DNA of 64,000 bases from an uncultured Bacteroidales bacterium. Its GTDB lineage: Bacteria > Bacteroidota > Bacteroidia > Bacteroidales > Paludibacteraceae. The stretch covers positions 62,001 through 126,000 of the forward strand of contig CACZEL010000002.1 in the NCBI GenBank assembly GCA_902780235.1. Direction: 5' to 3'. The position numbers were made by a program, and so were the translations under genes. Under the pieces are notes generated by a model, which saw only the letters and a program-made list of their open reading frames with translations, was not told the DNA's origin and ran no database searches. Every line of letters begins with the position of its first letter. Position 1 is the first letter of the stretch. Below, one piece after another: positions 1 to 64,000 of this stretch.

Positions 1-2360
1 GCTTTGTCGTAACAGATCTCTGCCACGCGGGTAGCTGCTTCCTCTTGGTAGGGGTTGGCATTCATCTCCGCAAGAATGCTGTATTGCGCCAAGGCTTCGG
101 AACTCTGTCCGAGGCGGTAATACGAATCGGCGAGGTAGTAACGCGCGGTGGTACAATAACGTCCGCCGGCGCAGTATTGCGTCAGATAATTGCTGAGGCT
201 GACGGTTGCTTTCTGATATGCCGCCTGCATGTACTGCATCTCCGCTGCCGCATAGAGGAGTGAGTCCTCTGCGGTCGTGACGTTCATGTTCATCTTCGCG
301 AGGTTCTTGGTATAAGCCAAGTACTCGTCCACATTGCCGGACTCCACATAAAGGGCTTGCAAAGCATCCAAAGCCGTGTAGGCCTCTTCGGTAGCCGGAT
401 ATTTCTCAATCGTCTGACGATAAGCCGCTATCGCTTGATCGTTGATACCCAGGTTACGATAGAGCATCGCGCGCTCCAGAGACGCTTTTCGTGCCAGAGA
501 AGAGTGGGGATAAGTAGCCAGCAAACGCTCATAAGTCGTGATAGCTCCACGCTCATCGTCCTGCTGCAACTGAGCACGCGCGATCTCGTACATGCCGTCG
601 TCCGCATAATCGGACTTGGGATAACGCTTGATCAGGTCGTTCAGCACGTTGATCTTATCGCTGTACTTATGCTGCAAGCCCAGCGCGTAGCCGCGTTGGA
701 AGAGGGCATAATCGGCGCCCGAAGCCTGCAGGTTAGCTACCTGCGTATAATACGTGATCGCCTGCGGGAACTGGCGCGCATTAAAATAGCAGTCACCGAT
801 ACGGTTCAACGCATCCGCATACGTAGGCTCCGTAGCCTGTGCCTCGTCGATATAGATCGAGAAGGCGTTACGCGCTTTGTCGTACTGCTTGAACGAGAAA
901 GCGCAATAACCTTGCAGGTAACGCGCGATCGTCTTGTTCTCCGACTGGCGTACGTCCGGACGGGCGAAATAGGTATTGAGGTCTTTCTCGCAAGCCGCAT
1001 AGTTACGCAGACGGTAGTTGGCCTCTGCCCGTACATAATACGCTTCTGTCGTGTATTTGTCCGACTCCGCCGTATGGTTCGTCACCTCGGTCATCCAATC
1101 GATGGACTGCTGCATCTTGCCTTGCAGGAAATGATCCGCGCCTAACTGATACCGCAGGTACTGCTTGGTCTCTTTCATCTTTGCCGACGGGTTCGGCATC
1201 GAGTCCAAGGTCTCGATCGCAGCGGCGTAGTTCTTACTCTGCATCAAGGCATCCGAAAGCAGATGATAGATCTTCTCCTCGTATTTTGAGTTCGGATATT
1301 TGGTGAGGAACTCATGGAAAGCGCGAACGGACTCACCGAGAGCGCTCGAACTCTGATAAGTGCAGAGCGTATAGTTATACGCTGCCTCTTCGGTCACGGC
1401 CGGCGTCAACTGATAACCTGCTGCCGCTTGGTACGAGAGTTTCGCTTGCTCAGGTTGATTCAACTTTACATACGCGTTACCCATCGTCAGGCAAGTAGCC
1501 TCCGAGAGCGTGTCTTTCTCTTGCTTCACCTGCTTGAGCGACCCAACAGCTGCCGTATAATCGCCCAACTGATATTGGGCACAGCCAAGCATGTACATGT
1601 CGTTCCGAAGTACCTCCTCTTTGTTCTCCGCTGCCGCTTTCTGATAGACCTTGAGGTGCTCCACGGCCTTGCCGTAGTCCTTGGTCATGTACGCCATCTC
1701 GCCTAAGATACGATGAAGTTCGGCGTTATTGGCATTGTCGGGATTGGCCTTTAACAGGCTGTCTGCCCTTTGTGCAGCCTCGCCGTATTCGCCCTGCGCG
1801 TATTGGATCTGCGTCAGGTAATAGGGCACGGTCTGCTTGTATGCCGCCTCGTGCTCCAAGGACTTGAGGGCAGGCAACGCCTTGTCGTACTGCTCCAACT
1901 TATACATGCAGTACGCATAGTAATACGTACCTCGTGTCTTGTAGCGCGAGTCCGACTTCGACAGCTTGCCGAAATAGATACTCGCGCGCTGGTACTCCTG
2001 CATCATCAGGTACGCGTATCCGCGGTAAAACGAATAGTCGGTCTGGTGAGGACGAGTCAGCGCCTGGATGTCGATCGGCTCCAAGAACTTAAGCGCCTGT
2101 TTGTAGCGACCTTTCTCCACTTGCAATACGCCCTGCATAAAATTCACTTCGTCCAAGAAAGTGGTGTAGGGGTAGAGCTGCAGATAGGTCTTGAGATCGC
2201 GCTGCAAGAGTTTGTCCCGCCCGTCGAAACGAGCCGCCAACTCATTGTAGCGCGTCTCCATCTCCGTCGTCTGAGCGAAGAGGGGAAGGCTGAAGCTTAA
2301 TAAGATCGAGATGACGAGACCTCGAGATCTCGATATGTCGAATACTTGTTTTATAATCAT
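1..2360 (-). CDS. Large exported tetratricopeptide-repeat (TPR) protein, 3' end outside the window
   Basis: The frame opens at the ATG at 2358-2360 and is still open at base 1, so at least 786 residues are present. A short N-terminal export segment (VISILLSFSLPLFAQ, about residues 16-30) is followed by helical repeats about 34 residues long over the whole length, with the Y/G/A/L spacing of TPR units, as in YGAYAYLMMQEYQRA-like stretches. Large TPR proteins of this kind in Bacteroidota are usually periplasmic or outer-membrane-associated scaffolds; no catalytic domain is visible. The start overlaps the potD stop in an ATGA, so it is translationally coupled to the transporter operon. Codons 7-19, just before the hydrophobic core, are encoded by an 8-bp tandem array. 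The precise role is unknown. Confidence 0.85.
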   Translation of the reverse strand, partial: MIIKQVFDISRSRGLVISILLSFSLPLFAQTTEMETRYNELAARFDGRDKLLQRDLKTYLQLYPYTTFLDEVNFMQGVLQVEKGRYKQALKFLEPIDIQALTRPHQTDYSFYRGYAYLMMQEYQRASIYFGKLSKSDSRYKTRGTYYYAYCMYKLEQYDKALPALKSLEHEAAYKQTVPYYLTQIQYAQGEYGEAAQRADSLLKANPDNANNAELHRILGEMAYMTKDYGKAVEHLKVYQKAAAENKEEVLRNDMYMLGCAQYQLGDYTAAVGSLKQVKQEKDTLSEATCLTMGNAYVKLNQPEQAKLSYQAAAGYQLTPAVTEEAAYNYTLCTYQSSSALGESVRAFHEFLTKYPNSKYEEKIYHLLSDALMQSKNYAAAIETLDSMPNPSAKMKETKQYLRYQLGADHFLQGKMQQSIDWMTEVTNHTAESDKYTTEAYYVRAEANYRLRNYAACEKDLNTYFARPDVRQSENKTIARYLQGYCAFSFKQYDKARNAFSIYIDEAQATEPTYADALNRIGDCYFNARQFPQAITYYTQVANLQASGADYALFQRGYALGLQHKYSDKINVLNDLIKRYPKSDYADDGMYEIARAQLQQDDERGAITTYERLLATYPHSSLARKASLERAMLYRNLGINDQAIAAYRQTIEKYPATEEAYTALDALQALYVESGNVDEYLAYTKNLAKMNMNVTTAEDSLLYAAAEMQYMQAAYQKATVSLSNYLTQYCAGGRYCTTARYYLADSYYRLGQSSEALAQYSILAEMNANPYQEEAATRVAEICYDK
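2303..2342. repeat. 8-bp tandem array in the TPR protein signal region
   Basis: Five octamers in a row: AGATCGAG, ATGACGAG, ACCTCGAG, ATCTCGAT, ATGTCGAA. They lie in frame at the N-terminus of the TPR gene. The same octamer class recurs at 48039-48070 and 48768-48799. Confidence 0.8.
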
Positions 2361-3634
2361 CTAGCTAATTTAATTTCATTCCACATCTCGAGCAGCATCT
2401 CCTGGCTCTCGCCGGCGTCGTGCATCAGCGCACAACGATCGATAGTGCTCTTGTCGGCATAATAAACCGGGTTGAGGTGCAGCGCGTGCGGGTCAAGCAT
2501 CTCGCCGTCCACCTCGATCGGATCCTCGCCGAAGAAATAAGAAGCATCTACAGTCTCCGGCCATTCCTCGTCGTCGTTCATCTCCTCAAGGATCTCAGCT
2601 GCCGCGTTCGGACCTCCGGCACAAGATACATAACCGATCTCGTCCATGTTGAGCAACGCGTTCTCTGCCTTACACATGTAGTCGATGAAATAGGTAGCAG
2701 CCTTCACGTTCTTCGCGTACTTCGGGATCACCCAACCGTCGAACCATACGTTCGAACCCTCTTTCGGTACGATATAATCGAGCATAACGTCCATCTCGGC
2801 GGCCTCTTCGATCGCGAACTGTGCGTCGCCCGACCAACTCAGATTCAACCATGCTTTACCTTTGGTCATCTCTTCTTTACCGAAGTCAACCTCCCAACCG
2901 CAGATCTGCTTCTTCGCTTGCAGCAGGATCTCCTTTACGGCAGCGACACGTTCCGGCGTGATGTTACGAACCAACTCGTCGCGGTTCACTTCGCCCTTCT
3001 CGATCTGATCGGCATACGCATAGAGCACGAGTACCGAATAGACGTCGCGGAAAGCATCCTTCATCAAGATACGGTTCTCGAATTTCGGATCGAGGATGGC
3101 TGCCCAACTGGTCAGATCCTCGCGGTTGACGAACTGCGGGTTGTAGATGAAACCGGTCGTACCCCACATGTAACCGCAGGTGTAATCGCTCACCTGCACC
3201 TCATCACGCGGAGCCATCTGTTGGAACTTATTCAGCACGAACGGCGAGATATTATCGAAATAATAAATGCTGTCGGCGATGAGTTCTTTCTGAATCGGGA
3301 TCAACAGATCTTTCTTGAGCATGCGCTCAATGATGTACTCCGACGGGCAGAACACATCGTAGTCCTCGTGACCCACTTCAATCTTGGTGAGAGCGGTCTC
3401 GTTGATGTCGAAGGTCTCATACACGAGTTCCACTTTCTCGCCCGTCTGGTCGAAATACCACTGCTCGAAATTCTCCTTGACGTCCTCGTTGATGTAGTCC
3501 GCCCAGTTGAGCACTTTGAGTTGATGAGCGCGGTCAGAACCGCCGCAAGATGTCAACACGATGGCTGCGAGAGCCATTACCCAAATAGAAATTCTTTTCT
3601 TAGCCATCAAGGCACGATTAACTTCGTTTTTCAT
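2357..3634 (-). CDS. potD: Spermidine/putrescine-type ABC transporter substrate-binding lipoprotein
   Basis: A 425-residue periplasmic binding protein of the PotD family. The N-terminus is a lipoprotein signal with the lipobox LTSC (Cys at about residue 30). The mature part opens with LNWADYIN, the usual first strand of PotD, and later shows the SGDAQFAIEEA and WFDGWVIPKYAKN segments typical of the polyamine pocket region. It is the last transporter gene of potA-potB-potC-potD, overlapping potC by ATGA. The first ATG lies at that overlap; an alternative start is the ATG ten codons in (MAKKRIS). The first 40 bases are nearly identical to the start of the unrelated gene at 17729, so the first ten codons may be an added leader. 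Polyamine specificity is inferred from family only. Confidence 0.9.
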   Translation of the reverse strand: MKNEVNRALMAKKRISIWVMALAAIVLTSCGGSDRAHQLKVLNWADYINEDVKENFEQWYFDQTGEKVELVYETFDINETALTKIEVGHEDYDVFCPSEYIIERMLKKDLLIPIQKELIADSIYYFDNISPFVLNKFQQMAPRDEVQVSDYTCGYMWGTTGFIYNPQFVNREDLTSWAAILDPKFENRILMKDAFRDVYSVLVLYAYADQIEKGEVNRDELVRNITPERVAAVKEILLQAKKQICGWEVDFGKEEMTKGKAWLNLSWSGDAQFAIEEAAEMDVMLDYIVPKEGSNVWFDGWVIPKYAKNVKAATYFIDYMCKAENALLNMDEIGYVSCAGGPNAAAEILEEMNDDEEWPETVDASYFFGEDPIEVDGEMLDPHALHLNPVYYADKSTIDRCALMHDAGESQEMLLEMWNEIKLAR

Positions 3635-4998
3635 TTTTCTTTTTGTTTAGTATTACGAATATTGATTACAATCAAAGCAATAAGCATCACTAACAGGATG
3701 ATGGTGAATAGAGGCCTTAACTCCGGTGTCAAACCGCCCTTGCGGGCATCTGAATAGATGAACGTACTCAGGGTCTCCAAACCGCCGCTACCCTTCGTGA
3801 AGAACGTCACGCCGAAGTCATCTACAGACAAGGTCAGCGCCAAGATGAATCCGCTCAGCATGCCCGGCCATAACTCCGGCAGCATCACCATGCGCAACGC
3901 CTGCGCCGGCGTGGCACCCAGATCCAAAGCCGCTTCATACGTGTTCGGATTCATTCGACTCAGACGAGGCAACACGCTCAGTACCACGTACGGCGTACAG
4001 AACACCACATGCGCGATACAAACGGTCGCCAAACCTTGACTCATTCCCAACGCCACGAAGAGCAGGAAAAGCGATATACCGGTAATGATATCCGGGTTGA
4101 TCATCGGCACGGAGTTCAGCAGACTTACCGCCTTACGACTTCTTGCCCGCATGTTGTATATACCGATTGCGGCCAGCGTACCTAAGATCGTCGAAACAAC
4201 TGCTGCAATAAGAGCAATAACGACCGTGTACCAGATCGCGCTGTTCAGACCTGCATCCGCTTTGCCGGTGAACAGGTTCACGTACAGATCCATCGAGAAG
4301 CCTGTCCAGTTGCCGAGAATCTTACTCTTCGTGAACGAGAACACAGCGATCAAAGCGATCGGCGCATAGAGTACCAACAGCAACAACCACAAGTAGAGCT
4401 GCGAACCGTAATGGCGTCTCAGACCCATGCGTTTGCGGCGTAGCGTCTCTTGCTCTACGGCCGACAGACTCTTCTCTTTGCGGCGCTCATAGAAAATCCA
4501 TCCGCCGTAAAGAGCCGTACCAACCAACAGCAAGCCGGCAAACAACCACCAAATCCACCCCTTACTTCGTTGAGCCTCAGCCGTGTGCGTACGCACATAT
4601 CCGTCAAAAGTCTTATACGCGTTCTGCGCCATCACACGCTTGTTGCGGTTCTTGATCTCTTTCTTACTCTGCCAAACCGTCCATGTCGTCTCTCCCTCAT
4701 CCGTATAACTATAGATAGAATCGAATCTATCAGCCAAATTTGGCTGATTCATGGACGAGAAGATGAAATCGAAAGAGTCTGCCGTTTGTTCATTGTACAT
4801 TGAACATTGTACATTAATATTGATCTTCTCTCCCGCATAACTCTCCGGAAACTCCGCCAGTAGCGCATTCTCTCCCGTCGTTCCCACCTTCAACTCATAC
4901 GTCACATTCGACTGCGCCATCACGCCGATTCTTAAGAGAAGAAATAGCGATGAGAAAATAATTTTTAATTTATAATTTTTAATTTTTAATTCTCTCAT
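3631..4998 (-). CDS. potC: Polyamine-type ABC permease PotC with an unusual N-terminal extension
   Basis: The C-terminal 260 residues are an ordinary PotC-like permease with about six membrane spans and the cytoplasmic EAA loop (YEAALDLGATPAQAL, near residue 353) that contacts the ATPase. Ahead of it are about 190 extra residues: a signal-like segment ending near MAQS, a hydrophilic region of about 110 residues rich in Thr, Glu and Tyr, and an extra membrane span (WIWWLFAGLLLVG, near residue 145). Known PotC proteins start directly at the first permease helix, so the extension is unusual; its function is not recognisable. It also contains two 7-bp arrays, one at the start and one in the hydrophilic region. 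It overlaps both potB and potD by ATGA. A separate short gene fused in frame is another reading. Confidence 0.88.
   Translation of the reverse strand: MRELKIKNYKLKIIFSSLFLLLRIGVMAQSNVTYELKVGTTGENALLAEFPESYAGEKININVQCSMYNEQTADSFDFIFSSMNQPNLADRFDSIYSYTDEGETTWTVWQSKKEIKNRNKRVMAQNAYKTFDGYVRTHTAEAQRSKGWIWWLFAGLLLVGTALYGGWIFYERRKEKSLSAVEQETLRRKRMGLRRHYGSQLYLWLLLLVLYAPIALIAVFSFTKSKILGNWTGFSMDLYVNLFTGKADAGLNSAIWYTVVIALIAAVVSTILGTLAAIGIYNMRARSRKAVSLLNSVPMINPDIITGISLFLLFVALGMSQGLATVCIAHVVFCTPYVVLSVLPRLSRMNPNTYEAALDLGATPAQALRMVMLPELWPGMLSGFILALTLSVDDFGVTFFTKGSGGLETLSTFIYSDARKGGLTPELRPLFTIILLVMLIALIVINIRNTKQKEK
4791..4815. repeat. 7-bp array (CATTGTA/CATTGAA) inside the potC extension
   Basis: About 3.5 units of period 7. 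On the coding strand the words are TACAATG and TTCAATG, encoding the VQCSMYN segment of the extra N-terminal domain. Confidence 0.75.
4962..4991. repeat. 7-bp array (TTTTTAA) at the potC start
   Basis: Units TTTTTAA, TTTATAA, TTTTTAA, TTTTTAA in the first codons of potC, encoding a Lys/Leu/Ile/Asn-rich leader. The array lies right after the potB stop overlap. Confidence 0.75.
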
Positions 4999-5786
4999 AC
5001 CAGCCCTCCTTCCTCTTTGCTGTCATGGTCGCCGAAGAACGACGTCAGACCGATAATAATCAACAGTACCAGCGACAGAACCGCGCCATAATTGAGCAGG
5101 TCGGTCGTCGTGATATAGTCCTGAATGAGACTACCGAACAACTTGATGTTGTTATGCGTCAACAACTCCGCGATCGCGAAGGTCGAAACGGTCGGCATAA
5201 ACACCATCACGATACCGCTATATACACCCGGCATACTCAGCGGCACGATCACTTTCCAGAAACTCTGCCAACGACTTGCACCCAAGTCCTGCGCCGCTTC
5301 CACGAGCGAGTTGTCCATCTTCTGCAAGGTGTTATAGATCGGGTAGATCATAAACGGCAAGTAGTCGTAACACAGACCGAACAACAACGCACCTTCGCCC
5401 AACGGCAAACCGCACATGTTGAACAGCTCCACCGTCGCAACCGTACGCAACAGGAAATTGATCCACATCGGCAGAATGAACAGCATCGCCATCACTTTCG
5501 GCGTCTTGAAATCTTCCTGCGCCATGATATACGCCGCCGGATAACCGATCAGCAGACAGATCGCCGTATTGAACACCGCGATCATCAGCGAATACAAAAA
5601 AGTCTGTATCGCTTCGCTATGCGTGAAGAACTTCGCGAAGTTATGCAGCGTAAAGTGTCCCTCGATATCCGTGAATGCATACACGCCGACCAAGATCAGC
5701 GGCAATACCACAAACAGCGCCATGAACGCTACATACGGCCACGCCCACGTCCTCCGCGAAGAAAATATCTGAACAAGCTTAGTCAT
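4995..5786 (-). CDS. potB: Spermidine/putrescine-type ABC permease PotB
   Basis: An inner-membrane permease of 263 residues with six predicted spans and the EAA motif [15 protein letters not shown] that docks on PotA. The frame is open further upstream, but the ATG at 5784-5786 gives [14 protein letters not shown] followed directly by the first span, matches the family length, and overlaps the potA stop by only a few bases, so this start is preferred. The four transporter genes are all coupled by overlaps, which suggests a fixed expression ratio. The substrate is inferred from family and operon, not from binding residues. Confidence 0.92.
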
Positions 5787-7251
5787 GGCTTTCGACTTTA
5801 TCAATTTTGATAAATTTCGGCTTGATAACAATTCCGACTCGGTCGCCGTCGTCCCATACATCGTTCGTGTTGACAAACAGGTCGTGTCCTTCGTCCGTAC
5901 GGATCGTCAGGTGGAAATGGTTTCCCTTGAACAAGATGAAATGCACCTCGCCGGACAATGTACCTTCTTCCTCATAGTCCTGCAAGTCGATATCACGGAA
6001 CTTCACGCGTACTTGCACTTTCTCGCCCGGCTCAAAGCCTTCGAGTTGCTTCTCCTCTACTTCCCATTCGGCATCCAAGAACCAAACTTTACCGTTCTTC
6101 AGCACTTCGCCCTCAAAATAGTTATAGACGTAGTGCTCTTTCTTCATGATCTGAATGTCCTCCGGCCGAACCAACATGCCCACTTCCGTGCCCGGCAAGT
6201 ACTCATGGTAGTCCTGAATCAAGAACTCATAGTTATCCGGCGTCAGCACACGCATCTCGTAGTGTACGCCCTTGAAGATACAACTCTGCACCTCGCCGTA
6301 CCATTTCGTGAATTTGCCCTTTGGTACGCGATCTTCTACATCATCCTCTTCATTAACCGCAACCTTACCGCGCTTCTCATCTTCCTTGCGCCAAACATAG
6401 ATATCTTCGGGTCGGATAACGACATCCACAGGGTTGTTCTCGCCAAAACCGGTATCGATACAATCGAACTCCTGTCCGCAGAACGATACGCGCTTGTCAC
6501 GGATCATCGTACCCGACAAAATATTACTCTCACCGATAAAATCCGCCACAAAGCAGTTCTGCGGCTCGTTATAGATATCCGTCGGCGTACCGATCTGTTG
6601 GATCTTACCTTCGCTCATCACAACTACGCGGTCACTCAGCGTCAGCGCCTCTTCCTGATCGTGCGTCACGTAGATAAACGTGATACCCAATTTCTCGTGC
6701 AGCTCTTTCAACTCGATCTGCATGTCGTGCCGCATCTTCAGATCCAGCGCACTCAGCGGCTCATCCAATAGCAGCACTTCGGGCTTGTTCACGATAGCAC
6801 GCGCGATAGCGACACGCTGCTGCTGGCCACCCGAGAGCGTATCTACCTTGCGCTCCTCGTAGCCCGTCAGGTTCGCCATCTTCAGCGCCTGACGCACTTT
6901 CTTCTTGATCGTCTCCGGGTCTTCTTTCTTCAGCTTCAGACCGAAAGCGACATTATTAAACACATTCAAGTGGGGGAACAACGCGTATTTCTGGAATACC
7001 GTGTTTACCGGGCGCTTGTAAGGCGGAGTCTTCGTGACATCCTCACCTTTCAGCAGAATATCGCCCGATGACGCAACTTGAAAACCGGCTATACAACGAA
7101 GTAACGTTGTTTTACCGCAGCCCGAAGGGCCTAAGATAGTGACGAACTCGCCTTTTTTCACTTGCAGGCTCACATCGTCCAGTGCATACTTACCATCTTC
7201 GAACTGCTTCGAAACATGGTTCACCTCAATAATAAAATCCGATTTTGTCAT
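5779..7251 (-). CDS. potA: Spermidine/putrescine-type ABC transporter ATPase
   Basis: A cytoplasmic ATPase that energises the PotBC permease. The ABC domain is complete: Walker [10 protein letters not shown] (about residues 39-47), signature [14 protein letters not shown], Walker [12 protein letters not shown] and a switch His in THDQEEA. The protein is 490 residues, about 110 longer than E. coli PotA. The extra length is C-terminal, where an acidic linker (EEDDVED) separates two beta-rich segments that both look like TOBE-type domains, each with an RPEDI strand; this suggests a duplicated regulatory domain. It is the first gene of the operon. A strong promoter lies at 7295-7325, about 45 bases upstream of the ATG. 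Confidence 0.95.
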
Positions 7252-7294
7252 TTCTTTTCATAAATACACGCGCATACTCGCGCAAAATACGCCG

Positions 7295-7325
7295 CAAAGG
7301 TACTGCTTTTTTTTGATATATGCAA
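7295..7325 (-). promoter_or_regulatory. Promoter of the pot operon
   Basis: On the minus strand TTGCATATATCA, an A-run ending GCAG, then TACCTTTG, the last starting 23 nt after the first T. This is the Bacteroidota -33/-7 layout with an extended, conserved -33 half. Confidence 0.85.
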
Positions 7326-7374
7326 GCCTGCGCGCAATTTTATGAAAAAAACATTCATTATTCTGTCTAAAAAT

Positions 7375-7405
7375 TTGGAAATTTCCATTATTTGTTGTAT
7401 CTTTG
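7375..7405 (+). promoter_or_regulatory. Promoter of the possible small RNA
   Basis: TTGG at 7375 and TATCTTTG at 7398-7405 have the same 23-nt spacing as the other promoters of the window, pointing into a stretch with no large gene. Confidence 0.7.
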
Positions 7406-7483
7406 CAGTCGATTTCAGAAGCAATTTGGTTTTTCTAATGTGAATGGTTAGACAGAGGGATGACCGAGTATAATGGTGTTAGG

Positions 7484-7564
7484 ATGGTACGCGGAAGAAC
7501 AAAAGAAGAACTAAATATGAACCAAATAAGTACTAAAGAAGAACTAAAGAATTATGTAAAATAG
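7484..7564 (+). CDS. Possible 26-residue peptide with repeated TKEEL
   Basis: The frame ATG..TAG encodes MVRGRTKEEL followed by NMNQISTKEEL and a short tail. It sits in the small transcript at 7410-7648. The internal duplication of the TKEEL codons may be chance, RNA structure, or a real peptide. No ribosome-binding evidence is available because these genomes lack Shine-Dalgarno motifs. Low confidence that it is translated. Confidence 0.25.
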   Translation: MVRGRTKEELNMNQISTKEELKNYVK

Positions 7565-7600
7565 CCATTGACTAAAATCAGCCTACCGCTTTCTATTATT

Positions 7601-7648
7601 ACGGACGTCATAGATAGGTGCAAATGCCTTCTGTGACGTCTGTTTTTT
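7601..7648 (+). terminator. Rho-independent terminator of the small transcript
   Basis: ACGGACGTCA at 7601-7610 pairs with TGACGTCTGT at 7634-7643, with a small inner AGG/CCT hairpin, followed by TTTTTT at 7643-7648. Confidence 0.8.
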
Positions 7649-7649
7649 G

Positions 7650-7697
7650 ATTCATTTTTGAACTTTTGGGACTATTCATTTTTGAACTTTTGGGACT
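7650..7697. repeat. Perfect 24-bp tandem duplication
   Basis: The unit beginning ATTCATTTTTGAACTTTTGG occurs twice, exactly head to tail (7650-7673 and 7674-7697), directly after the small-RNA terminator. Confidence 0.9.
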
Positions 7698-7723
7698 TAA
7701 GAAAGAAAAAAACACGCGCGGGC

Positions 7724-7754
7724 TTGCATATGTGCAAAAAAAGTTGTACCTTTG
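7724..7754 (+). promoter_or_regulatory. Promoter of the pRiA4b-like/miaA unit
   Basis: TTGCATATGTGCAA (7724-7737), an A-run, and TACCTTTG (7747-7754) with 23-nt spacing. The transcript leader then runs through a 23-bp tandem repeat before the ATG at 7830. Confidence 0.85.
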
Positions 7755-7777
7755 CAGCCGGATTTTGAAAAATGACC

Positions 7778-7823
7778 AAATCGTAAATGATTAAATTGTA
7801 AAATCGTAAATGATTAAATTGTA
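7778..7823. repeat. 23-bp tandem repeat in the leader of the pRiA4b-like gene
   Basis: The unit AAATCGTAAATGATTAAATT plus GTA occurs at 7778-7800 and 7801-7823. Inside each unit there is a 7-8 bp sub-period (AAATCGT, AAATGATT, AAATTGTA). Confidence 0.85.
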
Positions 7824-7829
7824 AAAACT

Positions 7830-8384
7830 ATGGTATATAGATTTACTTTTTCGTGTGAGGAAGGCGATCCGAATTTCCGTCGCGTGTTTGAGGCAGACGC
7901 GGATGCCACGTTCCTCGAGTTACATGAAGCGATCCTGAAGAGTGTCGGGTATCCGGATGACCAGATGACCTCTTTCTTCCTTTGCAACGACGAGTGGGAG
8001 AAGGGTCAGGAGGTGACGCTTGTGGAGATGGATTCGAACTTCGAGTACGACAACATGGTGATGAACGAGACGCGCCTGAGTGACCTGATTGAAGAGGTTG
8101 GTCAGCGTCTGATCTACATCTTCGATCCGATGTTCGAGCGCTATTTCTTCGGTTCGCTCAAGGAGATCAAGCCGGGTGCGATGAACGGTGTAGAGTGCGT
8201 AGAGTCCAAGGGCAAAGCGCCGAAGCAGTTGAAGTCCGACGATCCGTTAGCGGGTGCCGGAGGCGGCAAAGGCGGCAACGATGACTTTATGTTCGACGAC
8301 GAGTTCAAGGATGAGTTAGACCTCGGCGACATCGACTACGAAGGGTTCCAGGACCTCAGCTTCGACGATGGCACTATGTTTTAA
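7830..8384 (+). CDS. pRiA4b ORF-3-like protein with acidic tail
   Basis: A 184-residue cytoplasmic protein. The N-terminal 100 residues (YRFTFSCEEGDPNFRRVFE, then SFFLCNDEW) look like the PRiA4_ORF3 family, a small alpha/beta fold common in Bacteroidota and of unknown function. A Gly-rich linker near residue 144 (AGAGGGKGGND) leads to a very acidic C-terminal tail rich in Asp, Glu and Phe. It is the first gene after the promoter at 7724-7754 and is followed by miaA with only a 7-bp array between. The family name comes from a plasmid gene; nothing here indicates mobility. Confidence 0.8.
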   Translation: MVYRFTFSCEEGDPNFRRVFEADADATFLELHEAILKSVGYPDDQMTSFFLCNDEWEKGQEVTLVEMDSNFEYDNMVMNETRLSDLIEEVGQRLIYIFDPMFERYFFGSLKEIKPGAMNGVECVESKGKAPKQLKSDDPLAGAGGGKGGNDDFMFDDEFKDELDLGDIDYEGFQDLSFDDGTMF

Positions 8385-8386
8385 CT

Positions 8387-8437
8387 TTAGCTGTTAGCCG
8401 TTAGCTTTTAGCTAATAGCCAATAGCCAATAGCCAAA
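8387..8437. repeat. 7-bp array between the pRiA4b-like gene and miaA
   Basis: About seven units of the type TAGCTGT, TAGCCGT, AGCTAAT, AGCCAAT, AGCCAAT, AGCCAAA. The array ends three bases before the likely ATT start of miaA and contains the in-frame TAG that bounds it (8423-8425). Confidence 0.85.
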
Positions 8438-8440
8438 GTC

Positions 8441-9382
8441 ATTAAAACTTTAGTTTTAATATTAGGGCCTACCGGCGTAGGTAAGACCGAACTGTCCCTT
8501 CGGGTCGCGGAGCACTATGGTTCGCCGATTCTCAGTTGTGACAGCCGGCAGATCTATCGCGAGATACCGATCGGCACAGCCGCGCCGACGTCAGAGGAAC
8601 AAGCACGCGTGAAGCACTATTTCGTAGCTACGCGGAACTTAGAGGAGGATTACAACGCCGGGCAGTACGAACGAGACGCGTTGAAGCTCTTGGAGGACTT
8701 GTTTAGGACCCATGACGTGGTGGTCATGGTCGGCGGTTCGATGCTTTATGCCGATGCCGTTTGTGAGGGTTTGGATGACCTGCCTTCTGTGCCGGCGGAG
8801 ATCCGCAAACAAGTGCAGCAAGCCTACGAGCAGCAGGGTCTCGCTTGGTTGCAAGCCGAAGTGCAGCGTCTGGATCCGGACTATTGGAACGAAGTGGATC
8901 AGCAGAACCCTGCGCGTCTGATGCATTGTGTGGAGTTATGCTTGACGACCGGAAGGCCTTATTCGTCATTGCGGACTAAAAAAGCCAAGAGCCAAGAGCC
9001 AAGAGCCAAGAGCCATTTACGCCCTTTCCGCATCCTCAAGATCGGTTTGGAGCGACCGCGCGAAGAGTTGTACGAACGAATCAACGCGCGCGTGCTGCAG
9101 ATGATGAACGAGGGCTTGGAAGCCGAGGCTCGATCGGTTTATCCCAAACGGCAACTCAATAGTCTGCAGACGGTAGGCTACCGCGAGCTGTTTGCTTATT
9201 TTGACGGCGAGTACGACCTACCGCGAGCGATTGAACTCATACAACAAAACACACGCCATTACGCCAAGCGCCAGATGACTTGGTTTCGGCGTGACGATAC
9301 GATACATTGGTTACAAGCCAAAGATGAATATGAAAAGAATATACTTGCTATTGATGCTCTGTTGCGCGCTGATGGCGTGTAA
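8441..9382 (+). CDS. miaA: tRNA dimethylallyltransferase, probable ATT start
   Basis: MiaA transfers the dimethylallyl group to A37 of tRNAs reading UNN codons. From 8441 the translation reads IKTLVLILGPTGVGKTE, the normal MiaA N-terminus with its P-loop, followed by SCDSRQIYREIPIGTA. The product is about 313 residues, the usual family length. There is no ATG, GTG or TTG in frame between the TAG at 8423 and the GTG at 8609, and starting at 8609 would delete the P-loop. The codon in the Met position is ATT. An in-frame AGCCAAG array at 8983-9015 adds a short Lys/Ser/Gln-rich loop near residue 185. The 3' end overlaps the next gene by about 59 bases. Confidence 0.9.
   Translation: MKTLVLILGPTGVGKTELSLRVAEHYGSPILSCDSRQIYREIPIGTAAPTSEEQARVKHYFVATRNLEEDYNAGQYERDALKLLEDLFRTHDVVVMVGGSMLYADAVCEGLDDLPSVPAEIRKQVQQAYEQQGLAWLQAEVQRLDPDYWNEVDQQNPARLMHCVELCLTTGRPYSSLRTKKAKSQEPRAKSHLRPFRILKIGLERPREELYERINARVLQMMNEGLEAEARSVYPKRQLNSLQTVGYRELFAYFDGEYDLPRAIELIQQNTRHYAKRQMTWFRRDDTIHWLQAKDEYEKNILAIDALLRADGV
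8983..9015. repeat. 7-bp array (AGCCAAG) inside miaA
   Basis: Four perfect AGCCAAG units plus AGCCA, read in frame as a KAKSQEPRAKSH-like loop between conserved MiaA segments. Confidence 0.9.
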
Positions 9383-10355
9383 GAAGGTGACGATCGATTT
9401 TTCTTATAGCCCCGAAGCCCCACGCGCCGGAGAGAGTGTGCTATTTACGAACCTCTCGTCCTCGGGCGAAGAGTGGGAATGGACCTTCGGCGACGGTAGT
9501 ACCTCGACGCTCAAGAGTCCGTCGCATGTGTATAAGCGGCCGGGCGCGTACCAGGTGCTCCTCAAAGTGGACAAGAAAAACAACCGAACGGCGACCAAAT
9601 CGATCACGGTCTATGACACCGTGCCTACTTATGTCTGCGCCGACACGACTTTTGTTGTCTATCAGGATTATACCTTCACCGCCAATATTTACAACCCGTA
9701 TAATTTCGAAGTGTCCTACGAGTGGACTTTCCCGCTGAACACCGAGTACGCCGTTTGTACCGACGAGACGATGAGCGGCAGTTCGCTGCATTGCTATTTC
9801 ACCAAACCCATCGACGAGGCGCCTATCTGGCTGACAATCACCATGAACGGTGAGACGACGGAGATTCATAAATCGTTTGCCGTGCAAGACCAGCAGACGA
9901 ACTCGCTCTTGTTGCGCACCGACGAAGGCGATTTTCGTCAGCGTATCTTCGGTAGCCGTGCAGAGGCCTTGCAAGCGATCGCGGCAGACCCGCTCTTGGA
10001 TGCCGCGCAAGATACCATGCAGGTCTATTTTGATAGTATCGTGTGCTTGAGTAACCTGAAAGCGTTCTTCCCCGGGATAGAAGGTTTCCATATCGCGAGC
10101 CGTAAGATCTACTACCGCGCGAACGGACTTTGGGTAGCGAATACGGATGGTTCGTATCCCGTTCAGATAGACGCGGCGCCGTGCAGCGCCATGACGCTGG
10201 ACACCAAAGACAGCCGGATCTACTGGGCGAACGCCGAAGGCGTATGGTACATGCCGTTTATCGGTTCGGCGAATAACAAGTTCGTCTCCACGCCGGAGAG
10301 CCTGAACAAACTTACCGGCGTCACCAAACTGGCACCCGACTACGAATCGAAATAA
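9324..10355 (+). CDS. PKD-domain lipoprotein
   Basis: About 343 residues. The preferred ATG at 9324 (or 9330) gives a lipoprotein signal LLLMLCCALMAC with Cys near residue 18; frames further upstream lie well within miaA. A PKD domain follows (FTNLSSSGEEWEWTFGDGST then SPSHVYKRPGAYQVLLKV, about residues 35-100). The C-terminal third has strands such as ASRKIYYRANGLWVANTDG and DSRIYWANAEGVWY, which resemble YWTD-type beta-propeller blades. The protein is likely surface-exposed or periplasmic and carbohydrate- or protein-binding. Function is not established. It overlaps miaA, so the two are co-translated. Confidence 0.75.
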   Translation: MNMKRIYLLLMLCCALMACKKVTIDFSYSPEAPRAGESVLFTNLSSSGEEWEWTFGDGSTSTLKSPSHVYKRPGAYQVLLKVDKKNNRTATKSITVYDTVPTYVCADTTFVVYQDYTFTANIYNPYNFEVSYEWTFPLNTEYAVCTDETMSGSSLHCYFTKPIDEAPIWLTITMNGETTEIHKSFAVQDQQTNSLLLRTDEGDFRQRIFGSRAEALQAIAADPLLDAAQDTMQVYFDSIVCLSNLKAFFPGIEGFHIASRKIYYRANGLWVANTDGSYPVQIDAAPCSAMTLDTKDSRIYWANAEGVWYMPFIGSANNKFVSTPESLNKLTGVTKLAPDYESK

Positions 10356-10356
10356 A

Positions 10357-10391
10357 AAATCACAAATAACAAATGTCAAATCACAAATGAC
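10357..10391. repeat. 7-bp array that contains the glycogen synthase start codon
   Basis: Five units AAATCAC, AAATAAC, AAATGTC, AAATCAC, AAATGAC. The ATG at 10387-10389 is inside the fifth unit. Confidence 0.9.
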
Positions 10392-11910
10392 TCAACCTGA
10401 TTATATTTTCGAAACCTCTTGGGAAGTGTGCAACCGCGTAGGCGGCATCTATGCCGTTCTCTCGACCCGTGCCGCTTCCATGCAAGCAGAACATCCTGAT
10501 AAAGTGTTCTTCTTCGGTCCCGATTTCGGCGATCATAGCGATATCTATTTCAAGGAAGACAAGAAACTCCTGAAGGATTGGAAAGCCCCGCTGCCTGTCC
10601 GCATAGGTCGCTGGCAAGTACCGGGTGAACCGATCGCTATCTTGCTGAAGTTCGATTCGTTATGGGAGAAGAAGGACGAGATCTATGCCTGGGCTTGGCA
10701 AAAATTCCAAGTGCAGAGTCACGCCGCGTATGGTGACTACGACGAGTCCTGCCTCTTCGGCTATGCCGCAGGTATGGTCATGGAGAGCCTCTATAAATGG
10801 CTAAAAGCGAAAAGCAAACAGCCAAAAGCGAATTTCTGCGCTCACGCCAACGAATGGCAGACAGCGTTCTCGATCTTCTATCTGCAGGATCATTGTCCGC
10901 AGATAGCGACGCTGTTCACGACCCATGCTACCGGTATCGGTCGTTCGATAGCCGGCAACGGCAAACCGCTCTACGATTATTTCGAGGGCTACAACGGCGA
11001 CCAGATGGCGTATGAGTTGAATATGGTTTCCAAGCATTCCGTTGAGAAACAAGCGGCTCACCATGCGGATTGCTTCACGACCGTCAGCGACATCACTGCC
11101 CGTGAGTGCAAGCAGTTACTCGACAAACCGGTCGATATCGTGACGCCGAATGGTTTCGAACCAACCTACGTTCCCAAAGGGAAAGCTTTCGACGAGCGTC
11201 GTGCTACTGCTCGTGAAGCCTTGCGCAAGGTAGCCGGTGAGTTACTCGGCGGTGTTGTGCCGCAGAACGCGTTGTTGGTGGGTATCTCCGGCCGTTTGGA
11301 GATGAAGAACAAAGGTATCGATGTCTTTGCAGAGGCTTTGGATAAGTTGGCGCAGAAGATCTATCATAGCGATCAACCCGAGAAAGAGGTGGTAGCCTTT
11401 GTCATGATCCCCTATCTCGACCGTGCTCCGGCGCGCAAAGGCAAAGTGAGTGCCGTTTTTGTGCCCTATTACCTTGACGGACAGGACCCGCTCTTCGGCA
11501 TGAAATACTACGACCTGTTGTTGGGCTTGGACGTCACTGTCTTCCCTTCGTACTACGAACCTTGGGGCTACACGCCGCTCGAGTCCTGTGCGTTCCATGT
11601 GCCGACGATTACTACCTCGCTTACCGGTTTCGGCGCGTGGGCAGCCCAACAGAAAGATCAATACGGCGTAGTTGTCGTTGAGCGTAATGACTCTAATTTC
11701 AATGAGGTAGCCGAACAGATCGCGGATTCGCTCTTGCGGTTCGACCGTTTGAGCGGCGAAGACAAAGCGCGTGCGCGCAAAGAGGCAGAAGCAATCGCGA
11801 AGCGGGCCGATTGGAAGCATTTCTTCAAGTACTACCGCAAAGCCTACGAGATAGCCCTCAAGAATCGAGATAACAGACTTACAGAACTCCAAAATCCAAG
11901 ATTATTATGA
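10387..11910 (+). CDS. Glycogen synthase, GT3 type
   Basis: A 507-residue cytoplasmic glycosyltransferase that elongates alpha-1,4-glucan from a nucleotide sugar. The N-terminus FETSWEVCNRVGGIYAVL is the hallmark of the eukaryote-like GT3 family rather than GT5 GlgA. Later come TTHATGIGRSIAG and, near residue 395, FPSYYEPWGYTPLES, which carries the conserved E-x7-E. The enzyme lies upstream of a C69 dipeptidase, overlapping it by ATGA. The product is somewhat shorter than typical Bacteroidota GT3 proteins. An in-frame 7-bp array at 10800-10834 inserts a Lys-rich loop (KAKSKQPKAN) in the N-terminal Rossmann domain. The start codon lies within a second array. Confidence 0.92.
   Translation: MTQPDYIFETSWEVCNRVGGIYAVLSTRAASMQAEHPDKVFFFGPDFGDHSDIYFKEDKKLLKDWKAPLPVRIGRWQVPGEPIAILLKFDSLWEKKDEIYAWAWQKFQVQSHAAYGDYDESCLFGYAAGMVMESLYKWLKAKSKQPKANFCAHANEWQTAFSIFYLQDHCPQIATLFTTHATGIGRSIAGNGKPLYDYFEGYNGDQMAYELNMVSKHSVEKQAAHHADCFTTVSDITARECKQLLDKPVDIVTPNGFEPTYVPKGKAFDERRATAREALRKVAGELLGGVVPQNALLVGISGRLEMKNKGIDVFAEALDKLAQKIYHSDQPEKEVVAFVMIPYLDRAPARKGKVSAVFVPYYLDGQDPLFGMKYYDLLLGLDVTVFPSYYEPWGYTPLESCAFHVPTITTSLTGFGAWAAQQKDQYGVVVVERNDSNFNEVAEQIADSLLRFDRLSGEDKARARKEAEAIAKRADWKHFFKYYRKAYEIALKNRDNRLTELQNPRLL
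10800..10834. repeat. 7-bp array (GCNAAAA) inside glycogen synthase
   Basis: Units GCTAAAA, GCGAAAA, GCAAACA, GCCAAAA, GCGAATT, read in frame as a basic surface loop. Confidence 0.9.
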
Positions 11911-13592
11911 AAAAATTCATTATTGTGATAGCGTTGTTGCTTTCGACTTTTGTCTTTCGACTTTCGACTATCAACGCATGTACCAACTTCCTTGTCGGAA
12001 AAGACGCTTCGGCAGATGGTTCGACCATGATCTCGTACGCCGCAGACTCCTACGGCATGTATGGATTCCTTCATTATGCGCCGGCAGCTGATTATCAAGA
12101 AGGTGCCATGCGTGAGGTCAAAGATTGGGACACCGGTCGGCCGCAAGGCTTCATCCCGCAGGTCGCACACACTTATACCGTAGTGGGTAACATGAACGAG
12201 CATCAAGTAACGATCGGTGAGACCACCTGGGGCGGTCGCGAAGAGTTATGGGACACGGTAGGTATCGACTACGGTTCGCTCATCTATATCGCTTTGGAGC
12301 GTTCCAAAACGGCTCGCGAAGCCATCGAGTGCTTCATTAATCTCGTCAACGAATACGGCTATGCCTCCGAGGGTGAGTCGTTCTCGTTTGGCGACCCCAA
12401 CGAAGTGTGGATCATGGATCTGATCGGCAAAGGTCCCGGTCGTAAGGGCGCAAACTGGGTAGCTGTGCGTATTCCGGACAATGCGATCGCTGCACATGCC
12501 AATCAGGCACGTATCACCACGCTGCCGATCAGCAAGAAAGCCAAACTGAATAAGAAACTCAACTGCTACGTCAACGGCGATTGGATGTGGGATAAGGACC
12601 TTATTAATTTCGCGCGCGAGAAAGGTTACTTCACCGGCGCAGATAAAGACTTCTCTTTCCAGGCTGCCTATAACCCTTTCGATTTCAGCGGTCTCTATGT
12701 CTGCGAGGCACGTGTGTGGTCGTTCTTCCGCCATTTCAGCAATGACATGGACCAATACTTTGACTACGCTACCGGTAAGACTTTCCGTGACACCAAGGGT
12801 CAGAATGAAGGCGAGCACATGCCGTTGTGGATCGTGCCGAACCGCAAGGTGTCAGCGCAGGACATGAAAGAGTGTATGCGCGACGAGTACAAAGGTACGC
12901 CGCTCGATATTACCCAAGGTACCGATGCCGGTCCATGGAACAGTAAACTGCGTTTCGGTGGGCTGGGCTTCAAATGTGCCGTAAACGGAACGGATACCCT
13001 CCAGTACTGGTACGAGCGCCCGACGGCAACTCAGCAAACGGCTTGGTCGTTTGTGGCACAAATGCGTCAAGGCAAGAAGGGTATTTTCTGGTTCGGCGTG
13101 GATGATGCTTCCTGCTCGTGCTATACGCCGATGTACTGCTGCATCAATCATGTGCCCGAGTGTTTCGCCGAAGGCAACGGAGACAGTTATACTTTCTCTC
13201 CGACCTCTGCTTGGTGGACCTTTAACATGGTGGCGAACTGGGCTTATACCAAGTACAGCCGCATGTATCCGCATGTGCGCGAACTGCAACAAGCATGGGA
13301 TGATAAGTTCAATACCCAGATCGCAGGTGTCGATGCTGAGGCGGCAAACCTGAGCGAAGAAGAGGCACGCGCTTTCCTGACGAACTACTCTTGTGCGCAG
13401 GCAGAGAACCTTGTAGCCGATTGGCAGAAACTCTATATCTATCTGATCACCAAGTTCATCGATGGTCAGGAGCGCAAGGAAGAGAATGGTGATTTCAAGC
13501 GCAATAAGTACGGTAACAGTTGCGGTCCGAACCGCTTACCATTACCCGAACCCTTCCTGAAAATGGTTGCGCCGGAGATCACACATGAGTAA
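11907..13592 (+). CDS. Secreted C69-family dipeptidase
   Basis: A 561-residue Ntn-hydrolase-type peptidase. After a signal peptide the mature chain begins at Cys in NACTNFLVGKDAS (about residue 26); in family C69 this Cys is the nucleophile exposed by processing. GSTMISYAADSYGMYG and the ETTWGGREELWDT segment match the family. The enzyme probably trims dipeptides from peptides in the periplasm or outside. The start overlaps the glycogen synthase stop (ATGA). The hydrophobic core of the signal peptide is largely encoded by a TTTCGAC array (11941-11975). A strong bidirectional terminator follows the stop. Confidence 0.9.
   Translation: MKKFIIVIALLLSTFVFRLSTINACTNFLVGKDASADGSTMISYAADSYGMYGFLHYAPAADYQEGAMREVKDWDTGRPQGFIPQVAHTYTVVGNMNEHQVTIGETTWGGREELWDTVGIDYGSLIYIALERSKTAREAIECFINLVNEYGYASEGESFSFGDPNEVWIMDLIGKGPGRKGANWVAVRIPDNAIAAHANQARITTLPISKKAKLNKKLNCYVNGDWMWDKDLINFAREKGYFTGADKDFSFQAAYNPFDFSGLYVCEARVWSFFRHFSNDMDQYFDYATGKTFRDTKGQNEGEHMPLWIVPNRKVSAQDMKECMRDEYKGTPLDITQGTDAGPWNSKLRFGGLGFKCAVNGTDTLQYWYERPTATQQTAWSFVAQMRQGKKGIFWFGVDDASCSCYTPMYCCINHVPECFAEGNGDSYTFSPTSAWWTFNMVANWAYTKYSRMYPHVRELQQAWDDKFNTQIAGVDAEAANLSEEEARAFLTNYSCAQAENLVADWQKLYIYLITKFIDGQERKEENGDFKRNKYGNSCGPNRLPLPEPFLKMVAPEITHE
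11941..11975. repeat. 7-bp array (TTTCGAC) encoding part of a signal peptide
   Basis: Five units TTTCGAC, TTTTGTC, TTTCGAC, TTTCGAC, TATCAAC, in frame just before the catalytic Cys of the C69 peptidase. Confidence 0.9.
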
Positions 13593-13594
13593 TA

Positions 13595-13622
13595 AAAAAG
13601 TCCGCACACGCGGACTTTTTTG
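13595..13622. terminator. Bidirectional terminator between convergent genes
   Basis: AAAAAA, stem GTCCGC/GCGGAC with ACAC loop, TTTTTT. It serves the C69 peptidase (plus) and the beta-barrel gene (minus). Confidence 0.95.
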
Positions 13623-13624
13623 TT

Positions 13625-14395
13625 CTACAATCGATAAGAGAAACTTACGAACCAACCCCATTCGGTCATTTGCTGCTTCGTCAGTTGCGGGTGTTTGATC
13701 AAGTTGTTCAAACCGAAGTCATACCCGCTCTGCAGCCGGTAGCGATCCCATTCTAAACCGCCGCCCAAGCCCCACATGATATTGGCGCGAATCAGTTCAT
13801 CGCTCATTCGGTCGTAGGGTTCGTTCGGGATATTCTGGCTGTTTAACCACTCCTTGGTCTCCGCACTCAGATGCTGCTGCATGTGATCATTCTCCGCCAA
13901 ACCGATATGCAGTTGGGGACCGGTGTAGAAGAAGAGGTTCAACTGCTTCCACAGCGGAATCGTGTAGTACGCCCGAACGGGAACGGTGAGGTTATGTTCC
14001 ACCACGCGGTGTTTGATATACTCCGTTTGCAGCGACGGCAGATAGGTCGAGGCCCAATGTTGCTCGCTCACGCCATAAAGGATGGTGTATAGTGCGCCGG
14101 TCTGCAAACTGAAATGCAGCGGGAGAAGGAAAGTGAAGGTCGCACCCAAGCGCGCACCGTGCAGGTACATGTCCCGATAGTTGATATCCTTGGTCGAGTG
14201 TTGCCAATGCTGTACATAACCCGCCTCCACGCGGTACTCCATACCAAACGTGTAAGCCTCTTTTTGTTCCGCCTTACGCGAAGGGTCGAAGAACGTGTTG
14301 TCCTCGATCTGCATCGCCGGCTTAGTACGCTCATCGGCACGGATAAAACCCGCGCTGAGGCATAAAATCAGTATTAAAAATCCAATTCTTCTCAT
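13625..14395 (-). CDS. Outer-membrane beta-barrel protein, PorT/OmpA-like barrel
   Basis: About 256 residues. A signal peptide (RRIGFLILILCLSAGF) is followed by alternating amphipathic strands such as FLLPLHFSLQTGALYTI, VPVRAYYTIPLWKQLNLFFY and a C-terminal GWFVSFSYRL ending in a bulky hydrophobic residue, as in outer-membrane barrels of Bacteroidota. The conserved pattern YTGPQLHIGLAEN supports a small 8-10-strand barrel. The frame could extend to 14407, but that codon overlaps the -7 element of its promoter, so the ATG at 14393-14395 is chosen; the leader would be only a few bases. Function unknown. Confidence 0.78.
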   Translation of the reverse strand: MRRIGFLILILCLSAGFIRADERTKPAMQIEDNTFFDPSRKAEQKEAYTFGMEYRVEAGYVQHWQHSTKDINYRDMYLHGARLGATFTFLLPLHFSLQTGALYTILYGVSEQHWASTYLPSLQTEYIKHRVVEHNLTVPVRAYYTIPLWKQLNLFFYTGPQLHIGLAENDHMQQHLSAETKEWLNSQNIPNEPYDRMSDELIRANIMWGLGGGLEWDRYRLQSGYDFGLNNLIKHPQLTKQQMTEWGWFVSFSYRL

Positions 14396-14404
14396 AAATC
14401 GCTG

Positions 14405-14452
14405 CAAAATTACTGCTTTTTTTTGATATATGCAAAAAAAATTGTACCTTTG
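14405..14452. promoter_or_regulatory. Divergent promoter pair sharing one -33 element
   Basis: The near-palindrome TTGATATATGCAA (14423-14435) serves both directions. Minus: -7 TAATTTTG at 14412-14405. Plus: -7 TACCTTTG at 14445-14452. Spacing is 23 nt (minus) and 22 nt (plus). It drives the beta-barrel gene and pepD. Confidence 0.85.
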
Positions 14453-14461
14453 TGCCCGAAA

Positions 14462-14511
14462 ATGATTAATTGACTAAATAATTGAACAAATGGTAAATGA
14501 TAAAATCGTAA
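14462..14511. repeat. Degenerate 7-8 bp repeats around the pepD start
   Basis: Words such as AAATGGT, AAATGAT and AAATCGT repeat across the leader; the ATG of pepD (14490) lies within. Confidence 0.6.
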
Positions 14512-15962
14512 ATGTATTTGAGATTTTTTCTCAAATATGCCAGGTGCCTCGTCCGTCGAAACACGAGGAGCGAATCAGTAAGTGGTTGCAAGATTTTGCA
14601 GCTTCGCATAATATCGAGTGCGTGGCAGATGAAGCCATGAACGTCATTATGCGCGTGCCGGCAACGCCCGGGTACGAAGACCATGAGGGTGTCATCCTTC
14701 AGGCGCACATGGATATGGTTTGTGAGAAGAACGGCGATGTACAGCACGATTTCATGACCGATCCGATCCAGACCTATGTGGATGGCGAATGGCTCAAAGC
14801 GAAAGGTACAACCCTTGGCGCCGACAACGGAATAGGTATCTCTATGGCATTGGCAGCGATCACCGATCCCAACCTCCAACACCCGGCTATCGAGTGCCTC
14901 TTTACGGTGGATGAAGAGACCGGACTCACGGGCGCGATGAAGCTGCAGGATGGCATGCTCAAGTCCAAACGCCTCATTAACCTTGACTCCGAAGACGATG
15001 GTCAGATCTTCATTGGCTGCGCCGGCGGTATCGACACGCTTGCGAAGATGCACTATGAGCCTCAGCCAATAGCTAATAGCCAACAGCTAATAGCCGTCCG
15101 TTTATCTGTAAACGGACTCATGGGCGGTCACTCCGGCGATGATATCAACAAAGGCCGTGCGAATGCGAACCAACTCATCGTCTGGTTCTTGGCGCGTATC
15201 TGGCCGCAGACCGAGATCCAACTGGCTGCTATCAGCGGAGGAAACCTGCGCAATGCGATCGCCCGAGAAGCAGAAGCGGTGCTTGTCATCCCGATGGCGT
15301 ACAAAGAGCAAATCCGGATCGAGTGGAACCACTACGTAGCGCAGATGGAAGGCGTCTTCGGCGAAGTAGAGAAAGACATGCGTCTGGATCTCGAGACCTG
15401 CGACATGCCGGAAACCTGTATCCCGTCCGACAAGGCGTATCGTCTTATCATGGCGCTTTGCGAATGTCCGCATGGTATGATAGCGATGAGTAAAGACATG
15501 CCGGGTCTCGTAGAGACAAGTACGAACTTGGCATCGATTAAGATGAAACAATCGTGCCTCGAAGGGGCTAAGAAAGAGGGATATATTGAGGTCAACACTT
15601 CGCAAAGATCTTCCATCGAGTCATCCAAACACCATCTCAAATGGGCGGTAGAACAAGCACTTAGTATGGCGTGCGACGAGGTGACGCACGGAGACGGTTA
15701 TCCGGGTTGGGCGCCGAATCCCAATTCGCCCTTACTCGAAGTAGTCAAGAAAGCCTATATCGAACTCTTCAAGTCCGAACCCAAAGTGCTGGCGATCCAT
15801 GCCGGTTTGGAGTGCGGTCTCTTCCTCGAGAAATACCCGTACCTCGACATGGTTTCGGTAGGCCCGCAGATGTACGGTGTTCATTCGCCCCAAGAGCGTC
15901 TGTCCATTCCTTCGACCGAGAGATGCTACAAATGGCTCTGCCAAATCTTAAAATCACTATAA
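14490..15962 (+). CDS. pepD: Aminoacyl-histidine dipeptidase (M20 family)
   Basis: A 490-residue cytosolic zinc dipeptidase of the PepD type that cleaves Xaa-His and related dipeptides. Metal-ligand motifs are present: LQAHMDMV (His ligand and Asp), GTTLGADNGIG (bridging Asp), and TVDEETGLTGA (catalytic and ligand Glu pair). The lid-domain segment MGGHSGDDINKGRANA is also intact. The start lies 38 nt after the plus-strand -7 element. An in-frame AGCYAAY array (15064-15097) adds an Asn/Ser/Gln loop at about residue 193, between the catalytic domain and the MGGHSG segment. Confidence 0.94.
   Translation: MVNDKIVNVFEIFSQICQVPRPSKHEERISKWLQDFAASHNIECVADEAMNVIMRVPATPGYEDHEGVILQAHMDMVCEKNGDVQHDFMTDPIQTYVDGEWLKAKGTTLGADNGIGISMALAAITDPNLQHPAIECLFTVDEETGLTGAMKLQDGMLKSKRLINLDSEDDGQIFIGCAGGIDTLAKMHYEPQPIANSQQLIAVRLSVNGLMGGHSGDDINKGRANANQLIVWFLARIWPQTEIQLAAISGGNLRNAIAREAEAVLVIPMAYKEQIRIEWNHYVAQMEGVFGEVEKDMRLDLETCDMPETCIPSDKAYRLIMALCECPHGMIAMSKDMPGLVETSTNLASIKMKQSCLEGAKKEGYIEVNTSQRSSIESSKHHLKWAVEQALSMACDEVTHGDGYPGWAPNPNSPLLEVVKKAYIELFKSEPKVLAIHAGLECGLFLEKYPYLDMVSVGPQMYGVHSPQERLSIPSTERCYKWLCQILKSL
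15064..15097. repeat. 7-bp array (AGCYAAY) inside pepD
   Basis: Units AGCCAAT, AGCTAAT, AGCCAAC, AGCTAAT, AGCCGT, in frame in a domain-linking loop. Confidence 0.9.
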
Positions 15963-15969
15963 ATTGGGA

Positions 15970-16000
15970 TTGCACAGGTCGCAAAAAAGCAGTAATTTTG
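15970..16000 (+). promoter_or_regulatory. feoB promoter
   Basis: TTGCACAGG at 15970, an A-run with GCAG, and TAATTTTG at 15993-16000 (23-nt spacing). It begins eight bases after the pepD stop. Confidence 0.8.
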
Positions 16001-16020
16001 CAGCCGATTTTGAAATAAAC

Positions 16021-16050
16021 AACATCAAACTACGTCAAACGACATCAAAC
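16021..16050. repeat. 10-bp array before feoB
   Basis: Three 10-mers: AACATCAAAC, TACGTCAAAC, GACATCAAAC, followed by AACAT. It fills the leader of feoB just before the likely ATT start. Confidence 0.85.
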
Positions 16051-16058
16051 AACATAGA

Positions 16059-17732
16059 ATTGCCGTCATTGGCCTGCCGCGAAGCGGTAAGAGTTCGTTG
16101 ACCAAGGCCTTGCAGGAATTAGCCAACAGCCAAGAGCTAAGTGCTAAGAGCCACGCCATGCAATTCGTTGAGGTACATGACCCCGACGAGTTGCACGGCC
16201 ATGCCTATGACGTGGTCTTGCAGGTCGTGGACTCGACGCGCTTGGAAGAGTCCCTGATGCTCACGCCGCATATCATCGACGAGCATCAGAAGATCGTGCT
16301 GGCGATCGGACGCTATGACCTGCTGTTAGAGACCGACCACTCGCTCAATATTCCGAAACTGGAGCAGTTGATCGGTGTACCGACCTGCCGTGTCTCGGTG
16401 CGCCTCAACTACGGCTTGGCGAACTGTCTGGGCATCGTCGAGAACACGATCCATAAACCGGTCTCTACGGCGCACCCGATCTACCACCTCCGGGACCAAG
16501 GGGACGAAGACACTTATCGCGCGTACGTACACGGTATATTAACGGAGACGCTCACGCACGCGAAAGACGACCAGCATCAGACACGCCTCGAACGTATCGA
16601 TAAAGTGCTGACGAACCCTTGGTTGGGTTTCCCCATCATGATGGCGGTGCTCTACTTCGTCTTCTGGTGTACGTTCACGTTGGGCGCTTATCCGCAGGAA
16701 TGGATTGAGAGCGGAATCGACTTGATGGCCGATTGGATGAGGGGACTCATGGATCCCTCATGGTGGTCCTCGCTTCTCATCGATGGTGTACTGCAAGGAG
16801 TAGGGGCGGTGCTTGCTTTCCTGCCGAACATCATCATCCTTTTCTTCTTTATTTCCCTCATGGAAGACTCCGGTTACATGGCGCGTGAGGCGTTTATCAT
16901 GGATACGATCATGCACCGCGTCGGCCTCCACGGACGTAGTTTCATCCCGATGCTGATGGGCTTCGGTTGTAACGTACCGGCGATCATGGCCGCCAAAGAC
17001 ATCCAGAACCCCAAGGATAGGGTTTTGACCATGCTCATGGTGCCGTTCATGTCGTGCTCGGCGCGTCTGCCGGTCTATATGCTGTTTGTCGATACCTTCT
17101 TTGAGCGTCACAAGGCACTTGTCATGATATCGCTTTACGCGATAGGCATTTGCCTATCGGTGCTCTTTGCCATCATCATGAAGCGCACCAAATGGTTCAG
17201 GCAGGATAACGATGATACGGTCAACGAGTTGCCGGAGTTCCGTCTGCCGAAGGCGCGTAACACCGCCGCTCATATATGGGAGCGCGTAGTGGACTACTTG
17301 CAGAAGATATGTACGGTCATCCTCTGGGCGTCGATCATCATCTGGGCACTCGAGTATTTCCCGACGCAGGACCTCAACGACCTGGAGCACTCGTATCTCG
17401 CTTCGATCGGTCAGTTCGTCTCGCCGCTCTTGGAGCCCCTGGGCTTCGATTGGAAGATGTCTGTCTGCCTGTTGACCGGTCTGCCGGCTAAGGAAGCTAT
17501 CGTCTCCACGCTTGCTATCCTGTATGGCGGAGACATCAGTGCGGCCGGTTTCACACCTTTGACGGCCTTCTCGTTCATGCTCTTCGTCCTGCTCTACTTC
17601 CCCTGCGTAGCCACGATCGCTACTCTTCGTCGCGAGGCCGGCAAAGTGTGGGCATGGTTTACCGTCTTCCACAGCCTTGCATTGGCTTGGCTCGTATCCT
17701 TTATCGTTTATCAAATAGGAATGTTATTATGA
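16059..17732 (+). CDS. feoB: FeoB-type ferrous iron permease with degenerate GTPase domain, probable ATT start
   Basis: The membrane part is normal FeoB: two Gate regions with GFGCNVPAIMA and SCSARLPVYMLF, then LTGLPAKEAIVSTL and FPCVATIATLRRE. The N-terminus IAVIGLPRSGKSSLTKAL carries the P-loop, but no ATG/GTG/TTG lies in frame upstream of it (the stop is the TGA at 16011), so ATT at 16059 is the likeliest start; length about 557 residues versus roughly 700-800 in the family. The region that should hold switch I and the G3 DxxG motif is missing and is replaced by a 7-bp array (ELANSQELSAKSHA), and G4 reads AIGRYD. Iron import is likely; GTP-driven gating is doubtful. It overlaps the next gene by ATGA. 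Confidence 0.88.
   Translation: MAVIGLPRSGKSSLTKALQELANSQELSAKSHAMQFVEVHDPDELHGHAYDVVLQVVDSTRLEESLMLTPHIIDEHQKIVLAIGRYDLLLETDHSLNIPKLEQLIGVPTCRVSVRLNYGLANCLGIVENTIHKPVSTAHPIYHLRDQGDEDTYRAYVHGILTETLTHAKDDQHQTRLERIDKVLTNPWLGFPIMMAVLYFVFWCTFTLGAYPQEWIESGIDLMADWMRGLMDPSWWSSLLIDGVLQGVGAVLAFLPNIIILFFFISLMEDSGYMAREAFIMDTIMHRVGLHGRSFIPMLMGFGCNVPAIMAAKDIQNPKDRVLTMLMVPFMSCSARLPVYMLFVDTFFERHKALVMISLYAIGICLSVLFAIIMKRTKWFRQDNDDTVNELPEFRLPKARNTAAHIWERVVDYLQKICTVILWASIIIWALEYFPTQDLNDLEHSYLASIGQFVSPLLEPLGFDWKMSVCLLTGLPAKEAIVSTLAILYGGDISAAGFTPLTAFSFMLFVLLYFPCVATIATLRREAGKVWAWFTVFHSLALAWLVSFIVYQIGMLL
16121..16155. repeat. 7-bp array (AGCYAAG) in the FeoB G domain
   Basis: Units AGCCAAC, AGCCAAG, AGCTAAG, TGCTAAG, AGCCACG, in frame shortly after the P-loop helix. 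Confidence 0.9.
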
Positions 17733-18094
17733 AAAACGTAGTTAATCGTGCCCTTGTGGCTAAGAAAAAATTTCTGTTGTTAGCTTTATTGCTCCTTTCA
17801 CCTTTCATTTTTCACCTTTCACCTTTGTCTGCCGCGAAGGCAGACAAACAAGTCGTTGTTCTATCCGTCGATCTGCATTGTCAGGCTTGTTGTGATAAGA
17901 TCATGAAGAATATCGCCTTTGAGAAGGGCGTCAAGGACATCGTTTGTGACCTTCCGTCCAAAACGGTCACCGTCACCTTCGATGCCAACAAAACCGACGT
18001 CCCCACACTCCTCAAAGCCTTCGAGAAAATCAATAAACCCGCGAAGGTAAAGGAATCAACGCAAACTATTGACACTAAAAAAGACGCCCGTTAG
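17729..18094 (+). CDS. Exported heavy-metal-associated (HMA) domain protein
   Basis: A 121-residue MerP-like protein. A signal peptide is followed by one HMA domain with the metal motif LHCQACCDKI (two Cys, about residues 48-51) and the usual strand VTVTFDANKTDVPTLLKAFE. It probably binds a soft metal ion in the periplasm; pairing with feoB suggests a role near iron or another metal, but that is inference. The ATG at 17729 overlaps the feoB stop. The first 40 bases resemble the potD start (36 of 40 identical). Much of the signal peptide comes from a TTTCACC array. The last codons and the stop lie inside the terminator hairpin. Confidence 0.85.
   Translation: MKNVVNRALVAKKKFLLLALLLLSPFIFHLSPLSAAKADKQVVVLSVDLHCQACCDKIMKNIAFEKGVKDIVCDLPSKTVTVTFDANKTDVPTLLKAFEKINKPAKVKESTQTIDTKKDAR
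17796..17830. repeat. 7-bp array (TTTCACC) encoding part of a signal peptide
   Basis: Units TTTCACC, TTTCATT, TTTCACC, TTTCACC, TTTGTCT, in frame, giving the PFIFHLSPLS hydrophobic stretch. Confidence 0.9.
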
Positions 18095-18106
18095 GACGTC
18101 TTTTTT
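18077..18106. terminator. Bidirectional terminator overlapping the HMA gene's end
   Basis: Stem AAAAAAGACG (18077-18086) with CGTCTTTTTT (18097-18106). The loop contains the TAG stop of the HMA gene. It serves gapA on the other strand. Confidence 0.9.
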
Positions 18107-18140
18107 GCTAATAGCTAACAGCTAACAGCCAATAGCCATT
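18106..18140. repeat. 7-bp array (AGCTAAC/AGCCAAT) after gapA
   Basis: About five units between the terminator and the gapA stop codon: TGCTAAT, AGCTAAC, AGCTAAC, AGCCAAT, AGCCATT. Confidence 0.85.
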
Positions 18141-18141
18141 A

Positions 18142-19206
18142 TTAAAGCTCTGCCAAGTACTTGATCGTACGAACCATCTGGCTGGTGTAGCTGTTCTCGT
18201 TGTCGTACCAGCTAACTACCTGTACCTGATAGGTGTCGTCGTCGATCTTAGCAACCATGGTCTGGGTAGCATCGAAGAGCGAACCGAACTTCATACCGAT
18301 AACATCGCTCGATACGATCTCATCCTCGGTGTAACCGAAGCTCTCGGTCTGAGCAGCCTTCATAGCAGCGTTGATACCCTCTTTAGTGATGTCTTTACCC
18401 TTAACAACTGCAACCAGGATAGTGGTCGATCCGGTCGGAGTCGGAACGCGCTGTGCGCTACCGATCAACTTACCGTTCAGCTCCGGAATTACCAAACCGA
18501 TAGCCTTTGCAGCACCGGTGCTGTTCGGAACGATGTTCTGTGCACCTGCACGGCTACGACGGAGGTCACCCTTACGTTGCGGACCATCGAGAATCATCTG
18601 GTCACCCGTGTAAGCGTGAATCGTGCTCATGATACCGCTCTGGATCGGAGCGTATTTGTGCAGAGCAGCTGCCATCGGAGCGAGACAGTTGGTCGTACAA
18701 GAAGCTGCGGAGATAACCTTATCTGCCGGAGTCAGAGTCTTGTGGTTTACGTTGTAAACGATGGTCGGAAGATCGTTACCTGCCGGAGCGGAGATAACTA
18801 CTTTCTTTGCACCTGCTTGGATATGAGCCTCAGCTTTAGCTTTGCTGGTATAGAAACCGGTGCACTCCAGAACTACATCGATACCGAGTTTGCCCCAAGG
18901 CAGCTCAGCTGCGTTCGGCATAGCGTAGATAGTGATCTCCTTGCCGTCAACGATGATCGAACCCGGAGTAACAACAGTCTTACCGTCCTCTGCGAGAACA
19001 GCGTCTTTGTAAGCTACAGTGTGCTTGCCCTCACCGAATTTGCCTGCGAAACCACCCTGAGCGGTGTCGTATTTCAGAAGGTGAGCCAACATCTTCGGGC
19101 TGGTCAAGTCGTTGATTGCAACTACTTCATAACCCTCAGCTTCGAACATCTGACGGAAAGCCAGACGACCAATACGGCCAAAGCCGTTAATTGCTACTTT
19201 TGTCAT
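18142..19206 (-). CDS. gapA: Glyceraldehyde-3-phosphate dehydrogenase
   Basis: Cytosolic glycolytic GAPDH, 354 residues. NAD-binding start [16 protein letters not shown], the catalytic Cys in [12 protein letters not shown] (near residue 169), the phosphate-site [17 protein letters not shown] and the C-terminal [16 protein letters not shown] are all intact. It is monocistronic, with its own promoter (19269-19299) and a shared terminator. It takes up the glyceraldehyde-3-phosphate produced by the hexuronate pathway encoded elsewhere in the window. Confidence 0.97.
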
Positions 19207-19268
19207 AGTGTGTAATAATTTAAATTATTTGTGTATAAATTTTTTTTGTTTCTTCTTCAAACCGGCTA

Positions 19269-19299
19269 CAAAATTACAACATTTTTTTTATATACGAAA
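19269..19299 (-). promoter_or_regulatory. gapA promoter
   Basis: TAATTTTG (19276-19269, minus) preceded at the usual distance by TTTCGTATATA and an A-run. Leader about 57 nt. Confidence 0.7.
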
Positions 19300-19359
19300 A
19301 TAATTCGTATAAAAAATTAAATTTTGTTATCTTTTTTTAGCAAAATAGGGCTTTTCCCC

Positions 19360-19387
19360 TTTCATCTTTCACTTTTCACCTTTCACT
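19360..19387. repeat. 7-bp array (TTTCACY) containing the RNase H stop codon
   Basis: Units TTTCATC, TTTCACT, TTTCACC, TTTCACT. The TGA of the minus-strand RNase H gene (19383-19385) is inside the last unit. Confidence 0.85.
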
Positions 19388-20033
19388 TTCTTCCAAAATC
19401 CGCCGGAATCTCGCCCCAAGCTTTGGTGTCCCACTTATAGATAGGGGTATTCCATGTGTTGTCATGCAGCCACATTTCCGCCTTCCTCACCATGAAAAAG
19501 AGGTCTTGGTTGGAGGCATTCCATTCGATCTTGGTGTCCGCGTGGCCTTTCTTGAGCCATGAGAGCGCTGTGCGGCTATCCGTGTAAAGCGCCCACGGCA
19601 GGTTGTTCTGCTTCAGATAAGCTAAGCCCAATACGATCGCTAAAAACTCGCCGATATTATTGGTGCCTTGCTGAAACGGTCCGCGATGAAAAACCTCCGT
19701 ACCGGTATCGGCGATCACACCGCGGAACTCCATCACACCGGGGTTACCGCTACAGGCGGCATCCACTGCCAAAGCAGGGAGAATGGGAGTCGAGAATTGA
19801 GAATTGACAATTGATAAATGAGAATGGCCTTCCTTCTCTGTCTTGGGTTTGCGGATGATATACAGGTCGGGGGAAGAGCTAAAAGCCTGCTCGGCTTCCT
19901 GACGTGTAGCAAATCCTTTGAATTTCGCACCCGTCTGCCCTTTTACCTGCGCTTCGCAGTCCTCCCATGTATCGTAGATACCGGGTGTCTTACCGGACCA
20001 CACAACGTAATATGCTGCTTTTTTCTTACTCAC
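19383..20033 (-). CDS. rnhA: Ribonuclease H with viroplasmin-like N-terminal domain
   Basis: About 216 residues. The N-terminal 50 residues (AAYYVVWSGKTPGIYDTWED then CEAQVKGQTGAKFKGFATR) are the viroplasmin-like hybrid-binding domain found in eukaryote-type RNase H1. The C-terminal domain has the RNase H fold, with the acidic residues in AVDAACSGNP, IGEFLAIVLGL and ALYTDSRTA. It removes RNA from RNA/DNA hybrids. GTG at 20031-20033 is chosen because an ORF from further upstream would overlap tRNA-Arg. A 7-bp array (19792-19826) encodes part of the linker between the two domains, where extra length is easily tolerated. Confidence 0.9.
   Translation of the reverse strand: MSKKKAAYYVVWSGKTPGIYDTWEDCEAQVKGQTGAKFKGFATRQEAEQAFSSSPDLYIIRKPKTEKEGHSHLSIVNSQFSTPILPALAVDAACSGNPGVMEFRGVIADTGTEVFHRGPFQQGTNNIGEFLAIVLGLAYLKQNNLPWALYTDSRTALSWLKKGHADTKIEWNASNQDLFFMVRKAEMWLHDNTWNTPIYKWDTKAWGEIPADFGRK
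19792..19826. repeat. 7-bp array (GAGAATT) in the RNase H linker
   Basis: Units GAGAATT, GAGAATT, GACAATT, GATAAAT, GAGAATG, in frame between viroplasmin and RNase H domains. Confidence 0.9.
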
Positions 20034-20041
20034 TGTTTTTG

Positions 20042-20113
20042 TAGTCCCTTTGGGAATCGAACCCAAATCTGAGCTTTAGGAGAGCCCTGTTCTATCCATT
20101 GAACTAAGAGACC
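20042..20113 (-). tRNA. tRNA-Arg(CCT)
   Basis: A complete cloverleaf on the minus strand: acceptor GGTCTCT/AGGGACT, D arm TTCAATGGATAGAAC, anticodon loop CTCCTAA (anticodon CCT), T arm with GGTTCGATTCC. CCA is not encoded. It lies directly upstream of the RNase H gene on the same strand. Confidence 0.95.
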
Positions 20114-20120
20114 AATATTA

Positions 20121-20834
20121 TTAGCACCTACTCGGGAACTCGCCGTACTCCTCGAAGATGTAATTGAGGAAGTCATTCATCGGTTTGGCAGCTTTGGCGA
20201 TGTCCACCACTTGGTCCATGAAGTCGGGCGAGCAGACCGTCTCGTCGCTCAGCGGTACCGACACCGTGTACATCTTATGTTTGAGCCATTCGGCATGCAC
20301 AAAATCGGGATCAAAACCTGCCGGCACTTTCTTAAGACCTGTGCCCCAATAACTATCAAAATCCTGCGCGAAGTATTTCTTCCATTGGCGGGAACCCATG
20401 ATCGCCTCCACCTCTTCGTAGTTGGCTTCTATCTCCGAGCGGAGCGCTTTGAGCAGCTCCTTGCCCGGATCCCAGATGCCGGCAGCGAACATACACTGAC
20501 CGGGTTGGATATGTACGTAATAACCGCCTCGCATGGATTTCTTTCCCCATGTCTTGGGTTGTCCCGGCACGCCGGTAGCAGGAAAACAGCCGAACCACTC
20601 TTTGTACGGCCGTTTGTCCGCCGAGAAGCGGATATCGCGGTTGATGCGCCAGATACAGTCTTTCGCTTGCAGCCCTTTGAGCGTCGGATCGAACGCCGTC
20701 AGACGGGAGATATACTCCGTCGAGAACGCTATAAAACGGTCTCGGCACGCTTGGTACCGGGCTCTGTTCGCGTCAAACCAATCTTTGTTGTTATTAACCG
20801 CTAACTCTGCCAAAAAATCTAATGTCTCTTTCAT
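20121..20834 (-). CDS. DUF2461 family protein
   Basis: A 237-residue cytoplasmic protein of the DUF2461 (TIGR02453) family: LAVNNNKDWFDANRARY near the N-terminus, IWRINRDIRFSADKRPYKEW in the middle, and GGYYVHIQPGQCMFAAGIW. The family is widespread in Bacteroidota and has no assigned reaction. It is followed on the same strand by tRNA-Arg and the RNase H gene, so all three could be on one transcript. Confidence 0.9.
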   Translation of the reverse strand: MKETLDFLAELAVNNNKDWFDANRARYQACRDRFIAFSTEYISRLTAFDPTLKGLQAKDCIWRINRDIRFSADKRPYKEWFGCFPATGVPGQPKTWGKKSMRGGYYVHIQPGQCMFAAGIWDPGKELLKALRSEIEANYEEVEAIMGSRQWKKYFAQDFDSYWGTGLKKVPAGFDPDFVHAEWLKHKMYTVSVPLSDETVCSPDFMDQVVDIAKAAKPMNDFLNYIFEEYGEFPSRC

Positions 20835-20868
20835 TTTGTTGTAATAACGTGATCACGTAATTACGAAA

Positions 20869-21711
20869 TTACGAAAGTTTCTTAACACAACGTCTCAGCC
20901 CATCCATCCAATAAGGAATACTAACCCCAAACGTCTTTTTGAATTTCGACTTGTCGAGCACGCTATAATGGGGACGGGGAGTCTTGTATTGGTATTCTTC
21001 CGATAAGATCGGGCGAACCTGACAAGTTCGGATACCCGCCAACTCATGGATAGCGATCGTGAAATCGAACCACGAGCAGACACCTTCATTCGTGAAATGG
21101 TAGATACCCGGCTGCCATACGTGATGCTCGATGACGGTGAAGATCGCCGCAGCAAGATCAGCCGCGTAGGTCGGTGTACCGATCTGGTCAAACACCACGC
21201 CGAGTTTCTCTTTCTCCTTACCCAACTTGATCATCGTCTTCACGAAGTTATTGCCGTACTCCGAATAGAGCCATGCTGTACGCAGGATCACCGCTTCGGG
21301 ACATGCGGCCAAGAGCCTTTTCTCGCCTTCGTATTTCGTACGACCGTACGCAGTACGCGGAGCCACCGGATCGGACTCCTTACACGGTACATGCTCGTCA
21401 CCCGAGAAAACGTAGTCGGTGCTCACATGGATCACCTTCACCCCTTGGCTGCCTAAGATAGCTACCGCGTCGGCATTGATCTTCATCGCCGTCGCCTCGT
21501 CCTCCTCGGCCTTATCGACATTCGTATAGGCGGCGCAGTTAACAATCAACTCAATATTGTTGGCCTCCACAAAAGCAGACACCGCCACTTTGTCGGTGAT
21601 GTCTAACTCTGCGATATCCGTGAAGAAATAGGAATGTTCGGGATGCGAAGCACTCAGCACGCGCATCTCATTCCCCAACTGTCCGTTTGCACCGGTTACA
21701 AGAATATTCAT
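20869..21711 (-). CDS. rfbD: dTDP-4-dehydrorhamnose reductase
   Basis: The last step of dTDP-L-rhamnose synthesis, a cytosolic short-chain dehydrogenase of 280 residues. NADPH motif TGANGQLGNEM at the N-terminus, and the catalytic YGRTKYEGEK (Tyr and Lys, near residues 125-129). It follows rfbC by one base, so the two are co-translated. rfbA and rfbB are not in the window. The product feeds O-antigen or exopolysaccharide. Confidence 0.95.
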   Translation of the reverse strand: MNILVTGANGQLGNEMRVLSASHPEHSYFFTDIAELDITDKVAVSAFVEANNIELIVNCAAYTNVDKAEEDEATAMKINADAVAILGSQGVKVIHVSTDYVFSGDEHVPCKESDPVAPRTAYGRTKYEGEKRLLAACPEAVILRTAWLYSEYGNNFVKTMIKLGKEKEKLGVVFDQIGTPTYAADLAAAIFTVIEHHVWQPGIYHFTNEGVCSWFDFTIAIHELAGIRTCQVRPILSEEYQYKTPRPHYSVLDKSKFKKTFGVSIPYWMDGLRRCVKKLS

Positions 21712-21712
21712 A

Positions 21713-22261
21713 TCAGAATGGATTATCGAAATCTTTTAACAAAGGATGCTTTTTGTCTTTTTCGCTCAGAATCCGCAACTCTTCCGGCACTTGCCAATCG
21801 ATCGCCAGATTCGGGTCGTTGAGCAGAATACCGCCGTCCGCCTCAGGATGATAGAGGTTGTCGCATTTATAGGTGAAGATCGCCTGATTACTTAGCACTG
21901 AGAACCCGTGCGCAAAACCACGCGGAATAAAGAACTGCCGCTTGTTGTCCTCGCTCAACTCCACGCCGAACCACTGTCCGTACGTCGGGCTGTCCTTGCG
22001 AAGATCTACCGCTACATCTAACACTCGTCCTACCGTGCAACACACCAGTTTCGCCTGACTGTATGGCGGACGCTGAAAATGCAAACCGCGTACTACCCCG
22101 TAACTCGAACAACTCTGGTTGTCTTGCACGAACTGCGCATCGATACCTGCCGCACGATAGCGCTCCTCATTATACGTCTCCACAAAATACCCGCGCGCGT
22201 CCTTGAAAACCTGCGGCTCGATCACTAACAGTCCCTCAATCGGTGTCTTGATAATATTCAT
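21713..22261 (-). CDS. rfbC: dTDP-4-dehydrorhamnose 3,5-epimerase
   Basis: A cupin-fold epimerase of 182 residues, acting just before RfbD. VRGLHFQRPPYSQAKLV carries the catalytic His (near residue 62), and IPRGFAHGFSVLS is the second core motif. The promoter at 22315-22345 is immediately upstream. It is the first gene of rfbC-rfbD. Confidence 0.95.
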   Translation of the reverse strand: MNIIKTPIEGLLVIEPQVFKDARGYFVETYNEERYRAAGIDAQFVQDNQSCSSYGVVRGLHFQRPPYSQAKLVCCTVGRVLDVAVDLRKDSPTYGQWFGVELSEDNKRQFFIPRGFAHGFSVLSNQAIFTYKCDNLYHPEADGGILLNDPNLAIDWQVPEELRILSEKDKKHPLLKDFDNPF

Positions 22262-22314
22262 ATTGCTTTTATCTTTTCTCTTTCAGTGAAACGGTCTTTT
22301 TTCTAAAAACTCTG

Positions 22315-22345
22315 CAAAATTACTGCTTTTTTTGCATATATGCAA
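22315..22345 (-). promoter_or_regulatory. rfbCD promoter with palindromic -33
   Basis: On the minus strand, the perfect palindrome TTGCATATATGCAA (22345-22332), A-run, GCAG, TAATTTTG (22322-22315); 23-nt spacing. Confidence 0.88.
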
Positions 22346-22365
22346 GATTTTTCGCAAAAATATCG

Positions 22366-23997
22366 TTATTTCATAATTTGTTTATGCACAAACAAGCCGG
22401 GAAGCATGGTCATCTTCACGCCGTCGATGCAGGGCCCGAACAGGTACAGCGGGTAGGGTTTCCACTCGTCCCGCTTCCATTCGACTTGGTACTTGCGCGG
22501 AACGATATCCACCGCGGTCGGATTGCTCTTCGGGATCAGCGCGTTAGCTGCACCCGAGAAGAAATCGGCGTTCTTCGCCAGTATGTCGTACGGGATTGGA
22601 TCCTCTTTGTGAATCGTCACGTTCATCCCGTGGTACTGCATGCAGAACTGCCCTTTGGCGATGTTTTTGTCGCCTTGGTAATGGGCATCCAACCGATGGA
22701 TCGTACACTCGCAGGTCACGCCGATCAGCGGACGGAGGAATCCGTTCAGATCCTTGATCTCCAATTCCGAACCCTCTATCTGCACCTCAAAAGAACTTTT
22801 CTTGTCCATGTGCATCGTGTAGCGCGCCTCCACATGTCCTTGATCGCCGAAAGGCGCTTTGGCGAGGTTATACCACGTTGCGCCGGGACGGTTGGTGACG
22901 TTCGACAGTTGTGCCCGGGCATTGCGGATATGGAAAGCACCGTGGTTCTTCGGCGTGGTTGCTACCTCTAAATCCATCTTTTGCACCGACGCATTGACCT
23001 GCTTGACGGCAAAACGAACCGGCAACGCCATCAGAAACGCTTGCGGTGTACCGAACGGATGTTTCGGGCCATAACGCGTGTCGCGGCATACATGGATCCG
23101 ACGGGCATCCACTTGCAGGCTCTCCAAGGTATAGTCCTTCGCTTGCACCTTCCGAAGCGGGTTCAGCGCCGACGTGCGCAGATGGTTCAACTCAATATCG
23201 ATCCACGACACCGGTTCGCGCTTTAACTCCGCTAACTGCGACGGCTTGAGCGTGTTGTAGAATCGTGTATAACCCAACTCGATCGGTCCTTGATCCTCCG
23301 TCTTGAGATCATGGATCTCCAGCCCGAAAAGACCGTCCGGCAGTTGGGCGCGAACGCTGTTCAACTCAACCTCATACACCGAGTCATTAAACGTAAACAC
23401 AGAGTCCTCCAAATCATACCGGATATTATGCCACTCGGTCGTAAGGCTGTCTAACGCCACATGCATCGGTGAGATCGTACTCTGCACCCGAGCCTGCAAA
23501 TCCTCGATCTCGAAATGATGCACGCCGACACGCTTCAACCATGTACTGGCTTTCTCCAAAGTCGAGTCTTTCGGGAAAGCAGGAAGAATCGATTCCGGAT
23601 GTTTCTCGTCGATATAAAGCACGATCTCCGGATGATCCAGACTCACCTTATGTATCTTGAGCGCGTGCTCGCGCCAAAGGTCCGCATAATGAACGGTGAT
23701 AACCGCTAAAGTAGGAATATGCAGCGCCAAACCCGGTGCACGCCGGTCGGTGATGGAGTCTTCCAAAGTCAGGCTGTTCGTGCTGAAGGTGATATCTTTC
23801 ACGATCGCCGAACCGCTGATCAGGTTCAGGTAAATACCTCCTACGGTCGCTTCGGCGTCCGGCATTTGTTCAAAGGCTTGCCTTACTTTTTTCTGAACCA
23901 ATCTCGAGGCCACAATGTCAGCACTCAAGAACAATGCTACCACGATCGCTACCAGCGACCCAACGATCCACAATGCTATCTTTCCGACTCTTTTCAT
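22366..23997 (-). CDS. AsmA-like membrane-anchored protein
   Basis: A 543-residue protein with one N-terminal membrane anchor (IALWIVGSLVAIVVALFLSA, near residue 8) and a long, beta-rich periplasmic region without enzyme motifs. The opening SRLVQKKVRQAF and segments like GGIYLNLISGSAIVKDITF resemble the AsmA/YicH-type bridge proteins linked to lipid transport and envelope maintenance. The similarity is by layout only, so the assignment is tentative. Its transcript leader is almost wholly a 4 x 22-bp array holding upstream start codons. Confidence 0.65.
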   Translation of the reverse strand: MKRVGKIALWIVGSLVAIVVALFLSADIVASRLVQKKVRQAFEQMPDAEATVGGIYLNLISGSAIVKDITFSTNSLTLEDSITDRRAPGLALHIPTLAVITVHYADLWREHALKIHKVSLDHPEIVLYIDEKHPESILPAFPKDSTLEKASTWLKRVGVHHFEIEDLQARVQSTISPMHVALDSLTTEWHNIRYDLEDSVFTFNDSVYEVELNSVRAQLPDGLFGLEIHDLKTEDQGPIELGYTRFYNTLKPSQLAELKREPVSWIDIELNHLRTSALNPLRKVQAKDYTLESLQVDARRIHVCRDTRYGPKHPFGTPQAFLMALPVRFAVKQVNASVQKMDLEVATTPKNHGAFHIRNARAQLSNVTNRPGATWYNLAKAPFGDQGHVEARYTMHMDKKSSFEVQIEGSELEIKDLNGFLRPLIGVTCECTIHRLDAHYQGDKNIAKGQFCMQYHGMNVTIHKEDPIPYDILAKNADFFSGAANALIPKSNPTAVDIVPRKYQVEWKRDEWKPYPLYLFGPCIDGVKMTMLPGLFVHKQIMK

Positions 23998-24004
23998 GAT
24001 ACGT

Positions 24005-24092
24005 ACATGATGATTTAGTTAAATTCACATGATGATTTAGTTAAATTCACATGATGATTTAGTTAAATTCGCATGATGATTTCGTTAAATTC
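24005..24092. repeat. 4 x 22-bp array carrying minimal upstream ORFs
   Basis: The unit ACATGATGATTTAGTTAAAT plus TC occurs four times at 22-bp spacing. On the minus strand every unit has an ATG (at 24074, 24052, 24030, 24008) closed within a few codons; two are exact ATGTGA start-stop pairs. Confidence 0.9.
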
Positions 24093-24096
24093 GCCG

Positions 24097-24127
24097 CAAA
24101 GTTACTGCTTTTTTTGCACATACGCAA
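24097..24127 (-). promoter_or_regulatory. Promoter of the AsmA-like gene
   Basis: Minus strand TTGCGTATGTGCAA, A-run, GCAG, TAACTTTG (24104-24097), 23-nt spacing. The leader is about 93 nt. Confidence 0.85.
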
Positions 24128-24196
24128 GCCCGCGCGCATTTTTCCTTAATTTTTTTTCTTTCTTTTTTTTCTTCCCTCTAACATGATTTTAGCATT

Positions 24197-24273
24197 GTAT
24201 AGTATGCGATTAGTATGTTATCAGTAGGTGGTTAGTAGGTTATTAGTAGGTGATTAGTAGGTTATAATCGGTA
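24197..24273. repeat. 7 x 11-bp array
   Basis: Units such as GATTAGTATGT, TATCAGTAGGT, GGTTAGTAGGT, TATTAGTAGGT, GATTAGTAGGT in strict 11-bp register, between the two divergent promoters. Confidence 0.85.
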
Positions 24274-24377
24274 TTATACCGGTAAAATCTCCACATAGAC
24301 AGTAGAAAACAGTAAAAAGACGGTATGTGGAAAAATTGACGGAAATGGTGAAAAACCGTTGAAAGAATGGCATATGC

Positions 24378-24408
24378 TTGCATATGTCATTTTTTATTTG
24401 TAACTTTG
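24378..24408 (+). promoter_or_regulatory. uxaBA promoter
   Basis: TTGCATATGTCA, a T-rich run, and TAACTTTG at 24401-24408 (23-nt spacing). It belongs to the T-run subclass, like the promoters at 33480 and 40661. Confidence 0.85.
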
Positions 24409-24459
24409 CAGCGCAATATGTGACGAAATTTACAAATATTCATTTAATACTTAAAAACT

Positions 24460-25995
24460 ATGGCAAAAAAAGCATTGAACAAGTGGACCGCGCCGAAGAG
24501 TGTCGCTCCCGAGAAAATCATCCAGTTTGGTGAAGGTAATTTCCTCCGCGCTTTTGTGGATTGGATCGTATGGAACATGAACGCGAAGACGAACTTCAAC
24601 GGTTCGGTAGCTGTCGTTCAACCGATCGACAAAGGTATGGTAGAGTGGCTGAACGGTCAGGACTGTTTGTATCACGTTAACCTGCAAGGTCGTCTCAAAG
24701 GTGAGGCAGTGAACTCGCTCGAGCGTATCGACGTCATCAGCCGTGCCCTCAACCCATACACACAGAACTGGGCTTTCATGGCTTTGGCAGAGCAGCCGGA
24801 GATCCGCTTCGTCATCTCCAACACTACTGAAGCCGGCATCACGTTCGACGACACGTGTAAGTTCACCGACGCTCCCGCTTCTTCGTATCCTGGTAAGCTG
24901 GTTCAACTCCTCTTCCGTCGCTACAAGACTTTCAACGGCGATCCGACAAAGGGTCTGATCTTCATGCCTTGTGAGTTGATCTTCTTGAACGGACACCACC
25001 TCAAAGATTGTATCCGTAAGTACATCGAGTTGTGGAAAGACGATTTCGGCGCTGACTATCAGGGCTTCAAGGAGTGGTTCGAGAATTACAACTACGTCTG
25101 CGCTACCCTCGTCGATCGTATCGTGCCGGGCTTCCCGCGCAAGGATATCGCTGAGATCCAGGAGAAGATCGGTTACAACGACAACCTCGTTGTTCAGGCT
25201 GAGATCTTCCATCTCTGGGTGATCGAGAAACCGGAGAACATGTCTATCGAAGAACTCGAGGCTGAGTTCCCGGCTAACAAGGCCGGTCTGAACGTGCTCA
25301 TCGCAGAGAGCGAGAAACCGTACCACGAGCGTAAGGTTACGCTGCTCAACGGCCCGCACACTGTCCTCAGTCCTGTCACTTACCTCAGCGGCGTGAACAT
25401 CGTTCGTGACGCTTGCAACCATGAGGTACTCGGTAAGTACATCCACAAAGTGATGTTCGACGAGTTGCTGGAGACCCTCAACCTGCCGAAGGACGAACTG
25501 AAGGCTTACGGCGAGAGCGTCTTGGAGCGTTTCAACAACCCGTACGTAGATCATGCCGTTACGTCGATCATGCTCAACTCCTTCCCGAAATTCGAGACGC
25601 GCGACCTGCCGGGTCTGAAGGTTTACTTGGAGCGCAAGGGCGAACTGCCGAAGGGCTTGGTTCTCGGTCTGGCTGCTATCATCGAATACTACAAGGGTGG
25701 TGTTCGCGAAGATGGCGCACCGATCCAACCGAATGACGCACAGGAGATCATGGATCTGCTCAAGGACCTCTGGGCTACCGGCGATACCCGCAAGGTGGCA
25801 GAAGGTGTACTCGGCGCTACCGACATCATCTGGAAAGAGAGTAAGCAGAACCTCAACGAGATCCCGGGTCTGACCGATATGGTAGAGCTCTACCTCAACT
25901 CGATCGAGTCCATTGGCATGCTCAACACGGTTAAGGCGATGTTGGCATACGACAAAGTAGAGGACTTTGTAGCTAAAATCAAAAGTGCGTTCTAA
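24460..25995 (+). CDS. uxaB: Tagaturonate reductase (altronate oxidoreductase)
   Basis: An NADH-dependent reductase of 511 residues in the mannitol dehydrogenase superfamily, converting tagaturonate to altronate. IIQFGEGNFLRAFVDW is the dinucleotide-binding start; VISNTTEAGI and the C-terminal catalytic segment with LLNGPHTVLSPVTYLSG (Lys/His region) match UxaB. The start follows the promoter at 24378. It is separated from uxaA by four 7-bp repeat units only. Confidence 0.95.
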   Translation: MAKKALNKWTAPKSVAPEKIIQFGEGNFLRAFVDWIVWNMNAKTNFNGSVAVVQPIDKGMVEWLNGQDCLYHVNLQGRLKGEAVNSLERIDVISRALNPYTQNWAFMALAEQPEIRFVISNTTEAGITFDDTCKFTDAPASSYPGKLVQLLFRRYKTFNGDPTKGLIFMPCELIFLNGHHLKDCIRKYIELWKDDFGADYQGFKEWFENYNYVCATLVDRIVPGFPRKDIAEIQEKIGYNDNLVVQAEIFHLWVIEKPENMSIEELEAEFPANKAGLNVLIAESEKPYHERKVTLLNGPHTVLSPVTYLSGVNIVRDACNHEVLGKYIHKVMFDELLETLNLPKDELKAYGESVLERFNNPYVDHAVTSIMLNSFPKFETRDLPGLKVYLERKGELPKGLVLGLAAIIEYYKGGVREDGAPIQPNDAQEIMDLLKDLWATGDTRKVAEGVLGATDIIWKESKQNLNEIPGLTDMVELYLNSIESIGMLNTVKAMLAYDKVEDFVAKIKSAF

Positions 25996-26020
25996 CGACT
26001 AACGACCAACGACCAATGAC
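25993..26020. repeat. 7-bp array forming the whole uxaB-uxaA junction
   Basis: Units TAACGAC, TAACGAC, CAACGAC, CAATGAC. The first three bases are the uxaB stop and the ATG inside the fourth unit starts uxaA. Confidence 0.95.
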
Positions 26021-27497
26021 AAATATCCTGAAAATCAACCCTGCGGATAATGTGGTGGTAGCAATACAACCGCAAGCCGCAGGCGCGGTTATCGAAGTGG
26101 ACGGAAAGCAGATTACGGTTCTTGAAGACGTGCCTGCCGGACATAAGATTGCCATTAAAGATCTCGCAGAGGGCGAGAACGTCATCAAGTACGGTTTTCC
26201 AATCGGTCATGCACGCGAAGCGAAGAAAGCGGGTTCGTGGATGAACGAGAACAATATCAAGACCAACCTCGCAGGTTTGCTCTCCTATGAGTATCATCCG
26301 AAAGAGGTCGTGCTCAACATCCCGGACGAGAAACGTACGTTCATGGGTTATCGCCGCAAGGACGGTCAGGTAGGTATCCGTAACGAAGTATGGATCATCC
26401 CGACCGTAGGTTGCGTGAACGGTATCATCCAGAAATGTGCCGAGCGTCTGCGTCAGGAAACCGGCGCGGACAATATCTTCGCCTTCACCCATAACTATGG
26501 TTGTTCGCAACTCGGAGACGACCACGAGAACACGAAGAAGATCCTGCGCGACATGATCCATCACCCGAACGCAGGGGCTATCCTTGTCGTTTCGCTCGGT
26601 TGCGAAAACAACCAACCGGATGTGTTCAAAGAGTTCTGCGGCGAGATCGACGAAGAGCGTGTCAAGTTCGTTACGACGCAGAAGATCCAAGGCGACGAGG
26701 TGGAGTACTGCATGCCTATCTTGCGTGAATTATACACCAAGACCACCCATGACAAACGGATTGAAGTGCCGCTGAGTGAACTGCGTGTCGGTCTCAAATG
26801 CGGCGGAAGTGACGGTTTCAGCGGTATCACCGCGAACCCGCTCCTCGGTTGTCTGTCCGACTGGTTGGTAGCGCAGGGCGGTACAACCGTGCTGACCGAA
26901 GTGCCGGAGATGTTCGGCGCGGAGACCATCCTTATGGACCGTTGTGAGAACAAGGACCTCTTCGATCAGACCGTGCACCTCATCAATGACTTCAAGGATT
27001 ATTTCCTCAGTCACGGTGAACCGGTAGGCGAGAATCCGAGTCCTGGTAACAAAGCCGGCGGTATATCGACCCTCGAGGACAAAGCCCTCGGTTGCACCCA
27101 GAAATGCGGTAAGTCGCTCGTGCGCGGCGTGATGCCTTATGGCGAGCGGCTGCAAGTGAAAGGACTCAACCTGCTTTCTGCGCCGGGTAATGACCTCGTG
27201 GCTTCTACCGCTTTGGCTTCCTGCGGATGCCATATGGTGCTCTTTACGACCGGTCGCGGTACGCCGTTCGGTACCTACGTCCCGACGATGAAGATCTCTA
27301 CCAATTCGAACTTGTATCACAACAAACCGAACTGGATCGATTTCAATGCCGGCGTGATCGCGGAAGGTGAACCGATGGACGAGGTGGCTAAACGCTTTGC
27401 CGAGTTCGTGATCGAGGTGGCTAACGGCGCCAAGACCAACAATGAGAAGAACGGCTATCACGAGATAGCGATCTTCAAGAATGGTGTTACCCTCTAA
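26016..27497 (+). CDS. uxaA: Altronate dehydratase
   Basis: A 493-residue enzyme converting altronate to 2-keto-3-deoxygluconate. The N-terminal SAF-type domain (about residues 15-90, ending near KYGFPIGHA) and the large C-terminal UxaA domain (GYRRKDGQVGIRNEVW; FTHNYGCSQLG; GCENNQPD; LKCGGSDGFSG) are both present in one chain, as in E. coli UxaA. Conserved Cys in GCTQKCGKS and SCGCHMV may bind the metal. It is co-transcribed with uxaB and followed by a ComF-like gene after only a few bases. Confidence 0.96.
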   Translation: MTNILKINPADNVVVAIQPQAAGAVIEVDGKQITVLEDVPAGHKIAIKDLAEGENVIKYGFPIGHAREAKKAGSWMNENNIKTNLAGLLSYEYHPKEVVLNIPDEKRTFMGYRRKDGQVGIRNEVWIIPTVGCVNGIIQKCAERLRQETGADNIFAFTHNYGCSQLGDDHENTKKILRDMIHHPNAGAILVVSLGCENNQPDVFKEFCGEIDEERVKFVTTQKIQGDEVEYCMPILRELYTKTTHDKRIEVPLSELRVGLKCGGSDGFSGITANPLLGCLSDWLVAQGGTTVLTEVPEMFGAETILMDRCENKDLFDQTVHLINDFKDYFLSHGEPVGENPSPGNKAGGISTLEDKALGCTQKCGKSLVRGVMPYGERLQVKGLNLLSAPGNDLVASTALASCGCHMVLFTTGRGTPFGTYVPTMKISTNSNLYHNKPNWIDFNAGVIAEGEPMDEVAKRFAEFVIEVANGAKTNNEKNGYHEIAIFKNGVTL

Positions 27498-27501
27498 AAG
27501 T

Positions 27502-28197
27502 ATGAACCTCCTATACCCGCGCACGTGTCCTGCGTGCGCGCGGTATATAGGTGGGCAGCAGAATCTGTTCTGCGATCGTTGTATGCACCGCTTGCCACGC
27601 ACAGAGCAAGCACATATGCGGCAGAACGTGACGGAGACCACCCTCATCGGTCCGGTCTCGGACATCGTAGCGGGAGCCAAAGTGATGCACTTGGAGAAAG
27701 CGGCGGCTTTTCTCTTTTACGACAAGGATCATCCGATTCAGCGGGTGATTCATAAGATGAAATATGCGGATCAACCGATGATTGGTTATTTCCTCGGGCG
27801 GCAAGCGGCGATCGAGTTTCAATATGCGGATTTCTTCGATGAAATCGACGTAATTATACCCATCCCCCTGCATCCGAAACGATTGAATGAGCGAGGATAT
27901 AACCAATCGGAGTATATCGCCAAAGGGATCAGTGACGTGACGGGTATTCCGATCGATCTGACGCATGTGACGCGAACGCGTAATACCCCTAAGCAAGCCT
28001 TGCAGAGAGGAGAGGAACGTCGCGAAAATATGGCGGAAGCCTTTGCAGTCAATCATCCCGAACAGTTGTATCACAAGCATATACTGGTGGTGGACGACCT
28101 GATAACAACAGGAGAAACAATGCGGAGTTGTCTGAAGGCAATGAAAATCATCCGCGGAACAAAAATTACAGTCTTTGCTTTATGCAAAGCACGATGA
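27502..28197 (+). CDS. ComF-like phosphoribosyltransferase-fold protein
   Basis: About 231 residues. An N-terminal zinc finger (CPACARYIGGQQNLFCDRC, residues about 9-27) is followed by a PRTase fold with IPIPLHPKRLNERGYNQSE and the PRPP loop ILVVDDLITTGET (near residue 196). ComF proteins act in DNA uptake in competent species, but many Bacteroidota carry them without known competence, so the role here is open. The ATG at 27502 gives the typical MNLLYPRTC opening. The end abuts nadB. Confidence 0.9.
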   Translation: MNLLYPRTCPACARYIGGQQNLFCDRCMHRLPRTEQAHMRQNVTETTLIGPVSDIVAGAKVMHLEKAAAFLFYDKDHPIQRVIHKMKYADQPMIGYFLGRQAAIEFQYADFFDEIDVIIPIPLHPKRLNERGYNQSEYIAKGISDVTGIPIDLTHVTRTRNTPKQALQRGEERRENMAEAFAVNHPEQLYHKHILVVDDLITTGETMRSCLKAMKIIRGTKITVFALCKAR

Positions 28198-28198
28198 T

Positions 28199-29800
28199 AT
28201 GACAAAACATTTTGATTTTTTGATTATTGGCGGCGGTGTAGCCGGTATGAGTTTTGCGCTCAAGGTGGCGCGTGCAGGTAAATACAAGATCGCTTTGTGC
28301 TGCAAGACCACCCTCGAAGAAGCCAACACTGCCAAAGCACAGGGAGGCATCGCCTCCGTGACCAACTTATTAGTCGATGATTTCGACAAACATATCCACG
28401 ACACGATGGTAGCCGGTGACTGGTTAAGCGACCCGGCAGCCGTGGAACAAGTGGTTCGTAATGCCCCCAAAGGCATCGAAGAACTCGTCAACTGGGGAGT
28501 CAATTTCGACAAGAAAGAGGACGGACAGTTCGACCTGCACCGCGAAGGCGGCCACTCGGAGTTTCGTATCTTGCACCATGCCGATGATACCGGTTTTGAG
28601 ATCCAACGCGGCTTGATGGAGGCGGTGCGTAACAACCCCTTCATCGAGGTGTTGGAGCATCATTTTGCGGTAGAGATCATCACGCAACACCATCTTGGTG
28701 TGCGCGTCACGCGTCGTACGCCGGATATCGAGTGTTACGGAGCCTATATCCTCAATCCCGAGACACAGAAGATAGACACCTACCTCAGCCGTATCACCCT
28801 TATGGCTACCGGCGGAACGGGGGCGGTCTATGCAACTACCACCAACCCCGAGATAGCTACCGGTGACGGAATAGCGATGGTCTATCGTGCCAAGGGACAA
28901 GTGAAGGATATGGAGTTTGTACAGTTCCACCCGACGAGTCTCTTCAACCCCGCCGAGACCCATCCTGCCTATCTCATCACAGAAGCCATGCGCGGATACG
29001 GAGGTATCCTGCGTCTGCCGAATGGGGAAGAGTTCATGCAGAAATACGATCCGCGTTTGAGCCTCGCGCCGCGTGACATCGTCGCTCGTGCAATCGACAA
29101 CGAGATGAAGATCCATGCCATCGATCATGTGTGCCTTGACGTGACCCATAAAGATCCGGAAGAGACCAAGCATCACTTCCCCAATATCTACGCCAAGTGC
29201 CTGAGTATCGGCATCGATATCACCAAGCAGTATATCCCTGTCGCTCCATGTGCGCATTACATGTGCGGCGGTATCAAGGTTGATTTGGACGGTCAGTCGT
29301 CCATCAAACGTCTGTACGCCGTAGGTGAGTGCTCGTGCACCGGTTTGCATGGAGGAAACCGTCTGGCATCCAATTCGCTCATCGAAGCAGTCGTCTATGC
29401 CGATGCAGCAGCCAAACATAGCTTGTCGGTGATAGAATCCTACGATTTCAACGAACAAATTCCGGCTTGGAATGACGAAGGAACACTGTCCAACGAGGAG
29501 CGTGTGTTGATCGCGCAGGACGTCAAAGAGGTAGGACAGATCATGTCCACCTATGTTGGTATCGTTCGTTCGGATCTGCGTCTGCGTCGTGCATGGGAAC
29601 GTCTCGATCTGCTCTACGAAGAGACCGAAGACCTCTTCAAACGGGTCAAGGCAGACAAAGAGATCTGCGAATTGCGTAATATGATCAATGTAGGGTATCT
29701 CATTACCCGTCAAGCGATCGAACGCAAGGAGAGTCGCGGACTGCATTATTCGATTGACTACCCGAAGAAAGAATCCGAGCATCCGCAGGAAGTTTGGTAA
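28199..29800 (+). CDS. nadB: L-aspartate oxidase
   Basis: An FAD-dependent enzyme of about 533 residues that makes iminoaspartate for NAD synthesis. FAD motif DFLIIGGGVAGMSFAL at the N-terminus, the ANTAKAQGGIASV loop, HREGGHSEFRILHHADDTG and GECSCTGLHGGNRLASNSL are those of the succinate dehydrogenase/aspartate oxidase family. The ATG at 28199 is chosen over an upstream in-frame codon inside comF. nadA and nadC are not in the window. Confidence 0.95.
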   Translation: MTKHFDFLIIGGGVAGMSFALKVARAGKYKIALCCKTTLEEANTAKAQGGIASVTNLLVDDFDKHIHDTMVAGDWLSDPAAVEQVVRNAPKGIEELVNWGVNFDKKEDGQFDLHREGGHSEFRILHHADDTGFEIQRGLMEAVRNNPFIEVLEHHFAVEIITQHHLGVRVTRRTPDIECYGAYILNPETQKIDTYLSRITLMATGGTGAVYATTTNPEIATGDGIAMVYRAKGQVKDMEFVQFHPTSLFNPAETHPAYLITEAMRGYGGILRLPNGEEFMQKYDPRLSLAPRDIVARAIDNEMKIHAIDHVCLDVTHKDPEETKHHFPNIYAKCLSIGIDITKQYIPVAPCAHYMCGGIKVDLDGQSSIKRLYAVGECSCTGLHGGNRLASNSLIEAVVYADAAAKHSLSVIESYDFNEQIPAWNDEGTLSNEERVLIAQDVKEVGQIMSTYVGIVRSDLRLRRAWERLDLLYEETEDLFKRVKADKEICELRNMINVGYLITRQAIERKESRGLHYSIDYPKKESEHPQEVW

Positions 29801-29821
29801 GTTGAAAGGTGAAAGGTGAAA
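29801..29821. repeat. 7-bp array (GGTGAAA) with the start codon of the NlpC gene
   Basis: GTTGAAA, GGTGAAA, GGTGAAA directly after the nadB stop. The GTG at 29816-29818 is in the third unit. Confidence 0.85.
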
Positions 29822-30616
29822 GGAATTTCATTATATAGTGTGACGCCGGTACGAACGGAGGCTAGTGAGGCGGCGGAGCAGAGTACGCAGATCTTGTTCG
29901 GCGAGACGTTTGCCATATTGGAGCAAAAACCCCGATGGACTCGCGTTAAACTGGACTCGGACGCTCAGGAAGGATGGGTGGATGCGAAGATGATTTGTCC
30001 GATGAAAGCGGAGGAATATGCATCTTATCGTCAGGCTTTGAACGGTGCTGCGACCGTGGTCATGCCGATGGCTTATGCCGTGAGTGAGAACAACGGTCAG
30101 ACCATCCCGCTTACTGCCGGTACCCGCTTGACGAACTATCAAGCCGGAAGGTTCGAAGTGCTCGGTGTCGGTTTTCGTATCGATCCGGGCATGGTGATTG
30201 CAAAAAGTCTCGATTTGAACGAACAAAATCTGCTGCAAGCGGTGCGTTTTTTCCTCAATATCCCTTACCTTTGGGGAGGCAAGAATGCGATGGGAATGGA
30301 CTGCTCGGGCTTTACGCAGATCATCCTGAGTCTCTTTGGTAAAAAACTTCCGCGTAATGCTTCCGAACAAGCCACTTGCGGACGTAAGATAAGTGCGCTT
30401 ACAAAGGTCAAAGCCGGCGACCTCGTTTTCTTTAATCACCAATCACCAATGACCAATGACCAATCACCAATCTCCCACGTAGGCATCGTGATAGATGCAG
30501 AACGCGTGATTCATTGTTCAGGACGCGTGAAAGTGGAAAAACTCGATGAAACCGGCATTTTTAATGCAGAGACCGGTCAATATTCGCATCATTTAGTCAG
30601 TATCCGAAGAATATGA
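29816..30616 (+). CDS. NlpC/P60 family peptidase with bacterial SH3 domains
   Basis: A 266-residue protein. SH3-like strands in the first 130 residues (LYSVTPVRTEASEA, TRVKLDSDAQEGWVDAKM) precede an NlpC/P60 domain with the catalytic Cys in GMDCSGF (near residue 163) and His in SHVGIVID (near 221). Such enzymes cut peptide bonds in peptidoglycan stems. No signal peptide is seen after the GTG start, so it may be cytosolic, recycling muropeptides, or the true start may be lost. Six AATSACC repeat units (30434-30475) are inserted in frame immediately before the catalytic His motif. It overlaps the sirtuin gene by ATGA. Confidence 0.88.
   Translation: MKGISLYSVTPVRTEASEAAEQSTQILFGETFAILEQKPRWTRVKLDSDAQEGWVDAKMICPMKAEEYASYRQALNGAATVVMPMAYAVSENNGQTIPLTAGTRLTNYQAGRFEVLGVGFRIDPGMVIAKSLDLNEQNLLQAVRFFLNIPYLWGGKNAMGMDCSGFTQIILSLFGKKLPRNASEQATCGRKISALTKVKAGDLVFFNHQSPMTNDQSPISHVGIVIDAERVIHCSGRVKVEKLDETGIFNAETGQYSHHLVSIRRI
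30434..30475. repeat. 7-bp array (AATSACC) beside the NlpC catalytic His
   Basis: Six units: AATCACC, AATCACC, AATGACC, AATGACC, AATCACC, AATCTCC. This is 42 bases, exactly 14 codons. Confidence 0.95.
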
Positions 30617-31314
30617 AACGTATTGTTGTTTTTACCGGCGCAGGTGTCAGCGCAGAGAGTGGTCTGGGTACCTTCCGTGACTCAGACGGGTTATGGGAAA
30701 AATACCGCATCGAAGATGTATGTACCCATGAGGCGTGGATAAGAAACCCGCAGTTATGTGTCGATTTTTACAATGCCCGACGTAAGGATACTTTGGCTGC
30801 CCAACCGAACGCAGCGCATATGGCGATCGCCAAACTGCAGCAAGCCATCTCCGGTACGCGTATCATCACGCAGAATATAGACGACCTGCACGAACGTGCC
30901 GGTGCTACCGATGTGGTTCACCTGCATGGTGAGATCACCAAACTGCGTTCCGAACGCAATGAGACGGCGACAGTGCCTCTAGAAGGATGGGAGCAACATT
31001 ACGGTGACCGTCATCCCGATGGTTCGTTATTGCGCCCGTACATTGTCTTCTTCGGGGAAGGTGTGCCGTACTTTGAAGAGGCATGCCATATCGCATCGCA
31101 AGCCGATATCATGGTGGTAGTGGGTACCAGCCTGAATGTCTATCCGGCCGCTTCGCTGATCCATTATGCGCCGGCGAATTGTGCGATCTATTTTGTGGAT
31201 CCCGGTCAACCGGAGTTCGGCATGTGGGCAGATCGTATCACCCATATCCGTAAGAAAGCCACCGAAGGTGTACCCGAGTTGGTGGATAAATTGATTAGTG
31301 AATTAGAGAATTAG
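30613..31314 (+). CDS. cobB: Sirtuin (NAD-dependent protein deacylase)
   Basis: A 233-residue Sir2 protein: GAGVSAESGLGTFRDSDG, the Tyr/Arg pair in FYNARRKD that in class III sirtuins favours succinyl or malonyl lysine, TQNIDDLHERAG, and the catalytic His in HLHGEI (near residue 112). The four zinc-binding Cys normally following this His are all absent, replaced by a short Cys-free segment. It is coupled to the NlpC gene by ATGA. An 8-bp array overlaps the stop and the next gene's start. Confidence 0.9.
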   Translation: MKRIVVFTGAGVSAESGLGTFRDSDGLWEKYRIEDVCTHEAWIRNPQLCVDFYNARRKDTLAAQPNAAHMAIAKLQQAISGTRIITQNIDDLHERAGATDVVHLHGEITKLRSERNETATVPLEGWEQHYGDRHPDGSLLRPYIVFFGEGVPYFEEACHIASQADIMVVVGTSLNVYPAASLIHYAPANCAIYFVDPGQPEFGMWADRITHIRKKATEGVPELVDKLISELEN

Positions 31315-31328
31315 TGAATTAGGGAATG
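31297..31328. repeat. 8-bp array spanning the sirtuin stop and next start
   Basis: AGTGAATT, AGAGAATT, AGTGAATT, AGGGAATG. It holds the TAG of the sirtuin (31312-31314) and the ATG at 31326. Confidence 0.85.
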
Positions 31329-31697
31329 AACGCTCTTTATACGATTTTATTGCTTTTGGCGTCGAATATCTTCATGACGGTAGCTTGGTATGGTCATTTG
31401 AAACTGCAGCAGACGGGATTTTTTACCAATGCTACGCCTTTGATCTTCGTGATTCTGTTGTCTTGGGGAATCGCTTTCTTTGAGTACTGCCTCCAAGTAC
31501 CGGCCAATCGCATGGGTTTTGAAGGAAACGGCGGTTCGTTCAGTCTGATGCAACTCAAAGTGATACAAGAGGTGATCACACTTGTCGTGTTTGTTATCTT
31601 CTCAGCACTCGCTTTTCACATGCCGCTGAGGTGGAATCATTTCGTGGCATGTCTGTTGCTGATCGCTGCCGTCTATTTTGTGTTCGGCTTCAAATAA
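31326..31697 (+). CDS. DUF486 small membrane protein
   Basis: A 123-residue inner-membrane protein with four predicted helices (YTILLLLASNIFMTVAWYGH at the start). The PANRMGFEGNGGSFSLMQLK loop is the conserved signature of DUF486, a family related in size and layout to small multidrug-resistance and DMT transporters. No substrate is known. It ends convergently with ttcA, overlapping it by 8 bases. Confidence 0.9.
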   Translation: MNALYTILLLLASNIFMTVAWYGHLKLQQTGFFTNATPLIFVILLSWGIAFFEYCLQVPANRMGFEGNGGSFSLMQLKVIQEVITLVVFVIFSALAFHMPLRWNHFVACLLLIAAVYFVFGFK

Positions 31698-32466
31698 GTT
31701 TCGGAAGATACTCTGTTTTGATGTTTGTAAGCGCTCCATACATGGAGTCAATCGCTTCCGGGTTAAGGGCTTTTATCTGCGATAAGAGCTCTTTTACTTT
31801 CTCTCGCGAACTGACATGCTCGAAGGGGCATAACTTCGTTTGCTTCTCATATCCCCGCATCTCGGCATAGCGGATGATGTCCGCTTCATCGATCAGGCAA
31901 AGCGGCCGGATGAGTTGTAGCGGCATCTTGTCCAATTGCAATATCGGCGGCATGGTGGCAAACGTACCTTGATAGATCAGGTTCATCAGTAAGGTCTCGG
32001 CGATGTCATCGCGGTGATGCCCGAAAGCGATCTTGTTGCACCCGATCTCTTGGGCTACATTAAATAGCGTCTTGCGCCGATACCACGAGCAGAGAAAACA
32101 AGGGTTCTCGATTTTCGATTTTCGATTTTCGATTTTTGATTCAGGAACTTCGCCGATCTCCACGTCGTGTACCAGAAGCGGAACACCTGCTTCGGCGCAG
32201 AAGGCTTCCAGGTAAGAGAGGTCAGTGTGATAATCCCGCTCTTTGACGCGCACGTGGAGCGCACTTACTTTAAAAGAAGGCACATGAATCCGTGCGCGGC
32301 GACCCAATAACTCGGTCAGCAGCAAGGAGTCTTTGCCTCCGCTCAAACCGATTAGGATATGATCACCGTCAGCGATCAATCGGTAGTCGGCACAGGCTTT
32401 ATGAAAGCGCTTGGTGAGCCGGTCGCGTTGTTTGTCGAGTGCTATTTGTTCCAGAGTCTTAGGCAC
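31690..32466 (-). CDS. ttcA: TtcA-like tRNA 2-thiocytidine synthetase
   Basis: A PP-loop ATPase of 258 residues. SGGKDSLLL (near residue 43) is the ATP pyrophosphatase motif; CFLCSWYRR and a later Cys in KLCPFEH fit the three iron-sulphur ligands of TtcA. ACNKIAFGHHRDD-type sequence follows. It thiolates C32 in certain tRNAs; other PP-loop thiolases are a less likely alternative. A TTTCGAT array is inserted in frame right before the CxxC. It overlaps prsW by 8 bases. Confidence 0.88.
   Translation of the reverse strand: MPKTLEQIALDKQRDRLTKRFHKACADYRLIADGDHILIGLSGGKDSLLLTELLGRRARIHVPSFKVSALHVRVKERDYHTDLSYLEAFCAEAGVPLLVHDVEIGEVPESKIENRKSKIENPCFLCSWYRRKTLFNVAQEIGCNKIAFGHHRDDIAETLLMNLIYQGTFATMPPILQLDKMPLQLIRPLCLIDEADIIRYAEMRGYEKQTKLCPFEHVSSREKVKELLSQIKALNPEAIDSMYGALTNIKTEYLPKLI
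32106..32140. repeat. 7-bp array (TTTCGAT) inside ttcA
   Basis: TCTCGAT, TTTCGAT, TTTCGAT, TTTCGAT, TTTTGAT. On the coding strand it gives a SKIENRKSKIEN loop next to the CxxC ligand pair. Confidence 0.9.
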
Positions 32467-33184
32467 CGAGGAGATTCTTTTTTGCTTCGTTTCGCTTGTT
32501 CTGCGCTACCATGTCGGTGATCTTGCGGCTCGCCTCTTTCTGCAGTTTGATGCAGAAATAAACCAGTACGAGCGTACATACGCTGGCAGCAATCGGGTTG
32601 ACGCCTCCGCTCATAGCGATCGAGTCATAGACACCGTGCGCTAAAACAGGGATGAGCAGGATCTTCCATGCGTTCTTGCGGGATTTGTCCACGAAGAGAT
32701 AGACAGCGTAGTAGAAACCCATCAGGATCGCAAACGCATAGTGACCGGGAACGGCTAACAGCGCACGCATGATGGCCGTACCCATCCACCCTTCACCGCT
32801 CGTGAGGACATATCCGACGTTCTCTACCGTCGCAAAACCCAGACTGATGAAGACCGCATAGACGATGCAGTCAAAATCTTCGTCGAACTCAGGACAGCGT
32901 TTGAGGAAAAGCCATAAGGCAAGGAGTTTCATACCTTCTTCAGGAATGGCTGCCACGAAGAATGCTACCGTGGTAGAACCGAAAAGAGTGGTCGGTTCAC
33001 CGGCACCGAAAAGCATGGCATGGATATATTGCTCGATGGTAGCCACCGGCATACAGATGGCCATTCCAAGGAGAAAAGCGCGGAAGACCCAACGGAAGGG
33101 TTCGGGGTGCGGATCTTTACGCCAGATATACAATCCTAATAACAATGCTGGCAAGACAGCCGCTGCGATCATGATGCTGTACAT
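32459..33184 (-). CDS. prsW: PrsW-family membrane protease
   Basis: About 241 residues with several membrane spans. AAIPEEGMKLLAL holds the Glu-Glu pair of the PrsW/CAAX-protease-like family, ATVENVGYVL and the C-terminal HGVYDSIA supply further conserved polar residues. Relatives clip anti-sigma factors; no target is evident here. The ATG at 33182-33184 is chosen because the upstream in-frame ATG lies inside the tRNA-Leu terminator. Confidence 0.88.
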   Translation of the reverse strand: MYSIMIAAAVLPALLLGLYIWRKDPHPEPFRWVFRAFLLGMAICMPVATIEQYIHAMLFGAGEPTTLFGSTTVAFFVAAIPEEGMKLLALWLFLKRCPEFDEDFDCIVYAVFISLGFATVENVGYVLTSGEGWMGTAIMRALLAVPGHYAFAILMGFYYAVYLFVDKSRKNAWKILLIPVLAHGVYDSIAMSGGVNPIAASVCTLVLVYFCIKLQKEASRKITDMVAQNKRNEAKKNLLGA

Positions 33185-33215
33185 AGATATCTTAATTTGG
33201 TGTTTCTTTTCAATA

Positions 33216-33250
33216 GAAAAGCGGGGCATAGTTTTGTACTATACCCCGCT
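33216..33250 (-). terminator. Terminator of tRNA-Leu
   Basis: A 12-bp stem on the minus strand (GCGGGGTATAGT with ACTATGCCCCGC; plus positions 33249-33238 and 33232-33221), then TTTTC. Confidence 0.85.
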
Positions 33251-33253
33251 CGG

Positions 33254-33339
33254 TACCGCGAGCCGGGGTCGAACCGGCACGCCCATCACTGGGCAAAAGA
33301 TTTTAAGTCTTTCTTGTCTACCTATTCCAACATCGCGGC
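33254..33339 (-). tRNA. tRNA-Leu(TAA)
   Basis: An 86-nt type II tRNA with a long variable arm. Acceptor GCCGCGA/TCGCGGT, anticodon loop CTTAAAA with TAA at 33305-33303, variable arm around GCCCAGTGATGGGC, T arm GCCGGTTCGACCCCGGC. CCA not encoded. Expressed from the promoter at 33409-33439. Confidence 0.96.
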
Positions 33340-33408
33340 AGACAGATTTTATCGGCTAAAAGAGCCGTTTCTCGCAAGCAATTATTGCTTTCGATTAAAA
33401 ATCGGCTG

Positions 33409-33439
33409 CAAAAGTACTGCTTTTTTTTGACATATGCAA
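33409..33439 (-). promoter_or_regulatory. tRNA-Leu promoter
   Basis: Minus strand TTGCATATGTCA, A-run, GCAG, TACTTTTG (33416-33409), 23-nt spacing. Confidence 0.85.
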
Positions 33440-33479
33440 GAAAAAACGCAAAAAGTAGTAATTTTTTTATATATTATAC

Positions 33480-33510
33480 TTGCGTATTTCATTTTTTTTT
33501 AGTACTTTTG
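33480..33510 (+). promoter_or_regulatory. Promoter of the HD-domain gene and the lpx unit
   Basis: TTGCGTATTTCA, T-run, TACTTTTG at 33503-33510, 23-nt spacing. ATG at 33527, 16 nt after the -7 element. Confidence 0.85.
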
Positions 33511-33526
33511 CACGCAATTTTGTACT

Positions 33527-34759
33527 ATGGCAAATAAACGAAAGATTATTAACGACCCGGTGTTTGGTTTTTTATCCATTCCTAACGAGTTGATTTACGA
33601 TGTACTGCAGCATCCATATGTGCAGCGTTTGAACCGTATTCGGCAGTTGGGTTTGTCTTATTTGGTCTATCCGGGCGCGATGCATAGCCGTTTCGGTCAC
33701 TCGTTGGGCGCGATGCACCTGATGCATGAGGCGATCGCTTCGCTGCGGTTGAAAGGGGTAGAGATCACGGAGAAAGAGGAGACGAGCGCTATGATCGCGA
33801 TTTTGCTGCACGACATCGGTCATGGCCCTTTCTCGCATGTGCTGGAGCATACGATCGTCGATGGCGTAACGCACGAAGATATATCGCTTCTGATGATGGA
33901 GCGTATCAATTTGGATCTCCATGGTCAGCTGGATATGGCGATCGCTATCTTCAAGAACGAATACAAGAAGCATTTCCTGCATCAGTTGATTTCAAGCCAG
34001 TTGGATGTGGATCGGATGGATTACCTGTGCCGTGATTCATTCTTTACCGGCGTACAGGAAGGTCGTGTGGCGAGTGAACGTCTGTTGAAGATGCTCGACG
34101 TCCGCAATGACCGTCTGGTGGTCCAGGTGAAAGGTATCTACAGCGTGGAGAAATTTCTGGTAGCCCGCCGTCTGATGTATTGGCAGGTCTATCTGCATAA
34201 GACCTCCGTGGCTGCGGAGCAGCATCTGATCAAGATCCTGAGTCGTGCCAAAGAATTGGCGCACGAAGGCAAGCAACTCTTCTGCTCGCCGTCTTTGCGT
34301 TATTTCCTTTACCAGCATGTGACGTTTGAGCTTTTCAGCCCAACCAGCGAGGCGCTGGAGCAGTATGCGTTGTTGGATGACAATGATGTGTTGTCGGCTA
34401 TCAAAGCATGGATAGCAAGCGATGATAAGGTGCTCAGTTTGCTTAGCCGAAGTTTTATCAACCGTCAGTTGTTCCGCGGCGAAGTACTCAACGAACCGCT
34501 GACAGAAGCGCAGAAAACGGCGCTGAACAAGCAGTATGCTTCGGCGCTCGGTGTGACAGAGAAAGATGCGGAATACCTCTGGAGCGAACATGTATCCACC
34601 AGTAATACCTATTCGGAGAAAGCAGATTCGATAGATATCTTGTATTCTGATGGTACCGTACGCGATATCGCTGAAGCAAGCGAGATCCTTGATCTTGAAG
34701 CGCTGACGCGCAAACCGAAAAAAATGTATATCTTTAAATATCGAATAGATGGAATTTAG
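33527..34759 (+). CDS. HD-domain phosphohydrolase (SAMHD1/dGTPase-like)
   Basis: A 410-residue protein with HD motifs in order: MHSRFGHSLG (first His), LLHDIGHGPFSH (HD pair, near residue 94), and SQLDVDRMDYLCRD (last Asp, near 159). Relatives hydrolyse dNTPs to nucleosides and triphosphate or other phosphate esters. It overlaps lpxD by 11 bases. In Bacteroidota this HD gene often precedes lpxD, which suggests shared expression rather than a role in lipid A. Confidence 0.9.
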   Translation: MANKRKIINDPVFGFLSIPNELIYDVLQHPYVQRLNRIRQLGLSYLVYPGAMHSRFGHSLGAMHLMHEAIASLRLKGVEITEKEETSAMIAILLHDIGHGPFSHVLEHTIVDGVTHEDISLLMMERINLDLHGQLDMAIAIFKNEYKKHFLHQLISSQLDVDRMDYLCRDSFFTGVQEGRVASERLLKMLDVRNDRLVVQVKGIYSVEKFLVARRLMYWQVYLHKTSVAAEQHLIKILSRAKELAHEGKQLFCSPSLRYFLYQHVTFELFSPTSEALEQYALLDDNDVLSAIKAWIASDDKVLSLLSRSFINRQLFRGEVLNEPLTEAQKTALNKQYASALGVTEKDAEYLWSEHVSTSNTYSEKADSIDILYSDGTVRDIAEASEILDLEALTRKPKKMYIFKYRIDGI

Positions 34760-35759
34760 TGCAGGACAAATCACGGCCTTGTTGGGCGGACAGTTGTATG
34801 GCAATGCGAATGCCATGGTGAGTGATGTAGCGCCGATCGAGCATGCGGAGGCAAAACATCTGACCTTCATTACGGACGAGAAATACTTGCCCTATCTGCA
34901 AGATACCAAGGCAGGTGTCGTGTTGATCACACGCAGTGTGGTGGAAGGTAAGATCGCTTTTCCGGAAGGAGAAGGCAAAGCCGGAGGAGCGGTGATCGTG
35001 GTGGAGAACGCCCGTGGCGCCATGGGACAACTCTTGTCCATGGTATCAAAAGCCATGTTCCCTGCCAAGAAAGGTATTGAGCAACCCAGCTTTATCAGCG
35101 AAGGAGTGGAGATTCCTGCCGATGCGTACGTAGGTGCGTTCGCCTATATCGGTCGCAATGTGCGTTTAGGCGCAGGAGTACAGATTTATCCGAATGCCTA
35201 TATCGGCGATAATGTGGTGATCGGCGAAGGAACGATCCTCTATTCGGGTGTTCGTGTCTATGCCAACTGCAAGGTAGGTAAGCAATGTATCCTGCATGCC
35301 GGTGTGGTGGTAGGTGCCGACGGTTTCGGCTTTGAACCCGATGCACAGGGCGTGAACCAAAAGATCCCCCAGATCGGAAATGTGATCATCGAGGATGATG
35401 TAGAGATAGGTGCTAACAGTTGTATCGACCGCGCCATGATGGGGTCGACCATCGTGCGTAAGAATGCGAAAATCGATAACCTCGTTCAGATCGCGCATAA
35501 TGTCGAAGTGGGTGAGTCCACGTTCTGTTGCGCCCAGGTGGGTATAGCCGGAAGCACAAAGATCGGCAAACATTGTATCCTGGCGGGTCAAGTAGGCGTT
35601 GCCGGACATATCGAGGTGGCGGATAACTGCATCTTCGGTGCCCAAACAGGCGTGGCAGGAAACATCAAACAACCGGGTATGTACAGCGGTAGCCCGGCTA
35701 TCGATGCCGCTACTTGGCGTCGTGCGGTCATCAAATTCAAACAATCTGGAAAACATTAA
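34749..35759 (+). CDS. lpxD: UDP-3-O-acylglucosamine N-acyltransferase
   Basis: Adds the N-linked hydroxyacyl chain in lipid A synthesis; cytosolic trimer of 336 residues. The N-terminal uridine-binding domain (residues 1-100) is followed by hexapeptide repeats of the left-handed beta-helix (for example IYPNAYIGDNVVIGEGTILY), with the catalytic His in LVQIAHNVEVG (near residue 243). It heads lpxD-lpxC-lpxA, unlike the Proteobacterial order. Confidence 0.96.
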   Translation: MEFSAGQITALLGGQLYGNANAMVSDVAPIEHAEAKHLTFITDEKYLPYLQDTKAGVVLITRSVVEGKIAFPEGEGKAGGAVIVVENARGAMGQLLSMVSKAMFPAKKGIEQPSFISEGVEIPADAYVGAFAYIGRNVRLGAGVQIYPNAYIGDNVVIGEGTILYSGVRVYANCKVGKQCILHAGVVVGADGFGFEPDAQGVNQKIPQIGNVIIEDDVEIGANSCIDRAMMGSTIVRKNAKIDNLVQIAHNVEVGESTFCCAQVGIAGSTKIGKHCILAGQVGVAGHIEVADNCIFGAQTGVAGNIKQPGMYSGSPAIDAATWRRAVIKFKQSGKH

Positions 35760-35767
35760 ATCCATAT

Positions 35768-36673
35768 ATGAAACAACACACTATCAAAGAGAGTTTTTCT
35801 CTCAGTTCGGTCGGCCTGCACACAGGTTTGCAGATAACCGCCACTTTTAATCCCGCGCCGGAAAACACCGGTATTCGTTTACGACGTATTGACTTGCCTA
35901 AACAGCCTTGCCATCAAGCCTTGGCGGACTTTGTATCGGGTACAGAGCGAGGCACTGTCCTGGAGCGCGGTAAGTGGAAGATCAGTACGGTAGAGCATGC
36001 GTTGAGTGCGCTCTATGCCATGGGTGTGGATAACTGTATCATCGATGTGGACGCTCCGGAGATGCCTATTCTGGACGGTAGCGCACGTATGTTCGTCAAA
36101 GAGATTCAGCGTGTGGGACTCGAAGAGCAGGAGGCGGAGCAGCAGGTTTATATCGTGACCGAACCGATTGAGTACGTGTCTGAGCACGGAAATATCTTGC
36201 GTATTGAACCATGTGACCATTATGAGGTAGATGTGACCATTGCTTTCCGCTCGGTTCTGCTGCGTGAGCAACATGCTACCTTGACCGATCTTACCAAATA
36301 TCCCAAAGAGATCGCTGCTGCGCGTACCTTCTGTTTCGTACGAGAGATAGAACCGCTGTTGCGGGTCGGACTCATCAAGGGTGGAGACCTCAAGAATGCA
36401 CTCGTGATCTATGAGACGGAGATGTCGCAAGACGGTATGGATTATTTCTGCGACAAGATGGGACAGCCGCATCTGGATGCCACCAAACTGGGATACCTCT
36501 CGCCGCTGAACTACCAGAACGAACCGGCGCGGCATAAACTGTTAGATGTCATCGGCGACCTCTCTTTGCTCGGTATGCGCATCCAAGGCCGTATCGTGGC
36601 ATACAAACCCGGACACACGTTCAATACGCAATGCGTACGCCGTCTGCGTAACCAGATCATCAACGAAGAGTAA
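35768..36673 (+). CDS. lpxC: UDP-3-O-acyl-GlcNAc deacetylase, without the usual FabZ domain
   Basis: The committed zinc deacetylase of lipid A synthesis, 301 residues. STVEHALSALYAMG (first zinc His), DAPEMPILDGSA, and ARHKLLDVIGDLSLLG (second zinc His and Asp) are present. In most Bacteroidota LpxC is fused to a C-terminal FabZ dehydratase (about 460 residues in total). Here the chain stops right after the LpxC domain and lpxA follows after 40 bases, so the FabZ half is missing from this locus. The ATG at 35768 is preferred to frames inside lpxD. Confidence 0.95.
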   Translation: MKQHTIKESFSLSSVGLHTGLQITATFNPAPENTGIRLRRIDLPKQPCHQALADFVSGTERGTVLERGKWKISTVEHALSALYAMGVDNCIIDVDAPEMPILDGSARMFVKEIQRVGLEEQEAEQQVYIVTEPIEYVSEHGNILRIEPCDHYEVDVTIAFRSVLLREQHATLTDLTKYPKEIAAARTFCFVREIEPLLRVGLIKGGDLKNALVIYETEMSQDGMDYFCDKMGQPHLDATKLGYLSPLNYQNEPARHKLLDVIGDLSLLGMRIQGRIVAYKPGHTFNTQCVRRLRNQIINEE

Positions 36674-36680
36674 ATAATAT

Positions 36681-36715
36681 ATTTGAAACCATAAATTTGA
36701 AATCATAAATCTTAT
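36681..36715. repeat. 7/14-bp array between lpxC and lpxA
   Basis: ATTTGAA, ACCATAA, ATTTGAA, ATCATAA, ATCTTAT: a 14-bp unit twice plus a partial. The lpxA ATG (36714) is at its edge. Confidence 0.8.
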
Positions 36716-37484
36716 GATAAGTCCATTAGCAAGTATTCATCCTGAAGCCAAGATAGGCGAGAATGTAGAGATCGGTCCGTTCGTCTTCATTGACAAGGAC
36801 GTAGAGATCGGTGACGGTTGTGTCATTGATGCGAGTGCTACCATCTGTCAGTACACCAAGTTGGGCAAAAACTGCCATGTCTTCCCTTCGGCTGTCATTG
36901 GCGCTATCCCGCAGGATCTGAAGTTCCACGGAGAAGAGACCTGGACGCTCATCGGCGACAACTGTGTGTTGCGTGAGTTCGTTACCGTTCACCGCGGTAC
37001 CTTCAGTAAAGGCAAGACCGTGATCGGAAACAACAACCTCATCATGGCTTATTGTCACGTGGCGCACGACTGCGTGTTAGGTAATAACATCATCATGTCC
37101 AACACGACCCAATTGGCAGGAGAGGTAGTAGTAGATGATTTCGCTATCATCGGCGGCGGTACACTCGTTCACCAGTTCAGCCATATCGGTAGCCATGTAA
37201 TGGTACAGGGTGGTTCGCGTATCAATAAAGATGTACCGCCGTATATCATTGCGGCTCGTGAACCGATCGCTTATTGCGGTGTCAACTCGGTCGGACTCAA
37301 CCGTCGCGGTTTCACGCCTGAGCAGATTCACACGATCCAAGAGGTCTATCGTCTGTTATACCAAGGAGGAATGAATACCACCCAGGCGTTGGCGCATATC
37401 GAAGCAACCATGCCGCAGAGTGCTGAACGCGATACGATTGTGGAGTTCGTCAAACAATCAACCAGAGGAGTAGTAAGAGCCTGA
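36714..37484 (+). CDS. lpxA: UDP-GlcNAc acyltransferase
   Basis: First acyl transfer of lipid A synthesis, 256 residues. Hexapeptide repeats run from the start (IHPEAKIGENVEIGPF); the catalytic His is in MAYCHVAHDCVLG (near residue 122). The C-terminal helical part (GFTPEQIHTIQEVYRLLY) is complete. Third gene of the lpx unit. Confidence 0.97.
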   Translation: MISPLASIHPEAKIGENVEIGPFVFIDKDVEIGDGCVIDASATICQYTKLGKNCHVFPSAVIGAIPQDLKFHGEETWTLIGDNCVLREFVTVHRGTFSKGKTVIGNNNLIMAYCHVAHDCVLGNNIIMSNTTQLAGEVVVDDFAIIGGGTLVHQFSHIGSHVMVQGGSRINKDVPPYIIAAREPIAYCGVNSVGLNRRGFTPEQIHTIQEVYRLLYQGGMNTTQALAHIEATMPQSAERDTIVEFVKQSTRGVVRA

Positions 37485-37516
37485 GGAAATTCAAGGGCAT
37501 TCGTAGGGATGCTATT

Positions 37517-37560
37517 GGGTGATTATAGGGTGATTATTGCGTGATTATAGTGTGATTCGA
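37517..37560. repeat. 4 x 11-bp array upstream of glnS
   Basis: GGGTGATTATA, GGGTGATTATT, GCGTGATTATA, GTGTGATTCGA in exact 11-bp register, ending 22 bases before the glnS ATG. Confidence 0.9.
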
Positions 37561-37582
37561 TAAATATACAGAACAACAATAT

Positions 37583-39304
37583 ATGGAAGAGCAAGAAAAA
37601 AGTCTCAATTTTATTGAGCAAATCGTAGAAAAAGACTTGGCAGAAGGAGTGAATGACGGACGTATTCAGACCCGTTTCCCGCCGGAGCCGAACGGATACT
37701 TGCATATCGGTCACGTCAAGGCCATTTGCATGGACTTCGGTATCGCGGAGAAATACAACGGTGTTTGCAACCTCCGTTTTGATGATACCAACCCTGCCAA
37801 GGAAGATACGGAATATGTAGAGACCATCGAGCGTGATATCCGCTGGCTTGGTTTCAAATGGGGACAGATCTTCTATGCCTCTGACTATTTCCAGCAACTC
37901 TACGATCTGGCGATCATGTTCATCAAACAAGGCAAGGCTTATGTGGACGAGCAGACAGCCGAGCAGATCGCTGAGCAGAAAGGTACGCCTACCGAACCCG
38001 GTGTGGCTTCGCCCTATCGCGACCGACCGATCGAAGAGAACCTGCGTCTCTTTGAGGCCATGCAGCGTGGCGAGATAGAGGAAGGTAAGATGGTTCTCCG
38101 TGCCAAGATCGATATGGCGAACCCGAACATGCATTTCCGTGATCCGATCATGTATCGTATCATCACTTCGCACCCGCATCATCGTACGGGTACCAAATGG
38201 AAAGTATATCCGATGTATGATTTCGCCCATGGTCAGAGCGACTATTTCGAAGGGGTGACCCATAGTATCTGTACGCTCGAGTTCGAAGTGCATCGTCCGT
38301 TGTACGACTATTTTATTGATCAGTTCAGCGGTGAGAACTTCTGCGGCTTGAGTCCGTACGGACCGAACTATCGTCCGAAACAGCGTGAGTTCAACCGCCT
38401 CAATATCACCTATACGGTCATGTCCAAGCGTAAGATGCTGCAACTCGTCAAAGAAGGTCTTGTTGCCGGTTGGGACGACCCGCGTATGCCGACCGTTTGC
38501 GGTCTGCGTCGTCGCGGTTACACCCCGCAAGCCATCCGCACGTTCATGGACAAGATCGGTTATACCAAGGTAGAAGGTATGATTGATCAAGGCTTATTGG
38601 AGCACACGATCCGCGAAGACCTCAAAGAGACCGCACCGCGTGTATGTGCTATCTTCGATCCGGTCAAACTGATCATCACCAACTACGAAGGCGAAGGGGA
38701 GACCATCATCGCGGAGAATATAGACGGACACGAAGAACTTGGTACGCGTGAGATGCGTTTCGGTCGTGAGTTATGGATCGAGCGTGGCGACTTCCTCGAA
38801 GAGGCAGACAATAAGTTCTACCGACTCAGCCCGGGTGGTCGTGAGGTGCGTCTCAAAGCGTCCTATATCATCCAAGCTACCGGTTGCGAGAAAGATGCGA
38901 ACGGCAATATTACAACCGTTTATGCAACTTACGATCCGAACTCCAAATCGGGTACCGAAGGAGGAAACCGCAAGACCAAAGCGACGATCAACTGGGTAGA
39001 GTGCAACAGCGCGTTGGATGCAGAGGTGCGTCTGTACGACCGCTTGTTTGCTTGCGAGAACCCGAGTGCCGAAGAAGGTGACTTCCGTGACCTGCTCAAC
39101 CCAAACAGCCTGGAGGTGAAGACGATCAAGATAGAGAGCGCCCTTCGTTCGGAGCTGCATGAACCGGTTCTTGTGGATGGAATCGAGCAGGAGAACCACT
39201 ACCAGCTGCTCAAGCAAGGTTATTTCGTAGTGGATCCCGACACGACGGCTGATCACCTTGTGCTCAACCGTACTTGTTCGCTCAAGGATAACTATCTTAA
39301 ATGA
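37583..39304 (+). CDS. glnS: Glutaminyl-tRNA synthetase
   Basis: A 573-residue class I synthetase charging tRNA-Gln. PPEPNGYLHIGHVKA carries HIGH, VMSKRKMLQLV the KMSKS-type loop; the C-terminal anticodon-binding beta-barrels are complete. Its presence means direct glutaminylation rather than the Gat route. It ends in an ATGA overlap with the next gene. Confidence 0.97.
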   Translation: MEEQEKSLNFIEQIVEKDLAEGVNDGRIQTRFPPEPNGYLHIGHVKAICMDFGIAEKYNGVCNLRFDDTNPAKEDTEYVETIERDIRWLGFKWGQIFYASDYFQQLYDLAIMFIKQGKAYVDEQTAEQIAEQKGTPTEPGVASPYRDRPIEENLRLFEAMQRGEIEEGKMVLRAKIDMANPNMHFRDPIMYRIITSHPHHRTGTKWKVYPMYDFAHGQSDYFEGVTHSICTLEFEVHRPLYDYFIDQFSGENFCGLSPYGPNYRPKQREFNRLNITYTVMSKRKMLQLVKEGLVAGWDDPRMPTVCGLRRRGYTPQAIRTFMDKIGYTKVEGMIDQGLLEHTIREDLKETAPRVCAIFDPVKLIITNYEGEGETIIAENIDGHEELGTREMRFGRELWIERGDFLEEADNKFYRLSPGGREVRLKASYIIQATGCEKDANGNITTVYATYDPNSKSGTEGGNRKTKATINWVECNSALDAEVRLYDRLFACENPSAEEGDFRDLLNPNSLEVKTIKIESALRSELHEPVLVDGIEQENHYQLLKQGYFVVDPDTTADHLVLNRTCSLKDNYLK

Positions 39305-39729
39305 ACACACGCGTCTTTAACGGCAAAGAGCAGATATTCTGCGAATGGCGTCATCGTTGGGTGCGCCTGACGCCGGAAGAGTGGGTACGTCAACAGTTGC
39401 TTCACTTCTTAGTGGAGCAACTTGACTTTCCTGCCTCGCTCATGGCTGTGGAACAGGCGATCACGGTAGGGGCGGCGAACAAACGCTGTGATGCTGTAGT
39501 CTATGACCGAACCATGCAACCGTTGGTTCTGATCGAATGTAAGGCGGAGACCGTTACTTTGACACAGAAGACGCTCGACCAAGCGGTGACGTATAACCGA
39601 AAACTGAATGTGCCGTATCTTTTGTTGTATAATGGCCCACAAATGATTTTTGTAACAATTAAAGCAGATGGAACAAATACTATCTCTCAACGATGCCCTC
39701 GATACGCCGACCTTCTACGGCGTGAATAA
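39301..39729 (+). CDS. Small PD-(D/E)xK-type protein (HsdR N-terminal-like)
   Basis: A 142-residue protein resembling the HSDR_N domain of type I restriction enzymes. RCDAVVYD and VLIECKAET give the D...ExK core (Asp near residue 61, Glu-x-Lys near 78-80). It stands alone, with no methylase or specificity subunit nearby. Stand-alone copies after glnS or before phoH are seen in Bacteroidota, so it is probably a housekeeping nuclease-fold protein rather than a restriction system. The C-terminal 62 bases overlap phoH in another frame. Confidence 0.85.
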   Translation: MNTRVFNGKEQIFCEWRHRWVRLTPEEWVRQQLLHFLVEQLDFPASLMAVEQAITVGAANKRCDAVVYDRTMQPLVLIECKAETVTLTQKTLDQAVTYNRKLNVPYLLLYNGPQMIFVTIKADGTNTISQRCPRYADLLRRE

Positions 39730-40618
39730 CCAAAATATCCTCTGTCTCAAGAACCAACATCCCGATGTGCGGGTAGTAGCCCGAGGGTATCAGGTGAAAG
39801 TGACAGGCGCCGAGAAAGCGATTGATAATTTCGAAGAGGCCCTGCGCAAATGTGAGCAGTTCTGTATCCGCAATAATCGGCTTACGGAACAAGATATATT
39901 GATGTTGCTGCATGGTGAAAAACCGCACGAGCAAGCGACGGATAACCTTATCCTGCATGGTGTGAACGGAAAGTCTATCTACGCGCGTTCCATAAATCAA
40001 CAGGCGCTTGTGCGCGCGTACGAAGAGAATGATCTGCTCTTTGCGGTCGGACCTGCAGGTTCCGGTAAGACCTACACGGCGATTGCATTGGCCGTTAGAG
40101 CTTTGAAAAACAAAGAGGTACGCCGAATCATTCTCTCCCGTCCTGCCGTAGAAGCAGGGGAAAAACTGGGTTTCCTGCCGGGTGATATGAAAGAGAAAAT
40201 CGATCCGTATCTCCAACCGCTCTATGATGCCTTGCAAGATATGATCCCTGCCGCCAAGTTAGCCGAATACATGGAGAAAGGTACGATCCAGATAGCTCCT
40301 CTCGCGTTCATGCGCGGACGTACGCTGTCGGAGGCGGTAGTTATTCTCGATGAGGCGCAGAACACCACGGCGCTCCAACTGAAGATGTTCCTTACCCGAC
40401 TTGGACTTGGCGGAAAGATGATCGTTACCGGTGATATGACCCAGATCGATTTGCCACCGACTCAGAAGTCCGGACTCCGTGATGCTTTGGAACGATTTAA
40501 AGGAATCAAGGGCATCAAGATCATTGAGTTCAACGAAAAAGACATCGTTCGTCACCCGCTCGTCAAACGCATTGTGGCAGCATATGAGGGTGAAAAATCT
40601 GCGAAGGATGTGGAATAA
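39668..40618 (+). CDS. phoH: PhoH-like ATPase
   Basis: A 316-residue cytoplasmic P-loop ATPase. An N-terminal KH-like domain (residues 1-95) precedes GPAGSGKTYTAIALA (Walker A, near residue 129) and VVILDEAQNT (Walker B). PhoH proteins are linked to RNA metabolism. It starts inside the end of the preceding gene. Confidence 0.93.
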   Translation: MEQILSLNDALDTPTFYGVNNQNILCLKNQHPDVRVVARGYQVKVTGAEKAIDNFEEALRKCEQFCIRNNRLTEQDILMLLHGEKPHEQATDNLILHGVNGKSIYARSINQQALVRAYEENDLLFAVGPAGSGKTYTAIALAVRALKNKEVRRIILSRPAVEAGEKLGFLPGDMKEKIDPYLQPLYDALQDMIPAAKLAEYMEKGTIQIAPLAFMRGRTLSEAVVILDEAQNTTALQLKMFLTRLGLGGKMIVTGDMTQIDLPPTQKSGLRDALERFKGIKGIKIIEFNEKDIVRHPLVKRIVAAYEGEKSAKDVE

Positions 40619-40660
40619 TTGACAAAAATGGTAGAAAAGCATACAAAGTGGCATATACAT

Positions 40661-40691
40661 TTGTATATGTCATTTTTTTTTAGTACCTTTG
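40661..40691 (+). promoter_or_regulatory. Promoter of the membrane zinc-ribbon gene
   Basis: TTGTATATGTCA, T-run, TACCTTTG (40684-40691), 23-nt spacing; T-run subclass. Confidence 0.85.
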
Positions 40692-40725
40692 CCGTCGCAA
40701 AAAATCGGTTAAAATCTATACGCAC

Positions 40726-42294
40726 ATGAAAATTAACAAATTTCCCCATGCCGCAACGATTGTAGGTGTTGTTGTTCTTGTTTTGACACTTGTCGGTCAG
40801 CGTGTTTTTTTGAAGAAGAGTTTTCCGGATCAACCTCTGAAGATCGTACTGGAGAAGAATATTTCCTTGGAGTCCATCGTCGCGAATGACGATGCGGTAG
40901 TTGCCAAACTCAAAAAAGGGGATACGGTTCGTTTTTTAGGTGTGGTGGAAGGCTCTCATTATTATCCCTATGGACTTTTAGTGCAAACCCAAGATGGGGA
41001 ACGCGGACTCCTGCCTGCTGCAGATATGGGCTTTCCGATGATGATGACCAATAAGAAAGACAGCCTGCCCGTGACCGTCAAGAGTCTCTTCCGGGAAAAA
41101 TCGAAAGTCAAAGGCGACAAAGGAACGCTGAAGTACAATATCGTCAAGGCGAACGGCGAAAAGGCTGCTGTTAATGTGGCAGCTGTACGTCCGATTTTGC
41201 CGGACAGCCTGAGTGACATGCAGTTACGCAGAGAAGGCGATTATTATATGACCAAAGAGAAGTTCCAACGTCTCTATATGGGGCATAAGTTGGCAGAGAA
41301 TGATGCGCGCTATCGCCAGGCTTGGGTCATTGATAAGACGAAAAAAGGATTTTTGGCCTATTATCCGAATATAGAACTTGTAGATACCGATGACGGTAAA
41401 ATATATAACCCTATCGTTGTCTATGATGCAGACAGTGTGGCTGTGACATGCGGCTATGAGTCGGGACATGGTAATAACCGCTATATCCTCAAATGGATGC
41501 CTTTCTTGGGAAAAATCGTAGATACGGATTTCTTCGCGCATTTCATTGAAGGTTCGATATATGGTTCATGGACCAATGCCGACACCGAGAACTACACCGA
41601 GAAAGCCAAGATGACATGGAAAGACGTGCCGTTCTATATGTGGATTGCACTGATCTTGTGGGTGGTGTGCGGTCTGGCATGGATGTTCCTCATGGAGACC
41701 CTTCCGTTATTGATCTTGGAAGCCGGACTCTACTGCCGATATCTCTATTTCCACCTCAACGATGGCGCGATCGCTTCTATCTTTGGTGTCGTTGCCGCGG
41801 TGGCTATCTATTTGTGGCTTGCTCTGATGGCGGTATGGGGGTGCTTATGGCTCTTCCTGCCTATCATCGTGATAGCCGGAATAAGTGCGTGGGCTTACGC
41901 CGAACGCATGTTAGGCACTCATCCTCATACCCGTTGTCCCGATTGTCGCCGAATGGAAACGATCGAGTTTGTGAATCGTACGTTCGATCGCGAATATAAC
42001 GAATGGAGACATGATTCGCAAGCGATTGATTCCCATACGGAAAGATGGAAGACCTGGACCGATGTGACGACCAAATGGAGTGACGGACGAACTACCCATT
42101 CGACTGAAAATGAACGAAATCATAGCCGTACGACCACCCTTTACAACGATTACGATGTGTTCTACCATGTCAAGGTGTACCACAAGAATTATAAATGTGC
42201 AGGGTGCGGACATTCGGAGTATGTTCCGGAAGAAGAATTGACGGAATTGGATCGTAAATTTACCGGTAGACATACTACCGTTACAGAAACCTGA
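40726..42294 (+). CDS. Membrane protein with SH3-like N-terminal region and C-terminal zinc ribbon
   Basis: A 522-residue protein of unknown function. One helix near the N-terminus, then a region with KKGDTVRFLGVVEG and YGLLVQTQDGERGLLP that looks like a bacterial SH3 fold, then a cluster of helices at about 305-390. The C-terminal 130 residues carry two Cys pairs 84 residues apart (CPDCRRME and CAGCGHSEY), a split zinc ribbon, separated by a very polar Trp/Thr/Arg/Glu-rich segment. It has its own promoter. I cannot place it in a family. Confidence 0.7.
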   Translation: MKINKFPHAATIVGVVVLVLTLVGQRVFLKKSFPDQPLKIVLEKNISLESIVANDDAVVAKLKKGDTVRFLGVVEGSHYYPYGLLVQTQDGERGLLPAADMGFPMMMTNKKDSLPVTVKSLFREKSKVKGDKGTLKYNIVKANGEKAAVNVAAVRPILPDSLSDMQLRREGDYYMTKEKFQRLYMGHKLAENDARYRQAWVIDKTKKGFLAYYPNIELVDTDDGKIYNPIVVYDADSVAVTCGYESGHGNNRYILKWMPFLGKIVDTDFFAHFIEGSIYGSWTNADTENYTEKAKMTWKDVPFYMWIALILWVVCGLAWMFLMETLPLLILEAGLYCRYLYFHLNDGAIASIFGVVAAVAIYLWLALMAVWGCLWLFLPIIVIAGISAWAYAERMLGTHPHTRCPDCRRMETIEFVNRTFDREYNEWRHDSQAIDSHTERWKTWTDVTTKWSDGRTTHSTENERNHSRTTTLYNDYDVFYHVKVYHKNYKCAGCGHSEYVPEEELTELDRKFTGRHTTVTET

Positions 42295-42336
42295 TAAACA
42301 GCATATTATTAATCATTTAACTAAAAATCATACATT

Positions 42337-43752
42337 ATGAAGTCTTTCATGGACAAAGATTTCCTGTTGCAAACAGAAACCGCACAGGAGTTGTATCACG
42401 AGCATGCAGAGCACATGCCGATCATTGATTACCATTGTCACTTAATCCCGCAGATGGTTGCCGAGAACAAGCGTTTCGAATCCATCGCACAAATCTGGCT
42501 CATGGGCGACCACTACAAATGGCGTGCTATGCGTTCGAACGGTGTGGACGAGAAATATTGCACCGGCAAGGACACGACCGACTGGGAGAAGTTCGAGAAA
42601 TGGGCAGAGACCGTTCCTTACACTTTCCGCAATCCGCTCTACCACTGGACGCATCTGGAGCTTAAGACCGCTTTCGGTATCGAAGAGCGTCTGAATCCGG
42701 AGACCGCACGTGCGATCTACGATAAGTGTAATGACCTGATTGCCAACGATCCGAAGTTCTGTCCGCGTGGACTCATGAAACACTACGGTGTGGAACTCGT
42801 TTGTACGACCGATGATCCGGCTGACAGCCTCGAGTGGCACAAGATGGTCAAAGAAGATCCGACCGCAGAGGTACGAATGTTGCCGACTTGGCGTCCGGAT
42901 GCAGGTATGAATATTGAAGCCGCTACTTGGAAAGCATACATTGAGAAACTGGCTAAGGTTGCCGGTGTGGAGATCCGTAACTTCGCCGACATGGTAGATG
43001 CCCTCCAGAAACGTCATGACTTCTTTGAGTCGATGGGTTGCCGCCTCTCTGACCACGGAATCGAGGAGTTCTACGATGAGCCGTACACCGACGCAGAGAT
43101 CAACGCGATCTTCGAGAAAGCACTGGCCGGCAAGGCACTGAGCACACTCGAGATTCGTCAGTACAAGCACGCTTATCTGCACGCACAGGCTGAGATGGAT
43201 TATGCTTCGGGCTGGACACAACAATACCACTACGGCGCGATCCGTAACAATAACAGCAAGATGTTTGCTCAACTCGGAGCAGACACCGGTTTCGACTCCA
43301 TCGGTGAGTTTACAACCGCAAAAGCCATGAGTCATTTCCTCGATGAGATGAACAGCGAAGGACATCTGGCAAAGACCATTCTCTACAACCTCAACCCCTG
43401 CGCCAACGAAGTGATTGCTACCATGCTCGGTAACTTCCAGGACGGCAGTGTTCCGGGTAAGATTCAGTTCGGTAGCGGTTGGTGGTTCTTGGATCAGAAA
43501 GACGGAATGGAGAAGCAGATGATGGCGCTCTCGAACCTCGGTCTATTGAGCCGCCTCGTCGGCATGTTGACCGATAGCCGCTCGTTCCTCAGCTATCCGC
43601 GTCATGAGTACTTCCGTCGCACGCTCTGTAACGTCCTCGGCAACGACATCGAGAACGGTATGATCCCGTACACCGGCTACGAGAAAGCCCGCGTTCAACA
43701 GATGGTAGAAGACATCTGCTACAACAACGCAAAGAATTACTTCAAGTTCTAA
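42337..43752 (+). CDS. uxaC: Glucuronate/galacturonate isomerase
   Basis: A 471-residue amidohydrolase-fold isomerase, converting galacturonate to tagaturonate (and glucuronate to fructuronate). IIDYHCHLIPQMV is the N-terminal metal-binding HxH region; TTDDPADSLEWHK and FGSGWWFLDQKDGME are typical. It stands alone, 15 kb from uxaBA, and is followed by a terminator-like hairpin. Confidence 0.96.
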   Translation: MKSFMDKDFLLQTETAQELYHEHAEHMPIIDYHCHLIPQMVAENKRFESIAQIWLMGDHYKWRAMRSNGVDEKYCTGKDTTDWEKFEKWAETVPYTFRNPLYHWTHLELKTAFGIEERLNPETARAIYDKCNDLIANDPKFCPRGLMKHYGVELVCTTDDPADSLEWHKMVKEDPTAEVRMLPTWRPDAGMNIEAATWKAYIEKLAKVAGVEIRNFADMVDALQKRHDFFESMGCRLSDHGIEEFYDEPYTDAEINAIFEKALAGKALSTLEIRQYKHAYLHAQAEMDYASGWTQQYHYGAIRNNNSKMFAQLGADTGFDSIGEFTTAKAMSHFLDEMNSEGHLAKTILYNLNPCANEVIATMLGNFQDGSVPGKIQFGSGWWFLDQKDGMEKQMMALSNLGLLSRLVGMLTDSRSFLSYPRHEYFRRTLCNVLGNDIENGMIPYTGYEKARVQQMVEDICYNNAKNYFKF

Positions 43753-43761
43753 TCCCTCTCA

Positions 43762-43801
43762 CACCCCGCTTGCCTCTCAAGACGAGGGGCAGGCGGGTGG
43801 T
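43762..43801 (+). terminator. Likely uxaC terminator
   Basis: An imperfect stem CCCGCTTGCCTC ... GAGGGGCAGGCGGG with a short loop directly after the uxaC stop. The T-run is weak. Confidence 0.55.
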
Positions 43802-43850
43802 TGTTGGTTGTCGCATATTTTGCGTGTACCAAGAAGAACAAATTCTTGTT

Positions 43851-44903
43851 ATGTGCAAATTTTGCACTACCCAAGAAAATAGAATAAGAGTGAACGAGAA
43901 ATCCATTGAAAATAGAGGCGAGATAATTATTTATCGTGCGGAAGATAACACGGTACAACTCGATGTGCGCATGGAGAACGAAACCGTGTGGCTGAGTTTG
44001 AATCAATTGGCTATGCTATTTGATCGTGATAAATCTGTTATATCTCGTCACATTAAGCGTATCTTCGAGACTGAAGAACTCAATCCGAAAGAGGTTGTTG
44101 CATTTTTTGCAACTACCACTCAACATGGCTTTATGAAAGGCCAGACGCAGCTACATGAGGTGACATATTATAACTTGGACATGATAATTTCCGTCGGCTA
44201 TCGTGTTAACTCTAAGCGTGCTGTGGCATTCCGTCAATGGTCAACTAAGATACTTAAGGATTATCTCATCAAAGGCTATGCTATCAATGAGAAGATTCGT
44301 CGTGAGCAGTTGTCGGATCTGCGGCAGTTGGTTCAGATTGTAGGAAGGACGGTACAAAGTAAAGCGGTAGAGAGCGAGGATGAGACGCAAGCTATTTTTG
44401 ATGTCGTATTGGATTACACGTACGCGTTGGACACGCTTGATAACTATGATTACGAGCGTCTGACCGTCAAAGAGACCACGCCTGAAGAACGCTTCCATGC
44501 TACATATGAGAACGCGATGCAAACGATTAGTGCGCTGCGTGAGAAATTCGGCGGTAGCACTTTGTTTGGCAACGAAAAAGATGATTCGTTCAAAAGCAGT
44601 ATAGGTCAGATTTATCAGACCTTTGGAGGTTCAGACCTCTATCCGAGTGTGGAGGAGAAAGCGGCGATGTTGTTGTATTTAGTGACCAAGAATCACTCTT
44701 TTTCGGATGGCAACAAACGTATAGCAGCAACTTTGTTCCTCTGGTTCTTGAACAACAACGGCATTCTCTACCGCGAAGATGGCACCAAACGTCTGGCGGA
44801 CAATACCCTTGTCGCGCTAACCCTTATGATTGCTGAAAGCCGCACAGAAGAAAAAGACACCATGGTCAAAGTAGTAGTGAATTTGATTAACCAAAAGAAC
44901 TAA
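43851..44903 (+). CDS. RhuM-Fic/DOC fusion protein
   Basis: A two-domain protein of about 350 residues. The N-terminal RhuM (virulence-associated) domain includes VRMENETVWLSLNQLAMLF and SVISRHIKRIF, a KilA-N-like DNA-binding layout. The C-terminal Fic domain has the active-site motif HSFSDGNKRIAATL (near residue 288), with all core residues (His, Asp, Asn, Lys, Arg), so AMP transfer or a related NMP transfer is likely. No separate antitoxin gene is adjacent. The ATG at 43851 or GTG at 43890 is the likely start; 43770 is inside the uxaC terminator. The domain pair is common in accessory DNA of Bacteroidota. Confidence 0.85.
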   Translation: MCKFCTTQENRIRVNEKSIENRGEIIIYRAEDNTVQLDVRMENETVWLSLNQLAMLFDRDKSVISRHIKRIFETEELNPKEVVAFFATTTQHGFMKGQTQLHEVTYYNLDMIISVGYRVNSKRAVAFRQWSTKILKDYLIKGYAINEKIRREQLSDLRQLVQIVGRTVQSKAVESEDETQAIFDVVLDYTYALDTLDNYDYERLTVKETTPEERFHATYENAMQTISALREKFGGSTLFGNEKDDSFKSSIGQIYQTFGGSDLYPSVEEKAAMLLYLVTKNHSFSDGNKRIAATLFLWFLNNNGILYREDGTKRLADNTLVALTLMIAESRTEEKDTMVKVVVNLINQKN

Positions 44904-44961
44904 GAAGATGTAATATAATAAAGCAAGAAATTGTTTAATTGGATAAAACGAATAATTATCT

Positions 44962-46395
44962 ATGAAAAAATCAATCTTTCTTTTAATCATTTTGGTTTGT
45001 GCGATGAGTGCTCAGGCATATGATTTCAAAGTTGCTAATGATGACGGTTGTGAAATTGCCTACAATATCAACTCCGACGGAGCAACCGTATCTGTGACAT
45101 ATACTGACATAGGAGATCAAACGAATTATGCAGATTTTCAGTGTGATACAATGCGTATCCCTGAATCTGTAGTCTATGAAAACAAACAATATGTTGTTGC
45201 CGGTTTAGGGAATCGGTGTTTCAGATTCCTGAATCCGGATATTAAAGTATTGGTGTTGCCTGCTACTATTGATACTATTCCTTTTTTTGCAAAATACAAT
45301 GGAGAATACTTTGCTGAAGGTGGTGCTTTGCATGGGACTGGTCTGCATTCCATTATAATGGCGGAAAATTGTCCTAAATACGCTACAGAAGACGGTATTC
45401 TGTATTCCAAAGACAAGAAAGTATTGCTTGCCTATCCGGCAGGAAATCCAAAAGATTCTGTTGTCTTAGAGGAAGGGATTATAATGTTGGGCTACGGTTC
45501 TATGGCTTACGCAAAAAATATTAGATACCTTGAATTGCCCTTAACGTTGAAAGAGTTAGGAGATGAAGCTCTGGAAGAAGTGAATGCTCTTACGCATTTA
45601 GTTATTAAAGATAGTGTAGAACGGATTGGTGATTGGGCTTTTGCATGCAGGCAACTGGCTCATCTTACCATTGGGAGCGGAGTAAAGGACGTGGGCATGA
45701 ACTTTATTGTATCTCCTTTAATTTTTGGCAGAAAAGAATTTGACATTCATATATATTCGAGAGTCGTCACTCCCCCTGCCATTTATAATTGGACGGATCA
45801 ATATCCGTTTATAAGTGAACTTCCGCGCGAAAGAACATATCTCTACGTACCTGCAAAAAGTATAAATGCATATAGACAAGCAACCGGTTGGAACCAGTTG
45901 CCAAATATCTTGCCTATCGAACCGCCTGTTGTTACCGGCATAGATAATGTGCAGGTGTCGTGGGTGCAGAATTTCTCTGCAACGGGCTATGTCTGGATTC
46001 TCTATACGGACGAGGCACACACGCAGCGGTATATGACGCTTACCTTTGATGCAAACGGACATTTGACAGGTATTGACTTGGCGGGAAATCAAGCACCAGC
46101 ACGTGTACCGGCTTTGAATGAAGAGGACGAAGAAGAATCAACGCAATTCGCAGAGTATTACTCGTTTACGATTACAGGTCTCTCTGCGAACACGACCTAT
46201 TATTTCGTCCGCCAGAGCCTGAACGGAACAGATGTTATTGACGAGGAAAACGGTACATTTGAAACACTATCCAGTACTGAGGCTATTGAAAAAATCAACG
46301 ATGCCTCTGCTCCCATAAAAGTCATCAGCAACGGTGGTATATTTATTAAACAAGGTGATAAAACCTATACTCTCCAAGGTCAAGAGGTAAGATGA
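44962..46395 (+). CDS. BspA-like leucine-rich-repeat surface protein
   Basis: A 477-residue exported protein: signal peptide (IFLLIILVCAMSAQA), BspA-type LRR units (residues about 75-250, for example NIRYLELPLTLKELGDEAL), a fibronectin III-like domain (YYSFTITGLSANTTYYFV) and a C-terminal tail of about 25 residues with a NGG/GDKTYTLQGQ pattern, which looks like a type IX secretion sorting domain. It is likely surface-anchored. Codon use is more AT-rich than in the flanking genes, so transfer is possible. Overlaps the next gene by ATGA. Confidence 0.82.
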   Translation: MKKSIFLLIILVCAMSAQAYDFKVANDDGCEIAYNINSDGATVSVTYTDIGDQTNYADFQCDTMRIPESVVYENKQYVVAGLGNRCFRFLNPDIKVLVLPATIDTIPFFAKYNGEYFAEGGALHGTGLHSIIMAENCPKYATEDGILYSKDKKVLLAYPAGNPKDSVVLEEGIIMLGYGSMAYAKNIRYLELPLTLKELGDEALEEVNALTHLVIKDSVERIGDWAFACRQLAHLTIGSGVKDVGMNFIVSPLIFGRKEFDIHIYSRVVTPPAIYNWTDQYPFISELPRERTYLYVPAKSINAYRQATGWNQLPNILPIEPPVVTGIDNVQVSWVQNFSATGYVWILYTDEAHTQRYMTLTFDANGHLTGIDLAGNQAPARVPALNEEDEEESTQFAEYYSFTITGLSANTTYYFVRQSLNGTDVIDEENGTFETLSSTEAIEKINDASAPIKVISNGGIFIKQGDKTYTLQGQEVR

Positions 46396-46739
46396 AAGCG
46401 AAGTGGGTGAATATAGTGGATAGCTTGCAGGGGAATGTGGATCAGAGACATTATGCACGGCGGATTCCGGGAAACGGGGAATACGGGGCAGTGTGTGCGA
46501 AGCCGGAGTTGAGCAAGAGGGTCAAAAAGGCAAAAGCGGAACACCCGACGGCAAAGGCCTTTGCGGAGCTGATGGCGGAGACAAAGGCAATCATGCATGA
46601 TCCGGAGCGGAAAGCAGAATGGCAGGCTCGATATGAGGAGGCACTAAAGAAAGCGAGGAAATATAACAAGCCTATACAAGGACGGCTGTACGATTATATC
46701 AAGCATGAGTTGAGTGAAGAGCGTAAGGGTAAAGGATAA
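46392..46739 (+). CDS. Small basic protein of unknown function
   Basis: A 115-residue, strongly basic, helix-rich protein with many Lys, Arg, Ala and Glu (for example PERKAEWQARYEEALKKA). The opening KWVNIVDSLQGNV and RRIPGNGEYGAV segment is beta-like. I do not recognise the family. It is coupled by ATGA to the BspA-like gene, which suggests that they function together. No signal peptide. Confidence 0.6.
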   Translation: MKAKWVNIVDSLQGNVDQRHYARRIPGNGEYGAVCAKPELSKRVKKAKAEHPTAKAFAELMAETKAIMHDPERKAEWQARYEEALKKARKYNKPIQGRLYDYIKHELSEERKGKG

Positions 46740-46740
46740 A

Positions 46741-46779
46741 GGACGGCCTGCGGCCTACAGGACGCGGCAAGCCGCTACA
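46741..46779. repeat. Two tandem mini-hairpin units
   Basis: GGAC-GGCCTGCGGCC-TACA and GGAC-GCGGCAAGCCGC-TACA lie end to end. Each is a short palindrome framed by the same GGAC and TACA tetramers. Confidence 0.75.
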
Positions 46780-46840
46780 GAGGAAAGTGAAAGGATGAAA
46801 ACAGGGTATTCTCCCGTAGATGTTAGGGTGACGTCATAGT

Positions 46841-46884
46841 GAGCACCCGATGAGCATCCGATGAGCACCCGATCAGCATCCGAT
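46841..46884. repeat. 4 x 11-bp array upstream of kdgK
   Basis: GAGCACCCGAT, GAGCATCCGAT, GAGCACCCGAT, CAGCATCCGAT, in exact 11-bp register, 117 bases before the kdgK ATG. Confidence 0.9.
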
Positions 46885-47000
46885 GGAGACAGATGGAAGA
46901 CAGGTGGAGGTATGTCGGAAATTCCGACAAACCACTTGAAAGAGAAAACAAATAGCAAATAACAATTAACACAAATATAAATCATTTAATTTTTAGATCT

Positions 47001-48031
47001 ATGGCTAAAATTATTACGTTGGGCGAGATTATGCTCCGCCTGAGTCCGGAAGGACAAGATCGTTTCATTCAGTCTGATCATTTCCGTATCATCCCCGGTG
47101 GTGGTGAGGCTAACGTGGCTATTTCGTGCGCTAACTACGGTCACGAGGCGTATCTGGTTACCAAACTGCCGAAACATGAGATCGGTCAGATTGCTGTTAA
47201 CTCGCTGCGTCGTTACGGCGTGAAGGACGATTATATCGTTCGTGGCGGTGACCGCGTGGGTCTGTATTACTGCGAGACAGGTGCTTCGATGCGTCCGTCG
47301 AAGGTTATCTACGACCGTGCACACAGCGCTATCGCTGAGGCTGATCCGAAGGATTTTGACTTCGACAAGATCATGGAAGGTGCAGCATGGTTCCACTGGA
47401 GCGGTATCACTCCGGCTATCCTATCTCGGACAAGGCTGCTGAGATCACGAAACTCGCTTGCGAGGCTGCAAAACGTCACGGCGTAACCGTATCGGTTGAC
47501 CTGAACTTCCGTAAGAAACTGTGGACCAGCGAGAAAGCTATCTCGATCATGCGTCCGTTGATGAAGTACGTGGATGTATGTATCGGTAACGAGGAAGATG
47601 CAGAGCTGTGTCTCGGCTTCAAGCCCGATGCAGATGTAGAAGGCGGCGAGACCAACGCTGAGGGCTACAAGGGCATCTTCGAGCAGATGATGAAAGAGTT
47701 CGGCTTCAAGTATGTTGTTTCGACGCTTCGCGAGAGCTACAGCGCTACTTTCAACGGCTGGAAGGCAATGATCTACAACGGTAAGGAGTTCTATCAGAGC
47801 AAGCGTTACGAGATCAACCCGATCATCGACCGCGTAGGTGGTGGTGACAGCTTCTCCGGCGGTCTGATCCACGGTATGCTCAAGTATCCGGATAACCAGG
47901 GTGCAGCTCTTGAGTTCGCAGTGGCTGCTTCGGCTCTGAAGCACACCATCAACGGCGACTACAACCTTGTCAGCGAGGATGAGGTCCTGAGCCTTGCAGG
48001 TGGTAACGCGAATGGACGAGTTCAAAGATAA
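47001..48031 (+). pseudogene. kdgK: 2-keto-3-deoxygluconate kinase, interrupted by a 5-bp frameshift
   Basis: A PfkB-family kinase that phosphorylates KDG to KDPG. The first part (to about residue 141) has IITLGEIMLRLSPEG and RIIPGGGEANVAISCANYG; the second, in another frame, continues with SDKAAEITKLACEA and ends with the catalytic VGGGDSFSGGLIHG. At 47416-47425 CTATC occurs twice in tandem; removing one copy restores one continuous frame of about 340 residues with both halves joined naturally. The break may be a real mutation, a phase-variable switch or a sequencing error. The rest of the gene shows no decay, and eda and exuT downstream are intact. Confidence 0.9.
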
Positions 48032-48038
48032 ATCCGAT

Positions 48039-48070
48039 ATATCGATATTTCGATAAATCGATATACCGAA
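48039..48070. repeat. 8-bp array between kdgK and eda
   Basis: ATATCGAT, ATTTCGAT, AAATCGAT, ATACCGAA, between the kdgK stop and eda. Same class as 48768-48799. Confidence 0.85.
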
Positions 48071-48092
48071 GTTTTAACAAGAAAAGAAAATT

Positions 48093-48761
48093 ATGGCTAA
48101 ATTCGATAAATTTGAGGTGATGGCCAAGATTAAGGCTGCACCGATGGTTCCTGTTTTCTACCACAAAGATGTAGAGGTTTGCAAGAACGTGATTAAGGCT
48201 TGTTACGAAGGCGGCGTGCGCGCTTTCGAGTTCACCAACCGTGGTGATTTTGCACATGAGGTGTTCGGTGAATTGAGCAAGTGGGTAGCTGTTGAGTGTC
48301 CGGAACTGGCACTCGGTATCGGTAGCGTGGTAGATGCTCCGACCGCTGCTCTGTACTTGCAGTTGGGTGCTAACTTCGTTGTAGGTCCGTTGTTCAACAA
48401 GGATATCGCAGTTGTCTGCAACCGTCGTTGCGTGACGTATTGTCCGGGTTGCTTGACACCGAGCGAGATCGGTGCTGCACAGGAAGTGGGTTGCGACTTC
48501 ACGAAAGTGTTCCCGGGTGATGTAGTAGGTCCGAACCTCGTGAAGGGTCTGATGGCTCCGATGCCGTGGTCGAAGATCATGGTTACCGGCGGTGTGGCTC
48601 CGGAGAAAGAGAACCTCGAGAAATGGTTCGCAGCAGGTGTTTACTGCGTCGGCATGGGCAGCAAGTTGTTCCCGAGCGACAAAGTAAAAGCCGGCGACTG
48701 GGCTTATGTTACCGATAAGTGCAAAGAGTGCTTTGAGATTATTGCTAATTGTAAAAAATAA
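48093..48761 (+). CDS. eda: KDPG/KHG aldolase
   Basis: A 222-residue class I aldolase that splits KDPG into pyruvate and glyceraldehyde-3-phosphate. [11 protein letters not shown] holds the catalytic Glu; [16 protein letters not shown] holds the Schiff-base Lys (near residue 135). The PVFYHKDVE start matches the family. It sits between kdgK and exuT, with octamer arrays on both sides. Confidence 0.96.
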
Positions 48762-48767
48762 TCCGAT

Positions 48768-48799
48768 ATATCGAGAAATCGAGATATCGAAATATCGAA
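48768..48799. repeat. 8-bp array between eda and exuT
   Basis: ATATCGAG, AAATCGAG, ATATCGAA, ATATCGAA. Together with 48039-48070 it frames eda. Confidence 0.9.
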
Positions 48800-48818
48800 T
48801 CTTTTAAAGAAAACAAAA

Positions 48819-50270
48819 ATGAATGACGTTAAGAAAGCTGTCATGACCAACTGGCGTTGGGTCATGTGTGCGATGCTCTTCTTCGCCACCACGGTCAATT
48901 ATATGGACCGCCAAGTGCTGTCCCTGACCTTCAAAGAGTTCATTCAACCGGAATTCCACTGGACGGATAACCATTATGGAACGATCACCGGTGTGTTCTC
49001 TATCGCGTACGCTATCTTCTGCCTCTTCGCCGGTAAGTTCATCGACTGGATGGGTACGAAGAAGGGTTACCTCTGGGCGATTGTTATCTGGTCGCTGGGA
49101 GCTGTGATGCACGCAGGTTGCGGTATTGCTACCACTTGGTTCGTGAATGGTGTGGACAGCGTAGAGGCTTTGCGTGCCGTAGAAGCAGGTTCTGCTCTCG
49201 CCAGTTCGATAGCGATGGTGAGTGTGTGGCTGTTCTTGGCTTGCCGTATGATCTTGGGTCTCGGTGAGGCAGGTAACTTCCCTGCTGCCATCAAGGTAAC
49301 CGCAGAGTATTTCCCGAAAAAAGACCGTGCTTTTGCTACTGCATTGTTCAACGCTGGTGCATCAGTTGGAGCGCTCGCTGCTCCGGCTACTATCCCTCTG
49401 TTGGCGAAAGCTATGGGATGGGAAATGGCGTTCATCATCATCGGTGCGCTGGGCTTCCTGTGGGCCGGTATCTGGGTGTTTGTCTATGACAAACCGCAAG
49501 AGAGCAAGCATGTGAACGAGGCAGAATTGGCTTATATCCACTCGGACGAGGCTGAGGCTCCGAAAGAGGCTGTCAAGGAAGAGAAACAGATGTCCTTCAA
49601 AGAGGCTTTCAAGCACAAACAGACATGGTCGTTTGCGTTTGGTAAGTTCATGACGGATGGTGTTTGGTGGTTCTTCCTCTTCTGGGCTCCGGCTTATTTC
49701 CAGGATCAGTTCGGTATCAAGGCTTCCGATCCGCAAGGTATCGCGTTGATTTTCACGCTCTATGCCATCGTGACGGTAGTATCGTTGTTCGGTGGATACC
49801 TGCCGAAGATCTTCGTGGAGAAGAAAGGCATGGAGCCTTATGCGGGTCGTATGTTGGCGATGTTGATCTTCGCCTTCTTCCCGATCATTGCCCTCTTCGC
49901 TCAACCGTTGGGCGGCATCTGGGGACCGTGGGCAGTAGCCATCATCATTGGTATCGTAGGCGCAGCTCACCAGAGTTGGAGTGCGAACATCTTCTCGACC
50001 ACAGGTGACATGTTCCCGAAATCGGCAGTAGCTACTATTACCGGTATCGGAGCTATGGCCGGTGGTATCGGTTCGTTCCTGATCAACAAGGGTTCGGGTA
50101 TGCTCTTTACCCACGCAGAAGAGATGGGTGAAGCATTCCAGTTCATGGGCTTCAGTGGCAAACCGGCAGGATACATGATTATCTTCTGCATCTGTGCCGT
50201 TGCTTACCTGATCGGCTGGACGGTAATGAAAACTTTAGTGCCGAAGTACGAGCCGGTAGTGGTTAAATAA
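48819..50270 (+). CDS. exuT: Hexuronate transporter of the MFS family
   Basis: A 483-residue inner-membrane MFS protein with about 12 spans. The opening ATTVNYMDRQVLSL and the MGTKKGYLWAI loop are characteristic of the ACS family (hexuronate:H+ symporters, ExuT). RMILGLGEAGNFPAAIKVTA is the matching helix-4 signature. It completes the uronate catabolic set. Its end overlaps aroC convergently by 8 bases. Confidence 0.93.
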   Translation: MNDVKKAVMTNWRWVMCAMLFFATTVNYMDRQVLSLTFKEFIQPEFHWTDNHYGTITGVFSIAYAIFCLFAGKFIDWMGTKKGYLWAIVIWSLGAVMHAGCGIATTWFVNGVDSVEALRAVEAGSALASSIAMVSVWLFLACRMILGLGEAGNFPAAIKVTAEYFPKKDRAFATALFNAGASVGALAAPATIPLLAKAMGWEMAFIIIGALGFLWAGIWVFVYDKPQESKHVNEAELAYIHSDEAEAPKEAVKEEKQMSFKEAFKHKQTWSFAFGKFMTDGVWWFFLFWAPAYFQDQFGIKASDPQGIALIFTLYAIVTVVSLFGGYLPKIFVEKKGMEPYAGRMLAMLIFAFFPIIALFAQPLGGIWGPWAVAIIIGIVGAAHQSWSANIFSTTGDMFPKSAVATITGIGAMAGGIGSFLINKGSGMLFTHAEEMGEAFQFMGFSGKPAGYMIIFCICAVAYLIGWTVMKTLVPKYEPVVVK

Positions 50271-51195
50271 ACTGAATAATAGTTAAAGCCGTCATGGCTT
50301 CGACGACGGGCACGGCGCGAGTGGCAACACACGCGTCGTGTCTTCCTTTTACACCGGCTTTGGGAGTGGAAGGCGTGGGTTTGAAGACGCAGCGGAAGAC
50401 GATCTCTGAACCATCGGAGATGCCACCGGAGATGCCGCCGGAGAGGTGGTTGATGGCAGAGCCGGGTTGGGTGACACCTCTAAAACCGGTACCGTACTCA
50501 AAGCCTTTGCAGGCATTGATGCTCATGACGGCAAAAGCGAGGTGGGCTTGCAGTTTGTCGAAGATGGGTTCACCTGTACCGACGGGCAGACCGTTGATAC
50601 GGCACTCGATGATGCCGCCGATCGAGTCACCGTCTTTCTGATACGTGGCGATCGTGTCGGCGAATTTTGCCGGATCGGTCTCTGCGCCTACTTGAACCAA
50701 GGTCGCTGAGATACAGATTCCTTTTTGTGCCAATTGCTGTTTGGCGATACAGCCGGCCACAACGCGGGCTGCTGTTTCGCGGGCTGAGGCTCTACCGCCG
50801 CCTCTCCAATCGCGGATACCGTATTTCTGTTCATAGACCCGATCGGCATGGCCGACGCGATAGGTGTGCTTAAATATTTCGTAATCCTCCGGTCGTGCGT
50901 CTTTATTGCGAATGATAAAAGCGATCGGTGTACCGAGGGTCACTAAAGAACTTTGGCTGTTGGCTGTTGGCTGTTGGCTTATCACCCCTGAGAGCCATTC
51001 CACTTCGTCGGGTTCGTTTTTGGCACGAGCGGAGGCACCTACCACTCCTTTTCCGGCACGGCGCTCCAACTCTTCGCGGATCTTCTCGAAGTTAATAGGA
51101 AGACCTGCAGGTACGCCGTCCAGTACACCGCCTATCGCTGCTCCGTGGGACTCACCGAAGCTCGTAAACGTCCATTTTTCGCCAAATGTATTCAT
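50263..51195 (-). CDS. aroC: Chorismate synthase
   Basis: FMN-dependent last step of the shikimate pathway, 310 residues (most relatives about 350-360). TSFGESHGAAIGGVLDG at the start, YGIRDWRGGGRASARETAAR and GRHDACVATRAVPVVEAM at the end are present, so the catalytic core is intact; loops are shortened. An in-frame TTGGCTG array (50953-50980) replaces a surface loop near residue 75. Expressed from the palindromic divergent promoter at 51215-51262. Confidence 0.95.
   Translation of the reverse strand: MNTFGEKWTFTSFGESHGAAIGGVLDGVPAGLPINFEKIREELERRAGKGVVGASARAKNEPDEVEWLSGVISQQPTANSQSSLVTLGTPIAFIIRNKDARPEDYEIFKHTYRVGHADRVYEQKYGIRDWRGGGRASARETAARVVAGCIAKQQLAQKGICISATLVQVGAETDPAKFADTIATYQKDGDSIGGIIECRINGLPVGTGEPIFDKLQAHLAFAVMSINACKGFEYGTGFRGVTQPGSAINHLSGGISGGISDGSEIVFRCVFKPTPSTPKAGVKGRHDACVATRAVPVVEAMTALTIIQFI
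50953..50980. repeat. 7-bp array (TTGGCTG) inside aroC
   Basis: TTGGCTG three times and TTGGCTT; in frame on the minus strand it encodes a Ser/Gln/Asn-rich loop. Confidence 0.9.
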
Positions 51196-51214
51196 TGCTC
51201 ATTTATTTTCGGCA

Positions 51215-51262
51215 CAAAAGTACTAAAATATTTGCATATATGCAAATTATTTTGTAACTTTG
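51215..51262. promoter_or_regulatory. Symmetric divergent promoter on one perfect palindrome
   Basis: TTGCATATATGCAA (51232-51245) is the -33 element in both directions: plus TAACTTTG (51255-51262) and minus TACTTTTG (51222-51215), both exactly 23 nt from the respective TTG. Confidence 0.9.
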
Positions 51263-51280
51263 CGCCAAATTTTATAAATA

Positions 51281-51308
51281 GAAAGGTGAAAAATGAAAAT
51301 TGAAAGGA
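51281..51308. repeat. 7-bp array over the start of the PCMD-like gene
   Basis: GAAAGGT, GAAAAAT, GAAAATT, GAAAGGA. The ATG at 51293 spans units two and three. Confidence 0.85.
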
Positions 51309-52390
51309 TAAATATAACTATTATATTCTTATTTGCTCTTCTTCAGCCGCTTTCGGCGCAGCAGTTGCCGGATAATCATTTTGAGAACTGGTCGGATAAA
51401 TTCAAGAACGACGCTCAGCTGGTAGATTGGCATGGCAGTAATGTGTACCAAGTCGGTTCGAAATTCACGTTTATGTATCAGAAACCGGGTCGTACGGGTT
51501 TTTGCGCGTACGTGACCGATCGGTCTATCGGTATCCCGAAACTGAACTTGGGTGCTACAGGTCCCGGATATATGAGTTTAGGTGTGCCTTGGCAATACCT
51601 GAAGGGTTTGAATCTGAATAGTGCGACGGCGGGTACGGAAGGTGGTATCAATTGGAAATACCGCCCGGACACGATGTCGGTATGGATCAAGCGTGTGGGA
51701 CCGGCGACCGATATAGAGGATTTTCATTTGTTGTACTATTCATGGATCGGTACTGCCAAGAGTTCGCAGTACAAGAATAAAGTAGGCGGTTGCACGACCA
51801 CGGAGCGTATCAACGAGGAGTCGGACATCCGTTCGGCGACAGACGGCAACGAGTGCGGCATTGACCAACCGGTGAAGCAGGTAGCGGAAGGGTGGTATCG
51901 TGCGCGTGCGAAATATAATGAGTGGACGCAGATCAAGGTGCCTATCCTGTATAAGAACGACGGTCGTCCGACGATGTGTAACGTCATTTTCTCGGCGGGT
52001 AACTATCCGGCTTTTCGCGCCAACGATGGTTTGTATGACGGCAACGCGCTGTATGTGGATGATGTGGAACTGATCTACTCGTCCCGTATTGACAAACTGA
52101 CCATCAACGGCAAGGAATGGAAGGGTTTTAACCCAAACAGCGAGAAAGAGCAAGTGGTTAAGTTATCTGAGCTGGGTGTACAGACTTCGGAAATCAGGAT
52201 AGCCGGCTATCGGGGTATCGGTACGCTGATCAATATCAAAGGCGAGAAGGCGAAATTCAACGGCCGCAAACTGGATACGCAGGAGATGACCGTGATGCCC
52301 GGTGAGATCAACGGCAAACCGTGGGTGATCACCGTAAAAGCGGAAGACGGAAGCAGTGCACACACGTATAAGGTGAGAGTTGAAAGGTGA
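51293..52390 (+). CDS. Exported PCMD-like protein
   Basis: A 365-residue protein: signal peptide (IIFLFALLQPLSAQ), then a jelly-roll-like domain opening LPDNHFENWSD and including DTMSVWIKRV and GNALYVDDVELIY, as in the putative carbohydrate metabolism (PCMD) domain. The last 110 residues form a small beta domain (EIRIAGYRGIGTLI to HTYKVRVE). Probably a periplasmic or surface glycan-binding protein. It begins an operon with a glycosyltransferase; stop and next start both lie in a 7-bp array. Confidence 0.75.
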   Translation: MKIERINITIIFLFALLQPLSAQQLPDNHFENWSDKFKNDAQLVDWHGSNVYQVGSKFTFMYQKPGRTGFCAYVTDRSIGIPKLNLGATGPGYMSLGVPWQYLKGLNLNSATAGTEGGINWKYRPDTMSVWIKRVGPATDIEDFHLLYYSWIGTAKSSQYKNKVGGCTTTERINEESDIRSATDGNECGIDQPVKQVAEGWYRARAKYNEWTQIKVPILYKNDGRPTMCNVIFSAGNYPAFRANDGLYDGNALYVDDVELIYSSRIDKLTINGKEWKGFNPNSEKEQVVKLSELGVQTSEIRIAGYRGIGTLINIKGEKAKFNGRKLDTQEMTVMPGEINGKPWVITVKAEDGSSAHTYKVRVER

Positions 52391-52412
52391 AAAGTGAAAG
52401 GGAATAGTGAAA
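52379..52412. repeat. 7-bp array at the junction to the glycosyltransferase
   Basis: GTTGAAA, GGTGAAA, AGTGAAA, GGGAAT, AGTGAAA. It contains the TGA at 52388 and the GTG at 52407. Confidence 0.85.
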
Positions 52413-53594
52413 GTGTTTGGATTGGATTTTAATACGGTTGACTATATCCTTTTAGGGACGTTATTGGTACTTTTCCTGGCGCAGATTTATTGGTACGCGC
52501 GCTATATGTGTGCCCCTGCGCGCAAGATGAGGAAGAGTCGAAAGTCAAAAGTCGAAAGTCAAAAGACAGCCGAAACGCCCGGAGTGACGGTGGTCTTGTG
52601 TGCGCATAATGAGGCATATAATATATCGAACTACCTGCAAGCCCTTTTGACGCAGGACTACCCGGAGTATGAGGTGATCGTGGTGGATGATGGTTCGGAG
52701 GACGAGACCCGTGCGATGATCGAGCGGTATATGGTTCACGACGAGCGTCTGCACATGACTTTTGTGCCTTACGGCGCACGTGTGGGATCGACGAAGAAAT
52801 TAGCCTTGACCCTTGCGGCAAAGGCGGCGAAGTACGACTATCTGTTGCTTACCGATGCCGATTGCGTTCCGGAGAGCAATCAATGGATCCGCACGATGAT
52901 GGCGGGATTTGAGGAAGTACAAAGTGACAAGGTACAAAGTACAAAGGATCTTGTCTTGGGCTTTAGTCCGTATTTTATTGAAAAAGGACACGTGAATCGT
53001 TTGATTCGTTTTGATACTTTGTTCAACGGGTTACATTATTTGGGCGATGCTCTCTGCGGACACCCGTATATGGGCGTGGGACGTAACTTGGCGTACCGCA
53101 AGTCGCTCTTCTTTGAGTCGGGTGGTTTTACCCATTCGATGACGAGTAAGGCCGGAGATGATGACCTGTTCGTGAACCATCTGGCTACCAAAACGAACAC
53201 GGCGGTAGTGGTGACACCGGAGAGTTACATGTGGTCGCTGCCCAAGCGAACGATGAAAGAGTGGATTCAGCAGAAACGCAGACATCTGTCCGTCTCGCCG
53301 AACTACCGTTGGGGCACGAAGATCCGTTTGCTCATGGAGCCTCTCACGCGCGGATTGTTCTATGCAGCGGTGCTGTATGTAGTGGTCAGTTATCAGTTAT
53401 CAGTTGTCAGTTTGGCAGCACTCGGCTTGTTCCTGTTGCGGTGGATGATCCAGACGATGATACTCAATATATCCGCTCGCAAGATGGGGATGAAACGATT
53501 CTGCATGGCGAGTGTGTTGTGGTTTGATGTCACGCTTCCACTGGTGAACCTTTGGATGCTGATTGTCCCGAAAAGAAAGAATACAAAATGGTAA
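52407..53594 (+). CDS. Membrane-bound family 2 glycosyltransferase
   Basis: A 395-residue GT2 enzyme: one N-terminal helix (YILLGTLLVLFLAQIYWYA), catalytic domain with VVLCAHNEAYNI, the UDP-sugar DxD in LLTDADCVPE (near residue 150), the GDDDLFVNHL segment and the QQKRRHLS (Q/RxxRW-like) motif, then two or three C-terminal helices. It probably transfers sugars at the inner membrane. Three separate in-frame 7-bp arrays lie in the N-terminal cytosolic linker, after the DxD, and in a C-terminal membrane helix. GTG start lies in a fourth array. Confidence 0.9.
   Translation: MKVFGLDFNTVDYILLGTLLVLFLAQIYWYARYMCAPARKMRKSRKSKVESQKTAETPGVTVVLCAHNEAYNISNYLQALLTQDYPEYEVIVVDDGSEDETRAMIERYMVHDERLHMTFVPYGARVGSTKKLALTLAAKAAKYDYLLLTDADCVPESNQWIRTMMAGFEEVQSDKVQSTKDLVLGFSPYFIEKGHVNRLIRFDTLFNGLHYLGDALCGHPYMGVGRNLAYRKSLFFESGGFTHSMTSKAGDDDLFVNHLATKTNTAVVVTPESYMWSLPKRTMKEWIQQKRRHLSVSPNYRWGTKIRLLMEPLTRGLFYAAVLYVVVSYQLSVVSLAALGLFLLRWMIQTMILNISARKMGMKRFCMASVLWFDVTLPLVNLWMLIVPKRKNTKW
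52537..52564. repeat. 7-bp array (GTCRAAA) in the glycosyltransferase linker
   Basis: GTCGAAA, GTCAAAA, GTCGAAA, GTCAAAA in frame, giving a basic SRKSKVESQK linker after the first helix. Confidence 0.95.
52917..52945. repeat. 7-bp array (GTACAAA) after the DxD of the glycosyltransferase
   Basis: GTACAAA, GTGACAA, GGTACAAA, GTACAAA; encodes VQSDKVQSTK. The chimera at 56884 has a close copy at the same place. Confidence 0.9.
53386..53413. repeat. 7-bp array (RTCAGTT) in a membrane helix
   Basis: GTCAGTT, ATCAGTT, ATCAGTT, GTCAGTT in frame, giving VSYQLSVVSL in a C-terminal hydrophobic segment. Confidence 0.95.
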
Positions 53595-53600
53595 AATAAA

Positions 53601-53621
53601 GTTTAATGTTTAAAGTTCAAA
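53601..53621. repeat. Short 7-bp array before DUF3467
   Basis: GTTTAAT, GTTTAAA, GTTCAAA between the glycosyltransferase and the ATG at 53626. Confidence 0.75.
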
Positions 53622-53625
53622 GAAT

Positions 53626-53934
53626 ATGGCAGAACAGAAAGAATTAAAGATTAACATCGCCCAAGACAAGGCACAGGGCGTGTTCGCAAACTTAGCGCTT
53701 ATCGCGCATACTCCGACGGAGTTCGTGTTGGATTTCGCACAACTGATGCCGGGTGTTCCGCAGGCAAACGTAGTAGCTCGCGTAGTAGTAACGCCGGATC
53801 AGGCAAAGAAGATCCTTGGCGCATTGCAGAATAATATCGGTCAATACGAGCAGAAGTTCGGTACGATCCAACCGATCGGCGGCCCTGCTCATGGAAATAC
53901 ATTACCGTTGACCTTCACAGGTGGTGAAGCCTAA
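53626..53934 (+). CDS. DUF3467 protein
   Basis: A 102-residue cytoplasmic protein of the DUF3467 family: IAHTPTEFVLDFAQLMPG and VVVTPDQAKKILGALQNNI are its conserved core. The family is widespread and uncharacterised. It lies between a glycosyltransferase and a nucleoside phosphorylase in the same operon. Confidence 0.92.
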   Translation: MAEQKELKINIAQDKAQGVFANLALIAHTPTEFVLDFAQLMPGVPQANVVARVVVTPDQAKKILGALQNNIGQYEQKFGTIQPIGGPAHGNTLPLTFTGGEA

Positions 53935-53966
53935 ATGAATTGAAAATTGAAAATTGAAAATTATTG
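53933..53966. repeat. 7-bp array (TTGAAAA) before the phosphorylase
   Basis: AAATGAA, TTGAAAA, TTGAAAA, TTGAAAA, TTATTGA fill the space between the DUF3467 stop and the ATG at 53972. Confidence 0.85.
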
Positions 53967-53971
53967 ATACT

Positions 53972-54847
53972 ATGAAAACTTTCCCAGCATCGCAGTTGAT
54001 CATCAATGCAGATGGTTCTGCGTTTCATTTACATCTTAAGCCGGAGTTCTTGGCGGACAAGATCATTCTTGTCGGCGACCAGGACCGTGTGAATATGGTA
54101 GCATCTTTCTTCGACGAAGGATCTATCGAGTGCGACGTACAGAGTCGTGAGTTCCATACTATTACCGGTAAGTTCCAAGGCAAACGTATCTCGTGTATCT
54201 CGACGGGTATCGGTACCGACAACTGCGATATTGTGATGAACGAGATCGACGCGTTGGCGAACATCGATTTTGAGACCCGTACGGAGAAGGAGAACAAGCG
54301 CTGCTTGGACATCGTGCGTATCGGTACCTGCGGCGGTATGCAAGAGGACATCCCTCTGGGTACGTTCCTGGTAAGCCAGAAATCGATCGGTTTCGATGGT
54401 GTCTTGGCTTTTTATGAGGACCGCGACAAGATCGCTGATGTAGGTTTTGAGAAAGCCTTAGTGGACTTTATCGGATACCCGAAGAAAGCCGCTGTGCCGT
54501 ACGTGGTAGCAGCTAATCCGGAGTTGGTAGATCGTATAGCGAAGGACGATATGATGCGTGGTTGCACGATCGCAGCGAACGGATTCTATGGTCCGCAAGG
54601 CCGTGTACTGCGCGTACCTCTGGCAGTACCCGATATCAATGAGAAGATCACCGCTTTCCGTTACGAAGGTCAGCGTATCACGAACTACGAGATGGAAGGT
54701 AGCTGTATCGCCGGTCTGGCACTTCACATGGGCCACCGCGCTATGACCGTTTGTTGCGTGATCGCACAGCGTAAGATCGAAGCGGCTAACACCGATTATA
54801 AACCGCGTATCAAAGAGTTGGTACGCACTGTACTAGAGAGAATTTAA
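53972..54847 (+). CDS. Nucleoside phosphorylase (uridine phosphorylase type)
   Basis: About 291 residues of the PNP_UDP_1 family. KIILVGDQDRVNMVASFF, ISTGIGTDNCDIVMNE (phosphate loop) and NYEMEGSCIAGLALHMG (base/ribose site with the Glu-Met-Glu signature) are present. It cleaves nucleosides with phosphate for salvage; uridine rather than purine preference is inferred from overall resemblance. The ATG at 53972 is favoured over a TTG inside the array. Confidence 0.9.
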   Translation: MKTFPASQLIINADGSAFHLHLKPEFLADKIILVGDQDRVNMVASFFDEGSIECDVQSREFHTITGKFQGKRISCISTGIGTDNCDIVMNEIDALANIDFETRTEKENKRCLDIVRIGTCGGMQEDIPLGTFLVSQKSIGFDGVLAFYEDRDKIADVGFEKALVDFIGYPKKAAVPYVVAANPELVDRIAKDDMMRGCTIAANGFYGPQGRVLRVPLAVPDINEKITAFRYEGQRITNYEMEGSCIAGLALHMGHRAMTVCCVIAQRKIEAANTDYKPRIKELVRTVLERI

Positions 54848-54850
54848 CTT

Positions 54851-54878
54851 TAGCCCTTAGCTTTTAGCTATTAGCTTA
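54851..54878. repeat. 7-bp array (TAGCYYT) abutting the DPP III start
   Basis: TAGCCCT, TAGCTTT, TAGCTAT, TAGCTTA; the last base begins the ATG at 54878. Confidence 0.85.
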
Positions 54879-56863
54879 TGAAGAAATTATGTGTTATCTT
54901 GGCAGCCGTAGGGATTCTCTGCGGCTGTCGAAAGAAAGAAACTTCTTTCCAATACAACGTGGATAAGTTCTATGACCTTGAGATCCTTCGGTATGACGTG
55001 CCGGAGTTTGAGAGTTTGACGCTGCAACAGAAGCAGTTAGTGTATTGCCTGAGTGAGGCTGCTTTGTGGGGACGCGATATCTTGTATGACCAGAACGGTC
55101 GTTATAACCTGCGTATCCGTCGGGCGTTAGAGGCATTGTATCTCAATTATCCGTACGAGAAGGATACCGAGGAGTTCGCCGCTTTTGAGCGTTACCTCAA
55201 GCGTGTATGGTTCTCCAACGGTATTCACCATCATTATTCGGAGGATAAGTTCTTGCCGGAATTTGACCAAGGATGGTTCGAGAAGGCTTGCGAGAAAGCA
55301 CATGTGGAGTATGATCCGGAGATCCTGCCCGTTATGTTCGATGGGAAAGTGATGCCGAAACGAATGACCGCTCAGGATGGTATCGACCTTGTGGCTAACT
55401 CTGCCGGTAACTATTACGGCGAAGGTGTCACGCAAGCGGAGGCGGAGGCATGGTATGCTGTGCATAAGGACAATAGTCCTGAACCGCTTTGGATTGGTTT
55501 GAACTCCCAACTTGTCAAGAACGAGAAAGGTGAGATCGAGGAGCGCGTGTATAAAGTAGGCGGACTGTACGGTGAGGCTTTGGATAAAATAGTAACTTGG
55601 CTCAATGAGGCTTTGCAGTTTGCGGAGAACGAAGAGCAACGCACGGTCATCAAGTATCTGATCGAGTTCAATCAGACAGGTAACTTGCAAGCTTTCAATG
55701 ACTATTGCATTGCTTGGGTAAAGGATCTGGAGAGCCGCGTGGACTTCGTGAACGGTTTCACCGAGACCTATTCCGACCCGTTGGGTATCACCGGTACATG
55801 GGAGTCGATGGTTAACTTCAAAGACCTTGCGGCTACCAAGCGTACGCAGTTGATCTCCGACAATGCACAATGGTTTGAGGATCACTCAACGACCGATCCG
55901 AAGTACAAGAAAGAAGAGGTGAAGGGTGTAACGGCGAAGGTTATTACGGCAGCTATCCTTGCCGGTGACTGTTATCCCGCAACGCCGATCGGTATCAACC
56001 TGCCGAACGCCAACTGGATCCGCAAAGAGTACGGTTCCAAGTCCGTGACGATCGACAACTTGATGCATGCATATAACGAGGCTGCCAAGGGTAACGGTTT
56101 CAACGAAGAGTTCATGATCGACGATGAGATCCGCGCGATCTACGAGAAATATGGCGCGATGTGCGGCGACCTGCATACCGATTTGCACGAATGTGTCGGT
56201 CATGGTAGCGGTAAATTGATGCCGGGCGTCACCAAAGACGCGTTGAAGGAGCACGCTTCGACGATCGAAGAGGCGCGTGCCGACTTGTTCGGACTCTATT
56301 ATCTGGCTGATCCCAAACTCGTTGAGTTGGGTCTGCTGCCGAACAAAGAGGCGTATAAAGCCGGTTATTACCAGCAGATGATGAATGGTCTGATGACGCA
56401 GTTGGTACGTATCGAGCCGGGTAAGGACATCGAGGAAGCGCATATGCGAAATCGTCAACTCATCGCCAACTGGTGTTATGCCCACGCGAATGGTGAGATG
56501 GAGATCATCGAGCGGGACGGTAAGCACTATTTGCAGATCAATGACTACGAAGGTGTTCGTCGTTTGTATGGTGAACTGCTTGCAGAGATCCAACGGATCA
56601 CTTCGGAAGGTGACTATACTGCTGCCAAAGAGATGGTTGAGACGTACGCGGTGAAGGTGAATCAAGATCTTCACAAAGAGATTCTGGAGCGCTATCAAAA
56701 ACTCAACTTGGCGCCGTATAAAGGTTTCGTGAATCCCAGATATATCGTAGAGCGCAATAAGAAAGGCGAGATCACGGACATCAAACTGGACTTCACCGAA
56801 GGTTATATCGAGCAGCATCTGCGTTATTCGAAAGAATATAGTCCGCTACCGGATGTCAATTAA
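54878..56863 (+). CDS. Dipeptidyl-peptidase III-like lipoprotein (M49)
   Basis: A 661-residue zinc exopeptidase removing N-terminal dipeptides. A lipoprotein signal (VILAAVGILCGCRKK, Cys near residue 17) places it at the periplasmic or outer membrane. The M49 zinc motif HECVGHGSGK (near residue 437) and the second ligand in EEARADLFGLYY (near 464) are intact. In the same operon as the phosphorylase and the AroA chimera. The stop TAA lies at the edge of a 7-bp array. Confidence 0.94.
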   Translation: MKKLCVILAAVGILCGCRKKETSFQYNVDKFYDLEILRYDVPEFESLTLQQKQLVYCLSEAALWGRDILYDQNGRYNLRIRRALEALYLNYPYEKDTEEFAAFERYLKRVWFSNGIHHHYSEDKFLPEFDQGWFEKACEKAHVEYDPEILPVMFDGKVMPKRMTAQDGIDLVANSAGNYYGEGVTQAEAEAWYAVHKDNSPEPLWIGLNSQLVKNEKGEIEERVYKVGGLYGEALDKIVTWLNEALQFAENEEQRTVIKYLIEFNQTGNLQAFNDYCIAWVKDLESRVDFVNGFTETYSDPLGITGTWESMVNFKDLAATKRTQLISDNAQWFEDHSTTDPKYKKEEVKGVTAKVITAAILAGDCYPATPIGINLPNANWIRKEYGSKSVTIDNLMHAYNEAAKGNGFNEEFMIDDEIRAIYEKYGAMCGDLHTDLHECVGHGSGKLMPGVTKDALKEHASTIEEARADLFGLYYLADPKLVELGLLPNKEAYKAGYYQQMMNGLMTQLVRIEPGKDIEEAHMRNRQLIANWCYAHANGEMEIIERDGKHYLQINDYEGVRRLYGELLAEIQRITSEGDYTAAKEMVETYAVKVNQDLHKEILERYQKLNLAPYKGFVNPRYIVERNKKGEITDIKLDFTEGYIEQHLRYSKEYSPLPDVN

Positions 56864-56896
56864 TGTACAATGTACAAAGGACAATGTACAAAGGGA
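56862..56896. repeat. 7-bp array over the start of the AroA chimera
   Basis: AATGTAC, AATGTAC, AAAGGAC, AATGTAC, AAAGGGA. It provides three ATGs, two of them (56863, 56884) in the aroA frame, and touches the DPP III stop. Confidence 0.9.
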
Positions 56897-58521
56897 TAAC
56901 TCTTCCCATATCAAAAAGTATCGCCAACAGAATTCTGTTGTTGCAAGCTATCCATGGAGATCCGCTTATGCGGGTCTCTTCGGATATGCCGGACGATGTG
57001 ATCGTGCTGCACGATGCCCTGATGGCATTGCGTGCACATAAGAAAGACGAACCGCTGACGCTCTATCTGAAGAACTGCGGTACGGCATTGCGATTCTTGC
57101 AAGTTCATCTCGCCAAATGCTATCCGGGCGAACCGATCACTCTTACCGGTGATCCGCGTCTTATAGAGCGGGACGGCAAACCGACAAGTCAGACTACTTC
57201 GGCAAGGATATTGCATGGCGAGAATATTCCTGTTGAACCCAACGAGTCGCCCTATATCACGATGTCCCGTAAAATCGCTGAGGCGTATCCGAATGTTTCG
57301 CTCGAAGCCGATTGGTCTGCCGCGGCTTTTTGGTATGAGTATGTCGCGATTCATGGCGGGGAGTTGATGATAGAGGGCTTGAACCCGGATAGTTTGCAGG
57401 GCGATAAGATTGTTGCCGACATTTATTCAAAATATTTTGGTGTGACCACCACTTTCACCCCTACCGGCGCTGTGGTCAACAAGGGGGCATCAGCTATGCA
57501 TCAGCTATGCATCCTAGACTTTAGTAATACCCCCGACCTATTCCCACCGATAGCATTGACGTGTGAGCGCTTGGGAATAGAGTTGCAGGCTACCGGCATA
57601 GAGAATCTTCGCCATAAAGAGTCTGATCGCATTGAGGCTGTACGTTTGCGCGAAGTGCGTAATGACCATCGAATGGCGATGAGTCTTATGTGCGCCGACT
57701 TTCCGGTGTCGATCGAAGAACAAGCATGTATCGCGAAGAGTTATCCCAATTTTGTTCCGCAACATATTACGCCGATTAAAGGTGTCAATGATGACAATTT
57801 AGGCAAAAAACACGCATTGTCCAAACTAATTCACGCGGCAACGAGCGAGTATGTGTGGTTGCACGATGATGATGTGGTGTTGCCTGAGGCAGTTAATGTA
57901 CAAAGTGACAAAGTACAATGTACAAAGGCTGATTTAATCATTTTGCCGCTTCGCATGGAGAGTCTTTACGACAAACCTTCTTTATTAGAGCGACTCCAGA
58001 TAGCCGAATACGCGGCGATACAGGAACTCACAATGCGTTCTGCCAAACGCGGCAAAGCTGTTATGTGTTCGGGGGCAAACCTGATTGTAAAGCGGGAGGT
58101 GTGGTTGGAATGCGAGAAGGACTTGCTCCCTGAGATACCGAGCGGCGACGATATGTTTCTTCTCGAAGCCATTAAACGTCGCGGGTATAAGATTGGAGTG
58201 ATAGATGAGCCGGCTTATACAGCTATCGTTCGTCCGCTGACGAGTTGGAAGGCGTTCTTTAAGCAGCGAATGCGTTGGGCAGGGAAAGCTCCGAAATACA
58301 CGGATCTGGATATTATTCGTTGTGGAAGGCTTGTGGCATTTGCTAATGTCCTTCAGCTGATTTGCCCGCTGATCATTCTGATTAAGTTCCCCATAGAGTG
58401 GTCACTCATTAAAGCTCGCGAACCACAAACCAAGTGGTACATGGCGTTGCTGCTTGAAATTGTCTATCCGTTCTATCTTCTTATCTGCCTTATCGGCGGT
58501 TTATTTCGTAAGAGTTGGTAG
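56884..58521 (+). CDS. aroA: Chimera of a shortened EPSP synthase (AroA) and a partial family 2 glycosyltransferase
   Basis: Residues 1-294 are AroA-like: ITLPISKSIANRILLLQ, KNCGTALRFL, LTGDPRLIERDGKP, SQTTSARIL, EADWSAAAFWYEY, LRHKESDRIEAVR and DHRMAMS retain the shikimate/PEP-site residues, but about 100 residues of the usual 410-430 are missing, mostly from the N-terminal half. The AroA end (CIAKSYPNFVPQH) runs directly into a GT2 sequence (GKKHALSKLIHAATSEYVWL, DDD near residue 328, GDDMFLL, KQRMRWAG, two C-terminal helices) that lacks its first nucleotide-binding strands. No stop or frameshift separates them. It is likely a deletion fusion in a reduced lineage; whether either half works is open. 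An ATG at 56863 is an alternative start. Confidence 0.85.
   Translation: MYKGITLPISKSIANRILLLQAIHGDPLMRVSSDMPDDVIVLHDALMALRAHKKDEPLTLYLKNCGTALRFLQVHLAKCYPGEPITLTGDPRLIERDGKPTSQTTSARILHGENIPVEPNESPYITMSRKIAEAYPNVSLEADWSAAAFWYEYVAIHGGELMIEGLNPDSLQGDKIVADIYSKYFGVTTTFTPTGAVVNKGASAMHQLCILDFSNTPDLFPPIALTCERLGIELQATGIENLRHKESDRIEAVRLREVRNDHRMAMSLMCADFPVSIEEQACIAKSYPNFVPQHITPIKGVNDDNLGKKHALSKLIHAATSEYVWLHDDDVVLPEAVNVQSDKVQCTKADLIILPLRMESLYDKPSLLERLQIAEYAAIQELTMRSAKRGKAVMCSGANLIVKREVWLECEKDLLPEIPSGDDMFLLEAIKRRGYKIGVIDEPAYTAIVRPLTSWKAFFKQRMRWAGKAPKYTDLDIIRCGRLVAFANVLQLICPLIILIKFPIEWSLIKAREPQTKWYMALLLEIVYPFYLLICLIGGLFRKSW
57898..57925. repeat. 7-bp array (GTACAAA) in the glycosyltransferase half of the chimera
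   Basis: GTACAAA, GTGACAA, AGTACAA, TGTACAA, in frame as VQSDKVQCTK, almost the same words and position as at 52917-52945. Confidence 0.9.
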
Positions 58522-58557
58522 GCATTGCTATCAATATGCAGAGGTGATCCCACCGTG

Positions 58558-58601
58558 AATCATTAAGCAATCAATAAGTAATATCTAAGTAATCACTAAA
58601 G
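58558..58601. repeat. 4 x 11-bp array
   Basis: AATCATTAAGC, AATCAATAAGT, AATATCTAAGT, AATCACTAAAG in 11-bp register, downstream of the chimera gene. Confidence 0.85.
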
Positions 58602-58677
58602 TTTTAACGTCCTGTATTATATACATAGTATATAATACTATAGATGTCGGATGTGATCCGACGAAAAAAGACGGAGG

Positions 58678-58748
58678 AAAAATTCGCATGAGAATTGTGA
58701 GAAAAGTGAGAAATCTCACAATTCTCACTTTTCTCATGCAAAAATTCG
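58678..58748. repeat. 54-bp imperfect palindrome flanked by 9-bp direct repeats
   Basis: Arms of 26 bases (58686-58711 and 58714-58739) beginning GCATGAGAA and ending TTCTCATGC can pair with only an internal TT/AA swap. AAAAATTCG occurs at both ends (58678-58686 and 58740-58748), like a target duplication. Confidence 0.75.
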
Positions 58749-58793
58749 TTATGACGTTATGAGGTCATGACGAGATGACGATGGGAAAAAATG

Positions 58794-58867
58794 TGGAGTA
58801 TAGCGGACTCGAACCGCTCACCTCGACACTGCCAGTGTCGCGCTCTAGCCAGATGAGCTAATACCCC
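58794..58867 (-). tRNA. tRNA-Ala(GGC)
   Basis: A 74-nt cloverleaf on the minus strand: acceptor GGGGTAT/ATACTCC, D arm AGCTCATCTGGCTAGAGC, anticodon stem-loop CGACA-CTGGCAG-TGTCG (anticodon GGC), T arm AGCGGTTCGAGTCCGCT. CCA not encoded. Confidence 0.95.
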
Positions 58868-58870
58868 GTA

Positions 58871-58900
58871 GGTACGCACACGCATGAGCGTGCGCGTACC
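58871..58900. terminator. Hairpin between rnfA and tRNA-Ala
   Basis: GGTACGCACACGC pairs with GCGTGCGCGTACC (one mismatch) around an ATGA loop. It has no clear T-run on the minus strand, so it may be an RNA processing or attenuating hairpin at the end of the rnf operon. Confidence 0.55.
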
Positions 58901-58912
58901 TTATTGAATAGA

Positions 58913-59506
58913 TTATACTACTCCGCTGAAGCCCATGAAGGCCATGGCGAGGAGGCCGGCGGTGAGAAGGGCGATAGGTGTGCCCTTCATTGCTTCGGGC
59001 ACTTTGGCAAGGGCTAATTGCTCGCGGATACCTGCGAAGAGGATGAGTGCGAGGCCGAAGCCGAGTGCGGTTGCGAAAGCGAAGAGAGTGCCGGTTAACA
59101 TGCCGTGCTCAGCGCCCATCGGCAGTTTCTCCGTGCCGTTCGCTACGAGAATAGCTACACCGAGGATACAGCAGTTGGTGGTGATCAGCGGCAGGAAGAC
59201 ACCGAGTGCCTGATAAAGCGACGGGCTGATCTTCTTCAGGATGATCTCGATCATCTGCACAAGGGCAGCGATGATGAGGATGAAGAGGATGGTCTGGAGG
59301 AACTCGAGTCCCCAAGCGACGAGTAACATCTGCAGCAGATAGGTAACGACGGTTGCCAGCGTGAGGACGAATACCACAGCGGCACTCATACCCATGGCGG
59401 TGTCGATCTTCTTGCTGACGCCGAGGAACGGGCAGATACCCAAGAACTGGCTCAATACGATATTATTAACAAATATCGCAGAGATGAAAATCAAAAAGTA
59501 TACCAT
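58913..59506 (-). CDS. rnfA: Ion-translocating Rnf complex subunit A
   Basis: A 197-residue membrane subunit with about six helices: FVNNIVLSQFLGICPFLGVS is the family signature, GVFLPLITTNCCILGV the mirrored half with the Cys pair that can hold a [2Fe-2S] between RnfA and RnfE. Last gene of rnfBCDGEA. The Rnf complex couples ferredoxin oxidation and NAD+ reduction to Na+ or H+ export. Confidence 0.96.
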   Translation of the reverse strand: MVYFLIFISAIFVNNIVLSQFLGICPFLGVSKKIDTAMGMSAAVVFVLTLATVVTYLLQMLLVAWGLEFLQTILFILIIAALVQMIEIILKKISPSLYQALGVFLPLITTNCCILGVAILVANGTEKLPMGAEHGMLTGTLFAFATALGFGLALILFAGIREQLALAKVPEAMKGTPIALLTAGLLAMAFMGFSGVV

Positions 59507-59540
59507 AAAATCATTTACAATTTAATCATTTACCATTTTT

Positions 59541-60128
59541 TCATTTATTCTGCAACTTGTTGATAATAACCATCAAGTATGCCAGTGCGATGAAGGCACC
59601 CGGGGCGAGGACGAAGACGAGTGCTCCGTAGTTATCCGGGAAGAGGTGGAAGCCGAAGCATGCACCTGTTCCGAGCAGTTCACGAACTGCGCCGAGAAGG
59701 GTGAGGGCGAGGGTAAACCCAAGACCCATACCGATTCCGTCGAGTGCGCTGAGGCCTACGCTGTTCTTCGCTGCAAACGCCTCTGCACGACCGAGAACGA
59801 TACAGTTCACTACGATCAGCGGGATGAAGAGTCCCAACACGTCATAGATAGCGGGCAGATAAGCCTGCATGAGGAGCTGAACCATCGTCACGAAGGTAGC
59901 GATGACGACGATGAACGCCGGGATACGTACTTTATCCGGGATGAGGTTCTTGAGGAGCGAGATCACTACGTTCGAGCAGATGAGCACGAACATGGTAGCC
60001 AAGCCCATAGACATACCGTTGATAGCACTGGTGGTAGTAGCCAGGGTCGGACACATACCGAGTACCAGTACAAAGGTCGGATTCTCTTTGAGAATGCCGT
60101 TCGTTAAAACTTTTAATCCGTTACTCAT
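59541..60128 (-). CDS. rnfE: Rnf complex subunit E
   Basis: A 195-residue membrane subunit homologous to RnfA in inverted topology: NPTFVLVLGMCPTLATTTS near the start and GLFIPLIVVNCIVLGRAEAF in the middle hold the conserved Cys. It overlaps rnfG by ATGA; between it and rnfA lies an A/T-rich 7-8 bp array (ATCATTT words). Confidence 0.96.
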   Translation of the reverse strand: MSNGLKVLTNGILKENPTFVLVLGMCPTLATTTSAINGMSMGLATMFVLICSNVVISLLKNLIPDKVRIPAFIVVIATFVTMVQLLMQAYLPAIYDVLGLFIPLIVVNCIVLGRAEAFAAKNSVGLSALDGIGMGLGFTLALTLLGAVRELLGTGACFGFHLFPDNYGALVFVLAPGAFIALAYLMVIINKLQNK

Positions 60129-60751
60129 AATACGTCCTCCTTAACTTCATTTACCATTTGGTCATTTACCATTTCTTTACTCACTTCGTTCATACGATCT
60201 GCTTCGCCGTATGGGTCATTTATTGAATCATTTTGTGATTTATCCAACTGGCTGGCACCGGTATGTGCCTCTACGCCGAACTGCTCTGCGTAAGCTTGGT
60301 TGATAGCCTTGAGGAATGCGCGGGACGAGATGGTAGCTGCTGTGATAGCATCTACGTCACCACCGTCTTTTGATACTTGGAGTGCGCCACCTTTGCGGCC
60401 GATGATGTTCTGACCGGGTTTGTCGGCGTTCTTGAACCAATGCTCCATGTGCGAACCGAGGCCCGGAGTCTCTTGATGCTCGAGAATCTCGTAGCCGAGG
60501 ATGTTTCCTTCTTTATCGAAGCCGACCATTACGCGGAACTGGCCACCGAAACCATCTACAGCGGTCTCGACAGCATAGCCTTCCTGACCGTTCAAAACGG
60601 CGAGTTTGGCTGCCTCCTGTTTGGCTTTCTTTTGTGCCTCGATATTTCCGAGCGTCAACATATAAACGCCGGCGAGGGCAGCAGCAGCAACCATCGCGAT
60701 GATGGTGAGGCTGAGTGCCATGTTCTTAAATGAACTTTGTAACTTTTCCAT
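60125..60751 (-). CDS. rnfG: Rnf complex subunit G
   Basis: A 208-residue subunit with one N-terminal helix (MALSLTIIAMVAAAALAGVY) and a periplasmic FMN-binding domain; the covalent FMN Thr lies in DAITAATISSRAF (near residue 135). The C-terminal 15-20 residues (SKEMVNDQMVNEVKED) come from a 7-bp CATTTAC/CATTTGG array that runs into the stop. Confidence 0.95.
   Translation of the reverse strand: MEKLQSSFKNMALSLTIIAMVAAAALAGVYMLTLGNIEAQKKAKQEAAKLAVLNGQEGYAVETAVDGFGGQFRVMVGFDKEGNILGYEILEHQETPGLGSHMEHWFKNADKPGQNIIGRKGGALQVSKDGGDVDAITAATISSRAFLKAINQAYAEQFGVEAHTGASQLDKSQNDSINDPYGEADRMNEVSKEMVNDQMVNEVKEDVL
60148..60178. repeat. 7-bp array (CATTTAC/CATTTGG) encoding the RnfG tail
   Basis: CATTTAC, CATTTGG, TCATTTAC, CATTTCT; on the coding strand AAATGGT/AAATGAC-type words. 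Confidence 0.85.
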
Positions 60752-60762
60752 AGTTGTCCTCC

Positions 60763-61767
60763 TTATTTCTTTTTAGGTTCGCCGAAACGTTGCGGACGAA
60801 TCTTGTTCAACAATGGAACGCAAGCGTTCATGATCAGGATAGCGAAGGACATACCTTCGGGGTACGCACCCCATGTACGGATGACCATCATGATGAAGCC
60901 GATACCGATACCGAAGATGATCTTACCCCACGCGCTCATCGGGCTGGTGACGTAGTCGGTAGCCATGAAGAAGGCACCGAGCATGAGACCACCGGAGAGG
61001 AGCTCGTACGCTACATATTGACCCGCTTCCATGCCTGCCGGCGTACCGATCCAAGCGAAGAGAGCCACAGTAGCGATGATCGATACCGGGATATGCCATG
61101 TGATGACGCGGCAGCAGATGAGGAACAGACCGCCGATGATGAGTGCGAGTGCGCAGACCTCACCGAGCGAACCGCCCATGACACCAAGGAACGCGTCCTT
61201 GAGAGCCGGCAGTTGATCTACGAACGAGGTATCACCTGTTTTAGCAATATGCTTGAGGTAATAGAGCGGGGTAGCACCTGTCTCTGCGTCGAGGTAGGAC
61301 GTGTTGAATCCTTGCGGCACAGGCCAAGTGGTCATCTGCGCAGGGAAGGAGATGAGCAGGAATACACGACCTACGAGAGCGGGGTTGAAGGGGTTTTGTC
61401 CCAGACCGCCGAAGGTCATCTTACCTACACCGATAGCTACAACCGCGCCGATGAGTACGATCCACCAATCGAGGCTGGACGGGAGGTTGAAGGCGAGGAG
61501 CAGACCCGTGAGGACTGCGGAGAGGTCGCCGATCGTTTGTCTTTGCTCTTTGAGCAAGAAACGGCTGATGAGCCATTCGGTGAGCACGCAAGCGCAAACC
61601 GAGATAGCCGCCGTGATGAGAGCTCCTACACCAAACTCGATCACTGATACCACGTAAGCGGGCAGCAGTGCGAGAATGACGAGTAACATGTTCCTGCGAA
61701 CGCTGTCACCGCTATGTGCGTGAGGAGCCGGAGCAACAATTAATTTTTTCATATTGTCATTTACCAT
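60763..61767 (-). CDS. rnfD: Rnf complex subunit D
   Basis: A 334-residue membrane subunit with about nine helices. The covalent FMN Thr is in DAETGATPLYYLK (near residue 172). SPMSAWGKIIFGIGIGF and the RTWGAYPEGMSFAILIMNA end match the NqrB/RnfD family. Between rnfC and rnfG. Confidence 0.96.
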   Translation of the reverse strand: MVNDNMKKLIVAPAPHAHSGDSVRRNMLLVILALLPAYVVSVIEFGVGALITAAISVCACVLTEWLISRFLLKEQRQTIGDLSAVLTGLLLAFNLPSSLDWWIVLIGAVVAIGVGKMTFGGLGQNPFNPALVGRVFLLISFPAQMTTWPVPQGFNTSYLDAETGATPLYYLKHIAKTGDTSFVDQLPALKDAFLGVMGGSLGEVCALALIIGGLFLICCRVITWHIPVSIIATVALFAWIGTPAGMEAGQYVAYELLSGGLMLGAFFMATDYVTSPMSAWGKIIFGIGIGFIMMVIRTWGAYPEGMSFAILIMNACVPLLNKIRPQRFGEPKKK

Positions 61768-61806
61768 TTGTTCATTTATTTATTCATTTGACCATTTGGT
61801 CATTTT
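61751..61806. repeat. 7-8 bp array (CATTTGG/CATTTAC) between rnfC and rnfD
   Basis: TCATTTAC, CATTTGT, TCATTTATT, CATTTGAC, CATTTGG, TCATTTT; it supplies the rnfC stop (61800-61802). Confidence 0.8.
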
Positions 61807-63155
61807 TTCTCGGCTGCGGCAGCGGCGGCACGTTCGCGGAGGATAGCGCCGACTTTTGCTTTGGCAGGACGGATACCGTCGAGCAGACGACGATGCGCAG
61901 GACAAGCGAAGACGCAGCAACCGCAATCAATACAATCCATTACGTCGTGCTTCTCGCAGTCTTCCCACATCTCGAGTTGACTCATTCGCTGGAGCAGATA
62001 GGGTTCGAGACCCATCGGGCAAGCCTGAACGCACTTACCGCAACGGATACAGTTCTCTTCCTCCGGACGGATAGATTCCGCTTCGGGCAAGAAGAGCAGG
62101 CCGCTGAGGCGTTTGTTAGCCGGCATGCCTTCGATATGATCCATCGCGCGACCCATCATCGGACCGCCGCCAATGATCTTACCGGTGTCAACAGGTACAC
62201 CACCTGCGAGGGCGATGACCTCCTCGATCGGCGTACCGAAACGAACGGAGTAGTTACCCGGTTTAGCCACTTTCTTACCGGTAACAGTCATGACGCGGCT
62301 GATGAGCGGTTTGTTCTTCTGAACGGCCTCGTAAACGGCATAGATGGTAGCAACGTTATCCACTACAGCGCCCACTTCGATAGGCAGCGCACCCGAAGGT
62401 ACCTGACGACCGATACAAGCGTCGATGAGTTGTTTCTCACCACCTTGCGGATATTTGAGTTTGAGAGGCACTACCTCGATGCCCAGTTTGGATTGCGCCA
62501 ACTTGGTCATATGTTCGATCGCATCTTTCTTGTTGTTCTCGATACCGATGATCGCGCGATCGACGCCCAGGGCACGCTTGAGGATCTCGATTCCGACGAT
62601 GATCTCTTCGCCATGCTCAAGCATCAACTGATGGTCGCAGGTCAGGTACGGTTCACACTCTACACCGTTGACGATCAGCACTTCTGCTTTCTTACCCGGA
62701 GGCGGCAACAGTTTGACATGTGTCGGGAAACAAGCGCCACCGAGTCCTACTATACCGGCAGCAGCGATCTTGTCGATGATGGCTTTTGGCTCCAACGGGC
62801 ACGAACGGATGAGGTCCGGCGTACGGTCAATCTCCGGCAACCACTCGTCACCTTGTACATCGATGAAGATAGCTTGTCCGGGAGCACCCCATGCGTCGGT
62901 CCAATCACCGATCTTAGCGACCGTACCACTAACCGGCGAGCAGATGTTCGCACTTACGAATCCACCGGCTTTCGCCAGCAGTTCGCCTACTTTCACTTTC
63001 GCTCCGACTTCCACTACAGCTTGTGCGGGTGCACCGATATGTTGCACAAGCGGGATGATGGCTTGCTTGGGCAGCGGGCACTCCGTGATACGCTGGTGTG
63101 CGGAGAATTGTTTGTTGTCACGCGGATGAACTCCGCCTATTTTAAATGTCTTCAT
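61800..63155 (-). CDS. rnfC: Rnf complex subunit C
   Basis: A 451-residue peripheral subunit that oxidises or reduces NAD(H). The Gly-rich NADH/FMN loop (GIVGLGGACFPTHVKL), a SLBB-type region (GTPIEEVIALAGGVP) and two [4Fe-4S] motifs (CIRCGKCVQACPMG near 372, CIDCGCCVFACPAH near 413) are present. A short Ala/Glu tail follows. Confidence 0.96.
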   Translation of the reverse strand: MKTFKIGGVHPRDNKQFSAHQRITECPLPKQAIIPLVQHIGAPAQAVVEVGAKVKVGELLAKAGGFVSANICSPVSGTVAKIGDWTDAWGAPGQAIFIDVQGDEWLPEIDRTPDLIRSCPLEPKAIIDKIAAAGIVGLGGACFPTHVKLLPPPGKKAEVLIVNGVECEPYLTCDHQLMLEHGEEIIVGIEILKRALGVDRAIIGIENNKKDAIEHMTKLAQSKLGIEVVPLKLKYPQGGEKQLIDACIGRQVPSGALPIEVGAVVDNVATIYAVYEAVQKNKPLISRVMTVTGKKVAKPGNYSVRFGTPIEEVIALAGGVPVDTGKIIGGGPMMGRAMDHIEGMPANKRLSGLLFLPEAESIRPEEENCIRCGKCVQACPMGLEPYLLQRMSQLEMWEDCEKHDVMDCIDCGCCVFACPAHRRLLDGIRPAKAKVGAILRERAAAAAAEKK

Positions 63156-63160
63156 AATTC

Positions 63161-63207
63161 CATTTGGTCATTTACCATTTACCATTTATTTGACCATTTG
63201 GTCATTT
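63161..63207. repeat. 7-8 bp array between rnfB and rnfC
   Basis: CATTTGG, TCATTTAC, CATTTAC, CATTTATTT, GACCATTTGG, TCATTTT; the rnfB stop (63202-63204) falls in it. Confidence 0.8.
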
Positions 63208-63618
63208 TGCTTGCACTCTTGCGGTTACATTCGGGAAGACAGCTCTCGGTGTCGGCAGTGCTTTGATCTTAGCGGCAATAGCGGGATCGAATCCCTTCTT
63301 CTCACCACCTTCTGCTGCCGGCGCTGCCTCTTCAGCCGCTGCAGGCGTCAGGATTTTCTTTACCTCGTCCATGGTAGGATCACCACCTACAGGGCAAGCC
63401 AAACCGTCCGTGTTGCCCGCTTTGACGCACGCTTCTGCGAAATTACGGCAACCGGCGAATCCACATCCGCCGCAGTTAGCACCCGGTAACACAGCGGTCA
63501 CAAGGTCAATGCGCGGATCTTCTTCCACTTTGAAGTACAGGCTGACCACATACAGCAGGCACGCTGCCAAGAAGGCGATCACACCTAAGACTCCCATAGA
63601 AATCAGAATTAAATTCAT
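63202..63618 (-). CDS. rnfB: Truncated Rnf complex subunit B
   Basis: Only 138 residues. A membrane helix (ILISMGVLGVIAFLAACLL) and the Fes domain with its [4Fe-4S] Cys motif (NCGGCGFAGCRNFAEAC, near residues 49-65, plus Cys in GLACPVGG) are present. Bacteroidota RnfB normally continues to about 290-330 residues with several ferredoxin-type [4Fe-4S] clusters; here an Ala/Glu linker and FPNVTARVQAK lead straight to a stop inside a 7-bp array, 46 bases before rnfC. No missing part is visible in any frame nearby. Confidence 0.92.
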   Translation of the reverse strand: MNLILISMGVLGVIAFLAACLLYVVSLYFKVEEDPRIDLVTAVLPGANCGGCGFAGCRNFAEACVKAGNTDGLACPVGGDPTMDEVKKILTPAAAEEAAPAAEGGEKKGFDPAIAAKIKALPTPRAVFPNVTARVQAK

Positions 63619-63639
63619 GTCGTTTATTATTTAAAGTTA

Positions 63640-64000
63640 TTATAATTTTCGAGCTGTGAACGAGAACTGCGTCTGCAGGCGGTGCTTAAAGACGCTGAGG
63701 CCGATGTAATAGAGCGCGATGCCGCAGAGGGATAGTGTCCCGACGACGGCTTCGCTCCATTGAGTAGTAAAATCAAGGATGGCGATGATGGCGAGCATCA
63801 CAATAAAAGGCAGAATGTACGCGAGTAGTACAGCTTTCCATGCCAGACGTTCGCGAACTTCTACCTCTACCTTATCGCCTACTTGAACAGGCTCCAGAAG
63901 GATGACATCCATCTCTTTCTGTTGGCTCTCGGATGACATACACATCGAGCGGGCTTTACAAGCCGAACAGGCACTGGTTTGCACGATCTCAACGTGCGCC
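63640..64000 (-). CDS. rseC: RseC/MucC-family membrane protein, 5' end outside the window
   Basis: The frame is open through base 64000 (reads VEIVQTSACSACKARSMCM), so only the C-terminal 119 or so residues are present. Four Cys in SACSACKARSMC, two membrane helices (LLAYILPFIVMLAIIAILDF and a following one) and the position at the head of the rnf operon match RseC, which in other bacteria accompanies Rnf/Rsx in SoxR reduction. Role here inferred from neighbourhood. Confidence 0.88.
   Translation of the reverse strand, partial: AHVEIVQTSACSACKARSMCMSSESQQKEMDVILLEPVQVGDKVEVEVRERLAWKAVLLAYILPFIVMLAIIAILDFTTQWSEAVVGTLSLCGIALYYIGLSVFKHRLQTQFSFTARKL

Follow-up and report, generated by a model that had tools for sequence, protein, structure and literature searches.

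Introduction

Heptanucleotide tandem repeats of cyanobacteria are known as STRR. Related heptamer arrays have already been published for other bacteria. Direct repeats of TAACTGA occur in Beggiatoaceae of marine origin, in some of the cyanobacteria and in five Bacteroidetes (MacGregor 2015, PMC4679880), arrays of GGGNATC occur in Xanthomonas and Nostoc (Rehm 2015, PMC4692102), and heptanucleotide repeats of the cyanobacterium Calothrix are cited in the latter paper. These papers leave the origin of the arrays noted in cyanobacteria, Xanthomonas and giant sulfur bacteria unsettled.

Here, heptamer arrays are described in a window, i.e., the whole analyzed stretch of 64,000 nucleotides, in its genome (G000) and in relatives. 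The host is a member of the Bacteroidota, as originally predicted, and is kin of gut and rumen Paludibacteraceae (Bacteroidales). Its genus makes the origin of such arrays testable, because it offers dense arrays, a word turnover that can be measured and no fewer than 151 genomes at the species level.

Heptamer Arrays in the Window and in the Genus

The original prediction was that the window contains more than 30 arrays, mostly of 7-bp units. This holds if weak arrays are counted, because 36 of the 101 rows reported by Tandem Repeats Finder for the whole window (minimum score 30) have period 7, with two places entered twice. At higher stringency, a lag-7 caller (match +1, mismatch -2, score ≥13) found 16 arrays of period 7, three of period 8 and five of period 11, together with 11 and four arrays at the harmonics 14 and 22, respectively; all other periods from 3 to 30 gave 0-2 arrays each. 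The period-7 mean in ten Markov-4 shuffles of the window was 0.0. The arrays lie both at gene junctions and within genes (Table 1), and words recur on both strands, again as predicted.

In 464 kb (20%) of G000, at a score threshold of ≥12, 127 arrays of period 7, 27 of period 8, 10 of period 9 and 19 of period 11 were counted, and one Markov-4 shuffle of the same sequence gave none for any of these periods. The 127 period-7 arrays represent 46 canonical words. In the whole genome, AGCCAATAGCCAATAGCCAA matched 171 times on the plus and 191 times on the minus strand (≤3 mismatches); the reversed control gave 0 and 1 matches, respectively. The counts support a genome-wide heptamer-array process active in this lineage, far above the level of shuffled sequence.

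Table 1. Repeat arrays of the window and the corresponding sites in relatives (L numbers). A minus sign in brackets marks genes on the minus strand.
Feature	Position	Strand	Context	Relatives
TTGTACA, period 7	4786..4815		within gene 3631-4920(-)	
TAATTTT, period 7	4959..4991		4 bp off stop of gene 4995-5723(-)	
AGCYAA hairpin element, inverted heptamer arrays	8381..8447	+	adjoins stop codon of 7830-8384	
AGCCAAG	8983..9015	+	within gene 8609-9382	+27 bp vs. 13 of 14 orthologues; different-word array in the remaining one
AAATCAC/AAATAAC	10357..10388	+	fills gap from stop 10355 to start 10387	
AAAAGCG	10803..10832	+	in gene 10387-11910	AAAAGCC in L019, AAAAATT-type in L018
CTTTCGA	11940..11969		near start of gene 11907-13592	CTTTCAC in L012 and L013, TATCAAC in L023
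AGCYAAN	15064..15095	+	loop of M20-family peptidase (pepD-like) gene 14490-15962	different words
AGCYAAN	16121..16151	+	in gene 16098-17732	equal length, eroded in L012
AAAGGTG, 33 bp, common ends AAAGG...GAAAGG	17794..17826	-		
AGCYAAN	18107..18138	+	intergenic, 4 bp off stop of 18142-19206(-)	
AAAGGTG-type	19353..19390	-	spans 3' end of gene 19383-20033(-)	
GAGAATT	19792..19821		within gene 19383-20033(-)	
AACGACC	25992..26024	+	between stop 25995 and start 26016	other-word period-7 or period-8 arrays in 4 of 11 orthologues
AAAGGTG	29799..29823	+	at stop 29800	other-word arrays in 3 of 10 orthologous rows (L054, L048, L070)
AATCACC/AATGACC	30434..30472	+	within NlpC/P60 gene	10 of 13 orthologous rows (7 of 10 genomes) with a unique stretch of 21 bp; same-word-type array in L068
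ATTAGTGA, period 8	31294..31327	+	gene junction	period-7 GTGAAAG array in L041, period-8 array in L042
TCGATTT	32108..32141		in gene 31690-32466(-)	equal lengths: weak different array in L041, unique sequence in L042
AGCCAAC	50953..50979	-	within gene 50263-51195(-)	+30 bp vs. 7 of 8 orthologues, +28 bp vs. the remaining one
AGTCGAA/AGTCAAA, alternating	52536..52565	+	within glycosyltransferase gene 52407-53594	other-word arrays in 2 of 9 orthologues
TCAGTTA	53386..53412	+	close to 3' end of gene 52407-53594	
AATTGAA	53938..53962	+	between stop 53934 and start 53954	period-7 or period-8 array in 11 of 15 orthologous intervals, mostly another word
CATTTAC	63169..63188		gene junction	same word in L072 and L079, ATTAAAA array in L088

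Whilst the genome-wide process stands, the idea that it is specific to this lineage is not supported: array density in the sampled genomes of the genus ranges from 0 to 500 per Mb. This range refers to genomes with at least 15 kb of sequence; L242 and L252 were dropped and N-containing arrays skipped, as N runs in L242, L246 and L252 produce false arrays. Lineage specificity is further weakened by the distribution of three consecutive AAAGGTG units, which are found 146 times in G000. Elsewhere in the order, 20 of 246 genomes have 1-30 such hits each, one of these 20 belonging to the same genus.

Word Turnover at Orthologous Sites

Arrays recur at orthologous sites. Eighteen window sites have orthologues, and at 15 of them at least one relative carries an array as well; 93 of the 130 orthologous intervals, counted by site and genome, are without one. 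The comparison covered the window outside 1-7,799 and 39,101-45,999, from which only overlapping loci may have entered.

At such sites, whole words are replaced. Among 151 orthologous array pairs with flanks less than 85% identical (self-comparisons and identical sequences excluded), only 18 had near-identical words. An unrelated word at the same gene position in different species therefore suggests a rewriting that repeat stuttering does not easily explain. The mean similarity of such pairs, 4.87 out of 7 vs. 4.14 for random same-strand pairs, would agree with descent and drift or with constraints shared by the sites. When the flanks were at least 90% identical, the word was kept in seven of nine distinct comparisons (self-comparisons removed) and, therefore, replacement is not very fast.

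In the sister genomes G102 and G029, a species-level pair of ~90% identity, 27 array sites were sorted by eye. Ten had the same word and length, so that arrays are present in independent assemblies, as anticipated; two had changed in copy number (20 vs. 13 bp and 96 vs. 26 bp, i.e., by units), one was partly changed, eight carried a different repeat (four of period 8) and six had no repeat. Two of the eight different repeats are weak; C1:7832 has only two units in the sister and C1:37651 an irregular repeat. The edges of replaced or absent sites are disturbed, with 74% identity over the first 10 bp and 84% over the next 10, as compared to 94% at same-word sites (18 and 21 records, with many sites counted twice). 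Elsewhere, one pair of arrays, GAGAATT vs. GAGATTT (L022/L023), shows one and the same base difference in almost every unit.

Alleles with other words could have been delivered by homologous recombination with other gut species. In L014 (G036), ~95% identity extends over a tract of ~3.4 kb and declines shortly ahead of the peptidase-gene array, at which the word is a different one. However, beyond 30 bp, the flanks of replaced or absent sister sites are back at ~91% identity, like those of same-word sites, and import would leave unexplained why the donor has its own, different word of equal length. Thus, we consider import improbable.

Gene Context

In five genomes, 246 arrays were located, 153 in non-coding and 93 in coding sequence. 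Given the coding fraction of 0.85 in G000, arrays are enriched outside genes, yet they are common inside. Genes were taken from a purpose-made gene caller, and start sites may be off. Among the 133 non-coding arrays between co-directional genes, the distance to the upstream stop is at most 5 bp for 77, and that to the downstream start is at most 5 bp for 33. On the sense strand, C is scarce in these arrays (A 40%, C 10%), and individual words show an orientation bias, e.g., 9:1 for AAAGGTG.

The proximity to stops, the C-poor sense strand and the orientation bias would suit selected regulatory elements, i.e., binding sites near starts and stops for a putative nucleic-acid-binding protein that reads the repeated heptamer. 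Such a role was proposed by MacGregor for TAACTGA in Beggiatoaceae (PMC4679880). The number of arrays inside genes, the mostly changed words at orthologous sites and the variable presence of arrays between sister species (see above) are difficult to reconcile with this function, and the orientation of in-gene arrays looks like stop-codon avoidance. A regulatory role is therefore unlikely.

Size, Words and Ends of the Arrays

The arrays have a characteristic size. In the five genomes, 168 of the 246 arrays contain 3.5-5 units, with a mode of 4-4.5, and their lengths peak at 31 bp, i.e., four-odd units, both inside and outside genes (means of 32.0 and 31.3 bp, respectively, leaving out arrays of ~60 bp or more). 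Period-8 arrays also peak at 3.5-4.5 units (27 of 50). The drop in numbers below four units is genuine, because the caller would detect 50-70% of arrays of 3-3.5 units at the observed divergence; at a higher divergence, it would detect 32-53%. Divergence between units is nearly equal over one, two and three steps, with mismatches of 0.102, 0.124 and 0.109 at lags 7, 14 and 21, respectively.

Words are shared within genomes. Matching words were found in 14.2% of same-genome pairs (11.6% in G000 alone) vs. 3.9% between genomes, and canonical words were identical in 4.5% of the pairs in G000 and 7.6% in G048, as compared to 0.1% for random genomic heptamers. In the five genomes, pairs less than 1.5 kb apart shared words (similarity ≥6) in 18-23% of cases and more distant pairs in 11-16%, the numbers being small.

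The ends of the arrays are modestly phase-locked beyond the control for artefacts, with a phase coincidence of 0.244/0.261 and a maximum of 0.226/0.247 in 200 simulations of random-ended arrays. A stronger locking (0.31/0.34) was dropped, since it was inflated by exact-word families that included sister orthologues and by a naive null, and the stricter control leaves the modest excess. Likeness between arrays of the same family ends ~6 bp beyond the array.

Local seeds were considered as a source of the arrays in 432 rows, representing 422 array-by-genome cases of 85 arrays with coding and non-coding cases pooled. The exact unit was present in 5.6% of empty alleles vs. 4.4% expected, and a match of at least 6/7 in 54% vs. 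40% by chance (mean excess per array 0.14 ± 0.06). With 6/7 matches in excess and exact units almost not, local seeds were rejected as the origin.

Origin of the Arrays

The explanation we favor, albeit tentatively, is replacement in one step by discrete tracts of ~31 bp at tolerant sites, with slippage in a minor role. A single event would write a tract in which one word, usually of 7 bp and more rarely of 8 or 11, is repeated in four-odd steps, into places that tolerate change, such as stop-start gaps and protein loops. The new tract would supplant whatever was present, including older arrays, plus an edge of up to ~20-30 bp. It may be copied from a template, either another genomic array or a diffusible one, rather than grown by local slippage; either gap-filling synthesis with reiterative copying or ectopic copying of arrays already in the genome would fit. 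The surviving tracts would then be sorted by selection that acts on reading frame, stop codons and C-poor leaders, and be eroded by point mutation and rare unit slippage. In favor of this view are the size peak, the recurrence of arrays at orthologous sites, the exchange of whole words, the disturbed edges, the words shared within genomes, the even divergence of units, the modest phase locking, the loss of family likeness ~6 bp beyond the arrays and the scarcity of exact units in empty alleles.

Somewhat unlikely, in our judgment, is that slipped-strand mispairing expands local heptamers, which start as chance duplications, undergo concerted turnover and persist where selection tolerates them. 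Slippage is consistent with the unit-sized length changes at two of the 27 sister sites, the concerted difference between GAGAATT and GAGATTT, the residual similarity of orthologous arrays (4.87 vs. 4.14), the excess of 6/7 seeds in empty alleles and, as stated in PMC4692102, an excess of heptamers among the simple repeats of many bacterial genomes. However, it would not predict a length distribution that is peaked rather than decaying, more exchanges of whole words and between periods 7 and 8 than copy-number changes, words common to unlinked loci throughout the genome, and unit divergence that is about equal at all distances.

The same slippage at two sister sites, the concerted difference, which resembles local turnover, the hint of local seeds in the 6/7 excess and the residual similarity at flanks below 85% also speak against one-step tracts. 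So do phase locking only modestly above control, the 93 of 130 arrayless cases and the words mostly kept at flanks of at least 90% identity (7/9). If one-step writing into coding loops is true, it represents an unrecognized source of change in proteins and operon junctions.

A Dispersed Hairpin and the Search for an Enzyme

The AGCYAA hairpin is present in ten copies in G000 (≤3 mismatches to a 46-bp core) and in six copies in four others of 151 genomes. Considering bases alone, in any frame, 13 of the 16 copies have TAA in the last 7 bases before the hairpin, and 13 of 16 end in GCNAAAGT with ATG within 15 bases. As a discrete, dispersed element with 16 copies in five genomes, the hairpin is reminiscent of REP or MITE sequences, and short hairpins and arrays might be transposed by a Y1 (RAYT-type) transposase. 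However, Y1_Tnp (PF01797, E 0.001) had no match in G000 (79% complete) nor in the array-rich genomes G006 and G096, its presence in 16 of 26 genomes bears no evident relation to array density, and arrays without hairpin are the majority. Hence, transposition is very improbable as the origin of the arrays.

Template copying by a telomerase-like reverse transcriptase was rejected as a general cause, because only six of 24 genomes, G000 included, carry one; RVT_1 had no match in the array-rich genomes G137, G034 and G048 (97-98% complete), G043 (95%), and G074, G006 and G096 (83-86%). One of two Y-family polymerase subfamilies, separated by score, was more frequent where arrays are dense (Mann-Whitney p = 0.083), in a set of 24 genomes that varied in completeness and had small sequence samples, and no association is claimed.

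That no enzyme is visible, as noted originally, also applies to the present analysis, in which no template RNA, enzyme or target motif for array writing was found. A dedicated writer in the genus is an unlikely, speculative version of one-step replacement: a polymerase, neither an RVT_1 reverse transcriptase nor a Y1 transposase, might copy about four heptamer steps from a short, species-specific template into gapped DNA at tolerant sites, and drift of the template would shift the word "dialect" of the whole genome between species.

Comparison with Known Systems

The likeness to known heptamer arrays that was noted originally is fair (PMC4679880, PMC4692102). The word of the window array at 53386 is the reverse complement of TAACTGA. 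However, the TAACTGA system has a single dominant word, with related heptamers seldom forming direct repeats in the main genome (PMC4679880), whereas 46 words without such dominance were found here in 464 kb, 93 of 246 arrays are inside genes and the word at a fixed site changes between species. TAACTGA stands in forward orientation just upstream of starts; here, 33 of 133 arrays are near a start and 77 near an upstream stop (5 bp).

GGGNATC arrays are G-rich, and their bias toward four units was tied to G-quadruplexes (PMC4692102). The arrays described here show the same four-unit preference with A-rich words, nearly all without G-tracts, which argues against G-quadruplexes as the general cause. 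A run of three Gs, on either strand, occurs in one of 46 consensus words in G000 (AATCCCT, one array), one of 20 in G048 (AACCCAT, one array) and two in G053 (AATACCC and ATCCCCG).

In Calothrix, which belongs to another phylum, heptanucleotide words likewise form tandem repeats, and there are several such words; the text consulted on them (PMC4692102) describes neither word replacement nor phase-locked ends nor a large proportion inside genes. The STRR-type feature, 7-bp tandem direct repeats throughout the genome and above chance, is evident here (127 arrays vs. 0 in the Markov-4 shuffle). An encoded Y1 transposase, by which REP/RAYT systems are recognized, was not found in G000 at 79% completeness. 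Phase-variable simple repeats (contingency loci) change their unit number between close relatives; of the 12 same-word sites of the sister species, ten are of equal length and two differ by units.

Borg tandem repeats are, like the present arrays, enriched in A, fast evolving and of independent origin, with about half of them in ORFs (PMC9879509). In contrast, Borg units within ORFs have lengths that are multiples of three, are nearly perfect and differ from locus to locus (PMC9879509), whereas the units here are 7 bp everywhere, including the 93 in-gene arrays, are degenerate and share words between several loci of one genome.

Among the matches listed from open-licence PMC texts, none reported that this genus has heptamer arrays or that words are replaced at fixed sites. 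The original prediction had not included word change at a fixed site, the 31-bp size, the phase-locked ends or the dispersed AGCYAA hairpin. As compared to the published systems, what is new here is the recurrence of array sites with word turnover, replacement between sister genomes, the 31-bp size, genome-specific words and phase-locked ends.

Array Census and Distribution

The window (G000:C2:62001-126000, where G000 is its own genome) derives from a 58-contig, 2.28-Mb assembly that is 79% complete, and its closest named kin, as judged by an M20-family peptidase gene, are gut and rumen Paludibacteraceae MAGs. Tandem Repeats Finder gave 101 rows for the window, 36 of them with period 7. A stricter caller found 16 period-7, three period-8 and five period-11 arrays there, and no period-7 arrays in ten Markov-4 shuffles of the window. 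The original observation of a family of short tandem arrays, mostly of 7-bp units, holds, as 464 kb of G000 contained 127 period-7, 27 period-8, 10 period-9 and 19 period-11 arrays, versus none after shuffling. Arrays with 11- or 22-bp units are also present in this genome, among them a run of four 22-bp units matching at 96%, and some period-8 arrays are made of palindromic words, e.g., CGTCATGACG.

Among genomes with samples of at least 15 kb, array density was 0 in G027, G028, G055, and G004 and reached 500 per Mb in G137, for which the sample was just 20 kb. When loci were grouped by kinship as set by us, the density was 181 per Mb in the closest named records (17 loci), 12 per Mb in nine next-closest loci, and 6 per Mb in 54 other loci, where the three arrays all lie within one locus. 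Of 247 genomes from the order, 21, including G000, contain three copies of AAAGGTG with at most two mismatches, and these 21 belong to scattered families.

Of 246 arrays in five genomes, 93 are located inside genes according to our own simple gene caller. The others are found in co-directional (133), convergent (13), and divergent (5) gaps or have no flanking gene in the sample (2). The upstream stop codon is within 5 bp for 77 of the 133 arrays between co-directional genes.

Word Replacement at Orthologous Sites

Orthologous intervals were available among the fetched relatives for 18 of the 28 strong arrays in the window, and at 15 of these sites at least one relative also has an array. Counted by site and genome, an array is present in 37 of 130 cases and absent in 93. 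At 53938-53962, 11 of 15 orthologous intervals contain a period-7 or period-8 array, mostly of another word. The array at 15064 lies in a peptidase loop. In the sequences that the flanking-motif search extracted, this loop measures 23 residues between the flanking motifs in 25 of 27 more distant sequences and 23 to 38 residues in 14 sequences from closer relatives. In five of these 14, an array with a different word encodes the loop (AAATCAT, CAATCTC, TGCACAA, CCAATAG, and CAAATCA type).

After removal of self-comparisons and double counts, words of orthologous period-7 arrays were near-identical (similarity ≥6.3) in seven of nine comparisons with flanks at least 90% identical, in four of 22 at 85-90%, and in 18 of 151 below 85%, where similarity was under 5.2 in 97. 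The words in two fetched loci, L073 and L072, are unrelated despite 96% identical flanks. The mean word similarity with flanks below 85% is 4.87, still higher than the 4.14 of random same-strand pairs, and this residual similarity would fit slippage and drift.

The sister species G102 and G029 are ~90% identical where aligned, and their 39 records represent 27 distinct array sites, which were classified by eye from the alignments. Word and length are kept at 10 sites, one of them eroded, whilst at two the word is kept with a changed copy number (20 vs. 13 bp and 96 vs. 26 bp). One site is partly changed, eight have a different repeat (one with only two units, one irregular), and six lack a repeat in the other genome. 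At four of the eight sites with a different repeat, period 8 stands in place of period 7. Beside replaced or absent sites, flank identity climbs with distance: the nearest 10 bp are 74% identical, the following 10 bp 84%, and those 20-29 bp away 88%, with ~91% farther out. Thus, replacement extends slightly past the array, but not far. Beside same-word arrays, flank identity is 94%.

Window positions 11743-15190 have ~3.4 kb in common with L014 (G036:C19) at ~95% identity, although that species matches the window less well elsewhere. The identity drops off near the array in the peptidase gene. This pattern suggests recent recombination between species.

Size, Ends, and Origin of the Arrays

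Array length peaks at 31 bp, and 168 of the 246 arrays are 3.5 to 5 units long. The excess over one shuffle is 23 at 21-23 bp, grows to 76 at 30-32 bp, and drops to 20 at 36-38 bp. In simulations at about the observed divergence, the caller detected 50-70% of 3- to 3.5-unit arrays and 82-90% of 4- to 4.5-unit arrays. As the shorter ones are still detected that often, the size peak is not made by detection. The mean length is alike in genes (32.0 bp) and outside (31.3 bp) when arrays of ~60 bp or longer are excluded. For period-8 arrays, too, the peak is close to four units (3.5-4.5 in 27 of 50), but such a peak is not clearly seen for period 9 (n = 16) or period 11 (n = 40). Divergence between units one, two, and three steps apart is near-equal (0.102, 0.124, and 0.109), the arrays having been selected on the one-step value.

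Arrays of the same family tend to have a common start and end phase. In 1119 pairs from G000, phases coincided at 0.244 (start) and 0.261 (end). For simulated arrays with random ends, and with internal variation and caller as for real arrays, the mean was 0.168 and the maxima in 200 runs were 0.226 and 0.247, respectively. The clearest case is a 33-bp AAAGG(TGAAAGG)x4-type tract found at several unlinked places in G000, in and outside genes, and also in G102 and G029. The likeness of same-family arrays stops ~6 bp beyond the array.

In empty alleles, i.e., orthologous intervals without an array, the exact unit was present in 5.6% of 432 rows (4.4% expected), and a unit matching at 6/7 or better in 54% (40% expected). 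Hence, there is little sign of exact local seeds and some of inexact ones. The latter fit slippage and drift, as does the one concerted change seen. Overall, slippage and drift fit some results, but one-step replacement by discrete tracts, whose source we infer, fits better than growth by slippage. Reverse transcriptase (RVT_1) matches were found in six of 24 genomes searched, including G000 but not the array-rich G137, G034, and G048. A Y1 transposase was not found in the 79%-complete G000, and Y-family polymerase showed at most a weak association with arrays (p = 0.083). No named candidate for an array enzyme is put forward.

Words and Dispersed Sequences

The 127 arrays in 464 kb of G000 use 46 of 1172 possible canonical words, with AAAGGTG (19 arrays) and AGCYAAN (several rotations and variants) as leading groups. 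Other words are used in G048 (AACTATC, AACCGAG, and AATTATC) and G053 (AAAATTC, ATATCCG, and long ATCGGAG-type arrays). Two of the latter, of 152 and 216 bp, are unusually long in a genome that is otherwise array-poor. Words matched (similarity at least 6 of 7) in 14.2% of 1244 sampled pairs from different contigs of one genome, in 11.6% of 2114 pairs within G000 alone, and in 3.9% of 4140 pairs between genomes. Identical canonical words made up 4.5% (G000) and 7.6% (G048) of pairs, versus 0.1% for random genomic heptamers. With sharing greater within than between genomes and far above random, the words show genome-wide dialects. AA or TT is present in 96% of array words, versus 61% of random genomic heptamers.

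AGCYAA arrays are also arranged as inverted pairs forming a hairpin. Two examples folded as RNA on both strands at -16 to -27 kcal/mol (z -3 to -6), whereas two plain arrays gave no fold. Searching 151 genomes for the 46-bp core pattern gave 10 copies in G000 and six in four others. In 13 of these 16 copies a TAA triplet (any frame) lies within the 7 bases preceding the element, and in 13 the end is GCNAAAGT with an ATG (any frame) at most 15 bases on. This sub-family resembles a dispersed element.

A dispersed sequence of ~80-100 bp with heptamer arrays on both flanks was seen at two loci in G074 and one in G045. An intergenic sequence with motifs TTTGCATATATGCAA and TACCTTTGCA recurs at many G000 loci and forms the deepest repeat when the 464-kb sample is compared with itself; perhaps, it is an extended promoter of the lineage.

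Locations of selected arrays and dispersed sequences (L numbers, fetched loci)
Feature	Description	Location
AGCYAA hairpin	~57 bp, ends mostly ACWTT...AAAGT	window 8381-8447; L304-L319
Dispersed sequence	GAGTTTGGTACAA...GGTAGGACGCTTTGT	L054 ~1390-1500 and 5366; L059 ~1399-1500
Intergenic sequence	TTTGCATATATGCAA and TACCTTTGCA	window 33367-33521
22- or 11-bp-unit arrays		window 24005-24092, 24200-24265, 37513-37557, 46840-46885
Period-8 arrays		window 48035-48069, 48764-48799
ATCGGAG-type arrays	152 and 216 bp	G053:C113, L216 5496-6503

Comparison with Known Arrays

Word replacement, size preference in non-G-rich words, and phase locking were not found in the open-licence PMC texts searched; heptamer arrays in themselves are already known.
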